Assembly: GCA_003169975.1 (NCBI GenBank)
Contig: PNAA01000024.1
Coordinates: 161,273-225,272, forward strand
DNA from: Spartobacteria bacterium
GTDB taxonomy: Bacteria; Verrucomicrobiota; Verrucomicrobiia; Chthoniobacterales; UBA10450
Direction of reading: 5' to 3'
Length of the DNA stretch: 64,000 nt
In this document: one piece after another, positions 1 through 64,000 of the stretch
Numbering within the stretch: position 1 is the stretch's first letter
How the letters are laid out: the number at the start of each line of letters is the position of its first letter
Program-made: the position numbers and the translations under genes
The notes under the pieces: generated by a model
Database searches by the model: none
What the model saw: the letters and a program-made list of their open reading frames with translations, nothing else
What the model was told of the DNA's origin: nothing

Positions 1-1
1 G

Positions 2-736
2 CCTAACGAAGAGTTTATTCTCTGTCACGGGGGCAAGGGCGGGAAAGGGAATGTCCATTTCAAGAGCGCGCGCAATCGGGCGCCGCGCCAATACTCCGAG
101 GGGGAGGAGGGCGAGGAGGGGACTTTCGTTTTTGAGTTGCGCACGATCGCGGACGCCGGTCTCGTGGGTTATCCAAATGCCGGAAAATCGACGCTCCTGC
201 GACGAATCTCCGCGGCGCACCCCAAAGTGGCGTCGTATCCCTTTACCACCTTGCATCCGATGATCGGAGTGGTGCAGTTTGCCGATTATCGGCGCGCAAC
301 GGTCGCGGACATCCCGGGATTGATCGAAGGGGCGCACCGCGATCTTGGTCTCGGGCACGCTTTTCTCCGGCATATCACGCGGTGCCGGTTACTCCTCTTC
401 GTGCTCGACATGGCCGGGAGTGAAGGGCGCAATCCGATTGAGGATCTGCAGCATCTGCGGCGCGAGATCGACCTTTACGACCCGCGGCTGGCGCAGCGGC
501 CCTGGCGAGTGGTGGCGAACAAGATGGATTTGCCGGAGGCAGAAGAGAATCTCGCTGCCTTCCGCCAGCGTTTTCCAGAGCGGGAGGTCATCCCGGTCTC
601 GGCGAAGGAAAATGAGGGCATCGAAAACTTGAAACGCGCTTTGGATCGCTGGCTAAATGAGCCGGAATTGGAGTTGCCAGGGCCGCGTGCCGAAGGATGC
701 ACGAATAGAGTTAGACAAGCGGAGGCAATGCGGTAA
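2..736 (+). CDS. obg: Obg family GTPase, 5' end outside window
   Basis: The frame is open from the first bases, so the start lies to the left of the window. The visible part begins in the glycine-rich Obg fold (CHGGKGGKGNVHFK) and runs into a complete G domain. It has G1 (GYPNAGKST), G3 (DIPGLIEGAH), G4 (NKMD) and G5 (SAKE). Obg is a ribosome-associated GTPase that acts in late 50S assembly and stress control. The C-terminus ends shortly after the G domain, so there is no large OCT extension. The first complete codons, CCT AAC GAA, contain the octamer CCTAACGA that recurs through this window. Confidence 0.93.
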   Translation, partial: PNEEFILCHGGKGGKGNVHFKSARNRAPRQYSEGEEGEEGTFVFELRTIADAGLVGYPNAGKSTLLRRISAAHPKVASYPFTTLHPMIGVVQFADYRRATVADIPGLIEGAHRDLGLGHAFLRHITRCRLLLFVLDMAGSEGRNPIEDLQHLRREIDLYDPRLAQRPWRVVANKMDLPEAEENLAAFRQRFPEREVIPVSAKENEGIENLKRALDRWLNEPELELPGPRAEGCTNRVRQAEAMR

Positions 737-783
737 GAGTTCACGACTTTTTGGCGCTACCATTAGGGAGTTCCCCATTTATT

Positions 784-2013
784 ATGTCGAAATTGGTCGT
801 CGCAAGTTACTGCACCACATTCCTGAAATCGGAGATGCTCCACATCTACCGACAGGTCACGGCCCTGCGCGATGTGCAGACCTTCGTGATGACGAAAAAG
901 GTGCAGAACAACGAACGCTTTCCGTTCGATGACATCGAGTTGATTCCGGCGCCGCGTCCGAATCCGTTCCGACACGGCTGGTTGAAATTTGTCGAGCGGC
1001 AGCCGCCGATCGTTTATCGCGGCGAATATCAGTTGCTCGCCAACCTGCTCGAGCGCCGAGGCGCGGACCTGATGCATATTTATTTCGGCCACACGGCGGT
1101 GCATTTGCTGCCGTTTATCGAGTGTTGGAACAAGCCCTGCATCGTCTCGTTTCACGGCGCCGACGTGATGGTGAAGGCGGAAAGCCCGGATTACGCGGCG
1201 AAGTTGCGCCGGGTTTTCCAATCGGTCCCGCTGGTCCTGGCTCGTTCGCGATCGCTCGAACAACGCCTCATCGTTCTCGGGTGCCCGCCCGAGAAAATTC
1301 GGATTAACCGGACGGGGATTCCGCTCGAGCAATTTCCGCTGGTGCGCCGACGGGCTCCCGAGGGAGGACGGTGGAGATTTCTGCAAGCGTGCCGCTTGAT
1401 CCCCAAAAAGGGCCTGGCGACCTGTTTACGCGCCTTCGCTGTTTTCCGGCAGGAAAATCCGCGCGCGAAGTTGTTCATCGCCGGGAAAGGCCCGTTGCAA
1501 CCCATTCTCGAAGCCCTCGCCATGCAGTTGGACGTGAGCGATCACGTGCACTTCACCGGTTTTCTTTCGCAGCCGGATCTGCTCGCACTCTACCACAGCT
1601 GCCACGTCTTTTTGCACCCGAGCGAAATGCCGGCGGACGAAAACCAGGAGGGAATTCCCAACTCCATCCTCGAAGCGATGGCGACCGGCATGCCGGTGCT
1701 CGCGACGCGGCACGGCGGGATTCCCGAAGCGGTGGAAGAGGGCCGCTGTGGAGCGTTGGTCGATGAGCGCGATTATCTGGCGCTGGCCGCCGAGATGAAG
1801 AAGATCACGCGCTCGCCGTATTCCTTCGGTGAGATCGGCGTGCTGGCGAGCGAATCGGTCGCCGCCCACTTCGAGCAGCGCTTCCACATTGCGCAACTGG
1901 AGCGGCATTACCGCGAGGCGTTGGAGGTTGCGAACGAAGCCGTCGCTCGTGAGAGGTCCGAGCGTCCGGTGACGGCGCCGCAGTTTCAGCCGGAGCGCGC
2001 AGCGGCGAAATAG
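784..2013 (+). CDS. GT4-family glycosyltransferase
   Basis: 409 aa from the ATG at 784 (MSKLVVASYC). An upstream in-frame start at 751 is less likely because homologous sequence begins near MSKLVVAS. The N-terminal half resembles the GT-B acceptor domain, with a conserved HGADV stretch. The C-terminal half has the donor-binding pattern of family GT4: FIAGKGP, then EGIPNSILEAMATGMPVLAT followed by GGIPEAV, including the E-x7-E pair. It probably transfers a sugar from a nucleotide donor onto a cell-surface polysaccharide or glycolipid; the substrate cannot be read from the sequence. It stands alone between obg and the ATP synthase genes. Confidence 0.85.
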   Translation: MSKLVVASYCTTFLKSEMLHIYRQVTALRDVQTFVMTKKVQNNERFPFDDIELIPAPRPNPFRHGWLKFVERQPPIVYRGEYQLLANLLERRGADLMHIYFGHTAVHLLPFIECWNKPCIVSFHGADVMVKAESPDYAAKLRRVFQSVPLVLARSRSLEQRLIVLGCPPEKIRINRTGIPLEQFPLVRRRAPEGGRWRFLQACRLIPKKGLATCLRAFAVFRQENPRAKLFIAGKGPLQPILEALAMQLDVSDHVHFTGFLSQPDLLALYHSCHVFLHPSEMPADENQEGIPNSILEAMATGMPVLATRHGGIPEAVEEGRCGALVDERDYLALAAEMKKITRSPYSFGEIGVLASESVAAHFEQRFHIAQLERHYREALEVANEAVARERSERPVTAPQFQPERAAAK

Positions 2014-2199
2014 CGGGCTTGGATCGGATATTTCGGACGCGCTTTCGCGCCGAAAAAAACTCCCGAAAGTTGCTTGTCAGCGCTGGTAACATGCTCTTCT
2101 GTATGCGCGCCGTCAGCGGCCTTGGGGCGCGCGCCTTTTCTCTCCTGGAAAAGTGCGACGCCTGCCGGATATCGGAGGCCGCTTCTCGACAAGCCATTC

Positions 2200-3138
2200 A
2201 TGATCAACCGCTCTTTTCGTCAATTGCCGCTCCTTCTGAGCCTTCTGAGCCTGCTGATTTTCGGCGGCTTCGCGAGCGACGCGGAGGCGCAGGAAACGGC
2301 CGCTCCGGAGGCGGGCGCCGTCGCGGAGAAACACGAGGCGATTCCCCTGAAAGCGGCGCCGCTTTTTACGATCGGGAAATTTACCGTGACCAACTCGATG
2401 CTCGTCACCTGGGTGGTGGCGCTCGGCATCATCGTCTTTGCGCAAACCGCGACGCGCAAAATCAAACAGATCCCGACCGGCGCGCAGAACTTCTGGGAGT
2501 GGCTGGTCGAGGGGCTTTACAATTTTCTCGAGAGCGTGATCGGCTCGCATCTGGTGCGGAAAACCTTTTGGTTCTTCGCGACCATTTTCATTTTCATCCT
2601 TTTCCTTAACTGGTTCGGCCTCATTCCCGGGGTGGGGACGATCGGCTGGGGGCATCACGATCCCGTGACGAACGTGTTCCATGTCGATCGCCCGTTGCTC
2701 CGCGGGGCGAATGCGGATCTCAATCTCACCTTTGCGATGGCGGCCATTTTTTTCACGCTCTGGATCTTCTGGGCGCTGCAGGAGAACGGTGTCGGCGGAT
2801 TCATTATTCACCTTTTCGGGCCGAAGGGCGATTCCAAGGGCATTCTCAAGGTGCTCATGATCGTCGTCTTTTTCATGGTCGGGTGGCTGGAGATCGTCTC
2901 GATTTTGTTTCGGCCGATCTCGCTCAGTTTCCGACTTTACGGGAATGTTTACGCGGGTGAGAACATGCTCGAGTCGATGGCGCATATCGTACCGGCTCTC
3001 TCCTGGCTGATCCCGATCCCGTTCTATTTTATGGAGCTCCTCGTGGGCCTCGTGCAGGCGCTGGTTTTCATGTTGTTGACCGCCGTCTTCACTCTCCTCA
3101 TCGCGCACCACGAACCCGCGCAAGGCGTACACCATTAA
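2200..3138 (+). CDS. atpB: F-type ATP synthase subunit a
   Basis: 312 aa. I chose the ATG at 2200 (MINRSFRQLPLL) because it begins a signal-like hydrophobic segment; upstream in-frame codons lack homology. Several membrane helices follow. The conserved helix with the essential arginine is visible as ISLSFRLYGNVYAGE, and the last helix contains GLVQALVFMLLTAVF. Subunit a forms the two proton half-channels against the c ring in the inner membrane. The alanine/glutamate-rich stretch after the first helix is an N-terminal extension relative to the E. coli protein. First gene of the atpBEFHAG run. Confidence 0.95.
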   Translation: MINRSFRQLPLLLSLLSLLIFGGFASDAEAQETAAPEAGAVAEKHEAIPLKAAPLFTIGKFTVTNSMLVTWVVALGIIVFAQTATRKIKQIPTGAQNFWEWLVEGLYNFLESVIGSHLVRKTFWFFATIFIFILFLNWFGLIPGVGTIGWGHHDPVTNVFHVDRPLLRGANADLNLTFAMAAIFFTLWIFWALQENGVGGFIIHLFGPKGDSKGILKVLMIVVFFMVGWLEIVSILFRPISLSFRLYGNVYAGENMLESMAHIVPALSWLIPIPFYFMELLVGLVQALVFMLLTAVFTLLIAHHEPAQGVHH

Positions 3139-3206
3139 TAAATTTCGGCCACCGCCGCGGACCCCGCCGAGAGGTGGTTGAAGCAAACCAACCAAAAAAG
3201 AAAACT

Positions 3207-3422
3207 ATGATATTACCATTACTGGCAGAGATAAACGGCAGCATTCACGTCGGCCTCGCGGCCCTCGGCGCGGCGATCGGCGTGGGATTGATCGGCATGG
3301 GCGCGGCTTCCGCAGTCGGCCGCAATCCGGGCGCGGCCACCCCGATCCTGGTGCAGGCGATCCTCGCGATCGCTTTCGCGGAAGCGATCGTGTTCTATGC
3401 TTTGTTCCTCGTTCCTAAATGA
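3207..3422 (+). CDS. atpE: F-type ATP synthase subunit c
   Basis: 71 aa from the ATG at 3207; an upstream in-frame start at 3174 adds only a polar leader. It has two hydrophobic helices joined by the polar loop GRNPGAA. The proton-carrying carboxylate is the Glu in the second helix (AFAEAIVFYAL). The residues around that Glu do not show an obvious sodium-coordination set, so proton coupling is the simpler reading (inferred). It lies 68 nt after atpB and 41 nt before atpF. Confidence 0.95.
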   Translation: MILPLLAEINGSIHVGLAALGAAIGVGLIGMGAASAVGRNPGAATPILVQAILAIAFAEAIVFYALFLVPK

Positions 3423-3463
3423 TCAAGCGCACGAGCGTACTGCTCCGCGCCGAATAAATTCGG

Positions 3464-3997
3464 ATGAACATTCCCATCTTCCTCGCCGCCAATCTGGTTA
3501 CTGAGACGGCAGAGAATTTTGGCTTCGACGTCAAAATCTTCCTCTCGCAAGTCATTAGCTTCGTCATCGTGGCGTTGCTCCTGAAGCAGTTTGCCTACAA
3601 ACCGATCCTCGCCGTGCTCGAAGAGCGCCGGCAACGCATCGCCGAAGGCCTGCTCAACGCCGAGAAAATCAAACAGCAGCTGGCCGAAGCGGAGCAGCGT
3701 TACCAGGAAATCCTGGCGAAAGGCAACGGCGAAGCGCAGAAGATGATCGACGAAGCGCGGGCCAGCGCGGGCGTGATCGCGGAACGCAAACAGCAGGAGG
3801 CGATCGTCGCCGCCGAGCAAATTCTCGCGAAAGCGCGGGAGGCGAGCGCGCTCGAACATGAGCGCACGATGAGCCAGTTAAAACGCGAACTCGGTCGGTT
3901 GGTCATCGACACCACCGCCAAAGTGACCGGCAAAGTCCTGACGCGCGACGATCAACGCCGGCTGCAGGAAGAAGCGAGCCGGCAGGTGGCATCCTAA
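3464..3997 (+). CDS. atpF: F-type ATP synthase subunit b
   Basis: 177 aa. One N-terminal membrane helix (residues about 22-42, FLSQVISFVIVALLLKQFAY) is followed by a long charged coiled coil rich in Ala, Glu, Gln and Arg. This is the peripheral stalk that links the membrane sector to F1. The stop codon TAA at 3995-3997 lies inside a copy of the recurring octamer CCTAACGA. atpH follows after 18 nt. Confidence 0.94.
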   Translation: MNIPIFLAANLVTETAENFGFDVKIFLSQVISFVIVALLLKQFAYKPILAVLEERRQRIAEGLLNAEKIKQQLAEAEQRYQEILAKGNGEAQKMIDEARASAGVIAERKQQEAIVAAEQILAKAREASALEHERTMSQLKRELGRLVIDTTAKVTGKVLTRDDQRRLQEEASRQVAS

Positions 3998-4015
3998 CGA
4001 AATCGACCGAAGAGC

Positions 4016-4408
4016 GTGAAGATCAGCAAAGACATCCGCCGACTCTCGCGCAAACTCGTGCGCGCGAGCTTCGTCGATGGCGTGCTCGATTCGGAAAAAA
4101 TCAACTCGCTCGTTCAGTTGATCATCGCGCAAAAGCCGCGCAGCTACCTTCAGCTCCTCGAAAACTATCAGCGGTTGTTGCGCCTGGAAGTCGAAAAACA
4201 GCGGGCCATCATCGAATCCGCCACCGAGCTCGACCCGGAGGCGGGGCGGCAGATCGTGGACGGATTGGAGCGCAAATACGGGCCTGGCCTAACGACCGAG
4301 TTTGTCGTCAACCCGGCCTTGCTCGGAGGTGTGCGCATCCGTGTCGGGAGCGATGTCTGGGACAGTAGTGTGCGCAATAGGCTCGATCGTCTGCAGCAAA
4401 AACTTTAG
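4016..4408 (+). CDS. atpH: F-type ATP synthase subunit delta (OSCP), short
   Basis: 130 aa from a GTG start (MKISKDIRRLSRKLVRASF). Typical delta subunits are about 175-185 residues, so this one is short, mainly in the N-terminal helical domain. The C-terminal part is recognisable: tandem acidic/basic helices, then the GGVRIRVGSDVWDSSVRNRLDRL signature, close to the usual GG-hydrophobic-R-h-G-D pattern. It joins the peripheral stalk to the top of F1. The order b-delta-alpha is the standard one, which supports the call despite the length. Confidence 0.88.
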   Translation: MKISKDIRRLSRKLVRASFVDGVLDSEKINSLVQLIIAQKPRSYLQLLENYQRLLRLEVEKQRAIIESATELDPEAGRQIVDGLERKYGPGLTTEFVVNPALLGGVRIRVGSDVWDSSVRNRLDRLQQKL

Positions 4409-4422
4409 ACTAACGAATTATC

Positions 4423-5955
<1,533 letters not shown>

Positions 5956-5967
5956 CAGCCTAACGAA

Positions 5968-6843
5968 ATGGCGAACACGCAAGACATCCGGCGCCGGATC
6001 AAATCGATTCGCAACACCGCGCAAATCACGAAGGCGATGCAAATGGTCGCCGCGTCGAAGATGCGCAAAGCGCAGCAGCACGCGCTGGCCGGGCGGCCCT
6101 ATTCCGAGTTGATGAATCGGGTGCTGGTTTCACTCAAGAGCCGCACCGACCCGCTGCTCCATCCTCTCTTGCAGACCCGCCCGACCCGCAAGGAACTGGT
6201 CCTCGTCATCAGCACGGACAAGGGACTCGCTGGCGCGCTGAACACGAATGTGATGCGCGAAGCCGGCGTTTTCGATGCGGCGAAGACGGCTTACGTCACC
6301 GCCGGCCGCAAAGCGCGCCAGTTCATCGCGCGAACGCGGCGCGAGTTGCTCGCGGATTTTGAGCTCAAGGACGCGCCAACCATTCTCGAGACGAAGGCCA
6401 TCTCCAAATTCTGCGTGGAGAAGTTCCTGAGCGGAGACGTGGACAAGGTGACCGTGCTCTACACGCATTTTGTGAACACGATCAATCAGAAACCGGTCGT
6501 CCAGACACTCCTGCCAATCAGCCAATTCGCCTTCAGCGTCTCGCCGGCCGGGGCCGCGCCTGAGGAATCGGCCGATCCCATGCTGGAATACCTTTTTGAG
6601 CCGAGCGCACAGGCCGTCCTGGATTTCATGCTGCCGTATTATGTGCAGTATCAGGTTTTCCAAATGATCCTCGACGCGCGCGCCTCGGAACACAGTGCGC
6701 GCATGGTGGCGATGAAAAACGCGACCGACAACGCGAATCAGTTCATCAAGGATCTCACCCTCGAGTACAACAAGATGCGGCAAGCCAGCATCACGACGGA
6801 ATTGCTCGAAATCGCCACGGCCCAGATGGCTGTCAGTGGCTAG
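5968..6843 (+). CDS. atpG: F-type ATP synthase subunit gamma
   Basis: 291 aa. Both conserved ends are present: the N-terminal MANTQDIRRRIKSIRNTAQITKAMQMVAASKMRKAQ region and the C-terminal ASEHSARMVAMKNATDNA helix. Together they form the rotating coiled-coil shaft. The start lies just after a CCTAACGA octamer (5959-5966), which takes the place of a clear Shine-Dalgarno sequence. In most bacteria atpD follows directly; here it is displaced by about 2.5 kb. Confidence 0.96.
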   Translation: MANTQDIRRRIKSIRNTAQITKAMQMVAASKMRKAQQHALAGRPYSELMNRVLVSLKSRTDPLLHPLLQTRPTRKELVLVISTDKGLAGALNTNVMREAGVFDAAKTAYVTAGRKARQFIARTRRELLADFELKDAPTILETKAISKFCVEKFLSGDVDKVTVLYTHFVNTINQKPVVQTLLPISQFAFSVSPAGAAPEESADPMLEYLFEPSAQAVLDFMLPYYVQYQVFQMILDARASEHSARMVAMKNATDNANQFIKDLTLEYNKMRQASITTELLEIATAQMAVSG

Positions 6844-6872
6844 ACTGGTGGTCCGTTGGGACCTCGGCCCAG

Positions 6873-6907
6873 AAAAACGGCCGCCCCCTTTTCTGAGGAC
6901 GGCCGCC
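6873..6907 (-). terminator. Intrinsic terminator after the 6928-7266 gene
   Basis: On the minus strand a 9-bp GC-rich stem (CGGCCGTCC with its partner GGGGCGGCCG, one G-U pair) is followed by TTTTT. It sits about 20 nt downstream of the small minus-strand gene and also marks the end of the converging atpG transcript. Confidence 0.7.
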
Positions 6908-6927
6908 AAGCCAAAGTCAGGTCGCCA

Positions 6928-7266
6928 CTACTGCCCGACCGAAGAACTCGAGCGCAGCTGAGCGATCCGACGGCGGCGCAGCAGTTGGGTCACAGCGACA
7001 GCCGCGATCAGCCCAATAATTGGGAAAAGGATGCTCATTTCACGAACCGGCACCAGAGCCGCCTGGAATACGACTGGCACTGTGAAGAGCCCGTTTCCTG
7101 GGACTTGCTGGGCGGCCGGTGCGACGGCGCGCAGGCCAGCCTGGTCATCGCCCTGACCCTCGGAGGAGGGATCGAGCGAGGCCCACGCGGACGACGCGAC
7201 GAACACGCAAACGCAAGCGAGCGCGTTGAGCGATTTCCTAAAGGGGCGAGTCTGGGATCTTTTCAT
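6928..7266 (-). CDS. Small secreted protein with C-terminal membrane anchor (paralogue 1)
   Basis: 112 aa from the ATG at 7266. The N-terminus is a signal peptide (MKRSQTRPFRKSLNALACVCVFVASSAWA, cleavage likely after AWA). A short variable middle rich in Gln and Ala follows. The protein ends in one hydrophobic helix and a basic tail: LFPIIGLIAAVAVTQLLRRRR then IAQL. This is the layout of a C-terminal sorting or anchoring signal, like PEP-CTERM proteins but without a clear PEP motif. Its neighbour at 7720 has a closely matching tail. Function unknown. It is encoded against the ATP synthase genes. Confidence 0.7.
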   Translation of the reverse strand: MKRSQTRPFRKSLNALACVCVFVASSAWASLDPSSEGQGDDQAGLRAVAPAAQQVPGNGLFTVPVVFQAALVPVREMSILFPIIGLIAAVAVTQLLRRRRIAQLRSSSSVGQ

Positions 7267-7640
7267 GGGGAATTTTTCGTTGCTCTTTTTTTTAGGTCGC
7301 AAGGGCCTTCGATGGCAAGCTTTTTCTGCCACGGGGAAGATATTTTTGTCAGATTCGAGTCTCAAGATCGACGATTGTCTTCATGTCGACTAGATTTTCT
7401 GTTGCAGCTACGTGAGCTGGATTTCCCTATGAGAACTGGGTATTCGGCCGTGAAACTCTTCGTGGCGTGAGATAAAATTCCGCTGCCTGGCACGGCGATC
7501 GCCTCACCGTGCCATGCGCCTCTTCTTTCTGGTGGTGAACCGTGCGCGAGCTGGCTGGCTCGCGCTTTGCGCGGTTCCGCCGCAATTCGCAATCCTCTGT
7601 TCGAACACGTCGCCGCGACCGGTCTCTAGTTTTGGTCAAG
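7267..7640. other. Long leader between the two anchored-protein genes
   Basis: No convincing gene is present. On the minus strand this is the upstream region of the 7266 gene. It holds two hairpins. One at about 7538-7578 has arms GAACCG/CGGTTC around an inner GCGCGAGC/GCTCGCGC stem. The other, near 7488-7514, has a GGCACGG/CCGTGCC stem. The part next to the gene (7280-7440) is AT-richer. This could be a structured 5' UTR, but I do not recognise a riboswitch class. Confidence 0.35.
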
Positions 7641-7677
7641 AAAGAAAGCGACCGCTCCCATGCTGGAGAGCGGCCGC
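7641..7677 (-). terminator. Intrinsic terminator after the 7720-7995 gene
   Basis: On the minus strand the arms GCGGCCGCTC and GAGCGGTCGC form a 10-bp stem with one G-U pair, followed by TTTCTTTCTT. It starts about 43 nt after the stop of the anchored-protein gene. Confidence 0.75.
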
Positions 7678-7719
7678 ATCCGATCCCAACCCACCCTAAT
7701 GAAGAACTTGGTAAATCTG

Positions 7720-7995
7720 CTAGATGACCCCGATGGACTCCAACTGCGCAAGGCGACGGCGACGGAGGATGTGCGTCGACGCGACCGCTGCCAATAGGCC
7801 GAGGGCAGGGTAGAGCGCGTCTTTCCCGGGGGATGACGCTATTTTCATTTCAATCGGGCTGGGCGGAAAGGCCGTTTTGGTGACCGACGCCTGAGCGGAA
7901 AGGGCGATGCAGAGAGAGGCCAGCGCAGCGAGGGCCCAGTAGAGCGGGCGCCTTTGGCGGGCGGCTGCGAGAGAAGGAGCGAGTGGCTTTTTCAT
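7720..7995 (-). CDS. Small secreted protein with C-terminal membrane anchor (paralogue 2)
   Basis: 91 aa from the ATG at 7995; an in-frame ATG at 8046 would add 17 residues. The signal peptide core is LYWALAALASLCIALSAQA. The mature part is only about 35 residues before the tail ALYPALGLLAAVASTHILRRRR then LAQL. The pattern (F/Y)P-x-(I/L)GL(I/L)AAVA-x-T-x2-LRRRR-x-AQL is shared with the neighbour at 6928. The shared tail contrasts with an unrelated middle, as expected if the tail is a sorting signal. The substrate and the enzyme that reads the signal are unknown. Confidence 0.68.
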   Translation of the reverse strand: MKKPLAPSLAAARQRRPLYWALAALASLCIALSAQASVTKTAFPPSPIEMKIASSPGKDALYPALGLLAAVASTHILRRRRLAQLESIGVI

Positions 7996-8238
7996 GTCGG
8001 AGTCGGGAGGCAGCAGGACAAGTGGGTCTTGAGCATCTCGTTTCATGAAAACCATAATTCTCATAAATGAATTGCAACGTCCACAATTATTTTCATGCCA
8101 AATATATGTTCCATATAATTCAGTCCGACGTATCCCTTGTTCCGGTCGGAACTTACAAATAATTTGGCGGCCTCCGAAAGCTCTCACGGGGGCCCGCCGG
8201 AAACCGGTTACAGGCATTGCCTTCATCAAGCTGCTGCC

Positions 8239-8733
8239 ATGTATCCATTCGACGAGAATTCACCCAAGCCCAAAGGCGCGGCCCGCGCGGGATTTACGCT
8301 CGTGGAAGTACTCGTGGCCACCGCACTCCTCGGCCTCTTGGCCGGCAGCGCGATTTGGGCTCTCGCTCAGGCGAACAACTACGCTTCCATCGCCCGTCTC
8401 TACACCGGCGCGGAGACCGCCGCGCAAAACCAGATCGACCTGATTCTGACGGATGGTCCTTTCAACCCGCAAAATAATCCGCCGCAAATTCCTTCTTCGC
8501 TGACGCTTGGGACGAGCGCCCCGCAGACAGTGACCTTGTATTCCGAGCCAGCCGGGGCGGATGGCCAGACGCACACCGTGTCCGGTCAAATGGTGACAAC
8601 GGTCGCGAGCAACAACGTCGTGGTCCAGGCTCAAAGCCTAAATCTCTATTCTGCCACCGTAGTGGTGACCTATACCTACCGCAGCAAGGCTTACCGCGTG
8701 CAATTGAACGCGATACGAGCCTCCGATGTATGA
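8239..8733 (+). CDS. Type IV pilin-like (pseudopilin) protein
   Basis: 164 aa from the ATG at 8239. After a 17-residue positively charged leader comes the prepilin peptidase site and helix GFTLVEVLVATALLGLLAGS, with Glu at +5 after the cleaved Gly. The remainder is a small beta-rich domain with Thr/Val repeats. It is probably a minor pseudopilin of a type II secretion or type IV pilus machine. The following pseudopilin overlaps it by 4 nt (ATGA), so the two are likely co-translated. Its place between atpG and atpD is unusual. Confidence 0.82.
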   Translation: MYPFDENSPKPKGAARAGFTLVEVLVATALLGLLAGSAIWALAQANNYASIARLYTGAETAAQNQIDLILTDGPFNPQNNPPQIPSSLTLGTSAPQTVTLYSEPAGADGQTHTVSGQMVTTVASNNVVVQAQSLNLYSATVVVTYTYRSKAYRVQLNAIRASDV

Positions 8734-9131
8734 CAGTGGTGGGAAATCGATCGCCCAACGGCTTCACCCTGCCCGAAATCCTCGTCACGATGGGCATCAT
8801 GACGATCGTCGGTCTGATGATCTTCCTGGTGCTAAATTCCGGGATGGTCCTTTACGCGAAGAACACCGCCGTCAACTCGGCCCACCAGCAGGCCCGGTCC
8901 GGGGTCGATCAGATGCTGACCAATATTCACAGTTCGGTCTCGATCCCGCAGCTCGTCGACGCAAATCTGCAGCCGGTCGCTTCGCTTGACGGGAACGGCC
9001 AGCCAATACCCGCGGCCGGGATTGCATTCCAAACGTTCAGTGCCGGTCCCTTCCCGGCCGCGGCGAGCGCCGCCGCCACCGCGACCGGTCGTTGCATCTG
9101 GCGCGAAGAGAACTTTAAGGCATCGGCTTAG
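8730..9131 (+). CDS. Second pseudopilin, probably C-terminally truncated
   Basis: 133 aa. The prepilin motif GFTLPEILVTMGIMTIVGLMI is near residue 12. The start overlaps the previous stop by 4 nt. Proteins of this PilW/GspJ-like type usually run past 180 residues. This one stops after an Ala-rich stretch and a short unrelated tail (GRCIWREENFKASA). The 265 nt that follow, up to atpD, contain no gene. I infer a rearrangement at about 9090 that removed the original 3' end. Confidence 0.7.
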   Translation: MTVVGNRSPNGFTLPEILVTMGIMTIVGLMIFLVLNSGMVLYAKNTAVNSAHQQARSGVDQMLTNIHSSVSIPQLVDANLQPVASLDGNGQPIPAAGIAFQTFSAGPFPAAASAAATATGRCIWREENFKASA

Positions 9132-9294
9132 TGTCTTTTGGAGAGTCTTGGTTGGAGCGGCGTCGGCACACCCGCGTCGCTTCGTTTTTGGGCTGTTGTC
9201 ATCTGCGGCAGCGGGCGGGTCGCGGCGTCACAAGAACGCGCCACCGCCAGCGCCGAGATCGGTGAATGAGCCGGCAGCCTTTTCAATAGGCTAG

Positions 9295-10803
<1,509 letters not shown>

Positions 10804-10804
10804 C

Positions 10805-11215
10805 ATGGCGCGCACGCTCCGTTTGGAAATCGTGACGCCGGAGGCGAAAGCCTACTCCGAAGACGTCGAGATGGTCGTGCTCCCTGGGAGGGACGGCGAG
10901 CTCGGCGTTTATCCGCAGCACGTCCCCGTGCTCACGACGCTCAAGCCCGGCGAGTTGCGGGTCTTCAAAGGCGGGCGCGAAACCTCGCTCGCCGTCGGCG
11001 ACGGATTCGCCGAGATCACCGGAGAATCGATTTCCGTCCTCACCGACATGGCTGTCGAATCGTCCGCGATCGACGAGGCCGCGGCGGAAGAGGCCGTGGC
11101 CCGTGCCCATGCGGCAATGAAAGAGGATCACGTCGCCGAAGAGGTCGCCTCCATCCAGGCGTCGCTGCAAAAGGCGCTCGCCCAATTGCACGTCAAACGC
11201 CGGCATCGGCATTAA
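10805..11215 (+). CDS. atpC: F-type ATP synthase subunit epsilon
   Basis: 136 aa, starting 1 nt after atpD. The N-terminal beta-sandwich is clear (LRLEIVTPEAKAYSEDVEMVVLPGRDGELGVYPQHVPVLTTLKPG). The C-terminal helical hairpin is Ala-rich and complete (EAAAEEAVARAHAAM). It is the central-stalk subunit, often an inhibitor of ATP hydrolysis. Confidence 0.95.
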   Translation: MARTLRLEIVTPEAKAYSEDVEMVVLPGRDGELGVYPQHVPVLTTLKPGELRVFKGGRETSLAVGDGFAEITGESISVLTDMAVESSAIDEAAAEEAVARAHAAMKEDHVAEEVASIQASLQKALAQLHVKRRHRH

Positions 11216-11217
11216 TT

Positions 11218-11287
11218 TTAGCGGCGGTCTGTGACCGCCGAACGCGGCGGGCACGCGAAATTCTCGGCGGTCAGAGTCCGCCGCTAC
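11218..11287. repeat. REPIN-like palindromic repeat between atpC and lpxI
   Basis: Two inverted arms of about 24 nt (TAGCGGCGGTCTGTGACCG at the left and CGGTCAGAGTCCGCCGCTA at the right) flank an 18-nt spacer. Each arm is itself a hairpin (CGGCGGTC/GACCGCCG). This is the layout of a REP doublet. It may also act as a transcriptional attenuator after the ATP synthase operon. Confidence 0.75.
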
Positions 11288-11351
11288 AAAGGAAGGCGCC
11301 CGAGGTCTCGTTCTTTCCCTCTTACTCATCCTGCGCTAAATCTTCCGCGCA

Positions 11352-12161
11352 ATGCAAACGCCAGAAGCGCTCGGGATCATCGCCGGCAGTGGCGTCTACC
11401 CGCTCCTCCTCGCGGACGCGGCCCGCGTTGCCGGGGTGAAGAAGATTATCGTCGCTGCCTTCAACGACGAAACCTCCGCCGACATTACCAACCGCGCCGA
11501 CGAGATCGAATGGCTGCGCGTCGGTCAGCTCGGCAGGTTGCTGAGTTTTTTTCGCGAAGCGAACGTCAGGCACGCCATCATGGCCGGTCAGATCGCGCCC
11601 GGGAACCTCTTCAGTTTGCGCCCCGACTTCAAAGCGATGTTCCTTCTCGCGCGCTTGAAGCAGCGCAACGCCGAATCGATCTTCGGCGCGATCGCCGACC
11701 AGCTCACGGAAATCAACGTCGAGCTGCTGCCGGCTACGACTTTTCTCGATCATCTCCTCGCGCCCGTCGGCCATATCGCCGGCCCGAAATTGAAAGAGCG
11801 CGAGGAAGAGGATGTCAGCTTCGGCTTTGGCATCGCGAAGCAACTCAGCGCGCTCGATGTTGGACAGACGATTGTGGTGAAAAACGGGACGGTCCTCGCC
11901 GTCGAGGCCTTCGAAGGAACGAACGAAGCGATTCGGCGCGGCGGTTTGTTAGGAAAAAAAAACGCCATCGTAATCAAGGTGAAGAAACCCGGGCAGGACA
12001 TGCGCTTCGACGTGCCGGTCATCGGCACGGAGACGTTGCGCGTGACGGCGGAAGCAAAGGTCAGCGTGATCGCGGTCGAGGCCGGCCACACGCTGCTCCT
12101 CGAGAAAGCCGCGCTCATCGATCTCGCGGAGCGCTCGAAGATTTCATTGATCGGTCGTTAG
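11352..12161 (+). CDS. lpxI: UDP-2,3-diacylglucosamine pyrophosphatase LpxI
   Basis: 269 aa, family DUF1009/LpxI. Landmarks are the N-terminal LGIIAGSGVYPLLLA, the central MAGQIAPGNLF and the C-terminal block TIVVKNGTVLAVEAFEGTNEAIRRGG with DMRFDVPVIGTETL. The enzyme hydrolyses UDP-2,3-diacylglucosamine to lipid X in lipid A synthesis, replacing LpxH. Its presence supports an outer membrane with lipid A. The stop codon TAG lies inside a reverse copy of the window octamer (12155-12162). Confidence 0.92.
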   Translation: MQTPEALGIIAGSGVYPLLLADAARVAGVKKIIVAAFNDETSADITNRADEIEWLRVGQLGRLLSFFREANVRHAIMAGQIAPGNLFSLRPDFKAMFLLARLKQRNAESIFGAIADQLTEINVELLPATTFLDHLLAPVGHIAGPKLKEREEEDVSFGFGIAKQLSALDVGQTIVVKNGTVLAVEAFEGTNEAIRRGGLLGKKNAIVIKVKKPGQDMRFDVPVIGTETLRVTAEAKVSVIAVEAGHTLLLEKAALIDLAERSKISLIGR

Positions 12162-12237
12162 GCCGCGGCCGGCCTGGCGTTTGCAACTTCCTCGTTGCAA
12201 ATCGGCACCGGCCACCCGAAAATCGGGGTTCTCCCGC

Positions 12238-12310
12238 GGGGTCTTAGCTCAGTTGGTAGAGCGCCTCAATGGCATTGAGGAGGTCAGGGGTTCGAACCCC
12301 CTAGGCTCCA
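12238..12310 (+). tRNA. tRNA-Ala, anticodon GGC
   Basis: A complete cloverleaf can be folded by eye: acceptor GGGGTCT/AGGCTCC (two G-U pairs), D arm GCTC-AGTTGGTA-GAGC, anticodon stem CCTCA/TGAGG with loop ATGGCAT (anticodon GGC), and T arm AGGGG-TTCGAAC-CCCCT. The discriminator base is A at 12310 and CCA is not encoded. No integrase or attachment-site duplication is visible beside it. Confidence 0.95.
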
Positions 12311-12324
12311 TTTCCTCGGAACGC

Positions 12325-13361
12325 CGGCAGCTTGCCGAAAAGGAATTGGAACGGAACCGGACTCCGTTCGGCCCACGCGTTTTCGTCGTGTTTCGCTTTG
12401 GGGAAGGCGAGTTAAAGCAACTCCGAGCCGGGGCGATATCCCTTCCAGATCAAACGGTCCCGCATGCTGCGGGTGGCTTCGTAGTTGTCTCCGGGCCAGC
12501 CGCTATCCAGATAAATCTTGATCGTTCTCTTCTTCTCCTCCATCCCGCGATCGAGCAGATTATCGCAGAAGGTGAACGTGCTCGAAAGGCACGCGACCTT
12601 GCCGAAGACCTCCGGCCACTGCCACCCGAGATAAAAGGAAACGACGCCGCCGAGGGATGATCCCATCACCGCCGCATTTTCGGGGCCGGAGTGGGTTCGG
12701 TATTTCGAATCGATCAGCGGCTTGAGCGTCTCGACCAGGAAGCGTCCGTACTCCTCGTAACCGGGCTGGGTGTATTCACGCATGCGTTCGTTAGGGTAAA
12801 TTCCAACCACGATCGCTTCTTCGATGCGTTCATTCGATCGAGCACATCCAGGACCTCATCCGCCTTCCACGCGTTGCCGAGGAAGGCTTCTTCCTTGAAG
12901 AAAAGGTTTTGCCCGTCGTGCCTGTAGAGCACCGGATATTTCTTGAGCGTGTTTTCGCGGTAGCCCGGCGGCAGAAAGACGCGAAAGCGTCGCTCGACGC
13001 CAGCCTCGCTCCGCAGCGGCGGCATCAACTCGCAAACGCTGCAATGCGTGTCTTCGGAAAAGTAGGGATAGACCTCTAACGGCGCGCCCGAAGTCGTGAC
13101 CGCCAGGAGATTTTCCCCGCGCGACCATTGCGCGATCCCGTCGCGCAGCAGAATCGGCTTGAAATAAAAGTAGGGTCGCGTCGTTTCGACCAAGAACTCG
13201 GAAACGCAACCCTCTCGCTCAACCGATCGGGCCTCGACATCGTTTTCCCAATCCTGCTCGGTGCGCAGCACGATCCTCCCATTCCCGGTCGGATAGGCGA
13301 CGCGAATGATCTGCCGGTGAATTGGGTGCACCATCGTTAGTCGGGGCAACCCCGGAATCAT
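12325..13361 (-). pseudogene. Alpha/beta-hydrolase esterase with frameshift and in-frame stop
   Basis: The product resembles enterochelin-esterase-like (YieL-type) hydrolases. The N-terminal part, from the ATG at 13361, carries RFRVFLPPGYREN, YPVLYRHDGQNLF and the start of the catalytic domain. Near 12815-12825 the frame shifts by one base. The other frame continues with VVGIYPNERMREY and the nucleophile elbow GSSLGG. A TAA at about 12412 then interrupts. Beyond it the frame still encodes LAFPKAKHDENAWAER and PFQFLF, which carries the expected catalytic His. Two lesions make it a pseudogene. Its start overlaps the stop of the upstream MFS gene (TAATG), so it was once part of that operon. Confidence 0.8.
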
Positions 13362-14578
13362 TACACTGGCACCGGCACATCGGGTCCGGCAGTGCGCCGT
13401 AGCGTAATGAGATAATAGATGGTGCCGAGCGCTCCGAGAGCGGTCGCGGTGGCGAAGTTGACGCCGGGTCCGAGTTTCCAGAGCAGCGCGCCGAAGAGCG
13501 CCCCGGTACTGACGAGAAGATCGCGCACCAGATAATACGTGCCGATCACTTGCCCGCGCCGTTGCGGATCGCTATAGCCGATGATGAGCGCCTTGCGCGA
13601 GGTGTCGCCAAATTCCTTCAGCCCGCGAATCGCGAAGGCCAGCGCCAGCATGGCGAAGCTCCCCGACAACCAGAGCGCGACCGGGAAAAGCGTAAACATG
13701 ATGAAGGTGACAAAGACGAACGGTTCGCGGCCATATTTATCCGCAAAATGCGACGCCGGGATGATGCATAACGTCGCCGCGAGCATCTCGATCGTGATCA
13801 GGAGACCGACCTGCTTCGCATCCGTGCCAACATAGTCCATCGCGTAGATCACCACCCAGGCGAAAGGGATCCGTTCGCAAAAGCGGATGAGAATGTCGCT
13901 CAGCAGCAGGCGACGCAGCGGCGCGTTGAAACTCGTTAGGCTGCGCCAGAACGTCCAGCGCTCCCGGCCTGCCGTGGCGGTCGCCGGTGCCTCGGTGCGC
14001 AGTTGTCGTTGCACGCCGATCGTGGCCGCCGAGACGACGATCGAAACGAACAGCCCGATCCGCACCCCGTTGATCATGCCGAAGCGATCGATCAGCACGC
14101 CGCCGAGAAAGGGAGCGATCATGATCGGCAGTCGCTTGATCACCGACTGCATCCCGATTCCCATCGAGTGGCGATTCGCGTCGAGTGTTTCGGCGATGAG
14201 AGAGAACGTTGCCGGGAGCGAAAAGCAGGTCCACGAAAGGAAGAGGAACATTGCGCAAATCACGGCGCCCCAGTGCGGCACGAGGAGCACCAGTGCGTAA
14301 CCGGCAATCGAGAGGACGTTGAAGGCGATGAAGGCACGTCGAAATCCCCAGCGATCCACCACCAGACCGCCGGGATAGGCGTAAATCGCCCCGAGCAAGG
14401 TGCGGATCGCATCGAAAGTGCCGATGATGAAAACCGTCGCGCCGAGTGCCTGGAGATATTTCGGGATGAAGCGCATCCACAACTCCTCCCCGGCGCCGAT
14501 CGCGAAGATGGCGATGAGCAGGATGACGAGGTTGCGCCGCAGCCCGAAAAATTCCGCGAGCGAGCGCCGGGTCTTCAT
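13361..14578 (-). CDS. Major facilitator superfamily transporter
   Basis: 405 aa from the ATG at 14578, with about 12 hydrophobic segments. MFS loop motifs are visible as VVDRWGFRRAF between helices 2 and 3 and ADKYGREPF in the second half. The substrate is unknown. The gene begins 16 nt after the ChrB-like gene and overlaps the broken esterase downstream. ChrB-domain and MFS genes are often neighbours in chromate or other oxyanion resistance clusters, so export of a toxic anion is possible, but that is inference from context. Confidence 0.85.
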   Translation of the reverse strand: MKTRRSLAEFFGLRRNLVILLIAIFAIGAGEELWMRFIPKYLQALGATVFIIGTFDAIRTLLGAIYAYPGGLVVDRWGFRRAFIAFNVLSIAGYALVLLVPHWGAVICAMFLFLSWTCFSLPATFSLIAETLDANRHSMGIGMQSVIKRLPIMIAPFLGGVLIDRFGMINGVRIGLFVSIVVSAATIGVQRQLRTEAPATATAGRERWTFWRSLTSFNAPLRRLLLSDILIRFCERIPFAWVVIYAMDYVGTDAKQVGLLITIEMLAATLCIIPASHFADKYGREPFVFVTFIMFTLFPVALWLSGSFAMLALAFAIRGLKEFGDTSRKALIIGYSDPQRRGQVIGTYYLVRDLLVSTGALFGALLWKLGPGVNFATATALGALGTIYYLITLRRTAGPDVPVPV

Positions 14579-14594
14579 CAGCAGGACCGGTCGA

Positions 14595-15014
14595 TCAACG
14601 AACCCGACGTTGGCACTCGGCGTAGAGCGCATCGTAAACGACGAACTCGCGCGCGAGGATTTCGTGATCGCCCAGGCCGAGCGCGCTGAAACCATGCGCT
14701 ACCCAGCGCAGACCCTCGCCGGCAGGATGGGGGTTGGAGGGATGCGAGTCGGCGGCGCGCACAATCTCGGCCAGGAGGCGGAGCGCAGGATCGGTGAGAT
14801 CGTACTTCTTCAGGATGGCGTCGAAAGAAACGTCCTCGCCGTGATGACCGAGTTCGCAATTCGGCACGTCGTACACCGTCCCATCCTTTACCCGCGCCCA
14901 ATCAGTTTCGGGCGGCAGAAAGACGAACTCCGCGTCGGGATCGACAAACTTCCTGATCAACCACGGGCAGGCCACCCGGTCGACTTTGACACCGCTGCGA
15001 GTGATCCATTTCAT
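14595..15014 (-). CDS. ChrB C-terminal-domain protein
   Basis: 139 aa from the ATG at 15014 (MKWITRSGVKVDRVACPWLIRKFVDPDAEF). This matches the ChrB C-terminal domain, including the conserved R-x-x-C-P-W-L-I-R motif and the later CELGHHGEDVSFDA block with candidate metal-binding Cys and His residues. Full ChrB regulators of chromate resistance carry an extra N-terminal domain, which is absent here. It is the first gene of a three-gene minus-strand unit with the MFS transporter and the esterase pseudogene. Confidence 0.82.
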   Translation of the reverse strand: MKWITRSGVKVDRVACPWLIRKFVDPDAEFVFLPPETDWARVKDGTVYDVPNCELGHHGEDVSFDAILKKYDLTDPALRLLAEIVRAADSHPSNPHPAGEGLRWVAHGFSALGLGDHEILAREFVVYDALYAECQRRVR

Positions 15015-15084
15015 GCCCGGACCTTTCTCCAACTTGCCGCATAAATCCAAGCGGCGTGCATCTCAGGCAGGCGTGATGCCGGTT

Positions 15085-16677
15085 TTATTTCCGGCCCTTC
15101 GGCGGGGCTGCTGATGGCTCTTTCGGAAGGCGTCCGCCGTTTCCCTGCACCAGATAGGTCGTCTTGCCGACGGTCGTTAGGCGAAGCGTCTGATGCCAGA
15201 TGGAATCGCCGAGATCACAGTGGGCTTCGAGTTCTTCCGTCGCCGCGGCGGGCCTGGCTTTCGTGTCGCGCATGGCCTCCTGCAGGACCCGCCCATCCAT
15301 CGGGCGCGCTGTTTTCAACCGAAGAACGCGAAGAATCGTCGGTGCGACGTCGATGTTCCCGCTCGGAATTTCATCCGTCCAGCCGCGGCGAAAATCCGGG
15401 CCGCTGGCAATCAAGGTGTTGTTCATGTCATAGGGACTCAGGGAGCTGTGGCTGCCCTGGCCGACGTTCTTACCGATGTCGGAGGCGATTTGTCCGGCCG
15501 TTCCGAATTCGTTAGGCTGCTCCTTCCAGCGGCATGCGACGAGCACGTCGGGCGCGGTGGGTGCGTCCAATTGCGCCTGGGTGAGGGTAAAAGTCCCCTC
15601 GCGCGCGCGGCGGGTCAGGATCACGCCGGCGAAGTCGGAGCGCTGCAAAAAATCGATCAACCGGCTGATGACCGTCGCGTCGTGGTTGTCGACATGAAAC
15701 TCGACGCTCCCGCCGATGGTCACGACGAGGATTTGTCCGGCGTGCGGTTTGTCCGAAAACTCGCGGTCCGCGTCGAAGCCCGCCGCGCGCAACCGCGCCG
15801 CCACATCGACCACGAGATCGACAGTCGAAAATCCATGGTCGGAGACGACAAGGACATCCGTGGTCGTTAGGGCATTTTTGGCTTTCAGCGCGGCGAGTAC
15901 CCGGGCGAGGTTGTCGTCGCTGCTCTTGATCGCGGCGAGCGAAGTCGGCGAGCCGGGAGCCGTCTCATGCTGCGAAAGATCGGGTTCGCTCAACCAGAGA
16001 AGGGAAAACTTTGGTATTTTCTCTTTCCAAAGCACGTCCGTCAGCGCCCGGGTCGTCCAGGCATCTTCGCTGTCGTTAGGGAAACCCGCACGGATCGGGC
16101 AGGGTCCGATGGCCGCCGTGATCGCGGCCGCCGCGTTCGCCGGCAGGACCTTGCCGCGATAAACGACGACTGATTTTTTCGCGGCGTCCGATTGACGGTT
16201 GCGGCTGCGATCGGCAAGTTGCGCGACCGGCTTCGACCCGGCGATGACCGTGCGGTAGCCGGCCTTTTGGACGATCTCGGCGACTGTCGGCACAGCGATG
16301 AATTTCTTGCTGATCCGCGCATCAGGGGCGTCGAGCGCGGCAAAATCGGAGGTGTCAAACGGCTTGCGCGGATCGATTTCCGGTCGGAATTCCTCGTTCG
16401 CGACGATGCCGTTATGGGCTGGCTCCGCGCCGGTCGCGAGGACCGCGCCATTCACGTTGGTCGAGCTGGGAAAGGCGGGATGATTGTTTTTGAAAAAAAC
16501 GCCGGAGCGAGCCAGCGCGGCAAGAGTCGGGGTGTTCTGGTCGTTCACGAAATCCGGTCGCATTCCATCCCACACCACCACAACCACATGCTTGTCTCTT
16601 CCGCGCTCTTCGGCGGTGGATAGACGTGCTGCAATGACGAGAAAGAGCGCCGCGGCGACGAATGACCGGTGATTCAT
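15085..16677 (-). CDS. Secreted alkaline-phosphatase-superfamily phosphodiesterase
   Basis: 530 aa with an N-terminal signal peptide (MNHRSFVAAALFLVIAARLSTA). The type I phosphodiesterase/nucleotide pyrophosphatase fold is shown by VVVVWDGMRPDFV (first metal Asp), NNHPAFPSSTNVNGAVLATG (nucleophile region), a Ser/Glu-rich LLWLSEPDLSQHE block and VVSDHGFS near the C-terminus. It should hydrolyse phosphate mono- or diesters in the periplasm. It contains four copies of the CCTAACGA octamer in sense orientation. It is divergent from rnpA. Confidence 0.88.
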   Translation of the reverse strand: MNHRSFVAAALFLVIAARLSTAEERGRDKHVVVVVWDGMRPDFVNDQNTPTLAALARSGVFFKNNHPAFPSSTNVNGAVLATGAEPAHNGIVANEEFRPEIDPRKPFDTSDFAALDAPDARISKKFIAVPTVAEIVQKAGYRTVIAGSKPVAQLADRSRNRQSDAAKKSVVVYRGKVLPANAAAAITAAIGPCPIRAGFPNDSEDAWTTRALTDVLWKEKIPKFSLLWLSEPDLSQHETAPGSPTSLAAIKSSDDNLARVLAALKAKNALTTTDVLVVSDHGFSTVDLVVDVAARLRAAGFDADREFSDKPHAGQILVVTIGGSVEFHVDNHDATVISRLIDFLQRSDFAGVILTRRAREGTFTLTQAQLDAPTAPDVLVACRWKEQPNEFGTAGQIASDIGKNVGQGSHSSLSPYDMNNTLIASGPDFRRGWTDEIPSGNIDVAPTILRVLRLKTARPMDGRVLQEAMRDTKARPAAATEELEAHCDLGDSIWHQTLRLTTVGKTTYLVQGNGGRLPKEPSAAPPKGRK

Positions 16678-16757
16678 CGAGCGGAAGTTGGCACGGCGTC
16701 CGCCGGAATACGAGTCGCATTCGTGTGACTTTTGCGGTGTGTTAAGCTAGCCGCGCG

Positions 16758-17135
16758 ATGGACGAAGCGACCCCAAAACCTCCCCACTGCCGATTGCCCG
16801 CGTCGCGCCGGCTGAAGCTGAGTCGCGAGTTCGGCCGGGTGCGAATCGAGGGCCGCACGGTGCGGGGCGGGCTCCTCATGCTCGGCCTGCTGCAGCCGGA
16901 AGGGGAAGGCGCGTTCCGGGTGGGTTTTATTACTTCACGAAGGGTCGGTGGAGCGGTCGTCCGGAATCGGGTGCGGCGTCGGCTGCGGGAGATTGTGCGG
17001 CGTCATCAATCCGCTCTCACGAGCGGGCTATGGCTCGTCGTGATTGCGCGGCCGGCCGCGGCCCGCGCCAGCTCGGCGGCGCTGGAAGATGAGTGGTTGC
17101 GTCTCACAAAGCGCGCTTCTATCCTACGCCCCTGA
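16758..17135 (+). CDS. rnpA: Ribonuclease P protein component
   Basis: 125 aa. The conserved RNA-binding helix reads [20 protein letters not shown], preceded by [13 protein letters not shown]. It assists the catalytic RNA in tRNA 5' maturation. The usual upstream neighbour rpmH (ribosomal protein L34) is absent: only 80 nt separate rnpA from the divergent phosphodiesterase. yidD, yidC and khpB follow in the normal order. Confidence 0.93.
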
Positions 17136-17137
17136 CG

Positions 17138-17458
17138 ATGGTGCTGCTCGTTCGTTTCCTCATCCGCGCCTACCAATGGACCCTTTCGCCACTCCTCTCG
17201 TGGCTCGGCGGACCGTCCACTGGTTGCCGCTTTCATCCGACCTGCTCCGCCTATTTTCTCGAGGCGGTGGAACGCCACGGCCCGCTGCGCGGGAGCTGGC
17301 TCGGGCTGAAGCGGCTCGCGCGTTGCCACCCATGGGGCGGGCAGGGGGAGGATTGGGTGCCGGAGCAATGTGGGAGGGGCCTTGGCGCCCCGATCATCGC
17401 CGCACAAAGGCGGCTCCCACATTCGGGTCGGCAGGCGCACGGTTTGGCCTGTGAATAA
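17138..17458 (+). CDS. yidD: Membrane protein insertion efficiency factor YidD, repeat-extended C-terminus
   Basis: 106 aa from the ATG at 17138, 2 nt after rnpA. The YidD core is clear: [14 protein letters not shown], then [38 protein letters not shown]. YidD proteins normally end soon after HPWGG-x-D-x-VP. Here the frame runs on for about 30 residues because a palindromic repeat (17367-17423) lies just after DWVPE and supplies new codons and a new stop. Confidence 0.9.
17367..17423. repeat. Palindromic repeat at the 3' end of yidD
   Basis: Inverted arms AATGTGGGAG and CTCCCACATT enclose about 37 nt, which include GGGGCCTTGGCGCCCC and a GCCGC/GCGGC stem. It is a REPIN-like element of a family different from the others in this window. 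It overlaps the coding frame of yidD. Confidence 0.72.
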
Positions 17459-17475
17459 TCCCTCCCGATCAGTTT

Positions 17476-19212
17476 ATGGACAGACAAGCCTGGATTGCCA
17501 TTACGCTTTGCATCATCGGGCTGATCGCGTGGCAGGTTTACATGGTGCAGCATCCGGCGCCCGTCCCGGCGAAGATCGCCGCCTCGCCCAGTCCCTCGGC
17601 CACGCCAGCTCCTGCGCCGGCCGCCGCGGCGCCAAGCGCGACCGAATCCGTTCCGCCTAACGAATCGTCACCCACGCCGACTCCGCAGTCTTTCGTCGAG
17701 CAGACGACGAAGCTGCGCAATGCCGATCTCGAGCTGCTCCTGACGAATCGCGGCGGCGGCATCGCCGAGGCGGTCCTGCCGAAACACCGCGGCGAGAACG
17801 ACCAACCGGTAAAGTTAAACGCGCTCCGGCGAATGCCGATCGGCGCGATCGTCGAGAAACCCGCGGCGCCGATGCTCCAGGAATTCTCGATCGTGCCGGG
17901 GCAGGGGAGCGTCCAATTCGAGCGGGCGCTGCCGAATCACGTCATGCTACGCAAGAAGTTCAGCCTGCCCGCGCCGCCTAACGAGAAGGACGACTACATC
18001 GCGCAGATGGAAATTGATTTCCAAAACAACGGCACGGCCGCCTACTCCAATCCCGGTTATTTCATCGCCCTCGGCTCCGCTGCGCCGATCCACCACAACG
18101 ACCTGCCCAATTACACCCGCCTGACGTGGTGCATCGACGGCAAGACCAAATCGACCGATGTCAGCTGGTTCACCGCGCAGACTTATCCCTTCGTCGGGGT
18201 GGAGAAACGCGCGGCGCAGGAATTCTTCGACGAGAAGATCACCGGCGCGGAATGGCTCGGCGTGAGCAACCAGTTTTTCGTCACCCTCATCACCCCGCTC
18301 GGGACGAGGGCCACGGAGGCGTGGGCCCAGCGGTACGAGGCGCGGAAAAAAGATGACGGCCAGCCCGAGTACGGGATCGAAGGGGCGCTGGGCATGCCCG
18401 GATTCAAGGTGCAGCCGGGCCAGACCGCGATCTTGCAATTCCAGCTCTACGTCGGCCCGAAGCTTTACCATCGTCTCGCGCAACTGACGCACGACGAGGC
18501 CGAGATCATGGACTTCGGTCTCTGGAAATTGGTGAGCGAGGCGCTCCTCAACATGATGAACCTGTTGCACGGGCTCCTGGGCAACTACGCCGTCGCCATC
18601 CTCGTGCTGACCGCGATCATCAAGCTCGTCCTCTGGCCGCTCCAGACGAAAGCGAACAAATCGATGCGCCGCATGTCGGCCCTCTCGCCCAAGATGCAGG
18701 AGCTCAAGGAAAAGTACAAGGATGACCCGACGAAGATGAACGCCGAGGTCATGAAGATGTACAAGGATTACGGGATCAACCCAGTGAGCGGTTGCCTGCC
18801 GATGCTGATCCAAATCCCGATCTTCTTCGGCCTCTTCACCATGCTGCGGCAGGCGGTCGAGCTGCGCAACGCCAGTTTCCTCTGGGTGCACGACCTCTCG
18901 CAGCCGGATACAGTGGCGCACCTTCCGGGGCTCGGTTGGCCGATCAACATTCTGCCCTTGATCATGGCTGGGACCAGCTTCTGGATGACGCACATCACCC
19001 CGAAAAGCGGCGACGCCACGCAACAGCGCGTGATGATGTTCATGCCGCTGATCTTCGTCGTCTTTTGCTACAATTTTGCAGCCGCCCTCGCTTTGTATTA
19101 TACAACTCAGAACCTCTTCACGATTCTGCAGCTCTACCAGAACAGGAACCAGCCGCTGCCGAAACTGGAGAAAGTAAATCAGCCAGCGAAACGAAAAGGA
19201 AAAGGACGCTGA
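17476..19212 (+). CDS. yidC: Membrane protein insertase YidC
   Basis: 578 aa, Gram-negative type. It has an N-terminal membrane anchor (ITLCIIGLIAWQVYM), a Pro/Ala-rich linker, a large periplasmic beta domain, and the C-terminal five-helix insertase domain. That domain begins near LLHGLLGNYAVAILVLTAIIKLVLWPL and carries the typical NKSMRRMSALSPKMQELKEKYKDDP loop. It inserts membrane proteins with or without Sec, plausibly including the ATP synthase c subunit encoded nearby. Two copies of CCTAACGA encode P-N-E in the periplasmic domain. Confidence 0.96.
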   Translation: MDRQAWIAITLCIIGLIAWQVYMVQHPAPVPAKIAASPSPSATPAPAPAAAAPSATESVPPNESSPTPTPQSFVEQTTKLRNADLELLLTNRGGGIAEAVLPKHRGENDQPVKLNALRRMPIGAIVEKPAAPMLQEFSIVPGQGSVQFERALPNHVMLRKKFSLPAPPNEKDDYIAQMEIDFQNNGTAAYSNPGYFIALGSAAPIHHNDLPNYTRLTWCIDGKTKSTDVSWFTAQTYPFVGVEKRAAQEFFDEKITGAEWLGVSNQFFVTLITPLGTRATEAWAQRYEARKKDDGQPEYGIEGALGMPGFKVQPGQTAILQFQLYVGPKLYHRLAQLTHDEAEIMDFGLWKLVSEALLNMMNLLHGLLGNYAVAILVLTAIIKLVLWPLQTKANKSMRRMSALSPKMQELKEKYKDDPTKMNAEVMKMYKDYGINPVSGCLPMLIQIPIFFGLFTMLRQAVELRNASFLWVHDLSQPDTVAHLPGLGWPINILPLIMAGTSFWMTHITPKSGDATQQRVMMFMPLIFVVFCYNFAAALALYYTTQNLFTILQLYQNRNQPLPKLEKVNQPAKRKGKGR

Positions 19213-19703
19213 TGAGCACCGAAGCCGAATCCAAAGTGAATGCGAAGGAGCTGCTCGACACGATGCTCGGTTATCTCGGTTTCGTGGTGGAAATCGAGGA
19301 GACCAGGGGCGAGAGCGGCAATCCGACGCTGCAGATTTACACGGAGGAAGCGGACCGATTGATTGGCCGCGAGGGAGAAACGCTCGACGCGGTTCAATTT
19401 CTTCTCAACCGCGTGTTCCAGGCAAAAAATCCCGACGCGCCGAAGTGGGTCGTCGATTGCGAAATGTATCGCTCGATGCGCCAGGATAAAATCGTGCATC
19501 ACGTGCGCCAGCTCGCGGAGCGGGTCCGCCTTTCCGGACGGCCCCTCCAACTCGAGCCGATGAATTCCTACGAGCGGCGCATTGTCCACGAAGCCTTCAA
19601 GGACGATCCGGAGATTGGGACGTGGAGCCCGTCCGATTCGGCGCGGATCAAGCAGATCACGCTCATCCGACGCCCGGTTAAAAACGAGACGGCGGCGGAA
19701 TAG
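19212..19703 (+). CDS. khpB: KH/R3H RNA-binding protein KhpB (Jag)
   Basis: 163 aa, overlapping the last base of the yidC stop. The KH-type core has IGREGETLDAVQFLLNRV. The R3H box follows as LEPMNSYERRIVHEAF. The extra Jag-N domain found in many Firmicutes is absent. It is an RNA-binding regulator whose linkage to yidC is conserved across bacteria. Confidence 0.92.
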   Translation: MSTEAESKVNAKELLDTMLGYLGFVVEIEETRGESGNPTLQIYTEEADRLIGREGETLDAVQFLLNRVFQAKNPDAPKWVVDCEMYRSMRQDKIVHHVRQLAERVRLSGRPLQLEPMNSYERRIVHEAFKDDPEIGTWSPSDSARIKQITLIRRPVKNETAAE

Positions 19704-19749
19704 GCCGCGCTCCGGGCTGGATCCACGTCGACGATTTGCCCCTCGACGC

Positions 19750-19778
19750 AAAAGACGCGCAGCCGAAGCCGCGCGTCT
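19750..19778 (-). terminator. Intrinsic terminator after the fasciclin gene
   Basis: On the minus strand a 10-bp stem GACGCGCGGC/GCTGCGCGTC with a TTCG tetraloop is followed by TTTT. It lies 24 nt after the fasciclin stop and between converging khpB and fasciclin transcripts. Confidence 0.75.
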
Positions 19779-19801
19779 TCGCATCTAACCTTCGGACAAA
19801 A

Positions 19802-20296
19802 TTACTTCAGGTCCGGCGGCATGAGCACCGTGTCGATCACGTGGATCACGCCATTGGTCGCCGGGATGTCGGTCGTGATGACGTTCGCGTCGTTCACCAT
19901 CACTTTGCCGTCTTCCACCTTGATGTTGAGGTCGGAGCCTTCGGCGGTAGGGGCTTCCATCGTCTTCACGTCGGCGGCCATCACTTTGCCCTTCAGCACG
20001 TGGTAGGCGAGGATCTTGGCGAGCTTGCCCTTGTTCTCCGGTTTCAGGAGATCAGCGAGCGTGCCTTCCGGGAGCTTGGCGAAGGCTGCGTCGGTCGGGG
20101 CAAAGACCGTGAACGGGCCCTTATCCTCCTCGAGCATCTCTTTCTTGCCGCCGGCTTTGAGCGCCGCGGTCAGGGTGCTGAACATCTTCGTGCTCGCTGC
20201 CGTATCGTAGATGCTCTTTTCCTGGCTCATCTTGCCGGCGTAACTGTTGAACGTAAATGCACTGATTATGGCCAGTGCGACTGCTAGTTTTTTCAT
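19802..20296 (-). CDS. Secreted fasciclin-domain protein
   Basis: 164 aa. Signal peptide MKKLAVALAIISAFTFNSYA. A single FAS1 domain shows the H1 box (GPFTVFAPTDAAFAKLP), the YHVLKGKV segment and the terminal H2 box (NGVIHVIDTVLMP). It is an extracytoplasmic adhesion-type fold of unknown ligand. It is monocistronic with its own terminator. Confidence 0.9.
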   Translation of the reverse strand: MKKLAVALAIISAFTFNSYAGKMSQEKSIYDTAASTKMFSTLTAALKAGGKKEMLEEDKGPFTVFAPTDAAFAKLPEGTLADLLKPENKGKLAKILAYHVLKGKVMAADVKTMEAPTAEGSDLNIKVEDGKVMVNDANVITTDIPATNGVIHVIDTVLMPPDLK

Positions 20297-20477
20297 TTGG
20301 TTTCCTTGTTTGTATTTCTAAGACAACCCACGAATCCGCCGAGCGAATGAACGCGGTATTGTCGGTGGGTGATCCGCCGCATTCCTCCCGGCGAATGCAT
20401 CGATCGGCCGACACCAGCCGCGGCGATCGTTGCCGCGTCTTGAATCCGCCTCGGCGCGAGACGACAATCTTACTCCC

Positions 20478-22010
20478 GTGAAATTGGAGCACTGGGAGCG
20501 CGCTCTGCCTGATCGCGGCAGCTACTGGCTGACGCGTTTTGTGATCCTGCGACTGCTCGGAATCGTCTATGCGATCGCCTTTCTCGTCGCCGCCAACCAA
20601 ATCCTGCCGCTCATCGGCTCCGACGGTCTCCTGCCGCTCGGCAACTTCCTCGAGCACGTCAGTCAAGCGCTCGGCGGATCGTTAGGCGGATTTCTCCGCT
20701 TGCCGTCGATCTTCTGGATCAATCACTCCGACACCGCCCTCGTCGTCACCGCGTGGATCGGCGTCGTCCTCTCCTGCGTCGTGGCAGCCGGCTACGCGAA
20801 CGCACTCCTGCTCACAGTGCTCTGGATTCTCTACATGTCGTTGGTCCACGTCGGGCAGGATTGGTACGGCTACGGCTGGGAAGTGCAGCTTCTCGAGACC
20901 GGCTTTCTCGCCATTTTTCTCTGTCCGCTGCTCGACGGCCGGCCTTTTCCGCGCCGCCCACCGCCGCTCGTCATCCTCTGGCTTTTTCGCGCCCTCATTT
21001 TCCGCATCATGTTCGGCGCCGGGCTGATCAAGATCCGGGGCGACGAGAGCTGGCGGAATCTGACCGCGCTCTATTATCACTTCGAGACGCAACCGATCCC
21101 GAACGGGCTCAGCCGCTGGTTCCATTTCCTGCCCCGCGGCGTTTTGCGCGGCGGGACTCTTTTTAATCACCTCGCCGAACTGGTGGCGCCTGGGTTTGTC
21201 TTCTGGCCGCGCATCGCGCGCCATGTGGCCGGGAGCGTGATCATCGCATTCCAGATCGTGATCTTCCTCGGCGGCAACCTTTCGTTCTTGAACTGGCTCA
21301 CCATCGTGCCCGCGCTCGCCTGCTTCGACGACCGCGCCTGGGCGAAAATCCTGCCGCGTCGCCTAACGAAAAGAGCGGAAGCGGCCGAAGGCCAAGCCGT
21401 CGTTTCGCCGACCATGTTGGGTGTGACCTGGGCGATCGCCGCGCTCGTCGCGGTCCTCAGCATTCAACCGATTCTCAACATTTTCTCGCCACACCAGATC
21501 ATGAACACTTCGTTCGACCGGTTGGATCTGGTCAACACCTACGGCGCCTTTGGCACGGTCGGAAAGGAGCGTTACAACGTCGTCTTCGAAGCAACCGACG
21601 CCGCCGTCCCAGACGACGCGGCCGATTGGAAACCCTATCCCTACAAAGGCCTGCCGGTGGCGCTCGATGAGCGCCCGCCGCAAATCGCGCCCTACCAATT
21701 GCGGCTCGACTGGCAGATGTGGTTCGCGGCGATGGGTTCGCCTAACGAGTATCCCTGGACGCTGAACCTGATCTGGAAGCTGCTTCACAACGATCCCGGA
21801 GCAGTCGGGCTTTTTCGTTCCAATCCGTTTCCGCAGAAACCGCCGCGCTACATTCGCGCCGTCTGGTATCGATACACCTTCGTTCGACCCAATCCGCAGG
21901 GGTTGTGGTGGAAACGGGAAAAGCTCGGTCTCTGGCTCCCGCCGCTCGCGGCCGATGATCCTGGTTTCAGACAACTGCTGCGCCGGGCCGACTGGCTCCA
22001 CGACTATTGA
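20478..22010 (+). CDS. Lipase maturation factor-like membrane protein
   Basis: 510 aa from a GTG at 20478 (VKLEHWERALPDRGSYWLTRFVILRLLG). It has several membrane helices and the features of the lipase maturation factor family: GYGWEVQLLETGFLAIFLCP, then GAGLIKIRGDESWRNLTALYYHFETQPIPN. A soluble C-terminal beta domain contains RLDWQMWFAA. In animals LMF1 helps fold dimeric lipases in the ER; the bacterial role is unknown. It carries three CCTAACGA octamers. Confidence 0.85.
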   Translation: MKLEHWERALPDRGSYWLTRFVILRLLGIVYAIAFLVAANQILPLIGSDGLLPLGNFLEHVSQALGGSLGGFLRLPSIFWINHSDTALVVTAWIGVVLSCVVAAGYANALLLTVLWILYMSLVHVGQDWYGYGWEVQLLETGFLAIFLCPLLDGRPFPRRPPPLVILWLFRALIFRIMFGAGLIKIRGDESWRNLTALYYHFETQPIPNGLSRWFHFLPRGVLRGGTLFNHLAELVAPGFVFWPRIARHVAGSVIIAFQIVIFLGGNLSFLNWLTIVPALACFDDRAWAKILPRRLTKRAEAAEGQAVVSPTMLGVTWAIAALVAVLSIQPILNIFSPHQIMNTSFDRLDLVNTYGAFGTVGKERYNVVFEATDAAVPDDAADWKPYPYKGLPVALDERPPQIAPYQLRLDWQMWFAAMGSPNEYPWTLNLIWKLLHNDPGAVGLFRSNPFPQKPPRYIRAVWYRYTFVRPNPQGLWWKREKLGLWLPPLAADDPGFRQLLRRADWLHDY

Positions 22011-22033
22011 ATTGTTAGCGCTCCTTGGGCGGG

Positions 22034-22126
22034 TGTAGCCGCCTGCCTGTGGCAGGCGCGGGATACGATGCGGCGAAGAACAAAATGGCGGGCCGCCCTC
22101 GCGCTTCGCACAGCGAAGCGGCTACA
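22034..22126. repeat. Palindromic repeat, TGTAGCCGC family
   Basis: A 93-bp element bounded by TGTAGCCGC at the left and GCGGCTACA at the right. Each end forms its own hairpin around CTGTG or CACAG. The left stem is CTGC/GCAG and the right stem TTCG/CGAA, so the stems differ while the loop is kept. A second copy lies inside pbpC at 33900-33990. Between these two genes it is intergenic. Confidence 0.8.
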
Positions 22127-22210
22127 ATGGGGCTAAACGCAGCCTTCATTTTTTATGGCACAAAAGGAATTTGTTGCCCTCTTCGCGCCATTATCTCATA
22201 ATGCCGGTCC

Positions 22211-23323
22211 ATGTTCGCCCTGTCGAAATCCATCGCGACTCTCGCGCTCCTCTGCTTTCTAACCACCGCCGGCCACGCCGCGTCGGATTGGCAGATCGTG
22301 AAAGTCGGCGGCCGCGAATACCTCAGCGTCGATAACATCGCGAAGTTTTACGGCCTGCCGACCGGCGTCGCGCCGATCGAGAAACGCATGCTCCTCGACA
22401 GCGGCAAAAATTCCGTCGAGTTCCAGCTCGACAGCCGCGAGGTGATGATTAACGGCGTCCGCAACTGGCTCTGTTTCCCGGTCATGGAGAAGGACGGGCA
22501 TTACCTCGTCTCCCGGGTCGATCTAGCCAAGACGCTCGAGCCGCAATTGCGTCCGCAGATGATTTCGAATCTCGGGCAATTCAAGACCGTCGTGCTTGAT
22601 CCCGGTCACGGCGGCTACGACAAGGGCGCGATCAGCCCCTACGGCTGTGAGAAGGATTTCGCGCTCGACGTCGCCCGCAACATCAAACCGCTCCTGGAGG
22701 CGAAGGGGCTGAATGTAAAAATGACGCGCGACAGCGACATCTTCGTGCCGCTCGAGCTGCGGGCGCGGATCGCCAACGCGACCAGGGATTCCATCTTCGT
22801 CAGCATTCATTTCAACGCCACCGACTCGAACCCGGCGGCCAACGGTTTCGAAATTTTCTCACTCACACCGCGCGGCGCGCCGTCCACCGCGGACGACGCG
22901 CTCGCGCTACGGTTTATGAACATGGAGGCCGGCAGCCCGGTCGATGCGCCGAGTCTCGCGCTCTCGATGAGCGTCTATCATTCGGTCGTCGGCCACTTCT
23001 CGGAGTTTGATCGCGGGATCAAGCGCGCGCGCTTCGCGGTCCTGCGCCTGACGAAAATCCCCGCGATCCTCGTCGAGGGCGGCTTCCTCACCCAACGCGG
23101 CGAAAGCCGGCTGATCGCGCAGAGCGCCTGGCGAGCCAGGCTCGCGCAGTCGATCGCCACCGGCATCATCAACTACAAGGGCCTCGTCGATAACAAGACG
23201 CGCCCGATGATGGTCGCGGATTATCGGCGCGAATTCGACGGGCAGCTTGTCCTGAAGGACGTGAGCGTGCCGGCCCACCTGGAAGCGTCGCCCGCGCCGG
23301 TGGTCATCCCGGCGAGTAACTGA
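22211..23323 (+). CDS. N-acetylmuramoyl-L-alanine amidase (Amidase_3)
   Basis: 370 aa. Signal peptide MFALSKSIATLALLCFLTTAGHA. An N-terminal domain of about 100 residues (SDWQIVKVGGREYLSVDNIAKFYG) precedes the zinc amidase. The catalytic domain starts at TVVLDPGHGGYDKGA, with metal-binding His and Glu; FVSIHFNA supplies the next His, and ILVEGGFLTQ holds the catalytic Glu. It cleaves the amide between MurNAc and the stem peptide in the periplasm. Confidence 0.92.
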   Translation: MFALSKSIATLALLCFLTTAGHAASDWQIVKVGGREYLSVDNIAKFYGLPTGVAPIEKRMLLDSGKNSVEFQLDSREVMINGVRNWLCFPVMEKDGHYLVSRVDLAKTLEPQLRPQMISNLGQFKTVVLDPGHGGYDKGAISPYGCEKDFALDVARNIKPLLEAKGLNVKMTRDSDIFVPLELRARIANATRDSIFVSIHFNATDSNPAANGFEIFSLTPRGAPSTADDALALRFMNMEAGSPVDAPSLALSMSVYHSVVGHFSEFDRGIKRARFAVLRLTKIPAILVEGGFLTQRGESRLIAQSAWRARLAQSIATGIINYKGLVDNKTRPMMVADYRREFDGQLVLKDVSVPAHLEASPAPVVIPASN

Positions 23324-23347
23324 TCGCTGGTCGCTTCGCCGCCCGCC

Positions 23348-23434
23348 CGGAGGGACATGCTTCCGCACGTCCAGTTTCATATTCGGAGGGACATGCTTCT
23401 GCATGTCCAGGACGTGCTGAAGCATGTCCCTCCG
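23348..23434. repeat. Three-arm palindromic repeat (GGAGGGACATGC family)
   Basis: Two direct copies of CGGAGGGACATGCTTC (23348 and 23384) are followed by an inverted copy (GAAGCATGTCCCTCCG, ending 23434). Each copy contains a GGACATGC-type partial hairpin. It lies between the converging amidase and kinase genes and could fold into a strong terminator-like structure. Confidence 0.75.
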
Positions 23435-23449
23435 AGGGGAGCGCGCGAC

Positions 23450-25686
23450 TCATGGTTGCTCCGCCTCCGAAACGAGCACGCAGCGGAACCCATAAATAAC
23501 ATCGCGCTCGCTGCGATCGACGACGTTGCGATAAGAGGTGAGCAGCTCGCTGCGCTGGCGATTCGCCCAGGACCCGCCGCGCAGCACGCCCCAGCGGCTG
23601 CCCGGCTTGTAGAGGTCGAGACACCACTCCCAGACGTTGCCCCCAGGTCGTAGATGCCTAACGAGTTCGGCGGGAAGCTGCCGGCGGGCGCCGTGGTGGG
23701 GAATCGGTCGCCCCCGCCCTCGATCGCGCCATAGTTGCCCGCGCCGCGCGGCGGGGGCCATTGGCTGCCCCAGGGGAACTGGTCGCGTACTCTTCCGTCC
23801 CGCTCTTCCGGGATCGCGCCCACCTCGTTAGGCAAGCCGGCCGCCTCGCTCCACTCCTGGTCGGTCGGCAGGCGATAGCTTTCATTCTCGTCGAGCAGAT
23901 TCTCGCGCCGCTCTTTCTCCGTGAGCCATTGGCAAAACTCAGTTGCGTCGCTCCAATCAACTTTCACCACCGGATCCGTTTCACTCTGCGCGAAATCCGG
24001 CCGCGTCACCGGCCGCCGGGTCGCCCTGCAGAACGCCGCCCAATCCCGCACCCGCGTCTCCCAGGCGCTGATGTGCCAGTTGCCCACCGGCACAAAGCGC
24101 ATCCCGAGCGAATTTTGCCAGACCTCGCCGCGTTTCGGGCTCAGCTTCTTATCGAGGCGCACGGCCAGAAAGGTCTGCTCGTTAGGGCGGATGCTGCCCT
24201 GCACTTCCACTGGTTTGAAACCCGCCAGTTGCAATTGATAGCGCACTTCGCCCGGCTTCACCTCATCGAGCAGCAGCGGCGTGGTGCCGAGGTCTTTCCC
24301 GCGTAACGAGACCGTCGCGCCGGCTGGCGCGCTGCTGATCTTCACGCTGCCGTTGGCGAACTGAAAGGTCTTGAATGCCACTTCGCCCCGCTTGATCTCG
24401 ATTCGGTCCTGCAATGCCCAGTCGCCCCGTTTCGCTACCACGTTGTAGTGGCCGGTCGGCAGATCGCGTACCGTGGCCGGCGTTCGCCCGTGCCGGATCG
24501 GCTCTCCCGCCTGCTGCAACTCAAATTCCGCGCCGGTCGGCTCGGAGGCGAGCTGCGCCGATCCTCTGCTCCGCGCCAGCTTGAAGAGGGGTGGCCGCAA
24601 CACTTGCGCCGGTCCGATCGACAGCTCCATTTCGACCGGATCGAAATCCGGCAGCATGAGACGCAGCGGATACTTGCCCGCGGCGAGCCCGCGAAAGGTT
24701 GCCGGGCTCCGTTCCATCCGGTCCCCCAGCACGACCATTGCGCCTGCCGGTTCGGTCGTGACCAGCACCGTCGCCGGCCCGGGCGGGGTTTTTGGGCGGG
24801 CCGCAAAATGATGGGGCGCCCAGGCTGCGACGACGAGCGCCGCAACGATCCTCAGCGGAATCGTTAGGCGGGAGGAACGGAATCTCTTTTGCCCGGCTGC
24901 GATCCGCGCCAGGTCGCTGCGCAGTGCGTCCGCGTTCTGGTAGCGGCGCGCGGGCTGTTGCGCGCAGGCTTTCAGCAGCACTTCGTTTAACTGCAACAAC
25001 TGCTCCTTGTCGGCGCGTTCGTCGAGCTGGCTGCCGAGCTCGGGAAAATCGAGCCGGTCTTTGCCCATGCTGATCTCGTAAAGCACTTTGCCCAGGCTGT
25101 AGATATCGGCCTGCGGCGTGCCCGGCCCCTCCGGCGGAACGTAACCTTCCGTCCCGACAAACGATCGCTGCCCGCTGGTCGCGACCAAGCCGATGTCGGC
25201 CAGTTTCGGTGCGCCCTGCACGAAGATGATGTTCGAAGGTTTGATGTCGCGATGCGCGAGACCGGCGCGATGGAGCGCGCCGAGTGCTTCGGCCAGCAGG
25301 AGCCCGAGGCGCAGGCATTCTTCCGCTGGCAGGGTCTGGCCCAGTTCCGCTTTCAGAGTCTTCGGCGTGTAACGCGTGATCTCGATCTCGGGGCCGCTGG
25401 CTTGATCGTCGGCCAGCTCCATCACGTAGTAAAAAAAGCCGCCGGCAACGCTTCGGCCGACGTGCAGGATATCGACGAAGCCGTCGTGCGCGCGCGAGAT
25501 CGGTTCGAAGGCCGACATTCCCTCGAACTCGCGATTGAAGACGCGCTCGGTTTCGAAGGTGTCGCGGTAGACCACCTTCACCGCCCGCAGCGCACCGGTG
25601 AGGCTGCGCGCCAGCCAGATTTCGCCATACGCGCCGCGCCCGATGATGCCCAGCATCTCGTGATCGGGAATCGCCGGAATGCGCAC
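23450..25686 (-). CDS. Ser/Thr kinase - PEGA - FGE-sulfatase protein, frameshifted near 23645
   Basis: Domains in order: a kinase (GRGAYGEIWLA glycine loop, AVKVV lysine, HRDIKPSNI catalytic loop, ADIGLV in place of DFG, then GTEGYVPPEG), a membrane-type helix, PEGA-like repeats (LVTTEPAGAMVVLGD, ISSAPAGATVSLRGK), and a formylglycine-generating-enzyme/sulfatase-modifying domain (SLGMRFVPVGNWHIS to the C-terminus). Near 23645 a run of five G on the coding strand, where six are needed, moves the frame. The correct continuation NVWEWCLDLYKPGS to LRGGSWANR is in another frame and ends at 23450. This is either an assembly indel or a real mutation. The gene lies downstream of an ECF sigma factor. 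Confidence 0.82.
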
Positions 25687-25738
25687 GCCTCGTCGTTATA
25701 GCGCCTTCCATCGCGGTGGTCTATGACGGGGCGTTCAG

Positions 25739-25845
25739 GGAAGTCAGGCATCCTGCCTGACTCGGCCGACGGCCTTTCAGCCCGTCGGCTCACTGGGGCA
25801 GGCTGGAAGGCTGCCCCGCCGAGTCAGTCAAGATGACTGACTTCC
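25739..25845. repeat. Compound palindromic repeat between sigma factor and kinase genes
   Basis: The outer arms GGAAGTCAGGC and its near-inverse GACTGACTTCC each contain a nested hairpin (TCAGGCATCCTGCCTGA at the left, AGTCATCTTGACTGA read on the minus strand at the right). Two further stems lie inside: GCCGACGG/CCGTCGGC and GGGGCAG/CTGCCCC. It sits in the intergenic space of an otherwise sigma-then-kinase minus-strand pair and may tune read-through. Confidence 0.75.
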
Positions 25846-25867
25846 GTTCGCTCCGCTGATCTCTCGC

Positions 25868-26488
25868 CTAACGAGCGCGCTCCACTCGCGCCACTTCCCT
25901 TTTCAAGAGCGCGCCGAGGCGATGTTTGGCCAGATACACTTGCGCGACGCTCACCCGCAATTCCTTCGCGACTTTCTGCACCGGCCATTGCTTTAAGACG
26001 TAGCAATCAAAAATCTGGTACTGCTTCCCACTTACTTTCTTTTTCACGCGCTCGGTCGCGGCCCGCAGCAGATTGGCGCGCCATTCTTTGTCCCACGCCG
26101 CATCGAGATCAAAGCCGGCCGGATCGGCGATCCGGTCGATCGTCGCGGTCTCAACTTCATCGCGTCGCGTTTTGGCGGGCTGCTCCCCGGCGCGTTTGCG
26201 TTTTCGAAACTGATCGGCGATCCGCCAGCGCGTGATGTTCAGGAGCCAGCCTTTGAATGATCCGAGCGCCGGATCGTACTTCAACCGGTCGATCTTTTTC
26301 GCGACCGTGATGAGCGTTTCCTGCACCACTTCCTGCGCCTCACTTTCCGTCAGGCCAGCCTGGCGCGCGGCGCGGTGGATGAGTTTCCAATAGGAATCGA
26401 AGAACTGCTGCCAGCGTTTCCGGTCGTTCCAATCGGCCAGCCGCTCGACCAGGCTCCGGCGCGTAGCGAGGAATTCAGCGCGACTCAT
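25868..26488 (-). CDS. ECF-type RNA polymerase sigma factor
   Basis: 206 aa. Sigma region 2 is visible as FFDSYWKLIHRAARQAGLTESEAQEVVQETLITVAKK and FKGWLLNITRWRIADQFRKR. The sigma-4 helix-turn-helix is WPVQKVAKELRVSVAQVYLAKHRL. The linker between regions 2 and 4 is longer than in minimal ECF factors, as in planctomycete and verrucomicrobial sigma factors paired with Ser/Thr kinases. The kinase encoded downstream is the likely partner or regulator (inferred). The stop codon TAG lies inside a CCTAACGA octamer. Confidence 0.88.
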   Translation of the reverse strand: MSRAEFLATRRSLVERLADWNDRKRWQQFFDSYWKLIHRAARQAGLTESEAQEVVQETLITVAKKIDRLKYDPALGSFKGWLLNITRWRIADQFRKRKRAGEQPAKTRRDEVETATIDRIADPAGFDLDAAWDKEWRANLLRAATERVKKKVSGKQYQIFDCYVLKQWPVQKVAKELRVSVAQVYLAKHRLGALLKREVARVERAR

Positions 26489-26592
26489 TCCTCTCCGTGT
26501 TTATCGCAGATCCCTTGGGGCGCGAAGTTTTTTGTAAATCGTTGAAAGAACCTCGCTTCACGCCCCGTATTCATCGCAAGATCAATCCTATT

Positions 26593-29500
26593 ATGCTCAA
26601 ACGTCTCCTCGCATTTTTGTTCGGTCGTTTCACCTGGACCGCACCGCCCTGGCTAAAGCGATCGAGCCTCTGGACCCGTTCCCACCGCGCCATCTCCGTC
26701 GTTCTCGTCCTCCTCCTCGTTCTCGTCTTCGGCGGCGGATGGTGGAGTTGGCATTGGTATCAGGCGCGTCCGAAACCGCTGCGCGTCGCGGTCATCGCCG
26801 ATCCGATTCCAGTTACGAAGTTGGAGAAAGATCTCAAACCTGCGCCGTTGCACATTCGTTTTAGCGCCTCGGTCGCCCGGCTCGAACAAATCGGCAAAGA
26901 AGTCTCGAGCGGAGTCCATCTCGAGCCGGCCGCGGAAGGCAAGTGGTCGTGGACTTCCGATGCGCAACTCACCTTCAAGCCGAAGCACGATTGGCCGGCC
27001 GAGCAAAAATATCGCGTCACGTTTGAGCAGAACTTTTTTCCGAAGCGCATCCTGCTCGAGCACGATGAAGTGGAAGTGACGACACCGCCTTTCTCCGACG
27101 TCGTCCAGGAAATCGAGTTCTATCAGGATCCGAAAGATCCCGCGGTCCGGCAGGTCGTCGCGACTTTGGCCTTCACCCACAGCGTCGATCGCAAAGATCT
27201 CGAGAGACATATCGCCCTTTCCATGATCGGCGGCTCGAACGTTTTCGCGGATAAGCCGGCGCCATTTTTCACCGTCACCTACGGGCTGCACGATCGGCTC
27301 GCTTATGTCCGCAGCGTGCCACTCGCGTTGCCCGAACACGAGGACTTCATGAAAGTCGTCGTCAGCAAAGGCGTCACCACGACGCAAGGCGGCGCGCAGA
27401 CCGCGAGCGAAGTGGATGACAAAGTTCGGGTGCCCGATGCCTTCAGCTTTTTCAAGATCGACGAGAGCAACGCCCGCGTCGTGCGCAACGCGGACGGCGA
27501 TCCGGAACAAGTCCTGATCGTGAGCACATCGGCGGCCGCGAAATCGGATGAGATGCGCAAGGCGTTGCACGTCTATCTCCTGCCGAAAAAGGCTTCGACC
27601 AAGGAGGAAGAAACGGCGACTGCGGACGAATCGTCCAGTGAAAATGATTCGGAAGGGAACGATGAAGATTCGTCCGAATCCAGCGCGACCGAGACTCCCA
27701 GCGGCTGGCAAAGTCCGCGCGAAGTGAACGACGAAGTCTTGAAAAACGCCCGGTCGGTCGCCGTCACCGTTATTCCTTCCGAGCACGAACAAACGCAGAC
27801 CCACGCTTTTAAATTCAGCGTCGAGGAGGAAGGCAGCCTCTACGTGCGAATCGACAAAGGGGTCAAAGCGGTCGGCGGATTTCCGTTGCCCGAGACGTAT
27901 GACGCGATTGTCGCGGTACCCACTTTGCCGCGCGAAATCCAAATTCAGGGCAACGGCGGAATCCTCGCGCTCAACGGCGAGCGCAAGCTCTCGATCAAAT
28001 CGCGCGGCGTGGGCGAGATCGAATACGAAATTGCCCGCGTCGCCGCCAACCAGATCAATCATCTCGTCACGCAAACTAACGGCAGTTTCGAGAACCCGGA
28101 ATTTTTTGGCGAGTTCGACGAGGAAAATATTTCGCGCATCGCGACCGAGCATCAGTCGCTCAATCTCGAGAATAGATTTCGAGCGAACTATTCCGCCTTC
28201 GACTTCTCCAGTCATCTCCAGCTGCCGGCGGACGGCGGGAGCGAACGCGGCCTCTTTTTCGTCCGCGCGCAAGAGTGGGACCCGGTGAAGAAAAGAGCGG
28301 TGCGCAACGTGAGCGACCGCCGCTTCATTCTCGTCACCGACCTTGGCCTGCTCGTGAAGAAGAACACCGACGGGAGCAGCGACGTCTTCGTTCTTTCGAT
28401 CAAGGCGGGCACGCCGCTGGCCGGCGTCGTCGTGCAAATCCTGGGCAAGAACGGCGTGCCGCTGGCCAGCGGAACGAGCAGTCCCGACGGCCGGGTCAAC
28501 TTTCCATCGTTAGGCAAACCAACACGCGAGAAACGCCCGGTCGCATTCGTTGCGCGGCTGGGCGACGACGTTTCCTTCATGCCCTACGCGCGCTCCGATC
28601 GGGCGCTCGATTTTTCGCGCTTCGATACTGACGGGGTCGAGAATATTGCGGGCGATCAGCTCGAGGCTTTCGTCTTCACCGAGCGCGGCGTGTATCGGCC
28701 GGGTGACGAAGTGCACATCGGTTGCATCGTGAAGCAGCGCTCCTGGCAGGGGCGCCTCGAAGGGATGCCGGTCGAAGTGGAAATTTTCGACGCGCGCGAT
28801 CTCCGGGCGCAAGTCCGCCAGTTGCGCCTGCCGGCGATGGGATTCGCGGAGTTGAATTTCCAAACCGCTAACGAGTCACCGACCGGCGCCTACCGCATTG
28901 AAGTTTATCTGCTGCGCAACGGGAAGAAGGACGCCCTTCTTGGCTCGGGTGATTTTCATGTCGAAGAATTTTTGCCCGATCGGATGAAGATCGAGTCGCG
29001 GCTGTCGCAGGAGGCGCCGCGCGGCTGGATCGACCCGAAGGATGTGCAGGCCTTTGTCACGCTGCGCAATCTCTACGGCACGCCGGCAAGCAATCGCCGC
29101 ATCGCGAGCCAGCTCGAACTCGCGCCCCGCAATTTTTCCTTCGACGAATTCAAGGGGTACACCTTCCACGATCCGTTACGGGACGGAAAAGAAGAGCGGT
29201 CCCGGCAAACGGTCGACCTCGGCGATCAGACGACCGACGCCGACGGCAAGGCGACGATCGCGCTGAATCTCGAACGCTTCGCCGATGCGACCTACGAGAT
29301 GACGTTCTCGACCCAGGGCTTCGAAGCCGAGGGCGGCCGCAGCGTGCACGCCTATAATTCGCTTCTCGTTTCGGCCTTGCCGCGCGTCATCGGTTACAAG
29401 CCCGACGCGCCGCTCGATTACCTCCCGAAAGACAGCGCGCACAGCATCGACTTCATCGCCGTCGATCGCGCGCTGCACCAAGTCGCGACCGAGAAACTGC

Positions 29501-32373
29501 AGTTCGATCTGATCGCGCAGACTTACGTCTCGATTTTGGCGAAGAAGGATAACGGCAGCTACGCCTACGAATCAGTCTTGAAAGAGCGGCCGGTAAAATC
29601 GGAGGCGATCAGCATCGATGCGGCCGGGTTCAAGTATCCTGTTCCGACCAGCGCGCCGGGAAATTACGTGCTCCAGATTCACGACGAAAGCGGTCGCGTC
29701 TGGAACAAACTCTCCTTCTCCGTTGTCGGCCTGGGCGACGTTTCGCGAGCGCTCGACAAGAATTCCGAGCTTCAAGTGAAGCTCAACCGATCGACCTGCA
29801 ACGCGGGCGACGAAATCGAGATCGCCATGACCGCGCCCTACACCGGCAGCGGTTTGATCACGATCGAGAGCGACAAGGTTTACGCGCATCAATGGTTCGC
29901 CAGCAGCACGACGAGCAGCGTGCAACACATCCGCGTGCCGGAAGGTTTCGACGGCACAGGTTACGTCAACGTCTCCTTCGTCCGTGCGCTCGATTCGAAG
30001 GAAATTTTCATGAGCCCGCTGAGCTACGCGGTTGTGCCGCTGACGGTGAACAAGGCGAAGCGGCAACTGCAGGTCGATCTGCGCGCGAGCGATCTCGCGA
30101 AACCGGGCGAGCCGCTCAAGATCGCGTACAAAACGGATCGGCCGGCGAGAATCGTCCTCTTCGCGGTGGACAAAGGCATCCTCCAGGTGACCGATTTCAA
30201 GACGCCCGATCCGTTAGGCTATTTTTTCCGCAAGACCGCGCTGGGCGTCGAGACCGCGCAGATCGTTGATCTCATTCTGCCGGAGTTTTCGATCCTGCGC
30301 GCGGCGACCGCGGCGGGCGGCGACGGCGAGGCCGAGCAGCGTCTGAACCCCTTTAAGCGCGTAACCGACAAGCCGGTCGTCTTCTGGTCGGGGATCGTCG
30401 ATGCCGATAACACGGAACGTGAGGTTACCTACGATGTGCCCGACTATTTCGACGGCACCCTCACCATCATGGCCGTCGCCTTCGCCTCCGACTCAGCGGG
30501 CTCGACCGAAAAGGAAGCGACCATTCGTGGTCCGTTCGTCATCACGCCGAGCGTGCCGACGATGGTCGCGCCTAACGACAAGTTTGAGGTCGGCGTGACG
30601 GTCGCGAACAACATCACCGGCTCCGGCGAAAACGCCGCGGTCACCCTGACGGCCGAGCCGTCGGCGCAATTGGAAATCGTGCAGGGTCCCGCCATGCCGC
30701 TGCATGTCGCGGAGGGGCGCGAAAGCACCGTCACCTTCACCGTTCACGTGAAAGACGAGCTCGGCGCGGCCAGCCTCGCGTTTCACGCCTCCGCGCCGGG
30801 CGGCGAGGCGACCCGCCGCGCGACCTTGAGCGTGCGGCCGCCGGTGCCGTTCATGACCCAGGTGAGCAGCGGAAGTTTCACCAACGGCAACGCGCAAGTG
30901 CCGATCGAGCGCCAGATGTACACGGAGTTCCGGCAGTTGAACGCCACCGCTTCGGCCCTCCCGCTCGGCCTCGCACGCGGTCTCGATTTTTACCTGAAGA
31001 ATTTCCCGCACGGCTGCACCGAGCAGATCACCAGTGCCGCTTTCGCCCGTCTCGTTCTCGCCGATGAAGTCGACTTTGGATTGAGCCGGGCCGAGCTGAA
31101 CGAGCAGCTCGAAAAGGAATTCGCGATGTTGGGCCGCCGGCAAAACGATCAGGGCGCATTCGGTTACTGGTCGGCGGAGACGGGCGCGGGGACCGATTTC
31201 GTTTCGGTTTATGCGACACATTTCCTGAGTGAAGCGAAGGCCGCCGGCTTCGCGCCGCCGCCTGATATTTTCCAGAGCGCGTTGCGCAACCTGCAGACAA
31301 TGGCCGCGCGTCAGCCGCGCGATCTGGCTGATGCGCGCACCCTCGCCTACGCCATTTATGTCCTCACGCGCGAAGGTTTCATTACCACGAATTACATTCT
31401 CAATCTGCGCGATTACCTCGACAAACAATTCGAGAAACAATGGCCGCAGGATCTCACCGGCGTTTATCTGGCCGGCGCCTGGTCGATGCTGAAAAAGGAT
31501 GACGAAGCGAATCGCTTGATCGCCGCTTATCGCCTTGGCGCGCACGACAAGAGCGAGCGCACCGATTTCTATCAACCGCTGGGGGCGGATGCGCAGTATC
31601 TCGCGATCGTAGCCCGCCATTTTCCTGACCGGCTCAAGAATATTTCGGCGCGGGATTTCCAGGCGATTATGGGCCCTATCAGCCGGGGCGACTTCAACAC
31701 GCTTTCCGCGGCCTACGCCGTCTGGGCGTTGAAAGGCTATTCGCAGAGCATCGCCGGCCATCTGCCGGAAATCAGCCTCGCGGAAGTGGCGCGCGACAAG
31801 CGCGAGACGCCGCTCGATCTCGCGGGCTCAGGCGTAAAGCGCGCGGCGTTCTCTTCCGACGCGGTCGCGCTGCATTTCTCGGCCAGTAATTCGCCGACCG
31901 CGCTCGGCGTTTTCTATCAAGTTGTCGAGGCCGGATTCGATCGGACGTTGCCGGAGAAGGCGATCACTCGCGGACTCGAAGTTTATCGCGAGTTGGTCGA
32001 CGAAAAGGGGAACGCCGTCGATCAGGTGGCGCTCGGCCAACCGGTGACGGTGAAACTAACAGCCCGCAGCCTAACGAATGACGGAATCACCAATGTGGCG
32101 TTGATCGATCTGCTCCCTGGCGGCTTCGAGATCCTGCGCGATTCGGTGCGCGGCGGGCAGGGTGCGGCAGGCTGCGATTACGTCGATCTGCGGGAAGATC
32201 GGGCGGTTTTCTACGCGACGATTCCGGCGACGGTGCAAACGATCACCTATCAGATCAAGGCAACGAATCGCGGCGAGTTCGTCGTGCCGCCGCCTTATGC
32301 GGAATCGATGTATGAGCGCGGTGTGAACGCGCGGGGCGTAGCAGGCAAAATCACGGTGGTCGACGCGAAATGA
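26593..32373 (+). CDS. Bacterial alpha-2-macroglobulin
   Basis: 1926 aa from the ATG at 26593. An N-terminal membrane anchor (RAISVVLVLLLVLVFGGGWW) is followed by tandem MG beta domains. A low-complexity Glu/Ser/Asp stretch of about 35 residues lies near residue 340. The thioester motif is CTEQ at about residue 1475 (NFPHGCTEQITSAAF), in the alpha/alpha thioester domain. It is a periplasmic trap for incoming proteases. As in E. coli (yfhM-pbpC), it overlaps pbpC by 4 nt (ATGA), and the pair is thought to link envelope defence with peptidoglycan repair. Confidence 0.94.
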   Translation: MLKRLLAFLFGRFTWTAPPWLKRSSLWTRSHRAISVVLVLLLVLVFGGGWWSWHWYQARPKPLRVAVIADPIPVTKLEKDLKPAPLHIRFSASVARLEQIGKEVSSGVHLEPAAEGKWSWTSDAQLTFKPKHDWPAEQKYRVTFEQNFFPKRILLEHDEVEVTTPPFSDVVQEIEFYQDPKDPAVRQVVATLAFTHSVDRKDLERHIALSMIGGSNVFADKPAPFFTVTYGLHDRLAYVRSVPLALPEHEDFMKVVVSKGVTTTQGGAQTASEVDDKVRVPDAFSFFKIDESNARVVRNADGDPEQVLIVSTSAAAKSDEMRKALHVYLLPKKASTKEEETATADESSSENDSEGNDEDSSESSATETPSGWQSPREVNDEVLKNARSVAVTVIPSEHEQTQTHAFKFSVEEEGSLYVRIDKGVKAVGGFPLPETYDAIVAVPTLPREIQIQGNGGILALNGERKLSIKSRGVGEIEYEIARVAANQINHLVTQTNGSFENPEFFGEFDEENISRIATEHQSLNLENRFRANYSAFDFSSHLQLPADGGSERGLFFVRAQEWDPVKKRAVRNVSDRRFILVTDLGLLVKKNTDGSSDVFVLSIKAGTPLAGVVVQILGKNGVPLASGTSSPDGRVNFPSLGKPTREKRPVAFVARLGDDVSFMPYARSDRALDFSRFDTDGVENIAGDQLEAFVFTERGVYRPGDEVHIGCIVKQRSWQGRLEGMPVEVEIFDARDLRAQVRQLRLPAMGFAELNFQTANESPTGAYRIEVYLLRNGKKDALLGSGDFHVEEFLPDRMKIESRLSQEAPRGWIDPKDVQAFVTLRNLYGTPASNRRIASQLELAPRNFSFDEFKGYTFHDPLRDGKEERSRQTVDLGDQTTDADGKATIALNLERFADATYEMTFSTQGFEAEGGRSVHAYNSLLVSALPRVIGYKPDAPLDYLPKDSAHSIDFIAVDRALHQVATEKLQFDLIAQTYVSILAKKDNGSYAYESVLKERPVKSEAISIDAAGFKYPVPTSAPGNYVLQIHDESGRVWNKLSFSVVGLGDVSRALDKNSELQVKLNRSTCNAGDEIEIAMTAPYTGSGLITIESDKVYAHQWFASSTTSSVQHIRVPEGFDGTGYVNVSFVRALDSKEIFMSPLSYAVVPLTVNKAKRQLQVDLRASDLAKPGEPLKIAYKTDRPARIVLFAVDKGILQVTDFKTPDPLGYFFRKTALGVETAQIVDLILPEFSILRAATAAGGDGEAEQRLNPFKRVTDKPVVFWSGIVDADNTEREVTYDVPDYFDGTLTIMAVAFASDSAGSTEKEATIRGPFVITPSVPTMVAPNDKFEVGVTVANNITGSGENAAVTLTAEPSAQLEIVQGPAMPLHVAEGRESTVTFTVHVKDELGAASLAFHASAPGGEATRRATLSVRPPVPFMTQVSSGSFTNGNAQVPIERQMYTEFRQLNATASALPLGLARGLDFYLKNFPHGCTEQITSAAFARLVLADEVDFGLSRAELNEQLEKEFAMLGRRQNDQGAFGYWSAETGAGTDFVSVYATHFLSEAKAAGFAPPPDIFQSALRNLQTMAARQPRDLADARTLAYAIYVLTREGFITTNYILNLRDYLDKQFEKQWPQDLTGVYLAGAWSMLKKDDEANRLIAAYRLGAHDKSERTDFYQPLGADAQYLAIVARHFPDRLKNISARDFQAIMGPISRGDFNTLSAAYAVWALKGYSQSIAGHLPEISLAEVARDKRETPLDLAGSGVKRAAFSSDAVALHFSASNSPTALGVFYQVVEAGFDRTLPEKAITRGLEVYRELVDEKGNAVDQVALGQPVTVKLTARSLTNDGITNVALIDLLPGGFEILRDSVRGGQGAAGCDYVDLREDRAVFYATIPATVQTITYQIKATNRGEFVVPPPYAESMYERGVNARGVAGKITVVDAK

Positions 32374-34907
32374 AGATAACGCGGCAGAGCCTGGGTAGCG
32401 CACGCGTCTCGCGTGCTGGTTTCGGTGTCTCGCCGAAACGAACTTTCGCCAGAGGACTGCTCCAACTTCTGATGAATGGTAACCGAAAAGTCCGCGACCA
32501 CGGGACGCCGTCGCCAGCACGCGAGACGCGTGCGCTACCCAGAGCGTTGACCGCGCTTCTTGTGATTATCGGGACCTTGGCGGGAGCGTGGCTCTGCCTT
32601 CCCAAGCCGCCGCTCATGAACGACGTCAGCTTTTCGCGCCGCGTCTTCGATCGCAACGGCCACCAGCTCCGGATGACGCTGAGCCGCGACGAAAAATATC
32701 GCGTCTTTACGCCGCTCGATCGCATCTCGCCGCAATTCGTAGAGGCGACGTTGCTCCACGAAGACCGCTTCTTCGGCGAGCATCCCGGTGTCAATCCGAT
32801 CGCCGTCATGCGGGCCGCGTGGTACTTCTCCCGCGGAGAAAAACGCGGCGGCGCGTCCACCATCACGATGCAGTTGGCGCGGCTCAGCGCGCACATGCAA
32901 ACACGCACCGTGCGCGGCAAGCTCGCCCAGATGCTGTGCGCTCTCGAGCTTGAGCGTCATTACAGCAAAGCGCAATTGCTCGAAGCCTACCTGAATCTCG
33001 CGCCCTACGGTCGCAACATTGAGGGCGTCGGCGCCGCCAGCGAAATCTATTTCGGCAAGGAGCCGGCGCAGCTCACCTTGCACGAGGCGATCGCGCTCAG
33101 TCTCATTCCGCAAAGTCCGTCGCGGCGCGCGTTGCGGGCACGCGGTCATGCGAACGCGCAGGTCGCGGCGCGCAATCGCCTCTACGATCGCCTAACGAAA
33201 GGCGACGACGCGATCGACAAGGCATTCATCGCCCGCGCCGAGGCGAAACACGAAATGCTCGCGCCGCATTTCACCACGGAAATCCTGGCGCGCACGACCG
33301 ACCGCGAGATTCGCAGCACGCTCGATCTCGATCTGCAGCGGCTGATCGAGCGCCGCATCGCCAGTTACGTGGCGGCGAATCACGCGCGTGGCATCCACAA
33401 CGCCGCCGCCATGCTGGTCGATTCCCGGACGATGGAAGTGCTCGCGCAGGTTGGTTCGGTCGACTTCGCAAATGCGTCGATCGATGGCCAGGTCGACGGC
33501 ACGCGCAGCGCGCGCTCGCCCGGGTCCACCCTCAAGCCGTTCGTTTACGCGCTCGCGCTCGACCAGGGATTGATTCATCCGCTCACCATGTTGCTGGACG
33601 CGCCGCGCAGTTTCGGCGCGTTCGATCCGGAAAATTTCGATCGCGAATTTGTCGGCCCGATCAAAGCGACCGACGCGCTCGCACGCAGCCGTAACATTCC
33701 CGCCGTCACGCTCGCGTCGGAACTGCGCGGCCCGACGCTTTACGGATTTCTGAAAAGCGCCGGCGTGAATCTGCCGCGCGCCGAGAAATTCTACGGGCTC
33801 GCGCTTCCCCTCGGTGGCGCGGAAGTCACGATGGAAGATCTCGTGCGAATGTATGCCGTGCTCGCCAACGGCGGGAGATTGCAGCCATTGCGGCGCGTCT
33901 GTAGCCGCTTCGCTGTGCGAAGCGCGGGAGAAGATGACACTCGTTCTCCGGCGGAGCCGCGGCCGCGCCTCCCACAGGGAGGCGGCTACAGGCAGCTGAT
34001 CAGCCCGGAAGCCGCTTTTCTCACGCTCGAAATGCTCGGACAAATTCCGCGGCCCGGGATGAGCGCGACCGCCGAGAGCGACCCGATCTTTTGGAAAACC
34101 GGCACGTCGCAAGGCTTCCACGATGCCTGGTCGGTTGCCGTCTTCGATCATTACGTGCTCGCCGTCTGGGTGGGAAACTTTGACGGCAAGAGCAACCCCG
34201 CTTTTGTCGGCCGCAGTTGCGCGGCGCCGTTGCTCTTCCAGGTCGTGGACGCGATGCGGGCGACCGGCCGCGCGCGGGCCAGGCGTCACGACCCGCCGCC
34301 GAATGCCAATCTGCGGCGGGTGGAATTCTGCGCGGTCTCGGGCGAACTCCCGACCGCGGCATGCACGCATCGGGTCACTGGCTGGTTCGTCCCGGGCGTG
34401 TCGCCGATCAGCCAATGCGAGATTCATCGCGAAATTCTGATCGACGACGCGACCGGACTGCGCGTGAACGGCGACGACGGCTCGCGCAAATTGCACCGTG
34501 AAGTTTACGAGTTCTGGCCTTCCGATTTGCTCACGCTTTTCGCCCAGGCCGGACTGCCGCGCCGCACGCCGCCGCCGTTTTTGCCCGGCAATTCGGTCGA
34601 AGCGCTTTCCCGCCGTGGCCACGCGCCGCACATTGTCTCGCCGAAGAGCAATGTCGTCTATTCGTTAGGCGACGCCGCCAGCGGTCGCGCGCTTTCGTTG
34701 CAAGCCGAGACCGAGCCGGACGTGGCGAAAATTTATTGGTTCGCCGATCGCGCCTTTCTCGGCACGAGCGATCGCGGCGCGCCGCTTTCGTGGCAGCCGA
34801 AGCCGGGCAATTATAAAGTGATCGCGCTGGACGATCACGGCCGCTCCGATTCCTGCGCCGTCACGTTCGCCCTGGCGGAGACGAGTGCGAAACAGATCGC
34901 GCATTGA
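32370..34907 (+). CDS. pbpC: Penicillin-binding protein 1C, with two in-frame repeat insertions
   Basis: 845 aa. Transmembrane helix at about residues 60-76. Glycosyltransferase domain with E131 in LLHEDRFFGEHPGVN and GGASTITMQLARL. Transpeptidase domain with S386-T-L-K389 (SPGSTLKPF), SRN, and KTGTS near residue 575. The C-terminal PBP1C domain follows. Residues about 9-57, before the membrane helix, are encoded by a 148-bp perfect-ended palindromic repeat. Residues about 511-540 of the transpeptidase domain are encoded by a second, unrelated repeat. The frame stays open across both, so the protein may still be made, with two foreign segments. Confidence 0.92.
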   Translation: MKITRQSLGSARVSRAGFGVSPKRTFARGLLQLLMNGNRKVRDHGTPSPARETRALPRALTALLVIIGTLAGAWLCLPKPPLMNDVSFSRRVFDRNGHQLRMTLSRDEKYRVFTPLDRISPQFVEATLLHEDRFFGEHPGVNPIAVMRAAWYFSRGEKRGGASTITMQLARLSAHMQTRTVRGKLAQMLCALELERHYSKAQLLEAYLNLAPYGRNIEGVGAASEIYFGKEPAQLTLHEAIALSLIPQSPSRRALRARGHANAQVAARNRLYDRLTKGDDAIDKAFIARAEAKHEMLAPHFTTEILARTTDREIRSTLDLDLQRLIERRIASYVAANHARGIHNAAAMLVDSRTMEVLAQVGSVDFANASIDGQVDGTRSARSPGSTLKPFVYALALDQGLIHPLTMLLDAPRSFGAFDPENFDREFVGPIKATDALARSRNIPAVTLASELRGPTLYGFLKSAGVNLPRAEKFYGLALPLGGAEVTMEDLVRMYAVLANGGRLQPLRRVCSRFAVRSAGEDDTRSPAEPRPRLPQGGGYRQLISPEAAFLTLEMLGQIPRPGMSATAESDPIFWKTGTSQGFHDAWSVAVFDHYVLAVWVGNFDGKSNPAFVGRSCAAPLLFQVVDAMRATGRARARRHDPPPNANLRRVEFCAVSGELPTAACTHRVTGWFVPGVSPISQCEIHREILIDDATGLRVNGDDGSRKLHREVYEFWPSDLLTLFAQAGLPRRTPPPFLPGNSVEALSRRGHAPHIVSPKSNVVYSLGDAASGRALSLQAETEPDVAKIYWFADRAFLGTSDRGAPLSWQPKPGNYKVIALDDHGRSDSCAVTFALAETSAKQIAH
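32393..32540. repeat. MITE/REPIN inside the pbpC 5' end
   Basis: 148 bp with perfect 27-bp terminal inverted repeats (left arm starts GGGTAGCGCACGCG, right arm ends CGCGTGCGCTACCC). Each arm is itself a hairpin (CACGCG-TCT-CGCGTG). The inner part contains TTTCGGTGTCTCGCCGAAA then CGAACTTTCG, a module that recurs at 37862-37890. Confidence 0.88.
33900..33990. repeat. Second palindromic repeat inside pbpC (TGTAGCCGC family)
   Basis: 91 bp bounded by TGTAGCCGC and GCGGCTACA, the same ends as the intergenic element at 22034-22126. The left hairpin stem is TTCG/CGAA and the right stem CTCC/GGAG in the same orientation. In both elements the loop CTGTG is kept while the stem pairs change together. 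It encodes about 30 residues of the transpeptidase domain, beginning after LQPLRRV. Confidence 0.82.
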
Positions 34908-35034
34908 CTCAATCCGCGAAGGGCTAGTAATTTAGCGGCCACACCGGTCCGCACTTCGGCTGGAATTTCCCTAGCCCTGCGGCCGGTCCTGTGTGATCAG
35001 CTTTTACTGCAACCAATAACGAAAGGAATACCTG

Positions 35035-35481
35035 ATGAAAAAACTGATGAGCTACACCATAATTGCCTTGCTCGCGACGATCGCCGTTTCGATCGCTTCG
35101 CCGAACAAGGACGCGATCATGGCAAAGGAAACAGCGGCCTGGCAGGCCTTCAAAGACAAGAAGGCGGACGACTTCAAGAAGGTGGTGGACCACGACATGA
35201 TCGGAGTCTACGCCGAAGGCATCTCCGACATGGCGAAAGAGATGTCCGACATGCAAAAGTGGGACATGAAATCGTTCACCATTAGCGATTACAAGACCAT
35301 CTCCGATGAAAAGGATGTCGTGGTCGCGAGCTATACGGTCACGCTCGAAGGTACCTATGATGGGAAAGACGCCTCCGGGACCTACAACGCCGGCTCCGTT
35401 TGGAAAATGGAGAATGGAAAGTGGCTGGCCATTTTCCATACCAACGTGAAACAGGCCGCTCCGGCCAAACCGGCGGGCTAA
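35035..35481 (+). CDS. Secreted NTF2-like (SnoaL/DUF4440-type) protein
   Basis: 148 aa with AAAGGA spaced ahead of the ATG. Signal peptide MKKLMSYTIIALLATIAVSIA. The mature part is a small alpha+beta domain (ETAAWQAFKDKKADDFKKVV, ending GSVWKMENGKWLAIFHTNV) typical of the NTF2-like fold used in DUF4440 proteins. Function unknown. Confidence 0.75.
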   Translation: MKKLMSYTIIALLATIAVSIASPNKDAIMAKETAAWQAFKDKKADDFKKVVDHDMIGVYAEGISDMAKEMSDMQKWDMKSFTISDYKTISDEKDVVVASYTVTLEGTYDGKDASGTYNAGSVWKMENGKWLAIFHTNVKQAAPAKPAG

Positions 35482-35505
35482 TTCCGCTCCGGCACACCCT
35501 CAAAT

Positions 35506-35534
35506 AGCAGCGCGCTCGAGCCGAGCGCGCTGCT
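35506..35534. terminator. Strong hairpin after the NTF2-like gene
   Basis: A 13-bp stem AGCAGCGCGCTCG/CGAGCGCGCTGCT with a 3-nt loop lies 25 nt after the stop. A clear U-tract is lacking, so termination is likely but may be weak or rho-assisted. Confidence 0.5.
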
Positions 35535-35603
35535 TGCTCGCGCGGCTGAGCGTGATCTCCGCGTTGACTTCCGACGCTCGGGTTCTATCCTGAAAACGAT
35601 AGA

Positions 35604-35688
35604 GCGGGGGAGCCAATGTGCTGAGAGGGTCGCCGCGGCGACCGACCCCTTAAACCTGATGCGGGTAATGCCGCCGTAGGGAGCGAGG
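35604..35688 (+). promoter_or_regulatory. TPP riboswitch (THI element)
   Basis: The conserved boxes are present in order: GGGGGAGCC, then GTGCTGAGAGGG, a variable GC-rich arm, ACCCCTTAAACCTGAT, GCGGGTAATGCC and GTAGGGAGC. These are the CUGAGA and ACCUGAU boxes and the GGGUAAUGCC strand of the thiamin-pyrophosphate aptamer. It should switch off thiC when TPP is high. Confidence 0.95.
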
Positions 35689-35700
35689 AGTTTTATTTCA

Positions 35701-35729
35701 GCCATGCGTTTCCCGCGCATGGCTTTTTT
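35701..35729 (+). terminator. Intrinsic terminator of the TPP riboswitch
   Basis: An 8-bp stem GCCATGCG/CGCATGGC with a 7-nt loop and TTTTTT follows the aptamer by about 12 nt. This is the likely expression platform for transcriptional control of thiC. Confidence 0.88.
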
Positions 35730-35738
35730 GTTCCTAGG

Positions 35739-37826
<2,088 letters not shown>

Positions 37827-37835
37827 TCTTGTCTG

Positions 37836-37890
37836 GGGAGCACACGCGACTCGCGTGTTGGTTTTGGCGACTCGCCGAAACGAACTTTCG
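37836..37890. repeat. Solo REP arm after thiC
   Basis: GGAGCACACGCGACTCGCGTG is the start of a hairpin, followed by TTTTGGCGACTCGCCGAAA and CGAACTTTCG. It is a diverged copy of the left half of the pbpC element at 32393, without a matching right arm. The following 200 nt up to 38104 contain no convincing gene. Confidence 0.65.
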
Positions 37891-38104
37891 TTGAGAGATT
37901 GCCTGCGAATTCCACGACACGTCCCATGTTGAGAAACGCGCACGAGAACGCCGATTCACCGTGAAACAGGCGATGCTCACAATTGATCAACCGGCACGCA
38001 TTCTTAAAACATCGCCGCGCCGTGGAAACCACGGCGGGACGATATGGTTGTTTTTCCGGGCCTTCGGGAATAGGATTTTAGTCGCAGTCGGAGAAGTAAA
38101 AACA

Positions 38105-38437
38105 ATGAGTGCTGGATCATCACCGCATATTGGCAAGAACGGCGTTAAGGCTTTCGTCATCCCAGCGACTCGGACACCGGTCGTGGAGGTGGATACCGAA
38201 GCGACAGCGGCCTATGTCCGGTTCTCCCGTGCGACCGTGGCGCGGACGATGCCGTTGCCTGGCAAGGACAGCCTTGCGATGATTGATCTTGACCAAAAAG
38301 GCGGCGTCATCGGCATCGAATTCATTGGTCAAAAGGATTTCAGCATTCGCCAACTGTTAAGAGATTTCCCTGTCCGCGTGCCCGCTGCCGCGCTCAACCG
38401 GACACGTTATGTAACGGCAGATTTGCAGACCGCGTGA
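38105..38437 (+). CDS. DUF2283-like protein
   Basis: 110 aa from the ATG at 38105, with GGAG about 12 nt upstream; a longer ORF from 37961 runs through repeat sequence and is less likely. The core TAAYVRFSRATVARTMPL followed by SLAMIDLDQKGGVIGIEFIG matches the short DUF2283 fold. These proteins are small, often plasmid- or island-borne and of unknown function. Confidence 0.65.
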   Translation: MSAGSSPHIGKNGVKAFVIPATRTPVVEVDTEATAAYVRFSRATVARTMPLPGKDSLAMIDLDQKGGVIGIEFIGQKDFSIRQLLRDFPVRVPAAALNRTRYVTADLQTA

Positions 38438-38446
38438 ATTCCTTCC

Positions 38447-38836
38447 CGGGGCTGGTGTCGGCGCACTCGTCGCCACGAACTTTTCTGCTACGATAATTTC
38501 ATGAATGGAGCCGATGGGGATCGAGCGACATAGATGGGCAAGCCGGGAGGCCGAATGAGCGGGCGCGAACGAGTCAAAGCCGCGCTCCCCGAACCTGAGA
38601 TCATCACGAAGAAGGGAAAGCCGGTCTCAGTGATTCTGCCGATTAAACAGTATCAGGAGATGCTCGAACGGCTCGAAGACGTAGAGGACATCGCCTGGTT
38701 GAGGAAGGCACGCCGGAAAAAGCTCCAGTACCGGCCGCTCGAAGATGTGCTCGCCGATCTCGCGAAGGCGTAATCTCCGGCTAGCGCCCCGAAGACTTTC
38801 GGGGCTGGTGACGGCGCCCTCGCCGTCACGAACTTT
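38447..38836. repeat. Two REP copies flanking the antitoxin-like gene
   Basis: Copy 1 (38448-38483) reads GGGGCTGGTGTCGGCGCACT then CGTCGCCACGAACTTT. Copy 2 (38801-38836) reads GGGGCTGGTGACGGCGCCCT then CGCCGTCACGAACTTT. Both are hairpins (GTGNCGGCG/CGCCGNCAC) ending in CGAACTTT, the same tail as in the 32393 and 37836 elements. They bracket the gene at 38534-38773. Confidence 0.7.
38534..38773 (+). CDS. Orphan Phd/YefM-type antitoxin-like protein
   Basis: 79 aa; a second ATG at 38555 is possible. The sequence ITKKGKPVSVILPIKQYQEMLERLEDVEDIAWLRKARR is typical of Phd/YefM antitoxins, which bind DNA by the N-terminus and a RelE- or Doc-type toxin by the C-terminus. No such toxin gene follows. 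A REP copy and a nucleotidyltransferase gene are next instead, so it is an orphan. Confidence 0.68.
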   Translation: MGKPGGRMSGRERVKAALPEPEIITKKGKPVSVILPIKQYQEMLERLEDVEDIAWLRKARRKKLQYRPLEDVLADLAKA

Positions 38837-38851
38837 CAAAATTCACCCGAA

Positions 38852-39358
38852 ATGAGCGAAGAACCACCAGCCATCCCCTTGGCGGATGTTCTTCGCGCGG
38901 CGAACGAACTCGTCGCGGCCGGTCTGATCAAAGACTATGCGCTCGGTGGCGCACTTGCCGCGATCTACTACGTCGAACCCTTCACCACCTACGACGCCGA
39001 CATCATCTTCATCTCGGCCGAGAAGGGACTGGCTGCCGGCATTCCTGCGATTTACGCGCACTTGCAGAAGCGAGGTTGGCGCGTCGAGCGCGAGCATCTG
39101 CTGGTTCACGGTTTCCCGGTTCAATTCCTCGCCGCTGCTGGCCTCACGGAAGAAGCGGTGCGCGAAGCACGAACGATCGAGTATGAGGGCGTGCCCGCAA
39201 AGGTGTTCCGCCCTGAGCACATCATTGCCATCGCGGCCAGTGTCGGACGCCACAAGGACCTGGCCCGGATTGAGCAATTGCTCGAACAAACGGAAATCGA
39301 CAGAACACTCTTGGACGACATCCTCCGGCGGTATAATTTGCAACTGCCCAAGCCATGA
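38852..39358 (+). CDS. Nucleotidyltransferase-like protein (AbiEii/MNT type)
   Basis: 168 aa. The nucleotidyltransferase core is visible as IKDYALGGALAAIYYVEPFTTYDADIIFIS: a GG motif followed by an acidic D-x-D (YDADI). A later KVFRPEHIIAIAASVGRHKDLARIEQLL helical region fits the AbiEii/MNT group. Such proteins act as toxins or as antitoxin enzymes that AMPylate a partner. The small gene at 39355 overlaps it by 4 nt and is the likely partner. Confidence 0.7.
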   Translation: MSEEPPAIPLADVLRAANELVAAGLIKDYALGGALAAIYYVEPFTTYDADIIFISAEKGLAAGIPAIYAHLQKRGWRVEREHLLVHGFPVQFLAAAGLTEEAVREARTIEYEGVPAKVFRPEHIIAIAASVGRHKDLARIEQLLEQTEIDRTLLDDILRRYNLQLPKP

Positions 39359-39513
39359 AGACCGACATGCGCCGCCACCTGGCCCGCCAGCCGTTCGAGG
39401 AAAAAATCCGTAAAGTCGGCGAACTGATACGGCTTTCTCGAAAGGTTAAGGCACACCGCGTGCGCGAAGATGCGTCCGACTATCCGCGCTCCGCGTTCCG
39501 AAATCCGAAATGA
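39355..39513 (+). CDS. Small basic protein, probable partner of the nucleotidyltransferase
   Basis: 52 aa, starting with ATG inside the previous stop (ATGA overlap). Sequence begins MKTDMRRHLARQPFEEKIRKVGELIRLSRKVKAHRVRED, highly basic and helical, with the AFRNPK end probably supplied by repeat sequence. The tight overlap suggests co-translation as a two-gene toxin-antitoxin-like unit. Function is inferred from context only. Confidence 0.55.
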   Translation: MKTDMRRHLARQPFEEKIRKVGELIRLSRKVKAHRVREDASDYPRSAFRNPK

Positions 39514-39807
39514 ATCCGACGTGCAGTCCACATTTCTGTTCCATGAATCGAGCCGATGGGGATCGAGCGAGATAGACGAAGCCCGAAAGGGTGAGAGTCG
39601 GGACGAACGAATGGAGCCCGCGGTGGTGGCGCGACGTAGACAACGCGAATGCGTTGGGCATAGCCTGAGAATATGGGAAGATTCGAATCAATGGAGCCGA
39701 TGGGAATCAAGCGACATAGACTGATCGAAGATCAGCCCGACAAACTTGCACGGCCGTAGTTTACGTCCCCTTGGGAACTTGCTAGGCTCCCTCCACCGTT
39801 CGCTCTC

Positions 39808-40137
39808 ATGAAAAACCATCGCCTCATCGACGAACGAAGCCTCGCCTTCGATCGCTTGGTTGCCGAGAAGCTGCGTCGCGATCCGACCTTGGTGGAAAAA
39901 GCACGCTCAAACATTTCGCGCTGGCTGCAAACGACCGACCGGCGTGCCGCGGCCGACCTGCTCGAATGGCAACGCTTGCTCGACCAGCCACTGCCGGACC
40001 TTCTCGCGCTCCTCGAATCCGCCGACGAACACGCCACGCGCTTGCGCCAATCGAGTCCATTTTGCGGGATTCTCAGTCCCGCCGAGCGCCTCGCGATCAT
40101 TCGAGAGTTTTACGCGCGTGAATCGGTCGCAGCTTGA
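39808..40137 (+). CDS. Hypothetical protein upstream of a truncated nucleotidyltransferase
   Basis: 109 aa, MKNHRLIDERSLAFDRLVAEKLRRDPTLVEKARSNISRWL to ILSPAERLAIIREFYARESVAA. It is helical and charged with no recognised catalytic motif. It overlaps the next gene by 20 nt, the arrangement seen for two-gene units in which a small helical protein precedes a DUF6036-type nucleotidyltransferase. A role as its antitoxin or partner is plausible but not shown. Confidence 0.65.
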   Translation: MKNHRLIDERSLAFDRLVAEKLRRDPTLVEKARSNISRWLQTTDRRAAADLLEWQRLLDQPLPDLLALLESADEHATRLRQSSPFCGILSPAERLAIIREFYARESVAA

Positions 40138-40411
40138 GCATATCATCCGCGCGGCCGCCGGTAACACCGACGCTACCGACATTGTCGTCGTCGGCAGTCA
40201 GGCGATTCTCGGCACCTTCCCCGAGGCACCGGCCGAGCTGCTCATCTCGATCGAGGCCGATGTTTTCCCCCGGGATCGTCCGCACGATTCGATCCTTATC
40301 GATGGCGCCATCGGCGAACGCTCCCTCTTCTGCGCCATCCGGCGAATCGTGATAGCCGCAAAACCTGATCTAAGAATGCGTTTAACGAAATTTACGAGCA
40401 TATGGACGTAG
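40118..40411 (+). pseudogene. Truncated DUF6036-type nucleotidyltransferase
   Basis: GTG start, VNRSQLEHIIRAAAGNTDATDIVVVGSQAILGTFPEAP, then a D-x-D-like acidic region (SIEADVFPRD) and LIDGAIGERS. The family normally continues for 60-100 more residues. Here it changes at about 40330 into unrelated sequence and stops at 40411, just inside the SIR2 gene. This marks the left edge of the inserted SIR2-HerA segment. Confidence 0.7.
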
Positions 40412-41592
40412 TAAAAGAAATCAGAGAGCTAAAAAACCAGTTGGCTTACTCAAAAAATATCGGCTTCTTCTTTGGCGCGGGGACATCGTCTGCGTTGAAA
40501 ATTCCGAATATTGACATGCTCACTACCGGGATCGAGACCGCCCTCAAGAACGATCACAAAAAGCACTTTCAGATTATCCGGGATAGTCTCAAAGCGGCCG
40601 GAATTCCTGCTGGAAGAAGCGTCAATATTGAGGACATATTAAACCAGGTTCGCAGAATCAGAGAAATTACAAACGACAAGGCGGAACAGGATTTTATTAA
40701 GGTGACAGGCGAAGCCGCGAAGAACTTGGACAAGGAAATCTGCAATCAGATTTACGCCATCATTAGCGACAGTGAAGCGAAAGCCGACCTCGCAAATTCA
40801 AAGAAGTTTTTTGCGTGGCTTAACATCTTGAACAGAGATTACTCGAAAGAGGTGTTCACGACAAACTACGACTTAATAATCGAGAAGGCGTTAGAGCAGA
40901 GTCAGATTCCTTACTTTGACGGCTTTGTTGGGGCCTATGAGCCATTTTTCTGGCAGGAAAGTGTCGAATTATCGCCTGGGAAGGATGACCTGACGCGGAA
41001 TTGGATTCGCTTGTGGAAAATTCACGGTTCGCTGAATTGGTTTTGGAAAGAAGATCCGGCTGACAAATCGCAGCGAATTATCCGAGTCGGCAAATTTGAT
41101 AAAGCGGGTGCGACCGACAAGGAGCTGGTGATTTATCCCTCAAAAGAAAAATACGACTCTTCGCGTAAGCAGCCATTCATTGCGTATTTCGATAGACTGA
41201 AGAGTTTCCTCTTGAGTGGTGAATTGCTCTTTGTGTTCACGGGCTATTCGTTCTCGGACCAACACATTAACGAAATTATATTCAACTGCCTTCGACAGAA
41301 TACCCGACTGTTCTGCATTGTGCTTTGCTTCAGCGATGCGCAAGTGGAATCTCTCCATAAGTTGGCTTCCTCCTACCTGAACTTCAACGTATTCGGTCCG
41401 AAAAAGGCGATAGTGAACGGGGCCTTAAGTGACTGGACGTTTGACAAGGCAGATGTCAAGGACACCGAAAAATACAGTCAATACTGGGATGAAGGAAAGG
41501 CGGAATTAAGATTGGGGGACTTTAACCAGTTGGTGGAATTCCTCATTGCTTACTCAGGCAAGACGCAATTGCTGGACGCCTCAAAGAAATGA
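40402..41592 (+). CDS. SIR2-family NADase of a SIR2-HerA antiphage system
   Basis: 396 aa. SIR2 signatures: GAGTS at residues 25-29 (FFFGAGTSSALKIP), FTTNYD near 152-157, catalytic His in KIHGSLNW at about 208, and GYSFSDQHIN near 281. In defence SIR2 proteins this domain hydrolyses NAD+ to abort infection. The stop overlaps the HerA start by 4 nt (ATGA), so the two are co-translated. The segment is much AT-richer than the core genes, which suggests horizontal transfer. Confidence 0.9.
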   Translation: MDVVKEIRELKNQLAYSKNIGFFFGAGTSSALKIPNIDMLTTGIETALKNDHKKHFQIIRDSLKAAGIPAGRSVNIEDILNQVRRIREITNDKAEQDFIKVTGEAAKNLDKEICNQIYAIISDSEAKADLANSKKFFAWLNILNRDYSKEVFTTNYDLIIEKALEQSQIPYFDGFVGAYEPFFWQESVELSPGKDDLTRNWIRLWKIHGSLNWFWKEDPADKSQRIIRVGKFDKAGATDKELVIYPSKEKYDSSRKQPFIAYFDRLKSFLLSGELLFVFTGYSFSDQHINEIIFNCLRQNTRLFCIVLCFSDAQVESLHKLASSYLNFNVFGPKKAIVNGALSDWTFDKADVKDTEKYSQYWDEGKAELRLGDFNQLVEFLIAYSGKTQLLDASKK

Positions 41593-43355
41593 CAGACGAA
41601 GCGACCTACCTGGGCAAAGTCATCAGGGTCGACTCTGGCTCCGTTGAGGTAGAGGTATCGGATGAAATTCCCTCGGCTGCCCCGATCATAAACGGGCGAC
41701 TATACAAGATCGGCCAGATCGGAACGTTCGTTAAACTGCCAATCGGGAACTTCACGCTATTTGGTATCGTTTCCTCCGTCAGCAATGCACCGAGTAAGGT
41801 TGAGGAAACGCAGGCGCGATATAATTTCGGCTCGCGGTTCCTGACAATCCAGCTCGTCGGTGAAAAGATCGGGGACGATCCGTTTGAGAAGGGCGTCGGC
41901 ACCTATCCAACGATCAACGATGAGGTTCATCTCGTGATCGAAAGCGATCTTCGGCAGATTTACGGTGATCGGGACGCCGGTTCAATCGAGATCGGAAAGC
42001 ACTCATCATCGGAGGATTTGAGCGTCTACGTTGACCTTCATAAGCTGGTGCTAAGGCACTGCGCAATTCTCGGCTCAACGGGTAGCGGTAAATCAAACAC
42101 AACCGTGAGTGTGTTGAAGGCCATTCTAAACGATTACGCGGGTTCGCGGGTGGTTTTGGTCGATCCACACGGCGAATATAGTTCGGCGTTCCCGGACGCG
42201 AATGTTCTGAAGATCAACGACAAGAAGAATCCTCTCTACATCCCGTTCTGGCTGATGACCTTCGAGGAATTGGCGTATTTTTTGGTGGGCGCGACCCTGA
42301 AGGACGAGCAGACACCGCAGTATAGGAAATTCCGGGAAATGATTGTCGAGCGAAAGCAGAAGAATCACGACAAATTAAAGGGCGGAACGGTGGACGTTAA
42401 TTTGGTTACGGGCGATTCTCCGATTCCGTTCAACGTCCGAGAACTCTGGCATCATCTTTATTGGTGGCTGAACGCTTCGTTCAAAGAAGCGTCTTCGGAG
42501 AAACAGACTGAGGCAAACGCTTGCGTGGAGGGCAAAGGAGATTTTGAAAAGTTGGTGCCGCCGACGTTCAAGGCTTATGCGATGGGCAGTATAGCCCCAT
42601 TTAAGTCTAAGCACCAAGACATGTATGCGTACGAGAAAAAGCTCATTTCGCGATTGCGTGATTCGCGATACGATTTTTTATTCAATCCGGGAGAATACAA
42701 GGATGAGAAATCCAAACTCGATCTACACGATTTGCTCAATTCGTGGATTGGAGGTGAAAAGCAACTCACGATTCTTGATTTGAACGGGGTGCCTCCCGAA
42801 GTTTTGGACATTACGGTGGGACTTATTACCAGATTCATCTACGACAGTATGTTCTGGGGCAGAAACGAGAGCTACACCGGAAAGAACCGGCCGATACTTC
42901 TGGCGTACGAAGAAGCACATTCTTATTTAAGCAAGAGCGAAACGAACCGCTACTCTAAGTATGCGGTGGAACAAGTTTTCAAAGAAGGGAGAAAGTTTGG
43001 CGTCGGCGCGATGGTGATCTCTCAGAGACCTTCGGAGATTTCGGAAACGATATTGGCGCAGGTTGGAACGTACGTCGCTCTACGTTTGACGAACGCAGGC
43101 GATCAAGGAATCGTGAAATCTTCAGCACCAGACAATTTGATTAGTCTGATCGATCTCTTGCCATCGCTGCGGACTGGCGAAGCAATAATTGTCGGCGAAG
43201 CAATTAAAATACCCTCAAGAGTTCGGATCAAGCTGAACAACCCGCGTCCGACGAGTGATGATCCGAAGTTGATAGCGGGCTGGAGTAAGAAACACGTTTT
43301 GAAAGCGGACAACTATAAGAAAGTTGTCACGGCGATTCGTGAACAAAAGATATAA
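41589..43355 (+). CDS. HerA-type ATPase of a SIR2-HerA antiphage system
   Basis: 588 aa. An N-terminal HAS-barrel (TYLGKVIRVDSGSVEVEV) is followed by the Walker A loop GSTGSGKS at residues 162-169 and the Walker B strand PILLAYEEAH near 435-444. The C-terminal part has QVFKEGRKFGVGAMVISQRPSEIS, the usual HerA/FtsK-fold sensor region, and TNAGDQGIV. HerA forms a hexamer that assembles with SIR2 and is required for defence in described systems. It lies between the SIR2 and KTSC genes in one apparent operon. Confidence 0.92.
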   Translation: MTDEATYLGKVIRVDSGSVEVEVSDEIPSAAPIINGRLYKIGQIGTFVKLPIGNFTLFGIVSSVSNAPSKVEETQARYNFGSRFLTIQLVGEKIGDDPFEKGVGTYPTINDEVHLVIESDLRQIYGDRDAGSIEIGKHSSSEDLSVYVDLHKLVLRHCAILGSTGSGKSNTTVSVLKAILNDYAGSRVVLVDPHGEYSSAFPDANVLKINDKKNPLYIPFWLMTFEELAYFLVGATLKDEQTPQYRKFREMIVERKQKNHDKLKGGTVDVNLVTGDSPIPFNVRELWHHLYWWLNASFKEASSEKQTEANACVEGKGDFEKLVPPTFKAYAMGSIAPFKSKHQDMYAYEKKLISRLRDSRYDFLFNPGEYKDEKSKLDLHDLLNSWIGGEKQLTILDLNGVPPEVLDITVGLITRFIYDSMFWGRNESYTGKNRPILLAYEEAHSYLSKSETNRYSKYAVEQVFKEGRKFGVGAMVISQRPSEISETILAQVGTYVALRLTNAGDQGIVKSSAPDNLISLIDLLPSLRTGEAIIVGEAIKIPSRVRIKLNNPRPTSDDPKLIAGWSKKHVLKADNYKKVVTAIREQKI

Positions 43356-43364
43356 CTAAGCAAT

Positions 43365-43580
43365 TTGGACAGAAGAGCGATCAACTCAAGTATGTTAGCC
43401 AGTATCGGTTACGATCCGAGTGTTGGGACGTTAGAAGTCGAATTCAAGAGCGGAGGTGCGGTGTGGCAATACTTTGATGTTCCCGAGCATCTTTGGCACG
43501 AGTTCGACAATGCGGAGTCACATGGGAAATTCTTTCTTGCGAACATCAAGACGCATTTCCGCGAAAACCGAGTTAGTTAG
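43365..43580 (+). CDS. KTSC-domain protein, third gene of the SIR2-HerA operon
   Basis: 71 aa from a TTG at 43365, which keeps the N-terminal part of the domain; an ATG at 43392 would cut it. The sequence RRAINSSMLASIGYDPSVGTLEVEFKSGGAVWQYFDVPEHLWHEFDNAESHGKFFLANIK matches the KTSC domain (PF13619), a small beta-rich fold of unknown function. It starts 9 nt after herA, shares its low GC and is the last gene before the IS3 remnant. Confidence 0.75.
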   Translation: MDRRAINSSMLASIGYDPSVGTLEVEFKSGGAVWQYFDVPEHLWHEFDNAESHGKFFLANIKTHFRENRVS

Positions 43581-43775
43581 ACAAGAGAGATGGAGATAGG
43601 GATGATAAAAGGGAATGGTAAAAAGGAATGGGGCCTGATCTTCACTTTACACTTAAGATCGAGCACTCGTTAGGGCGAATCGTTCAAAGGTCAGGATCGG
43701 GGTCAGAGGATCGAAAGAAGGAAAGGGGTCAGAGTGGGGTTGCATTGTTTTCGCGGACAGTAAGGAAGGGATAAT
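43581..43775. other. Intergenic region between KTSC gene and IS3 remnant
   Basis: No gene seen. It contains one CCTAACGA octamer (43667-43674, reverse) and two GGGGTCAGAG copies similar to the terminal GGGGTCAG of the RAYT elements. It ends with the likely IS3 terminus near TTTTCGCGGACAGTAAGG. Confidence 0.4.
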
Positions 43776-44606
43776 TTAGTTCAGTTTGGATTCAAAGGTG
43801 ATGGGGCTGAGGTAGTCAAGACTGGAGTGCAGTCTGGTGCGGTTGTAAAAGGTTTCGATGTAATCGAAGATGGCGGTGCGAGCCTCGGCGCGGGTGGCGA
43901 AGCGGTGGTGATAGACCAGCTCGTATTTGAGGGTGCTCCAGAAGGACTCGATGAAGGCGTTGTCGTAGCAGTTGCCTGGACGACTCATGGAAGCGACCAG
44001 GCCGTGCTGAGCCAGAAGGTGCCGATAAGCCGCACTGGCAAACTGGCTTCCCCGATCGGAGTGGAGGATGAGAGAACGAGCGGGCCGGCGTTGGCTTAAG
44101 GCCATGCGCAGGGCGGCGCTGACCAGGGGAGCATCGAGGATGGGACTCATGGCCCAGCCGATGACGCGGCGGCTAAAGACATCAAGGACGGCGACGAGAT
44201 ACAACCAGCCTTGGCCGGTGAGCACGCCGGTGGCATCACTGACCCAGAGTTGATCGGGCCGGTGGATGGCGAGGTCTCGCACCCGATTGGGCGCGATCGG
44301 CCCACCGTGGCGGCTGTCGGTCGTGGCGTGTCGATCCTTGGAGCGCTGGCGGGCAAAGAGCCGCTCTGAACGCATGAGCCGGGCAATACGATTGCGTCGT
44401 CCCGGACAACCCAAGGCATGAGCCAAGCGGGGACTGGCGTAGGTCTGACGACTGCGGGCAAACTCCTCCCGGATGCGGGCGCGCAGGAAGGTGTTCTCGA
44501 GCTGGCGCGAACCGGGTTGGCGCCGCCTCTCTTTCCAGTCGTAATACCCGCTGCGCGAGACGAGAAGGGCCTCGCACAACCAGGCTACCTTATATTGGCC
44601 GCTCAT
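43776..44606 (-). CDS. IS3-family transposase OrfB, OrfA missing
   Basis: 276 aa. HTH_21 region LCEALLVSRSGYYDW, then the rve integrase core with DDE residues in LWVSDATGVLT, LILHSDRGSQFAS and NAFIESFWSTLKYE. IS3 elements need OrfA and a frameshift to make OrfAB. No OrfA lies upstream. The frame stays open leftward (in sense) into the terminal repeat of the adjacent RAYT element, which appears to have landed between OrfA and OrfB. The element is therefore probably immobile. Confidence 0.88.
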   Translation of the reverse strand: MSGQYKVAWLCEALLVSRSGYYDWKERRRQPGSRQLENTFLRARIREEFARSRQTYASPRLAHALGCPGRRNRIARLMRSERLFARQRSKDRHATTDSRHGGPIAPNRVRDLAIHRPDQLWVSDATGVLTGQGWLYLVAVLDVFSRRVIGWAMSPILDAPLVSAALRMALSQRRPARSLILHSDRGSQFASAAYRHLLAQHGLVASMSRPGNCYDNAFIESFWSTLKYELVYHHRFATRAEARTAIFDYIETFYNRTRLHSSLDYLSPITFESKLN

Positions 44607-44623
44607 CTGTTCGTCGGGTCTTC

Positions 44624-45686
44624 GGGTCAGTCCTTTTTTCTTGTATTTGTCATTTCTAAGCCTCAGAGAGGAGCCCGATGGCGAGGAAAGTGCGGGTGGA
44701 GTTCGAGGGTGCGATTTACCACGTGATGTGTCGTGGCGACCGGCGAGAAAATATCTTCGAGGATGATGCGGATCGCGCGCGTTTCCTGGAAACCTTGGCG
44801 GAGGCCTGCCAACGGACGGGGTGGAGAATCCATGCCTATGTCTTGATGAGCAATCATTACCATTGGTTGCTGGAGACGCCGCAGGCGAACCTGGTGGCTG
44901 GGATGCGATGGTTTCAGAGTTGTTTTACGGTCCGCTATAATGTCCGGCACCGAAAGGCAGGACATTTGTTCCAGGGGCGTTACAAGGCGGTCTTGGTGGA
45001 CGCTGAGGCGGGCGAATATTTTGCGGCGGCGGCCGACTACATTCATCTCAATCCCGCGCGCGCCGGTCTGCTCGGGAAAAGAGATGCCTTGGCGAATTAC
45101 CGTTGGAGCAGTCTGCCATGTTATTTGGCGTCGGCGCGCCAGCGACCTGGATGGCTGGAGGTGTCGCGGGTGCTGGGGGCACTGGGCTGGCGAGATCGAG
45201 CCAGGGACCGCAGGGCCTACGGGGAGAGACCGGAGGAACGAGCCCGGGAAGGCCTCGGCGAGGAAGCGCTGAGGGAACTGCGGCGCGGCTGGGTTTTTGG
45301 TGGCGAAGCGTTCCGCGATCGGGTGCTGGATTGGATGGAAAAAAACCGCGCGGGCCAAGGGCGGAAGGTGCGGCGGGAGGAAACCGACGATAATCACGGA
45401 GAGCGGCAGGCGGAAAGGATTATCAGGGAAATGCTGGAGGCGTTTGGTCTGGAGGAGGCGCAGCTTCTGGGGGCGCGAAAAGGCGACTGGCGCAAACGGG
45501 TGATCGGCCAACGCGTGCGCCAAGAGACCAGCGTGAGCCTGCGCTGGCTCGGGGCGCGGCTCAAGATGGGCAGCGAAGGACACGTGAGCCGGATCACGGG
45601 CAACCTGGCAGATCTTGCCGATCACCCGGGGCGACGGTCGTTCGAAAGAGCGCTTCAGCGTAATGCAAGAAAAAAGGACTGACCCC
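44624..45686 (+). mobile_element. RAYT element 1 with terminal inverted repeats
   Basis: The left end GGGTCAGTCCTTTTTTCTTG(T)ATT and right end AATG(C)AAGAAAAAAGGACTGACC form inverted repeats matching at 23 of 25 positions. They enclose the RAYT gene almost exactly; its stop lies inside the right repeat. A related left end without its gene is at 46534-46571. Confidence 0.72.
44678..45682 (+). CDS. REP-associated tyrosine transposase (RAYT) 1
   Basis: 334 aa, with GAGAGGAGCCCG ahead of the ATG. The Y1 (HUH) transposase domain shows FEGAIYHVMCRGDRRENIF, the metal-binding NHYHWLLETP, and GHLFQGRYKAVLVD before the tyrosine-containing helix, followed by ADYIHLNPARAG. Such enzymes cut and move REP/REPIN single strands. 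A C-terminal basic region with a chromosomal-DnaA-like helix-turn-helix (VSLRWLGARLKMGSEGHVSR) probably binds the repeat. Confidence 0.9.
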   Translation: MARKVRVEFEGAIYHVMCRGDRRENIFEDDADRARFLETLAEACQRTGWRIHAYVLMSNHYHWLLETPQANLVAGMRWFQSCFTVRYNVRHRKAGHLFQGRYKAVLVDAEAGEYFAAAADYIHLNPARAGLLGKRDALANYRWSSLPCYLASARQRPGWLEVSRVLGALGWRDRARDRRAYGERPEERAREGLGEEALRELRRGWVFGGEAFRDRVLDWMEKNRAGQGRKVRREETDDNHGERQAERIIREMLEAFGLEEAQLLGARKGDWRKRVIGQRVRQETSVSLRWLGARLKMGSEGHVSRITGNLADLADHPGRRSFERALQRNARKKD

Positions 45687-45796
45687 TAATCACTCGACTT
45701 CTTTCCTTCCGAATTGATGCAGGCGCTAATCGACGAAGCCCATGGTCGTGAGGATCAAAATAGATGGCATTAGGTTCGGAGGATCCCTTCAGGCGC

Positions 45797-45833
45797 AAAA
45801 AAAGAGGCAGAGCCAAGGGCCCTTGGCTCTGCC
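45797..45833 (-). terminator. Palindromic intrinsic terminator
   Basis: A perfect 28-bp palindrome with half-site GGCAGAGCCAAGGG is flanked by AAAAAAA, which gives a T-run on the minus strand. It lies 32 nt after the minus-strand gene ending at 45866. The region from 45687 to 45796 holds nothing else I can name. Confidence 0.82.
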
Positions 45834-45865
45834 CGGTATACCTTTGTAGTTAAGTTATCGCGTTC

Positions 45866-46306
45866 CTAATTTAGCGGAAGCGATTTTCGAGTGCTCTGTC
45901 GGGAATGACGACCTAAAGCGTATCCCACGACAGATGTTATTACTGAACCCAGTACCATCACGAGTGACGTGATGTTGAGCGGCTGTCCATTCGAGATGGG
46001 AGATGAGATGAATATCCAGATCTCCCACATTGTCAGAGCTAAGATGGCGAACGTAGCGATGACCGCTACTACGCCCATGATTACTTTCATCGCGACTCTG
46101 AAGCATGCGTTGATACACCGTTCCCGGTTTTCCATGCTCCGTGCCGAACTCTCGGTAATTTTCTCCTTTGCTTGAGAAACCTTTCGCTTGAGAGCGAGCC
46201 CGTCTAGCGGTGCTAGATGATTTGGGATATATGTCGTTCCTGGCACATTCGGACGACCCCAGTCTTTCTTCAATAATCCTAAGAGAGAATGGAGCCGCCG
46301 TTTCAT
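45866..46306 (-). CDS. Small two-helix membrane protein
   Basis: 146 aa with GAGGAAG upstream of the ATG at 46306. Residues 1-70 are charged. Two hydrophobic segments follow: VIMGVVAVIATFAILALTMW and ITSLVMVLGSVITSVVGYALG. The tail is basic (GRHSRQSTRKS). I recognise no family. An overlapping 233-codon ORF in another frame shares the region; its first 80 codons (MANQKMRKTAYDAPKSKETAAVTGEE) could be an upstream coding part joined by a frameshift. Its position between two mobile elements suggests cargo. Confidence 0.6.
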   Translation of the reverse strand: MKRRLHSLLGLLKKDWGRPNVPGTTYIPNHLAPLDGLALKRKVSQAKEKITESSARSMENRERCINACFRVAMKVIMGVVAVIATFAILALTMWEIWIFISSPISNGQPLNITSLVMVLGSVITSVVGYALGRHSRQSTRKSLPLN

Positions 46307-46580
46307 CGGAGATTACTTCCTCTCCTGTAACGGCGGCCGTTTCTTTACTCTTGGGTGCATCATAGGCGGTTTTCCTCATTTTTTGGTTAGCCATAAAGCT
46401 CGACCCTCCCGACCGCTTCGCACATTCGCGGGCGTTCTGATTTGATCCGTTCATGGCACCTTGATTGTCATTTTGGCGCGCTGGCGCTGTCAACTGACAT
46501 TTTTGATACGTTGGCGATAATGATAGTGAATAGGGGTCAGTCCTTTTGTCTTGCATTTGTCATTTCTAACGGGAGATTTA
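46307..46580. other. Region between membrane protein gene and RAYT element 2
   Basis: No firm gene. It carries an isolated RAYT-1-type end (GGGGTCAGTCCTTTTGTCTT from 46534, then GCATTTGTCATTTCTAAC), the same sequence that borders RAYT element 1 at 44624-44659. This suggests a lost or excised copy of that element. Confidence 0.5.
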
Positions 46581-47598
46581 GGGGTCGGTTGTTGATAATG
46601 GCTACTTCCGACCGGATTTCCTCTGGCGATAGAGCAAGTGATTCAGGTAGCCCCGACTGCCCATCCCCAGGCGTTCTGCGATCCAACCCACCGTCATCGT
46701 AGTCTCCGCCCGCAGCCGGGCCGCTAACGCCACCTTTGCCGGATCCCCCTTGGGTCGCGTCCTGAGAGCAGCCTCGTTCCATCGCCGCCGTTTCAATTCC
46801 TCCGCGATGATTTGTTCCGCCATCGCTTCCGCCGTCTGCGCCCGCTCTTCCCCGTAATGCTCTGCCCCGATCGTCTCGCGCATTTGCGCCAGCAATTCCT
46901 GCCGAAATGTTTCGTCGCCCAGACACCAGCCGCGCCGTACCAGGTTGAACTCCGCGTCGTCTTCCTCGCGTCGCGCTTCCAACGCCCGCTCGAGCTGGCG
47001 CCGCCCCGCCGGGCTGTCTTTTGGGATGCCCCATTCACCAAGTAATCGGTCCACCCGCAGCCAGGCCGGGCGTTTCGACGGCGCCAGCAGATACGCTGGC
47101 CAACTGCTCCAGCCAAAACGCTGCAAGGGCTGGTCCACCGGCAACATTCCGCGTCCGCGGACCCGGGCGGGATTGAGATGGACGTAATCGCATACGCTCC
47201 TGAGATAGCCCTTGCCCGAGCCATCGACGATCAGCGATTTGTAGCGACCGGCGAACAGGTGACCAGACAGTTTGTGCCGCCGGTTGAAGCGGCTGGTATA
47301 AGTGCCCAGAAACCATTTCATCCCGGCGACCAGATTCGGTCGGGGCGTCTCGACCACCAGATGAAAATGATTCGGCATGAGGACATAGGCGTGAACATGC
47401 CAGCCGGTCTTGACGCACACCTCGGCCAGGGTCTCGACAAAGCTCCGGCGGTCCACATCGTCGAGGAAGATCGGTTCCCGCCGGTCGCCCCGATTCATGG
47501 CGTGGTAGATCGCGCCGGGATACTCGACTCTCAGCTTGCGGGCCACGAGGCGACAATGACTTGCGCTTCCTCGCATGTCAATATCAAGAACCGACCCC
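46581..47598 (-). mobile_element. RAYT element 2 with terminal inverted repeats
   Basis: The left end GGGGTCGGTTGTTGATAAT and right end ATATCAAGAACCGACCCC are inverted repeats (17 of 19 positions in the compared stretch). They enclose the second RAYT gene, and the right end interrupts an IS630-type transposase gene at 47598. The GGGGTC(A/G)G core is shared with element 1, although the two element ends differ. Confidence 0.72.
46602..47576 (-). CDS. REP-associated tyrosine transposase (RAYT) 2
   Basis: About 324 aa from the ATG at 47576; a GTG at 47546 (VARKLRVEYPG) matches the usual RAYT start even better. HUH domain: YPGAIYHAMNRGDRREPIF, metal site NHFHLVVETPRPNLVAGMKW, GHLFAGRYKSLIVD and VHLNPARVRG. 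A C-terminal region with a helix-turn-helix (MTVGWIAERLGMGSRGYLNHLL) may bind DNA. It is clearly paralogous to, but different from, the RAYT at 44678. Confidence 0.9.
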   Translation of the reverse strand: MRGSASHCRLVARKLRVEYPGAIYHAMNRGDRREPIFLDDVDRRSFVETLAEVCVKTGWHVHAYVLMPNHFHLVVETPRPNLVAGMKWFLGTYTSRFNRRHKLSGHLFAGRYKSLIVDGSGKGYLRSVCDYVHLNPARVRGRGMLPVDQPLQRFGWSSWPAYLLAPSKRPAWLRVDRLLGEWGIPKDSPAGRRQLERALEARREEDDAEFNLVRRGWCLGDETFRQELLAQMRETIGAEHYGEERAQTAEAMAEQIIAEELKRRRWNEAALRTRPKGDPAKVALAARLRAETTMTVGWIAERLGMGSRGYLNHLLYRQRKSGRK

Positions 47599-47736
47599 TT
47601 CACCAAAAGACTCGCCCGCCGCCAGACGCAAAATGGCTTCGGCCCGGCGGGCATCTTCCAATCTCCCGGCGCGACCGCGCATGCGCTTGGTTAACTCACG
47701 ACGTTCCGGTGGAGAGACTGGCGTATTAAGAGGCAT
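47599..47736 (-). pseudogene. IS630-type transposase N-terminal fragment
   Basis: From the ATG at 47736: MPLNTPVSPPERRELTKRMR then RLEDARRAEAILRLAAGES. This is the N-terminal helix-turn-helix stretch common in IS630-family transposases. After about 46 codons it runs straight into the terminal repeat of RAYT element 2. The rest of the transposase is not found on the other side. Confidence 0.62.
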
Positions 47737-47769
47737 GTAGCACTCTAACACAACTATACCTCGTTTCAA

Positions 47770-48026
47770 TGTTACACTGCACTAGTAGTGAATGCGGATT
47801 CCGAGCAGGTCATCGTTGCGACCTGCGTACGCCGAGAGTCCGGCTTGCCGCACATCACCTATGCAATGGGCGCGCTGGAAAATGATTATCCAGGCGATCA
47901 AGGTATCAGGCAGCGTTCGTGCCGGATTCTTGAGGGCGGCAAGGATGCATTCCTCAAGCGCGAAAGTCGGTACGCGATCTCTAAGACGTAGAGATCTCCT
48001 GCGGCAGCCGTCGAATTCGCCGCATC
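47770..48026. other. Non-coding or decayed DNA
   Basis: No recognisable gene. An open frame of 67 codons at 47788-47991 (VNADSEQVIVATCVRRESGL...) has no family I know. The stretch 48001-48026 resembles the 3' end of yjbQ at 56113-56140 (the GTCGAATTCGCCG core). Confidence 0.35.
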
Positions 48027-48076
48027 AGTTGTCGTCGTACATCCCGTCCATCGAGTCGCGCATATCGTAAACGCCG
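48027..48076 (-). pseudogene. Relic of an esterase gene
   Basis: GTTGTCGTCGTACATCCCGT and the following 30 nt match 60123-60171, inside the intact esterase gene, at roughly nine of ten positions. The conserved peptide is [14 protein letters not shown]. Only this short piece survives, directly joined to a yjbQ-like piece. Confidence 0.65.
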
Positions 48077-48214
48077 GAGACCGACCGCGAGTTTCGGTAC
48101 GATCCTCCCACCCACCCTCGGAACTTCGGTGAGGATATCGTCAAAGGCGTGTCGACGGTCCGGCGTATGAATGTGGGCTTGCTCTTGATCAACCGACCGC
48201 GCTAATCTGATTTC

Positions 48215-49081
48215 ATGTCGGACAATCCCACATTTGGAGATAGTGAGTTCTTCGATGACGATGGAAAGATGCCTTGGGAAGCCGCAGCGATAGATGCAAT
48301 CCGGAATGCAACATCCGGAATCAAATTCGACGAGGTGCGAGCATCAATCTACTTGATGTCCGCAGTGGATTATCGGTGGGATGCCGTTCGAGAGGAATTC
48401 TCAGATCAGTATAGTTTAAGGGATCGTTTGATCGAAATCGGCGAGGATGAGTGGAGCAACCATGCTCCGATCGGCTGGGATGGCGAGGTTTACAAGCCAA
48501 TGGTCGAAGGCTACGTCGAAGACGCTTTAGACGATCTCGATATCGAAGGCTTTTTTGCTCGTATCGCGGAGCCAGAGCAGGGAGACCAACTTGTGGCAGC
48601 CAGTGAATTGCTCACCCCAGGGGCGGGACTGATTCTCCAGATCGATCTCGGAGAAATCAACACCGAGCTTGTTCGATATCTGGCGGCACACCCCGAAAAA
48701 ATGCGGGACCTGGATCCTCGGAAATTCGAGGAACTGGTTGCTGAGCTATTCAGAGATAAGGGATATGACGTTGAACTGACGCCTCGTTCAAAAGACGGAG
48801 GTTTGGACATTCGGGTTTTCCACAAGTCAGCGTTAGGTCGATTCCTGACACTGGTCGAATGCAAGCGTTATTCTGAGCGTGAACGGGTCGGGGTCTCAAT
48901 CGTAAGAGGGCTTTATGGAGTGGTTAATATGCGGAACGCGACAAGCGGTTTGATCGCCACCACTTCGTTCTTTACTAAGGGGGCGAAATCCGAGCAGCAG
49001 CAGGTCAAGGAGCGCCTTCACTTAGCAGATTTCGAGGAATTAAAGGGGTGGCTGGTGAGTTATCGAGGCGCGCGTCGTTAA
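48215..49081 (+). CDS. Mrr-like restriction endonuclease domain protein
   Basis: 288 aa. An N-terminal acidic domain of about 165 residues of unknown type is followed by a PD-(D/E)xK nuclease of the Mrr_cat family: LDPRKFEELVAELFRDKGYD, the metal site SKDGGLDIRVF, then LVECKRY (E-x-K) and VRGLYGVVNMRNATSGLIATTSFFTKGA. Mrr-type enzymes cleave modified DNA. It has no methylase partner nearby, consistent with a type IV or stand-alone defence role. Confidence 0.82.
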   Translation: MSDNPTFGDSEFFDDDGKMPWEAAAIDAIRNATSGIKFDEVRASIYLMSAVDYRWDAVREEFSDQYSLRDRLIEIGEDEWSNHAPIGWDGEVYKPMVEGYVEDALDDLDIEGFFARIAEPEQGDQLVAASELLTPGAGLILQIDLGEINTELVRYLAAHPEKMRDLDPRKFEELVAELFRDKGYDVELTPRSKDGGLDIRVFHKSALGRFLTLVECKRYSERERVGVSIVRGLYGVVNMRNATSGLIATTSFFTKGAKSEQQQVKERLHLADFEELKGWLVSYRGARR

Positions 49082-49160
49082 CTATTCGCCTAGGGGACAA
49101 AGCGAATCGACCTCGGCCCGATAGATCATACTCACTTTTCGCTGAAGGCAGTCGCCAGGG

Positions 49161-49727
49161 TCACTTCTTTGGTTTCGCCTTTTTCACCGCGGACTTCTTG
49201 GCGCCCTTCTTTGCGCTGCTGCCCGGCTCGCGAACGCTCCTTGCTCGCGAAGAATTTCGGAGTTCGGAGTTTCCCTTGCCCATGAGCGCCCTCGCCGCTT
49301 GGTAATTGGCCATGTGCTCCTCCGCGGACACGCGCGCAACGGTGCGGCCGACCACGTCGAGAGCCAGGTCCTCCAACGATTTGAAGCGGACGCAACCTTT
49401 CCCCATGTCGAGCTTCTTGCCGCTCTTCTGGTATTCGCTGGTGAACCAGGTTGAGAGAGTGGGATGACCGTAGAAGCACAGGAAATGCAGCACCATGCCC
49501 GACTTCTGCGATGCGAGCGCAACAAATGACAGCGGCACTTTGGGATTCTCGCCATAGCCCGCCGGATACATGGACAGCGGGACGTACCAGCCGATCATCC
49601 CGAACTGCATGCCCTCCTCATATCCGTCCGGCAGGTTCTCATTGATCGCCTTGCGCACGGCGCTGAGCGCGACGCGGCGATCCGCGGGGAGTGCGGCGAG
49701 GTATTGGGCCACGGTGGAAGCTGTCAT
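49161..49727 (-). CDS. DUF1801 protein, copy A
   Basis: 188 aa from the ATG at 49727. The DUF1801 fold is shown by VAQYLAALPADRRVALSAVRKAINENLPDGYEEGMQFGMIGWYVPL and the later CVRFKSLEDLALDVVGRTVARVSAEEHM. The C-terminus is a Lys/Ala-rich tail (SAKKGAKKSAVKKAKPKK). Before that tail lies an SELRNSSRARS stretch encoded by a 25-bp mini-repeat also found in the yjbQ gene. About 440 bp are duplicated at 51646-52090. Confidence 0.82.
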   Translation of the reverse strand: MTASTVAQYLAALPADRRVALSAVRKAINENLPDGYEEGMQFGMIGWYVPLSMYPAGYGENPKVPLSFVALASQKSGMVLHFLCFYGHPTLSTWFTSEYQKSGKKLDMGKGCVRFKSLEDLALDVVGRTVARVSAEEHMANYQAARALMGKGNSELRNSSRARSVREPGSSAKKGAKKSAVKKAKPKK

Positions 49728-49842
49728 GTTGGCGACGATACCGCGTAAATCGCTTCGCTCCACGCGGTTTTCTGGAATAAATCCAAGTGAGGTAGGAAGC
49801 CGATTGTAGCGCGACGCATCCTTACGGGAAAGTTCTCGCCGG

Positions 49843-51432
49843 TCACTTTCCGGGCGCAAAGGCGTAGTTGGCGAGCTGGAAGGTGACATAGGCTGTTGCC
49901 TTGGATGCAAGCGCCAGCACCGCCGGATCGTTATTAGAAAGGTCGTCGCACCAGAGGTTAGGCCGGTCCACGCAGCCGCCATCGAAACTGGGTATGTTAC
50001 CTTCGTAGTTGCCAAGATACCCACCCCAGAGAGCTACCTCCGCTGATCCCTTGCAGCAGTCCTGTCGCGTCAGAATGCCGGTATCGGGGATGCCAATCAA
50101 AGCGAATGAATTGGAGTCGGTGCCAGTATTTCCAAATGGTGCAGACTGCGATGGCACACCGACCGAACTAAAATAATCCGCGAAGAATTGGTTACCTATT
50201 TGGGAGTCCGGGACCACGTTGGGCGGGAATTGGTTGACGTTATAACCGAACCTCGGATCGGCCACCTCGTAGTCATAGTTAGGAGTAGCGGTGACATCCG
50301 CGTCGATGTCGAAGGCGATGAGGCTTCGCTCTTCCTGAGTAAGATGAGTTGTGTAGTAAGCAGACCCCAGTAGGCCGATTTCTTCACCGCCAAACCAGAT
50401 GTAGCGTAACTGATTAAGGGTGGGCGTTCCCGACATCTGCAGGGCGATTTCCAAAATGGTTGTAGACCCGGAGGCGTTATCAAGCATTCCGGGGCCGAAG
50501 ATGGAATCCAGGTGAGCGTCCACCACCACCACATGATTGGGATCGCCGTAGGAAGAATCAGCAATCACGTTGTAGTCCACTCCAGCCTTTGTCTGCATGC
50601 GGATCTCGAGATGCGCAACGGGAGGCTCGCCCGCGGCGATTCGCCCGAGAAGGTCGGCCGCGAGTGCGGGAGAGGCGACGGCGACGACCGGAATCTTTGC
50701 CTGACGATGCAGACGCGGGCGTTGCATCCTGCTGCCCTCGATCGTGCGGTCTTCCTCGCCCCGAGCCTCAGGTTGGGACTGCGGGTCGTAGAGAATGACA
50801 GCGGATGCGCCGGCGTGTTCCGCATTCGCAACCTGCGCGTCGTAGGCGCAGTCGCCGCGCTGCAAGATGGCGATATCTCCGCGTCGAAAATTCGCAAACT
50901 CTTCGGCGGAACAACCGGTTCCAGAGCCGGTCACCGGCCGAACGCGGGCGGTGACGTTTGCGCCGCCGGATAGCCTTGCCATCACCCAATCTTTCTCCAC
51001 AGGATAATTTCGGCCGGCCAAACTAAGCGTGGGAACGCCAACAAGCTGAGGCGCGCGATAGGCATAACTTTGGATAGTCACCGTATAGCCGGCCCGCCTC
51101 ATCAGGTTCGCGACGTAGTTCACCGACGCCCTGTAGCCGGAAGTGCCGGTATCGCGATTGCCGTGTCCGTCGGTGCCGGGATGTTGGTCTGCGATTGTCT
51201 GGAAGTTCGTCAGGTGCTGCCAGAGGGCGCCATTCTGGATGGCCGCGACCAGCTTTTCTGGTGTTTCCCGAACGGGCGCCCGAAGGTCGTTAGGCGCAAC
51301 TTCGCCGTTCGCCGGGACTGAACCAGGCGGGTTCGCAACTTGCGAAACGGCGTTTTCGCCAGTCATCGCTACCACGGCAATGGCAAGAATCCTACCCAAA
51401 ACAACACAGTTAATAAAGCGGGCACGTTTCAT
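49843..51432 (-). CDS. Secreted M28-family zinc peptidase with PA domain
   Basis: 529 aa, N-terminal signal-like segment (LGRILAIAVVAMTGENAVS). A PA insert spans about residues 150-280 (FANFRRGDIAILQRGDCAYDAQVANAEHAGASAVILYD). The M28 core has the metal ligands in VVVDAHLDS and MLDNASGS, the catalytic Glu pair in WFGGEEIGLLGS, and an Asp in AFDIDAD. The usual C-terminal His ligand motif (H-x-x-C-D) is not evident: the matching place reads CVDRPNLWCDD. Activity may be altered. Confidence 0.85.
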   Translation of the reverse strand: MKRARFINCVVLGRILAIAVVAMTGENAVSQVANPPGSVPANGEVAPNDLRAPVRETPEKLVAAIQNGALWQHLTNFQTIADQHPGTDGHGNRDTGTSGYRASVNYVANLMRRAGYTVTIQSYAYRAPQLVGVPTLSLAGRNYPVEKDWVMARLSGGANVTARVRPVTGSGTGCSAEEFANFRRGDIAILQRGDCAYDAQVANAEHAGASAVILYDPQSQPEARGEEDRTIEGSRMQRPRLHRQAKIPVVAVASPALAADLLGRIAAGEPPVAHLEIRMQTKAGVDYNVIADSSYGDPNHVVVVDAHLDSIFGPGMLDNASGSTTILEIALQMSGTPTLNQLRYIWFGGEEIGLLGSAYYTTHLTQEERSLIAFDIDADVTATPNYDYEVADPRFGYNVNQFPPNVVPDSQIGNQFFADYFSSVGVPSQSAPFGNTGTDSNSFALIGIPDTGILTRQDCCKGSAEVALWGGYLGNYEGNIPSFDGGCVDRPNLWCDDLSNNDPAVLALASKATAYVTFQLANYAFAPGK

Positions 51433-51629
51433 CTTGGAGCCAGTTTATCATCTTGGTTGCAGCAGACAAGTTGCGTTTGCGTCCTACACCGGGCATCGCG
51501 AGAACTGACCGTCTTCGCCGAGATTGTTGGCGCGGCAAGCGAGTCACCGGTGACCAGTGAGGCGCAAAGGCCGAGGGGCTGAGATTATTTTCGCTCCAGA
51601 GATGGATGAATGAATTTGGGGAAGGGGAA

Positions 51630-52073
51630 TCACGCCCTCGCGGCCCGGTAATTGGCCATGTGCTCCTCCGCGGACACGCGCGCAACGGTGCGGCCGACCA
51701 CGTCGAGAGCCAGGTCCTCCAACGATTTGAAGCGGACGCAACCTTTCCCCATGTCGAGCTTCTTGCCGCTCTTCTGGTATTCGCTGGTGAACCAGGTGGA
51801 GAGAGTGGGATGACCGTAGAAGCACAGGAAATGCAGCACCATGCCCGACTTCCGCGATGCGAGGGCAACAAATGACAGCGGCACTTTGGGATTCTCGCCA
51901 TAGCCCGCCGGATACACGGACGGCGGGACGTACCAGCCGATCATCCCGAACTGCATGCCCTCCTCATATCCGTCCGGCAGGTTCTCATTGATCGCCTTGC
52001 GCACGTCGCTGAGCGCGGCGCGGCGATCCGCGGGGAGTGCGGCGAGGTATTGGGCCACGTTGGAAGCTGTCAT
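51630..52073 (-). CDS. DUF1801 protein, copy B (shorter)
   Basis: 147 aa from the ATG at 52073, almost identical to copy A through HMANY, then ending RAARA instead of the Lys-rich tail. The lack of the tail and its short distance from copy A suggest it is the duplicated, truncated copy. Function unknown, as for copy A. Confidence 0.75.
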   Translation of the reverse strand: MTASNVAQYLAALPADRRAALSDVRKAINENLPDGYEEGMQFGMIGWYVPPSVYPAGYGENPKVPLSFVALASRKSGMVLHFLCFYGHPTLSTWFTSEYQKSGKKLDMGKGCVRFKSLEDLALDVVGRTVARVSAEEHMANYRAARA

Positions 52074-52090
52074 GTTGGCGACGATACCCG

Positions 52091-52388
52091 CTGAACTCTG
52101 CGGCGGGCAAGCCTCTTGCACCGCCCCGTCGCTCTACACGACGATGCTGGACTGCGGCCGTCGTCGGTTCATCCTGCCGCTCGACCGCGCTGGATAGCTA
52201 AAACGGCGTGCCTTCCGCCGGGCGGAATGCTACGTTCCCCCAAGGCGGAATGCATTTGAAATGACTGATTTCAACGCGGCGGCGGTGACGCATGTGCTCT
52301 CGACCGCGGGCGAGATCATAAGCGCATCCGGCTCTCGTGGTTCAATGCGGGCTGGATGTTGGCCGCGCTCCTCTTCCGGCACTGCGAA
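52091..52388. other. Intergenic region before the NHL gene
   Basis: No gene supported. A small palindromic stretch with two GGCGGAATGC copies lies near 52215-52252 and may be a decayed repeat. Confidence 0.35.
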
Positions 52389-53432
52389 TTACTTCTTCTT
52401 TGGCAAAGGTGCTTGCTGGTGATGACTTTCCCAGCCTGAGCTCGGCTTGGAATCCCAGAACATCCGCACCGTCGGGACGTAACTCGACAATCCGGCCTTC
52501 TCGTTCGTCGGCGCGAAAACCTGCGCCCGCCAGTTCAGTACATCGGCGACAAACAACCTGCGTTCCGCGTCGAGCGCGAGAAAGTGTGCCCAGGCAAATT
52601 GTCCCGGCGCGTGGCCGGGCTCGCCGAGGGCGCCGAGGATTTTGCCGTCGCGATCGAGTTCGAGAATGCGGTCGTAACCGCCGTCGGCCATCCAAATGTG
52701 TTGATCCGGAGTAATGAAGAGACCGTAGGGATAACCGAGGCCAGTCCACTGCTTCAGGAACTTCCCTTCCTGGTCGAAGATCTGGATGCGCTGATTTTCA
52801 CGGTCGGCCACGTAAACCAATCCCTCCTGATCGATGACGATCGAATGCGGGAGGTTAAACTGCCCGGGCTTGATTCCGTAGTTGCCCCATGACTTCAGGA
52901 ACTTGCCGGTGCGATCGAACTTCATGACCCGCGAGTTGCCGTAGCCATCGCTCACGAAAATATCGCCGCCTTTGCCGAAGGCGACATCGGTCGGTTCGTT
53001 AAAGAGCCAGTCTGCCTCCGCAGCTACGCCTCGCCTTCCCAGCACGAGCAGGACGTGCCCGTCGCGATCCAGCTTCAAAACCAAATGGTTGCCGTCATCG
53101 GTCGTCCAAATGTTGTCCTCGGCGTCGATGCGCAAGCCGTGGGGATGATCGAAAAGGCCGTCGCCAAGCTCCCGCAGATATTTCCCGTCATGGTCGAACT
53201 CCACCAGCATCGGTTTGCGACGCTGGAAGACGAAGATGTGACCCGCAGAGTTAAGCGCGACGCCCGAGACCTCGCCGAAATTCTTGCCGTCCGGGAGTTG
53301 AAAGAAATTCGGCAACACGCGGTACGGCAGTTCCGGAACCGGCTCGGAAGAGGCGGCGGCTTTTTCGGAGGCGTCCGCGTTTACGGCGAAGGCCAGCAGG
53401 AGCGTGAGCAAGACGAATAACCGCTCGTGCAT
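52389..53432 (-). CDS. Secreted NHL-repeat beta-propeller protein
   Basis: 347 aa, signal peptide MHERLFVLLTLLLAFAVNADA. At least six NHL repeats can be read, with cores such as VSGVALNSAGHIFVFQRR, PHGLRIDAEDNIWTTDDGNH, PTDVAFGKGGDIFVSDGYGNSRV and PHSIVIDQEGLVYVADRENQRI. The pattern resembles the lyase domain of peptidylglycine amidating enzymes and similar bacterial propellers. Ligand unknown. Confidence 0.88.
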   Translation of the reverse strand: MHERLFVLLTLLLAFAVNADASEKAAASSEPVPELPYRVLPNFFQLPDGKNFGEVSGVALNSAGHIFVFQRRKPMLVEFDHDGKYLRELGDGLFDHPHGLRIDAEDNIWTTDDGNHLVLKLDRDGHVLLVLGRRGVAAEADWLFNEPTDVAFGKGGDIFVSDGYGNSRVMKFDRTGKFLKSWGNYGIKPGQFNLPHSIVIDQEGLVYVADRENQRIQIFDQEGKFLKQWTGLGYPYGLFITPDQHIWMADGGYDRILELDRDGKILGALGEPGHAPGQFAWAHFLALDAERRLFVADVLNWRAQVFAPTNEKAGLSSYVPTVRMFWDSKPSSGWESHHQQAPLPKKK

Positions 53433-53781
53433 CAGCGGTAAGGTGATGGCTAACGCGGCGATGCGTCAAGCCAGATATTCCAGCCCCGTGTCGAAACCGG
53501 GCTCCGGGGTTATCAGGGGTCCGGCAGGGGGTCAGTCCTCACTTGTGGCACAAAAGGAGGCAAAGTCCGTGCGCTGTCGGTCCATTCGCCGATGTCGCCT
53601 TGACCAACGAGTTCCTCGCGCCGTCCTCGAAGGGTCGCAGGCCTCCTGCAGGTTGCGCGGAATGCCGAGCGGAAGGTTTGCTTCCATCGTGCCAAGGCTG
53701 GAGCACGCGGGGCGGGAATCAGCAACGCAGCCGGCGAGGCAGGCAGGATTTTTCGAAGCCTTGTTCAGCTGTGCAGGCTGC
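53433..53781. other. Intergenic region with a GGGGTCAGTCC sequence
   Basis: No gene supported. It contains GGGGTCAGTCCTCACTTGTG at 53527, similar at its left end to the RAYT element 1 terminus, and TTGACCAACGAGTTCCTC at 53600, which matches the yjbQ fragment at 59731. Confidence 0.4.
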
Positions 53782-54240
53782 TCAAACGCTTCGCGTGTAA
53801 TCAATCTGCACCGCGAGATTTTCCTGCGCCTCGGGCGAGATGTTGTGCATCACAATCGTGAGCTCGTTCAGGGAGACAGAGCGGATCGTGATGCGCCAGC
53901 TCCAATCAGGCCCGGGCGGTGCGGCGTAGGAACCGCTCACTTCGGCTGATCGGTCGGCCGCGCTGCCGGTGAGCGACATGATCTTGCTGCTCATGTGAAA
54001 CGAATCGACCCAGGCAGCGCTGGCGGCGTTTTCCTCGTCGCAGCCGAACAGGAGCACGCCCGCCTGTGCTTCGCCCTCGTAGGTCCAGTCGTAGTTGAAT
54101 TGAAGAAAACTTCCGCCGGCCACGGGCTTGACGAACAAAGTCGATGGAGAAGAGACGGCAGGGGCAGGTGGTTCGAGATAGAGCTGCTTTGTTCCCCGCC
54201 ATTCTCCGATCAGCGCTCGTTTGAAGTCCTCGAATTTCAT
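53782..54240 (-). CDS. DUF1579-like protein
   Basis: 152 aa from the ATG at 54240 (MKFEDFKRALIGEWRGTKQLYLEPP). The fold is a small beta barrel with GGSFLQFNYDWTYEGEAQAGVLLFGCDE and AAWVDSFHMSSKIMSLTG, typical of DUF1579 lipocalin-like proteins. Function unknown. It is followed on the same strand by no obvious partner. Confidence 0.75.
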   Translation of the reverse strand: MKFEDFKRALIGEWRGTKQLYLEPPAPAVSSPSTLFVKPVAGGSFLQFNYDWTYEGEAQAGVLLFGCDEENAASAAWVDSFHMSSKIMSLTGSAADRSAEVSGSYAAPPGPDWSWRITIRSVSLNELTIVMHNISPEAQENLAVQIDYTRSV

Positions 54241-54272
54241 CCTTCGATTTTGCGCAGTTTGCACCGCGAGGG

Positions 54273-54722
54273 TCAGCGATCGGATTGCAGGATCTTCTTG
54301 AGCGACGAGCCGTCGTCGTAGCGAATGTCGCTGATCTTCCAGCCGTCGCCCTGGTGCGTGAGGAGGTAGACGATGCGGGCGGGTTTGCCGAGATTCTTGA
54401 AGCGAACGGTCACCCGCGTTTCCCCGCCGGCTGTTTCCGGCGGCGAGATCGTGAGGCCTGTGACCTCGATGTCCTGTGCGTTGTAGAGCGGATCGCCGTC
54501 GAGCCGGCCGACCTCGCCCTTTGCCTCCCGCCTGTCTTTCAAGTAGAGCTTCAGGAGCGCGGGTTCGAAATAGCGGTCAAGCAGGGCCGTTTCATCGAGC
54601 GGGTCGTGTTTTGAGCGGTGTGCCTGATAGAACTGCGCGACAAGATCTTTCGGTGACAGGTCTCCCGCGATCGAGATTGCGGCAGTGAGAAGGCTAACGA
54701 GCAGGACGAGCAGAGCACGCAT
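54273..54722 (-). CDS. Secreted DUF3828-like protein
   Basis: 149 aa from the ATG at 54722; the longer ORF upstream has no signal. Signal peptide MRALLVLLVSLLTAAISIAG. The body LVAQFYQAHRSKHDPLDETALLDRYFEPALLKLYLKD and ending VYLLTHQGDGWKISDIRYDDGSSLKKIL fit the NTF2-like DUF3828 domain. It lies 32 nt from the DUF1579 gene on the same strand and may share a transcript. It contains GGCTAACGA, a variant of the window octamer. Confidence 0.78.
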   Translation of the reverse strand: MRALLVLLVSLLTAAISIAGDLSPKDLVAQFYQAHRSKHDPLDETALLDRYFEPALLKLYLKDRREAKGEVGRLDGDPLYNAQDIEVTGLTISPPETAGGETRVTVRFKNLGKPARIVYLLTHQGDGWKISDIRYDDGSSLKKILQSDR

Positions 54723-54892
54723 GGTTGTTCCTACGCGGGTCGTGGTCGCGTGCAAGCTCGACGATAATCCTGGGCAGTTGGGCCTGAGCTTCTCCGGATG
54801 CGCTTTCCCCCTCCTGCTGGTTGCTGAGGGCTGCGATTGGCGGATTATCTTGGACCCATGGAAGACTTGACCGCTGTGCCGGAAGCAAAAGT

Positions 54893-55468
54893 ATGAGCAA
54901 AACAAACGTCAATAAGAAGGAGCTCTCACGAGATGAACGGGCCAAGTTACTCAAAACGTTGAAGTCCCGTTTCGAAAAGAATATGAACCGCCACAAGGGT
55001 CTCGAGTGGGCCAAGGTGAAGGCGAAGCTGGAGGCCAAGCCCGGAAAGCTGTGGTCACTCCATGAGATGGAAAGAACCGGTGGCGAACCGGATGTGGTAG
55101 GTCAGGATAAGAAGACTGGCGAATACGTCTTCTTCGATTGTTCAGCGCAAACTCCCAGTGGTCGCGTAAGCCTTTGCTACGACGATGAGGCGCTGGAGGC
55201 GAGGAAAGAGCACAAGCCCAAAGGGAGCGCTCTTGGCATGGCCGCGGTCATGGGTGTTGAACTCCTGACTGAGGAGCAATACTTCGAGCTGCAGCAGCTG
55301 GGAGAATTCGATACGAAAAGATCGAGTTGGATAAGGACGCCGGCGGACATCAGAAAACTTGGCGGTGCGCTTTATTGTGATCGCCGCTACGGCCGCGTCT
55401 TCGTGGGGCACAACGGCGCGGACTCCTACTACAGCGGCCGGGCTTTCCGTGGCTCGCTCAGGGTGTGA
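54893..55468 (+). CDS. DUF4256 family protein
   Basis: 191 aa from the ATG at 54893 (MSKTNVNKKELSRDERAKLLKTLKSRFEKNMNRHKGLEWAKVKAKL). Conserved blocks are LWSLHEMERTGGEPDVVG, YVFFDCSAQTPSGRVSLCYDDEALEARKEHKP and the C-terminal SWIRTPADIRKLGGALYCDRRYGRVFVGHNGADSYY. This is a cytoplasmic family of unknown function, complete here. Confidence 0.85.
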   Translation: MSKTNVNKKELSRDERAKLLKTLKSRFEKNMNRHKGLEWAKVKAKLEAKPGKLWSLHEMERTGGEPDVVGQDKKTGEYVFFDCSAQTPSGRVSLCYDDEALEARKEHKPKGSALGMAAVMGVELLTEEQYFELQQLGEFDTKRSSWIRTPADIRKLGGALYCDRRYGRVFVGHNGADSYYSGRAFRGSLRV

Positions 55469-55683
55469 CTTTTCGCGGATCGCTGGGTTCGAATTGGGGA
55501 AGGGAGCACTCTGATGGCACCAAATATGAAGGAGCGCATGCGACTAGCTCTTCTTTTTCCAGATAACGCCCTCGTTGGCGGTCTCAGCTGATTGTGCGCT
55601 GACGATGCACGCGTTCGGCTTCATCCTGGTGCTGTCCTACGAAAGTAGAAAGGCCGAAGGCTAAAGTAGAAAGATCGGGGTGC

Positions 55684-55873
55684 ACCGCTTCACCGCTTTC
55701 CACTCACGAGCTTCCTCAATCTTCAGCGCAGTCTTCAACACTTGGTCACTGACTACGCGCCGCTCGCCGATCGCTGGGCAGTCTGGAATAACGACAACGT
55801 CCCACCGGTCCTTCTCGCGGAGTCGAAGACTTGCACGCGGGCGGGGTTGGAGGCTATTCTTGAAGCGCAGTGA
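55684..55873 (+). pseudogene. C-terminal fragment of a zeta-type toxin
   Basis: The frame HRFPLTSFLNLQRSLQHLVTDYAPLADRWAVWNNDNVPPVLLAE matches the end of zeta-toxin-like kinases (RRRF-x-RSL, then Y-x-PLAD-x-W). No start codon, Walker A or other upstream zeta sequence is found in 55469-55683, which seems empty of genes. The stop overlaps the start of the next small gene. Confidence 0.62.
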
Positions 55874-56049
55874 AGGGCAAAACGCATAACAAAAAAGGTG
55901 GGGAAGATGAATTCCTTGCTTCAGCCCGCCGTGCTTTTCGACGGGTTGCGCGTCAGCTTCGGGCCGAGAATCGACGACTTGGTTTGCCTCTTATTACGGT
56001 CACGAAGGGGCGCGTTCATTTGGTTTCGCTGAACGGGTCAAAACCGTAG
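55870..56049 (+). CDS. Small basic protein coupled to the zeta-toxin stub
   Basis: 59 aa from a GTG at 55870 (VKGKTHNKKGGEDEFLASARRAFRRVARQLRAENRRLGLPLITVTKG to SLNGSKP). The GTGA overlap with the toxin stop implies co-translation. Its position after a zeta toxin makes it a candidate antitoxin. The sequence ends with a TKGRV-hydrophobic pattern rather than a known antitoxin motif. Confidence 0.58.
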   Translation: MKGKTHNKKGGEDEFLASARRAFRRVARQLRAENRRLGLPLITVTKGRVHLVSLNGSKP

Positions 56050-56076
56050 CGCATCGCCAACCAGAACGACGGCGGT

Positions 56077-56519
<443 letters not shown>

Positions 56520-56689
56520 GGGATTGATTCTGTTCTGCGGACTCTGATCGCCGCAGGCAAGCTTCGAGACTCTGAGACGTCTCGTCCTCGCGATGATGAT
56601 GGTTGTGTGCGGTGGCGCACCGCCGCCCGGCTCCGTCGCGCGATTCGACCACCACGGCCGCGCCACCGTTTTCTTGCATCGGGCTTGTC

Positions 56690-56712
56690 GCTATACGTGA
56701 CTCACGTATAGC
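56690..56712. promoter_or_regulatory. 23-bp palindrome upstream of the XRE gene
   Basis: Perfect inverted halves of 11 bp (GCTATACGTGA / TCACGTATAGC) around a central C. It ends 15 nt before the XRE start codon and includes a TATAGCAT stretch that could be a -10 box, so binding there would block transcription. This is the size and symmetry of a regulator operator. Confidence 0.75.
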
Positions 56713-56727
56713 ATCTATTCTCTCCAA

Positions 56728-56949
56728 ATGGCTTACGGCACACGAGCGTTTCATGTTCAGCATCAGAAAGCGGGGATCGACACGTTCCCGCGTCGGTTGC
56801 GAGCGTGGCGCAAGCGGGAGAATCTTTCCCAAAGCGAGGCGGCGCTGCACTTGCAGATCTCGAAGCGAACCCTGCAAGAGTGGGAGCAAGCTCGAGCTGC
56901 GCCGAGCGGATTGGCTCGGACTGCCATCGAACAGCTGCTCCGTGTTTGA
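56728..56949 (+). CDS. XRE-family helix-turn-helix regulator
   Basis: 73 aa. The HTH_3 motif is FPRRLRAWRKRENLSQSEAALHLQISKRTLQEWEQARAAPSGLARTAIEQLL, covering nearly the whole protein. It is a minimal DNA-binding protein with no effector domain. Palindromes lie on both sides (56690 and 56982), suggesting autoregulation and possibly control of something lost from the locus. Confidence 0.82.
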   Translation: MAYGTRAFHVQHQKAGIDTFPRRLRAWRKRENLSQSEAALHLQISKRTLQEWEQARAAPSGLARTAIEQLLRV

Positions 56950-56981
56950 GACGTGGGAGAGTCCAGTGCGTAGACTGCGCT

Positions 56982-57004
56982 GCTATACGGGAGTCACGTA
57001 TAAC
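56982..57004. promoter_or_regulatory. Second copy of the XRE-flanking palindrome
   Basis: GCTATACGGGA / TCACGTATAAC, identical at 20 of 23 positions to the upstream palindrome. It lies 33 nt after the XRE stop and about 100 nt from the katG 3' end, where no promoter for a known gene is expected. Confidence 0.65.
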
Positions 57005-57107
57005 ATCGTCCCTTGGCCGTAGCGATCAAGCACCGGCCCGTTCGCCCTGCTTTGTTTTCGGTAGTGTCCAGCTTGGCGGATCGAACGCTTGGGCCTTTCC
57101 CCGCGAG

Positions 57108-59663
<2,556 letters not shown>

Positions 59664-59823
59664 CGTTGATGAACACGGACGCGGTGATGTGCATGGCGTT
59701 GACCAGGCAAAGGCCTTCGCGCACGCCGCTTTGACCAACGAGTTCCTCAATCTTCGGCGTGATGTTGATGAACCCGCGCCGGCCGGGAACTTCAAACCAG
59801 AGATATTCGGTAAGCGATTTCAT
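59664..59823 (-). pseudogene. YjbQ/UPF0047 N-terminal fragment
   Basis: The first 53 codons match the copy at 56519: [20 protein letters not shown] through [13 protein letters not shown]. The match then ends and unrelated codons run to a stop near 59617. It is a truncated second copy, immediately downstream of the esterase gene on the same strand. Confidence 0.8.
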
Positions 59824-59867
59824 GCGGTCACAACTATCAGACCCCACGCAGGCGAGCCCAACGGTTT

Positions 59868-60599
59868 TTAGAAGTGCGCACCCACGTACTCCCACATCTG
59901 GTGGTGCCAGTAAGGCCATTCGTGACCGCCCTTCGGGCCCCAGTCGTCCAGATGATGAGCAATCCCCCGGCCCGCGAGCACCGCGGACATTCGGTAGGTC
60001 GGCCCGCTGTTCTCCCACGGGCCAGTGCCGGTCGCGAGCCGGATGTCGCAACTCCCGTAGTGGTGCAGAAACCAGGGGTCATTCTGGTTGGCCATATAGT
60101 CCACCGGGTTATTGAAGTAGAAGTTGTCGTCGTACATCCCGTCCATGGAATCCCGCATATCGTAGATGCCTGAGAGTGCGTAGCAGCGCTTCACACGATC
60201 GGGATGCTTGAAGAGGGTGTTGGCCGCGTGATAGGCACCGAGCGACGCTCCCAGCGTGGCAATCGGGATGCCAGGCGTCTGGCACTGGGAGTCAACGAAT
60301 GGGAAAACTTCGTTCGCGACATAGGCGTCGTACTGCGCCTGCATCCAACTCCGATGGAAGGGGTGCGCTCCCTTGTTTTGGAACGAATCGTTGTGCACGC
60401 CGTTGATGGAGAAGATTCGGATTCGCCCCTGTTCCAGGTACGGGCTGAGGGCGCCGACCATACCCTGACCTTCCTGTTCCCATTCGTCGCCGCCGCTCGT
60501 CGGGAACGCGAGGAGGGGCATACCGAAATGGCCGTAAACGGCGACGCCCATGTCGCGATTGAGACGGTGAGAGTACCAACGCTGATAGTCACGATGCAT
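59868..60599 (-). CDS. Esterase of the alpha/beta-hydrolase fold
   Basis: 243 aa from the ATG at 60599 ([34 protein letters not shown]). The nucleophile elbow is GASLGAY at about residue 120. The acid is probably in the HHLDDWG region and the His is in [12 protein letters not shown] near the C-terminus. It resembles enterochelin-esterase-like and PHB-depolymerase-like proteins. Substrate unknown. A 50-bp piece of a paralogue survives at 48027-48076. Confidence 0.82.
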
Positions 60600-60728
60600 G
60601 CCTTGCGAGGATACGCGGTTGACGGTCGGGCTCAAGCCCGGTTTGACCATCGCGCTCGCGCCGAGGACCTGGGAAAACGCTGAAACGCTGACATGCTGAG
60701 ATGCTGAAATGGAGAGGTTGGAGGTCCG

Positions 60729-61295
60729 CTATCGATCCCGGAGAATTTTCGCGATTTTCTCGATCGTGTTCCAATTGCGGGTCGTCGCTGGCACGCCCAG
60801 GCGCTTCTCGATCTGGCCGAGGTAGCTGATCGCCTTCATCTCCCGACGATACAGACCCAGAACGAAATTGCCTTGGATTGCGATGATCTTCAACAGCCAG
60901 TCGTCGTTCGACGGTAGAGCGAAGGGAAGAGGCGGCGGTTGGCGAAGTGGTTTGTGCAACACATTCACGAATCGGGTTACGTCCGGACCCGAGGGCTGGC
61001 CTGCGAATGGATTTTTTGACGCGAGCCTGATGATGTCGCGCGCGGGACAAATCATGATCTCGCATTGAAAGGGCAACTTGCGAGCGAACGCCGCGCGCAG
61101 GACCGACTCGCTCACGTCCTTCCGGACGACAAACGTGCCGACGGCGCCAATGTTAACGATGTCGAACTTGGCCAACTGTTTCGCGATCAGGGCTGGGCGG
61201 CATCGATTTGCTCCTCCGACATTCACCGCTCGAAGAAATACGACCGAAGGCACAAGAAGAAAATTAGCACGCGACGGGAGCGACTGCTTTGACAA
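60729..61295 (-). CDS. DUF1697 family protein
   Basis: 188 aa; the start is uncertain because the family begins near VVFLRAVNVGGANR. The body has KFDIVNIGAVGTFVVRKDV and a C-terminal KRLGVPATTRNWNTIEKI, both typical of DUF1697. Function unknown. Upstream, toward 60669-60715, lies a GCTGAAA-type microrepeat. Confidence 0.82.
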   Translation of the reverse strand: MSKQSLPSRANFLLVPSVVFLRAVNVGGANRCRPALIAKQLAKFDIVNIGAVGTFVVRKDVSESVLRAAFARKLPFQCEIMICPARDIIRLASKNPFAGQPSGPDVTRFVNVLHKPLRQPPPLPFALPSNDDWLLKIIAIQGNFVLGLYRREMKAISYLGQIEKRLGVPATTRNWNTIEKIAKILRDR

Positions 61296-61328
61296 TGGCC
61301 GCGATGGTAAGCGATGGAGTGGGGTAAT

Positions 61329-61730
61329 ATGGAAATCAAACGAAGTGGTTCACAACCGTCGAGCAAAGGACCGGGTGATTGGTTTACCGGCGTGGTGCGC
61401 ATCGATCCGTTGTTCGAGGCGCCCGAACCGGCGCGAGTGAGGGGCGCAAGTGTTACCTTCGAGCCCGGTGCGCGCACTGCCTGGCATACGCACCCGTTAG
61501 GCCAGACACTGATTGTCACTGCGGGCTGCGGTCGGGCGCAGCGCGCGAGCGGGCCGATCGAGGAGATTCATCCCGGCGACGTCGTCTGGTTTTCGCCTAA
61601 CGAAAAGCATTGGCATGGTGCGGCGCCAACCACGGCCATGACGCATATTGCCATTCAGGAAGCGCTCGGCGGCAAGGCGGTTGATTGGATGGAAAAGGTG
61701 GGCGACGAGGAATACACCGGTAAAAGCTGA
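61329..61730 (+). CDS. Cupin-domain protein
   Basis: 133 aa from the ATG at 61329. The conserved cupin boxes are visible: box 1 [20 protein letters not shown] with two metal His, and box 2 [19 protein letters not shown] with a third His. The layout resembles small quercetinase- or carboxymuconolactone-decarboxylase-linked cupins. Substrate unknown. It contains the octamer CCTAACGA as P-N-E. Confidence 0.85.
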
Positions 61731-62029
61731 AACGGTGAAACTCTGAAAAGCTGAAACACTGAGATCTGAAACGCTGGGCCCCGAAGACATCGTCGCGGCA
61801 CTAAGCGAGACGGGTTTCGAAGAAGTTCGCATCGATCGGCCCGAGCCGGACAGTCAACGCACGTCATCAGCGCGCAGCGGCGGTGAGGTGCTCGCATGCC
61901 GGACGGCGGCCTGGCGATGTTCACACAGGCCGCTCGATCTCGATTCATTACCGGCCGAAACCGAAAAGGAACCCGAATTTTAAGGCATGTCCCACGACTC
62001 CTGGACAGCCAGTGAGGCGATCGGGAAAG
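61731..62029. other. Region with GCTGAAA microrepeats and a possible gene relic
   Basis: The first 55 nt are a degenerate tandem of CTGAAA-type units (CTGAAACGGTGAAACTCTGA). From 61780 an open stretch PEDIVAALSETGFEEVRIDRPEP looks like the end of a methyltransferase-type protein without a start. The rest holds nothing I can name. Confidence 0.35.
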
Positions 62030-62359
62030 TCATAAGTTCGTCTGAACGAATTTGGGACTGGCGTGGATATCGATCTGGCGCAGCGTCGTGTCGCCGGTGT
62101 TGACGAAGCGATGCGGGGTGTTCGCCGGGATAACGACAATGCCGCTCGCTTTCACCTCCCGCGCTTCCTCGCCAACCGTGATGGTGGCGGTTCCTTCGAG
62201 GGTGAAAGCGACCTCGACGTAGGGATGCGTGTGCAAGGGTGGGCCCTGACCGGGCTTCGCCGTCACGATGTAGGCTGAGAAGGGCGCCCCCTGGTTTGCG
62301 CCGACGAACTCGTGCGACATTCCAACGAAGGGTAGCTGCTCGAGATGGAGAAAGCTCAT
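62030..62359 (-). CDS. Small cupin protein
   Basis: 109 aa. Box 1 is GQGPPLHTHPYVEVAFTLEG with the two metal-ligand His and a Glu; box 2 is ASGIVVIPANTPHRFVN with a third His. It is a single-domain cupin of the kind found in sugar- or signal-binding proteins. It stands alone between non-coding stretches; 62360-62590 contains no clear gene. Confidence 0.85.
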   Translation of the reverse strand: MSFLHLEQLPFVGMSHEFVGANQGAPFSAYIVTAKPGQGPPLHTHPYVEVAFTLEGTATITVGEEAREVKASGIVVIPANTPHRFVNTGDTTLRQIDIHASPKFVQTNL

Positions 62360-62590
62360 AAGTGGACTCTACAGCATGTTGGACCTGTATCACGATCGAC
62401 AACGCACATCTCGGGGTCGAAGAACGCTCGGGTTCACCGAGCACATCCGGGCGCTCCTCCACGCCAAGGGACTTGAGTGGCCCGACCCGGTAACGCGGGC
62501 AGTTAACGGAACCGTGTCTGCCAAAGCATTTGTGCTTGACGAATCGACCGAAATCAGGAGCAATCGTGCCTCAGTCACCTTATTCAATTT

Positions 62591-63934
62591 ATGAAAGTAA
62601 CTCGTTTATTGGAGAAACTTTGCCTCACGACGCGGTCGAACAAGAGTGGCTTGATCGCGATCTCGCTCCTCCTCTCCAGCGCCCTGGCGGCAAGCGCTGC
62701 GCAACAACAGACTCTTTATGCCGCCACGGGCTCGTTGGGCGTCCAGGGTGTTCTTTATACCCTCGATCCGGCCACGGGCGCCGTGCTCACGACGGTCGGG
62801 TCATTGAATGACGCGTCCGGCAACAACTACGGTATGGCTGGGCTCCGCTACGACCCGTTCAACGGCATATTTTACGGCGCGACCGCGGGCGATTCTCCGA
62901 CCCATCCCAGCTATCTCGTCATCGTCGACCCGACCACCGCCCTGGTCACACCGATCGGCCCATTTGGGGTTGTCCTTACGGATATAGCCATCGACCCAAC
63001 CACTGGGATCATGTATGGGGTCTCCGGCTTCAATCAAAAGTTTTACACCATCAATCTTGCGACGGGCCTGGCGACTCAGACCGGCTCAACCGGGCTTGGT
63101 TTCCAGAACGGGGGTGGCCTGGCCGCTAACTCCACGGGCGCACTTTTTGGCGTCGATAATTTTTCCTGCTACTCCTACAACAAGACGACCGGGGCGGCCA
63201 CGTTAATCGGTCTAACGCTGCTCCCGGATCTGGTGAGAGCGGCGGACTTCAACGCCGCCGATGTATTTTATGGACTGGAAGGCGGTGGGGGGACCGACAA
63301 TCTGCACCTTCGCTTCCTGGTCACGGTAAACCTCACTACAGGGCTGGGCACGCTGGTGGCGCCCATCAGCATCGGGGACCTTGACGGGCTGGCCTTCGTT
63401 CCGGCCACGGCCCCAGTTCAGCTGGTCGGCATCGTCTCAGAAATGATTGATGGCGGCTCCGGCACGTATGATATCGATCTGACGAGCGGTACTGCCGTCG
63501 AATGCAGAAACGGGGTGGGCGGCAACTACACGCTGATTCTCACCTTCTCAAACAACCTAACGAGCGTTGATAGCGCCAGCGTGGGTTGCGGCTCGGTCGG
63601 CAGCAGCGCCATCGGCCCGAACCCTAATCAATACACGGTCAACTTGAGCGGCCAGGGCGCGTGCAATGCCCAATACAATACCGTTACGCTGAGCAACGTG
63701 AATGATTCCATGGGCAACCACAGCACCACGGTTCTCAGTCCGCAATGGGGTCTGCTCATCGGCGACACCACCGGCGACGGTAGTGTCAATGCCGGCGACA
63801 TCGCCCAGACCAAATCCCAGTCGGGTCAGCCGGTCACCGGTTCCAACTTCCGCGAAGACGTCAACGTCGACGGCAGTATCAGCGCCGGCGACATCGGGCT
63901 GGTTAAATCAAAATCAGGTACCGGACTGCCTTAG
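62591..63934 (+). CDS. Secreted protein with a C-terminal dockerin-like domain
   Basis: 447 aa, signal peptide ending LLLSSALAASA. The first 280 residues are repeats of the type TLYAATGSLGVQGVLYTLDPATGAV, AGLRYDPFNGIFYGATAGD and IAIDPTTGIMYGVSG, a beta-propeller-like pattern. The C-terminus has two calcium-binding loops, DTTGDGSVNAGDIAQTKSQSGQ and DVNVDGSISAGDIGLVKSKSGT, as in type I dockerins. It is probably exported and anchored or complexed outside the cell. The last 66 nt of the window hold no gene. Confidence 0.85.
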   Translation: MKVTRLLEKLCLTTRSNKSGLIAISLLLSSALAASAAQQQTLYAATGSLGVQGVLYTLDPATGAVLTTVGSLNDASGNNYGMAGLRYDPFNGIFYGATAGDSPTHPSYLVIVDPTTALVTPIGPFGVVLTDIAIDPTTGIMYGVSGFNQKFYTINLATGLATQTGSTGLGFQNGGGLAANSTGALFGVDNFSCYSYNKTTGAATLIGLTLLPDLVRAADFNAADVFYGLEGGGGTDNLHLRFLVTVNLTTGLGTLVAPISIGDLDGLAFVPATAPVQLVGIVSEMIDGGSGTYDIDLTSGTAVECRNGVGGNYTLILTFSNNLTSVDSASVGCGSVGSSAIGPNPNQYTVNLSGQGACNAQYNTVTLSNVNDSMGNHSTTVLSPQWGLLIGDTTGDGSVNAGDIAQTKSQSGQPVTGSNFREDVNVDGSISAGDIGLVKSKSGTGLP

Positions 63935-64000
63935 AGCCCCAGTTGGTTCGCGGAACAGACAACTTTTTTCATTCTCGTTACCGGCGGCAAAGGCGAAGAA

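Follow-up and report, generated by a model that had tools for sequence, protein, structure and literature searches.

A putative DNA uptake sequence and a second, unrelated word in a family of Verrucomicrobiota

Introduction

Uptake-sequence-dependent transformation was called unique to Neisseria and Pasteurellaceae in the accessible part of a paper from 2013 (PMC3630211). Likewise, the passages available from a 2026 terminator survey name uptake words in Neisseriaceae and Pasteurellaceae only, and report such words within the terminators of these families (PMC13020248). HIP1 of cyanobacteria is another short word iterated genome-wide, as is the word described here. For Verrucomicrobiota, direct searches of the open PMC set (without preprints) for uptake in this phylum yielded no paper, and none of the matches listed in wider searches (titles and beginnings of abstracts) reported an uptake word. 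Among the matches listed for the words themselves as letter strings, there were only papers that were unrelated by title, and no DNA-uptake work on this bacterial group was found in the open PMC literature.

In this study we analyzed a 64-kb stretch of DNA, hereafter the window, together with its source genome (G000, 4.47 Mb) and further genomes, designated by other G-numbers. The relatives are MAGs of Chthoniobacterales (Verrucomicrobiota). The original prediction was that an octamer, CCTAACGA, is over-represented in the window and resembles a DNA uptake sequence.

Results

An exact recount of CCTAACGA in the window gave 30 copies, 15 per strand and 23 of them preceded by G, at the same positions as in the original prediction of about 30. 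From the window's own third-order Markov model 1.18 copies were expected, and 100 dinucleotide shuffles of the window yielded a mean of 1.00 and a maximum of 4. The preceding G extends the word to GCCTAACGA, for which the same model predicted 0.39 copies. Each of the two ranks first by score among the window words of its own length, and GCCTAACGA is the fuller form of CCTAACGA.

As had been proposed, copies lie inside stop codons and occupy more than one reading frame; others are intergenic. Four ORFs terminate within a copy, which provides TAA for ORF 3464-3997 (copy at 3993-4000, +) and ORF 20682-21224 on the minus strand (20679-20686, -), and TAG for lpxI at 11352-12161 (12155-12162, -) and ORF 25868-26488 on the minus strand (25867-25874, +). 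Another copy (5959-5966, +) directly follows the ATP synthase alpha-type gene 4423-5955. Copies within genes were found in an MFS gene at 13361-14695 (13933-13940, -), a phosphodiesterase-like gene at 15085-16677 (15174-15181, 15509-15516, 15864-15871 and 16073-16080, all -), yidC at 17476-19212 (17656-17663 and 17977-17984, both +), an LMF1-like gene at 20430-22010 (21362-21369 and 21741-21748, both +), an alpha-2-macroglobulin-like gene at 26497-32373 (28507-28514, -; 30571-30578 and 32070-32077, both +), a penicillin-binding protein gene at 32370-34907 (33191-33198, +; 34662-34669, -) and an M28 peptidase-like gene at 49843-51432 (51287-51294, -). The other copies are located at 2-9, 4288-4295, 23657-23664, 61596-61603 and 63556-63563 on the plus strand and at 12788-12795, 23825-23832, 24179-24186, 24861-24868 and 43667-43674 on the minus strand. 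G precedes every copy except those starting at 3993, 12788, 15864, 16073, 24179, 43667 and 63556. In agreement with the clustering described before, 26 of the 30 copies lie before position 35,000 and four in the remaining 29 kb (binomial p = 3e-4, which is optimistic because the break point was picked after inspection). The type IV pseudopilin genes that had also been noted in the window came down to just one pilin-like N-terminus (ORF 8137-8733) in a single simple pattern search of the ORFs.

Across the source genome we counted 2,498 copies of CCTAACGA vs 165 of the reversed word, which served as control. In a sample of 436,884 bp of this genome, 209 copies stood against 27.6 expected under a fourth-order Markov model that itself absorbs part of the word. 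Therefore, the excess is neither explained by a Markov expectation nor restricted to the window, the two outcomes that the original prediction had named as speaking against it. A codon or composition bias would be in line with the sense-strand excess within genes of G000 (104 of 165 in-gene words) and G003 (88 of 139); in G042 the sense strand carries 61 of 117. However, this explanation is refuted by the Markov and reversed-word controls, by the occurrence of the words in several frames and between genes of G000, G003 and G042, by an intergenic density that overall equals or exceeds the genic one in these genomes, and by family relatives of similar GC, which hold 1 copy in 40 kb (G021) and 3 in 40 kb (G032) vs 209 in 437 kb of G000. 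We consider its probability negligible.

High copy numbers were also found in close relatives, where a search had been advised: all five genomes examined of the source genus contain between 1,795 and 5,493 copies of CCTAACGA. In 130 genomes from other families of the order the word is rare and was, by eye, less frequent than the reversed control in every one, and a phylum-wide draw of 288 genomes, three of them from the source family, revealed hundreds of GCCTAACGA in G000 and G042 only. With regard to the putative core-gene preference, stretches with few words were seen to contain, in part, genes for polysaccharides, defence or transposases.

A second word, AAGATCGACA(A/T), is unrelated to GCCTAACGA and behaves likewise in other genera of the family; its counts per Mb and the alignment tests used AGATCGACA. 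Both words were searched in 67 of the 83 family genomes, and more than 150 copies per Mb were regarded as high. By this threshold, 10 of the 67 genomes are high in CCTAACGA, 22 in AGATCGACA, only G042 in both and 36 in neither. In G042 both words reach very high copy, with 2,254 copies of the first and 4,941 of the second; this genome appears to use both. For the second word, one-off variants are nearly absent there save at the ends of the word, its same-strand pairs are spaced 15-16 bp, and 14 of its 19 inverted pairs lie within genes. A composite of the two words was rejected, as no distance between them was strongly preferred in G042 (largest bin 3 among 63 pairs within 60 bp). Moreover, a third word was sought in samples of 40-97 kb from genera g5-g7, which in g5 and g6 gave mainly GTCATCCCGAGCG-type strings that look like a longer dispersed repeat. 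The scan of g6 also returned CCTAACGA itself, and the sample of G032 contained no clear enriched word.

An exact, long, non-palindromic and lineage-restricted word could also be what a modification or defence system recognizes in marking the genome as self, through a methylase or a sparing protein. The window does carry Mrr and SIR2-HerA genes, and G042 could possess two such systems. Restriction sites, however, are usually avoided rather than enriched, and a methylase site of 9-11 bp would be a long one. Besides, the known methylase-tied iterated motif, HIP1, is described as palindromic in the part of the source at hand (PMC4390886), whereas CCTAACGA is not its own reverse complement. We therefore rate a modification or defence site as quite unlikely.

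The orientation of the words was compared with GC skew and the majority gene strand in draft stretches, a strand-bias test that had been called for, and no significant replication-strand bias was detected in G000, G003 or G042. This is relevant to a Chi-like or FtsK-guiding (KOPS/AIMS-like) polar word, the first of which had been put forward as an alternative. A non-palindromic over-represented octamer would suit such a role, and relative to GC skew the G-rich strand was weakly favoured in G000 (162:130, p = 0.07). Words of this kind are strongly strand-polar, whereas the corresponding ratios were 143:157 in G003 and 119:108 and 248:233 in G042, and the two strands of the whole source genome carry 1278:1220 copies. 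The lack of strand bias thus disfavours Chi-like use, and a polar word of either type is very improbable. The excess is genome-wide and lineage-restricted, independent of frame and without clear replication-strand bias.

In the last 100 bp of genes the words were more frequent than expected (38 vs 16.4 in G000, 32 vs 18.0 in G003 and 21 vs 13.3 in G042). By quintiles, the trend towards the gene terminus was significant in G000 only among the genomes compared, and it was absent for the second word. Terminator-like inverted pairs of CCTAACGA were not found: the samples contained 0 inverted pairs in G042, 1 in G000 and 4 in G003, all within genes. The string GCCTAAC/GTTAGGC resembles integron attC core sites; this reading was dropped because the copies do not form close inverted pairs.

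With regard to spacing, CCTAACGA in G042 showed a CV of 0.78 vs 0.96 +/- 0.07, and neighbours less than 60 bp apart numbered 0 of 133 in a first sample and one pair in a sample of 227 words. Such regularity, a density of 0.5-2 per kb and the absence of a significant strand bias would be compatible with a binding site of an abundant chromosome-organising protein. In contrast, no regular spacing by CV was present in G000 and G003, and the word differs between genera of one family. Acquired DNA should need such a site as well, yet a 33.6-kb stretch of contig C2, selected after inspection, has zero words vs 18.8 expected. A chromosome-organising site is in our view unlikely.

Of the AGATCGACA sites of G042, 7 of 15, 12 of 21 and 8 of 20 were located in gapped alignment, vs 7-11% of control windows. 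Together with the same-strand pairs 15-16 bp apart, this might hint at a mobile or slippage-made short repeat inserting its own copies. However, conservation of the flanks ends beyond 9-11 bp, and inspection of the alignments by eye revealed substitution in place or variable stretches that align loosely, and no unit-sized insertion. The sites differ by substitution and not by clean insertion, and a self-inserting repeat is extremely improbable.

Of the competence genes, ComEC and PilT were present in 26 of 26 genomes examined and DprA in 25 of 26; the source genome itself encodes all three, and PilB-PilC-pilin genes are present as well. These genes do not discriminate, because six outgroup genomes without an excess of CCTAACGA possess them equally; the same machinery was found in those family genomes examined that are high in neither word. 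None of 26 genomes had a ComP_DUS (PF16732) match above cut-off, and 22 had weak matches only. The pilin of the PilB-PilC cluster was read in G000-G004, G042 and G065 and as an N-terminus only in G041; it was not recovered from the stretches of G008, G044, G046, G032, G080 and G021. One type is common to the first-word users, G042 and G065, the latter being the sole second-word-only genome with a readable cluster pilin. We also inspected the genes around PilT-PilU and PilB-PilC in stretches of six genomes and around ComEC in G042 and G000. The PilT neighbours examined were a response-regulator protein, an acetyltransferase-like protein, IF-1 and an LMF1 protein, together with two small proteins that matched membrane-type families weakly and two that matched none. 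No receptor candidate was kept from the PF16732 search, these surroundings or the cluster pilins.

Discussion

The resemblance to DNA uptake sequences noted in the original prediction is supported in the sense that GCCTAACGA works like one, short of proven function: this rests on its genome-wide and lineage-wide excess, the lack of a clear replication-strand bias, its use of several frames, a near-miss load similar to that reported for H. influenzae, the replacement by another word in related genera and the presence of competence genes. We assign a probability of roughly 60% to GCCTAACGA being a DNA uptake sequence. An uptake sequence fits the data better than a Chi-like or segregation word, a palindromic methylation motif or a mobile repeat; a self-marking or chromosome-organising role is possible.

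As an uptake sequence, GCCTAACGA would be a short self-tag preferred by a receptor that sits on a competence apparatus of the type IV pilus kind and binds outside DNA. DNA of the same lineage, with a tag about every 0.8-2 kb, would be taken up and recombined over foreign DNA. Since tagged fragments would enter cells more frequently, the uptake bias, combined with recombination, might restore and spread the tag where genes tolerate it, and so it would build up on either strand and in more than one frame, in intergenic DNA as well as in stop codons. In this inferred scenario, a receptor binds the word, the word promotes uptake, and uptake bias maintains it. Most likely, AAGATCGACA(A/T) would play an equivalent role in other genera of the family. 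That one family of Verrucomicrobiota has a two-language uptake system, with two unrelated self-recognition words that each have their own reader, were swapped between genera and occur together in G042, is a tentative proposal to which we give slightly less than even odds. No precedent for two unrelated uptake words in one genome was found in the literature; a two-word uptake system, in a phylum for which we found no precedent, is the best reading of the data.

If this holds true, uptake words would occur far from the two families where they are known so far, Neisseriaceae and Pasteurellaceae, with an independent origin in soil Verrucomicrobiota and two unrelated words. This would offer a third natural replicate for studying why uptake words arise and how words switch. 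It would also suggest that these bacteria, known here from MAGs alone, swap genes mainly with their own kind, and the tag might make these hard-to-culture organisms easier to transform.

Compared with the described systems, the words share several features with the Neisseriaceae DUS, for which the accessible text reports thousands of non-palindromic copies, there of 10-12 bp, several dialects over the phylogeny and some family genomes without an obvious word (PMC3630211). Similar to G042, S. muelleri is described there as combining two dialects, frequently as pairs, within a single genome. However, according to the same text these dialects differ by one base and their pairs overlap in dyad symmetry (PMC3630211), whereas the two words in G042 are unrelated and the second-word pairs lie on the same strand. 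Neisserial dialects are moreover said to share a CTG core (PMC3630211), and GCCTAACGA and AAGATCGACA contain neither CTG nor CAG. Frequent inverted pairs or a use in terminators are a hallmark of uptake sequences, though not part of their definition. Words in terminators are reported for Neisseriaceae and Pasteurellaceae in the available passages of the survey (PMC13020248); inverted pairs acting in this way were not seen in the samples of G000, G003 and G042. Two results speak against close similarity to the neisserial system, namely the lack of terminator-like inverted pairs and of a ComP above cut-off (26 genomes). The phylum is also a different one.

The USS of Pasteurellaceae has an AT-rich extension. 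This is absent here, where the flanks of CCTAACGA hold at most 0.13 bits of information apart from G at -1, and the phylum again differs. On the other hand, the USS is a 9 bp word as well, with 1,471 copies and 764 one-off forms in H. influenzae according to the part of the source consulted (PMC1939737). The copy number is comparable here, and the resulting ratio of 0.52 compares with about 0.7 (G000) and about 1.0 (G042) one-off forms in excess per exact GCCTAACGA, with G043 as background, and the second word in G042 is sharper than the H. influenzae word. Finally, the in-gene orientation bias and gene-terminus bias of the USS, as given in the available part of van Passel (PMC2346458), are comparable to those observed here.

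Abundance of the first word

The hand count of the octamer CCTAACGA in the original prediction was right: the window contains 30 copies, 15 on each strand. Its over-representation was confirmed by dinucleotide shuffling, since 100 shuffles gave a mean of 1.00 copies and a maximum of 4. It was the top-scoring 8-mer of the window, and GCCTAACGA, the same word with a G in front, was the top-scoring 9-mer (23 copies vs 0.39 expected). The proposed whole-genome count in the source genome G000 (4,466,360 bases in 59 contigs) yielded 1,278 + 1,220 copies of CCTAACGA vs 81 + 84 copies of the word read backwards (reversed control), and 1,980 exact copies of GCCTAACGA vs 61 reversed. In a G000 sample of 436,884 bp with 207 fully flanked copies, G preceded the octamer in 79%, and all other flank positions carried at most 0.13 bits each. 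In G042, a genome from another genus of the family (g11), GCCTAACGA allowed C or A near the start and A or G near the end (174,614 bp).

Distribution of two words among relatives

The nearest relatives of a transporter encoded in the window, mostly at 66-77% identity, were MAGs labelled Spartobacteria, Chthoniobacterales, Verrucomicrobia or Candidatus Udaeobacter; matches at 52-59% identity bore mainly Acidobacteria-type labels. These matches suggest that G000 lies near Chthoniobacterales. The first word was shared by close relatives, with 1,795 to 5,493 copies of CCTAACGA in 5 of 5 genomes of the window's own genus (g1). Among 83 genomes of the family, two outside this genus reached the same level (G041 of g10, 2,672; G042, 2,254), and counts were intermediate in most of g6, most of g8 and in G080. 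Other families of the order had 0-107 copies per genome, by eye under the reversed control in all rows (130 genomes). In a phylum-wide draw of 288 genomes, 3 of them from the own family, hundreds of GCCTAACGA were found in G000 and G042 only. The next-highest counts were those of three g76 genomes (61, 75 and 133), exceeding their controls, and of G043 (60). The excess in g76, which belongs to family f18 of the same class, is mild (61 vs 49 reversed in G406, 75 vs 48 in G394 and 133 vs 66 in G397).

A second, unrelated word, AGATCGACA, was first noticed by its excess in loci of named relatives and was counted in the 197 order genomes used for the first word. Counts were high in G042 (4,941), four g13 genomes (1,157-1,672), G006 (1,226) and G043 (973), ranged from 141 to 892 in 25 g14 genomes, and were low in the five g1 genomes (69-89) and in G041 (75). 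Because reversed AGATCGACA is rare everywhere (0-16 per genome), the other families of the order (0-126 per genome, 130 genomes) served as the yardstick. Across 67 family genomes the densities of the two words were anticorrelated (Spearman -0.39, p = 0.001, a statistic that ignores kinship); more than 150 copies per Mb were reached by the first word in 10 genomes, by the second in 22, by both in 1 and by neither in 36. The co-occurrence in G042 is no artefact of a mixed bin, as 41 GATCGACA and 16 CCTAACGA are intermingled in a single locus of 17,188 bp (L037).

An AtpA tree was built from 19 genomes, 2 of them with partial sequences; weak support left 8 of its 16 inner forks open. In this tree g1 and g10 were joined (100/99), and g6 and g8 were adjacent to the pair. 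G042 was grouped (99/98) with the second-word users G044, G043 and G011, and this group also takes in G032, G018 and G080, all low in the second word. Possibly the first word predates the second, with traces remaining across the family.

Form of the second word

In 174,614 bp of G042, AAGATCGACA occurred 290 times vs 2.2 expected. The next base was A or T in most copies, and one-off forms were nearly lacking except at the ends of the word. Other second-word users (25 loci) were more variable, and AACATCGACA (28 vs 1.2 expected) is a possible sub-dialect there. Same-strand pairs of AGATCGACA spaced 15 or 16 bp were found 34 times in G042 (274,614 bp; L099-L107, L160-L164), with unlike spacers in the examples inspected, and once among 196 words in the 25 loci of other users. 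Paired uptake words are also reported for S. muelleri, with a geometry unlike that of the same-strand pairs of G042, and are taken there as a hint of dimer binding (PMC3630211). Separately, a GTCATCCCGA-type string is over-represented in loci of g5 (L133-L137), g6 (L116, L117, L141-L144) and genome G003 (L108-L113); it probably represents one segment of a longer, dispersed repeat.

Placement, strand and spacing

Gene positions are uncurated calls of our own gene caller. The claim that the word occurs in several reading frames holds for both words; the first is scarcest in the two frames that would give an in-gene stop codon. Its overall density per kb was no lower in intergenic DNA than in genes, at 0.52/0.47 in G000, 2.86/1.39 in G003 and 0.84/0.81 in G042, where the second word reached 3.04/1.83. 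The first word was sparser than in genes in divergent intergenic DNA (G000, G042) and in convergent intergenic DNA (G042). Its TAA supplied the stop codon of 23/112 (G000), 13/51 (G003) and 10/105 (G042) TAA-ended genes, and the word was enriched within 100 bp of the gene end (38 vs 16.4, 32 vs 18.0 and 21 vs 13.3 expected, respectively); no such enrichment was seen for the second word (25 vs 24.3 expected). Among these three genomes, the distribution of the first word over gene quintiles was uneven in G000 only (p = 0.002). In G000 (104:61) and G003 (88:51), but not in G042 (61:56), first-word copies inside genes lay more often on the coding strand.

Strand bias, which the original prediction proposed to check, was tested within stretches against the G-rich strand and against the strand carrying most genes. 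It was significant neither for the first word (G000, G003, G042) nor for the second (G042); the lowest p was 0.07 (G000). First-word neighbours closer than 60 bp were rare in G000 (1/188, 4.0% expected) and G042 (0/133, 4.9% expected; one pair in a larger sample). This avoidance is not general, since G003 had 8.2% vs 9.5% expected.

Word-poor stretches

The ten proteins scanned from the window's right half, where the word is sparse, include a SIR2-like protein adjoining a HerA helicase (40402-43355), which resembles known anti-phage defence pairs, two Y1 (IS200-like) transposases encoded on opposite strands (44678-45682 and 46602-47654) near an Mrr nuclease gene (48215-49081), and also ThiC and a peroxidase. 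On contig C2, a 33.6 kb stretch had 0 copies vs 18.8 expected; 10 of 14 genes were scanned in its first part (L068), and most were polysaccharide, export and phosphodiesterase genes. Gene content was mixed in L061, another poor stretch. As these stretches were chosen for being poor, they support and do not prove that the words avoid acquired DNA. Elsewhere in the window (26497-34907), a large bacterial alpha-2-macroglobulin gene is followed by a penicillin-binding protein gene, a known kind of pair.

Turnover of sites

Site conservation was read from small samples of blastn alignments. First-word sites of G000 were intact in G003 in 5/6 cases and those of G003 in G000 in 5/17, vs 13% of control 8-mers; 9/20 G003 sites were intact in G004 (control 14%), 3/6 G000 sites in G004 and 4/14 G004 sites in G000. 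Pairings involving G041 gave 3/4, 3/6, 3/4 and 3/5. In G042, 0/4 sites of G000 and 2/16 of G003 were intact; G042 sites were intact in 0/8 (G000), 2/11 (G003) and 0/7 (G025), and G000 sites in 0/3 in G025. These fractions indicate that sites are partly retained among users of the same word and turn over farther out, with density maintained. Second-word sites of G042 were never intact elsewhere (G000 0/15, G003 0/21, G025 0/20), and 7/15, 12/21 and 8/20 of them, respectively, lay in gapped alignment, far above controls. Insertion of words as units was considered and rejected, as three comparisons by eye showed in-place substitution or loosely aligned variable stretches.

Comparison with DNA uptake sequences

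ComEC (PF03772) and PilT (TIGR01420) were detected in 26/26 genomes and DprA (PF02481) in 25/26, the exception being a 71% complete genome. This machinery permits uptake and does not point to it, because 6 outgroup genomes are among those that have it. No match to the neisserial receptor profile ComP_DUS (PF16732) exceeded the cut-off in the 26 genomes, 22 of which had weak matches. G000 and its relatives have a PilB-PilC-pilin cluster. A single type of pilin is encoded there by g1, G042 and G065, the last being the sole second-word-only genome in which this pilin was readable.

With up to one mismatch, GCCTAACGA was found 4,108 times in G000, 4,065 times in G042 and 589 times in G043 (exact copies: 1,980, 1,802 and 60). 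Taking the one-off background from G043 (~171 per Mb), the excess is ~1,360 in G000 and ~1,770 in G042, that is, 0.7 and 1.0 per exact copy. This load resembles that of the H. influenzae uptake word, for which PMC1939737 gives 764 one-offs to 1,471 exact copies.

The likeness to DNA uptake sequences suggested from the window alone is supported by thousands of exact non-palindromic copies, no clear polarity, frame independence, turnover, an H. influenzae-like load of near misses and a different word in related genera. To our knowledge, this combination is matched only by DNA uptake sequences. Among the matches listed from the open-access literature, preprints excluded, we found no reports of uptake words in Verrucomicrobiota. 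A 2013 paper calls DNA uptake sequences unique to Neisseria and Pasteurellaceae (PMC3630211). We regard CCTAACGA as a putative uptake sequence, one that would work like the described ones and differs from them in both phylum and word.

Follow-up and report, generated by a model that had tools for sequence, protein, structure and literature searches.

A KTSC-domain gene as the constant third member of one SIR2-HerA clade, with a probable role at the HerA ring

Analysis of a 64,000-nucleotide stretch of a Spartobacteria bacterium genome (the window) revealed a SIR2 gene, a HerA gene and a KTSC-domain gene in immediate succession. The three genes probably form an anti-phage operon of a KTSC-bearing SIR2-HerA clade, in which the KTSC protein would serve the HerA ring as a docking or clamp subunit. 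KTSC is a genuine component of the system and not a neighbour, because it is linked to HerA in 59/59 same-clade loci among the matches listed, is naturally fused to HerA and is present in a solved complex.

Gene content and setting of the locus

The SIR2 and HerA genes overlap by 4 nt (41589-41592), and the KTSC gene follows HerA after a gap of 9 nt (43356-43364) (Table 1). It lies in the HerA reading frame, separated from it by a TAA stop and three codons, and its TTG start aligns with the Met1 position of annotated homologues. The coordinates, the overlap, the gap and the 71-aa length of KTSC given in a first-pass annotation proved exact on re-reading. Its description of the trio as low-GC DNA unlike the flanks was also correct, with GC contents of 0.45 (SIR2), 0.49 (HerA) and 0.48 (KTSC) versus 0.60 in the flanks. 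A probable nucleotidyltransferase-like remnant breaks off at the left start of the low-GC block. Its translated fragment matched no Pfam family, and a search of the window for the rest of the truncated gene, insensitive because the query was a distant paralogue, gave no match. The IS3-type transposase to the right probably belongs to the mobile surroundings, outside the SIR2-HerA-KTSC system.

Table 1. Features at the SIR2-HerA-KTSC locus (window positions)
Feature	Position	Strand	Basis
SIR2-family NADase-like effector, 396 aa	40402..41592	+	PDLC04093, SIR2_2, motifs
HerA-type DNA-translocase ATPase, 588 aa	41589..43355	+	PDLC04105, DUF87, HerA_C, motifs
KTSC-domain protein, 71 aa, TTG start	43365..43580	+	PF13619 and AlphaFold2 model
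Low-GC block enclosing all three genes	40250..43750	none	~60% GC around
Nucleotidyltransferase-like gene, probable 5' remnant	40119..40400	+	read by eye
IS3-type transposase with rve integrase core, to the right of the trio	43776..44606	-	Pfam scan

Several further elements were seen in the window. A 35-nt repeat is present in three imperfect copies, spaced 64 and 80 nt apart, at 39543-39721. Two IS200-type (Y1_Tnp) transposase genes lie at 44678-45682 (+) and 46602-47654 (-), and 24- to 36-nt terminal-like repeats at these genes are common to positions 44624, 45662 and 46525-46569 (region 44624-47654). A possible further defence gene, 4.6 kb downstream at 48215-49081, encodes an Mrr-type restriction endonuclease (Mrr_cat, 97.6 bits).

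The SIR2 protein matched the PADLOC model PDLC04093 (440 bits) and Pfam SIR2_2 (75.5 bits), and its catalytic-type motifs FTTNYD (aa 152-157) and WKIHGSL (H208) are intact. Motifs of this type are invariant across the trio alignment and present in all scanned SIR2 proteins but one. The HerA protein matched PDLC04105 (518 bits), Pfam DUF87 (128 bits) and HerA_C. Its Walker A (GSTGSGKS, 42072-42095) and Walker B (LLAYEEAH, 42897-42920) motifs are intact. A SIR2 gene with intact motifs thus adjoins a HerA gene with both Walker motifs, as in a SIR2-HerA system. The NCBIfam profiles SIR2_antiphage (NF042942) and HerA_antiphage_2 (NF042944) gave 75.4 and 308.8 bits versus curated cut-offs of 500 and 850, respectively, which places the locus outside these named equivalog families. 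KTSC is an orphan domain, known mainly at the ends of lysyl-tRNA synthetases. The window KTSC protein matched PF13619 with 75.8 bits (cut-off, 25), and PADLOC-DB returned no model for it. The PADLOC and Pfam scores bear out the family calls SIR2, HerA and KTSC made in the first-pass annotation.

Linkage of KTSC to one HerA clade

A HerA alignment was used to scan 84,980 species genomes and, in addition, viral contigs. The scan yielded at least 159 loci, which are the best 80 per scan and so a sample, and profiles built from the trios separated the surveyed HerA loci sharply. Only loci with room, that is, with enough DNA downstream of HerA, were used for linkage counts. Among the matches listed, KTSC was directly downstream of or fused to HerA in 59/59 distinct same-clade loci with room and was found after or within HerA in 0/116 other HerA loci with room, 51 of them SIR2 bearing. 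The search for a downstream PF13619 gene beyond chance, which the first-pass annotation had proposed, therefore turned out positive. Fisher-type p-values for this linkage are descriptive only, because the loci share ancestry. Among the matches listed, every HerA scoring above 600 bits with the trio profile was followed by KTSC, adjoining or fused, with one exception: the sole KTSC-less clade member (L133), whose contig stops 2 nt past HerA. In these matches, SIR2 stood in front of HerA wherever the contig extended far enough; it was not detected at one locus (L046) because the contig begins there. The KTSC start lay between -23 and +42 nt of the HerA stop (median, 6) among the matches listed.

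A KTSC like that of the window was found in 35/388 genomes of the phylum, and this rarity, set against the 59/59 same-clade loci, puts the linkage above chance. A phmmer search of the 388 genomes revealed only one HerA near that of the window (genome G056), and KTSC comes after it as well; SIR2-HerA loci of the phylum that are less closely related have no KTSC after HerA. The other KTSC genes of the phylum were rejected as parts of HerA systems: among the KTSC loci fetched, a HerA gene within 1.5 kb was present only in two trios. The non-trio KTSC loci that were read mostly look like secreted solo proteins.

The expectation that KTSC stands beside other SIR2-HerA pairs held within one HerA clade (59/59) and failed for the other types (0/51 SIR2-HerA loci with room), both among the matches listed. 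KTSC as a part of all SIR2-HerA systems was therefore rejected, and KTSC marks one type. In the tree of the surveyed loci, among the matches listed, the KTSC-positive HerA proteins form one clade (support, 0.999) that includes the window HerA. According to record titles, this clade ranges over Pseudomonadota, Bacteroidota, Verrucomicrobiota, Spirochaetota, Actinomycetota, Eremiobacterota, Omnitrophota, Gemmatimonadota, Patescibacteria and Halobacteria, with one haloarchaeon among the 59 same-clade loci of the matches listed. Pairwise distances of KTSC followed those of HerA (rho 0.58; reached by 0/500 permutations), and distances of KTSC, HerA and SIR2 were intercorrelated (rho 0.53 to 0.80; 53 loci).

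Plasmid loci were fetched by HerA match alone. The closest plasmid HerA genes (69% identical) came from Citrobacter, Enterobacter, Klebsiella and Aeromonas, and more distant ones from Rhizobium, Pseudoalteromonas, E. coli, Paraburkholderia, Methylocystis, Sphingomonas and the haloarchaeon Natrinema. An annotated KTSC gene lies directly after HerA in 9/9 annotated plasmid records fetched. In answer to the suggested search for the trio as one mobile block, the SIR2-HerA-KTSC block was seen on unrelated plasmids, prophage-like contigs and chromosomes. The idea of a three-gene operon is strengthened by these results: KTSC follows every clade HerA examined, the trio recurs as a block, and three fusions exist.

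A constant fourth gene was rejected, since no flanking family beyond KTSC recurred in more than 4/46 trio loci among the matches listed. Four of the 46 loci (L045, L056, L063 and L068) share a family of ~343 aa that begins 0 to 6 nt after KTSC. This family has a PD-(D/E)xK-like motif (TGDIV...IECKFDKS) and is a candidate fourth, nuclease-like gene; the one member scanned gave no Pfam or PADLOC match. On a Natrinema zhouii plasmid (L041, 5759-6851), the trio KTSC overlaps an ADP-ribosylglycohydrolase gene, which is followed by a second piece of the same family. The product is a possible ADP-ribose-removing partner of the sirtuin.

KTSC genes were also observed near other genes. On a Halorubrum plasmid (L237, 681-3713), KTSC overlaps the end of a ThiF-family E1 gene by 4 nt, and an E2/UBC gene precedes; the same pairing of KTSC and ThiF is listed for Halorarius too. 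KTSC thereby belongs to a further operon of conflict type. On an Agrobacterium pusense plasmid (L240, 2940-3713), KTSC directly follows a gene for a 186-aa ATP-binding protein, and the stretch shown has no full HerA or SIR2 gene. The 186-aa protein may be a shortened HerA, and the locus perhaps a decayed trio. On a Haloferax plasmid (L236, 1-3713), a KTSC gene is preceded at a distance of 1.4 kb by genes for NurA and a HerA-like ATPase, a layout that loosely resembles the HerA-KTSC-nuclease loci of PMC9503650.

KTSC in HerA fusions and solved complexes

HerA and KTSC form one open frame at two loci (L050 and L126), which are natural in-frame fusions. A third fusion is the protein of 8wiv_A (696 aa), whose residues 628-696 make up a KTSC domain (E 7.6e-28). 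In the HerA tree the three fusions stand apart from one another, each surrounded by relatives with split genes, and 8wiv nests among members of the KTSC clade in the trio tree. Among PDB entries, this structure matches the window HerA best, with 414 bits along the full length of the protein; its partner 8w9l likewise gives the best match for the window SIR2 (148 bits). The entries 8WIV, 8WJ3, 8WK0, 8WLD, 8WOC, 8WOD and 8WOF, together with the SIR2 entry 8W9L, are those that we take to be from Liao et al. 2024 (doi 10.1093/nar/gkae750), on Paenibacillus sp. 453MF. For the 8WIV protein, a unique extension at the C terminus reportedly stabilises the split spiral that HerA forms alone.

The AlphaFold2 model of the window KTSC (pLDDT 96.6) matched the KTSC proteins 4rgi (Z 15.6) and 7x8c (Z 15.2). 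It also matched residues 614-696 of HerA in the complexes 8wld (Z 12.6, 1.1 A, 49% identity) and 8wof and in 8wiv and 8wj3; apart from these 8W.. HerA chains and KTSC proteins, no structural match stood out (next, Z 4.0). The free proteins 7X8C and 4RGI have the same fold as the window KTSC (Z ~15, 39% identity) but were solved alone and not within a SIR2-HerA complex. As 8wld is titled a SIR2/HerA antiphage complex, the match to it indicates that a solved complex physically contains an ordered KTSC. The 8wld chains matching KTSC have 613 to 673 modelled residues, and the matched 8woc and 8wod chains have 354 to 560 and no KTSC match. A KTSC that is modelled in some HerA chains and missing from others looks like a mobile or state-dependent dock. 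In a predicted HerA-KTSC fusion monomer, linker residues 610-612 had pLDDT values below 50, and the placement of KTSC from this model was discarded because of the floppy linker.

Comparison with known systems identified the 8WIV-type SIR2/HerA complex as the nearest solved relative of both HerA and SIR2. The window HerA lies in the KTSC clade, and a KTSC gene whose model matches 8wld 614-696 stands directly downstream; KTSC is fused to the HerA C terminus in the 8WIV type and encoded by a separate gene in the window. Judged from sequence, the window locus is the split-gene form of this already solved type, because the closest solved HerA (8WIV; complex 8WLD) bears a C-terminal KTSC. The E. coli SIR2-HerA or Nezha system (8J4U, 8SUB and 8UAE) has the same SIR2 effector and HerA ATPase, but its HerA is far more distant (8j4u, 105 bits versus 414 for 8wiv) and, unlike the window, it gave no KTSC match for the HerA chain in a PDB sequence search; the window locus does not belong to this type. 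DUF4297-HerA (8XAU-8XAY; PMC11291478) shares the HerA motor and activates its effector by co-assembly, but it has a nuclease effector instead of SIR2, and its HerA chain has no KTSC match. HerA is coupled with KTSC in a conflict system, as in the window, in the HerA-KTSC-endoDNase loci mentioned as unpublished observations in 2022 (PMC9503650); an endoDNase takes the sirtuin's place there, and SIR2-HerA-KTSC is not described as one system. The first-pass annotation knew of no KTSC protein as a component of SIR2-HerA, but the domain is already present in the solved SIR2/HerA entries 8WIV and 8WLD and in those endoDNase loci.

Role of KTSC in the system

In SIR2-HerA and DUF4297-HerA systems, the HerA hexamer stacks on the effector and activates it (PMC12198126, PMC11291478). 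By analogy with these relatives, the window SIR2 would be the NAD+-destroying effector and HerA the hexameric ATPase that binds and activates it, and we infer anti-phage activity of the locus. KTSC, presumably made from the same transcript as a separate 71-aa subunit, would dock on the HerA ring, probably on the neighbouring protomer. As a removable clamp it would set the split or closed state of the ring, through which assembly of HerA with SIR2 and activation of SIR2 may be controlled. KTSC most likely tunes assembly and activation of the HerA ring. Placed at the same end of HerA, on a flexible linker or as a free subunit, it would most simply do a job equivalent to that of the DUF4297-HerA hook. 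This hook reaches from the C terminus of one HerA subunit to the next and reinforces the ring; where it is missing at the ring seam, the ring is split and poorly active (PMC11291478). It counts against a clamp that a C-terminal hook of this kind was not observed in the Sir2-HerA system (PMC12198126); the E. coli type was solved without KTSC, so a clamp is unneeded for the general mechanism. By constant linkage alone, the roles of structural part, sensor and inhibitor are not told apart; among them, that of a structural HerA subunit is the best supported.

A sensor role, in which KTSC would bind DNA, RNA or a phage-derived ligand and signal via HerA to SIR2, is possible, though on the unlikely side. 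KTSC was called DNA binding in PMC9503650, which notes the HerA-KTSC-endoDNase loci, and was described as an RNA-binding domain of lysyl-tRNA synthetase in PMC7824862. It also adjoins unrelated conflict-type genes, e.g., E2/ThiF in haloarchaea, and invariant residues on a small fold would fit a ligand site. However, the most conserved residues of the trio KTSCs recur in other KTSCs and may therefore be fold residues. The 59 trio KTSCs among the matches listed are, moreover, acidic (mean net charge, -2.8; 97% not above 0). Such a charge is more in keeping with docking on a protein than with contact to DNA and argues weakly against plain DNA binding.

A broader reading, which we put forward tentatively and consider unlikely, is that KTSC is a general plug-in of conflict systems that acts as a switch or trigger of large rings. 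In SIR2-HerA it would be an obligate third subunit whose docking or release times NAD destruction. This reading takes in the KTSC-type SIR2-HerA, HerA with other nucleases and the haloarchaeal E2-ThiF-KTSC loci.

It is quite improbable that KTSC is an inhibitor or antitoxin that silences SIR2 or HerA before infection. A small gene at the end of an operon-like trio whose NADase is probably toxic would suit such a role, as would the constant linkage. In three members, however, KTSC is fused in cis to HerA, as is more to be expected of a permanent subunit than of an antitoxin that can be titrated, and this makes an antitoxin less likely. The order effector-motor-KTSC, with KTSC last, is unlike that of many antitoxins, and other SIR2-HerA types do without KTSC. 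An unrelated gene placed downstream by chance, for which the four KTSC copies in this genome and the occurrence of KTSC in other contexts might speak, is hardly credible and was rejected on the 59/59 linkage among the matches listed, the three fusions and the KTSC in the solved SIR2/HerA complex.

The KTSC domain in a deposited SIR2/HerA structure and the HerA-KTSC-endoDNase loci (PMC9503650) were already known. In the literature searched, no paper was found that splits SIR2-HerA into KTSC-bearing and KTSC-free types or names KTSC as a constant third gene; as far as this search shows, it is new that SIR2-HerA has at least two types, one of them a clade defined by KTSC as a constant third part. 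SIR2-HerA is usually regarded as comprising two genes. Should KTSC be a required subunit, detection models lack one component, and clones of the KTSC-bearing type that hold only two genes may be incomplete. The trio gives an orphan domain a likely role and provides a testable handle on what switches the HerA ring and SIR2 from silent to active.
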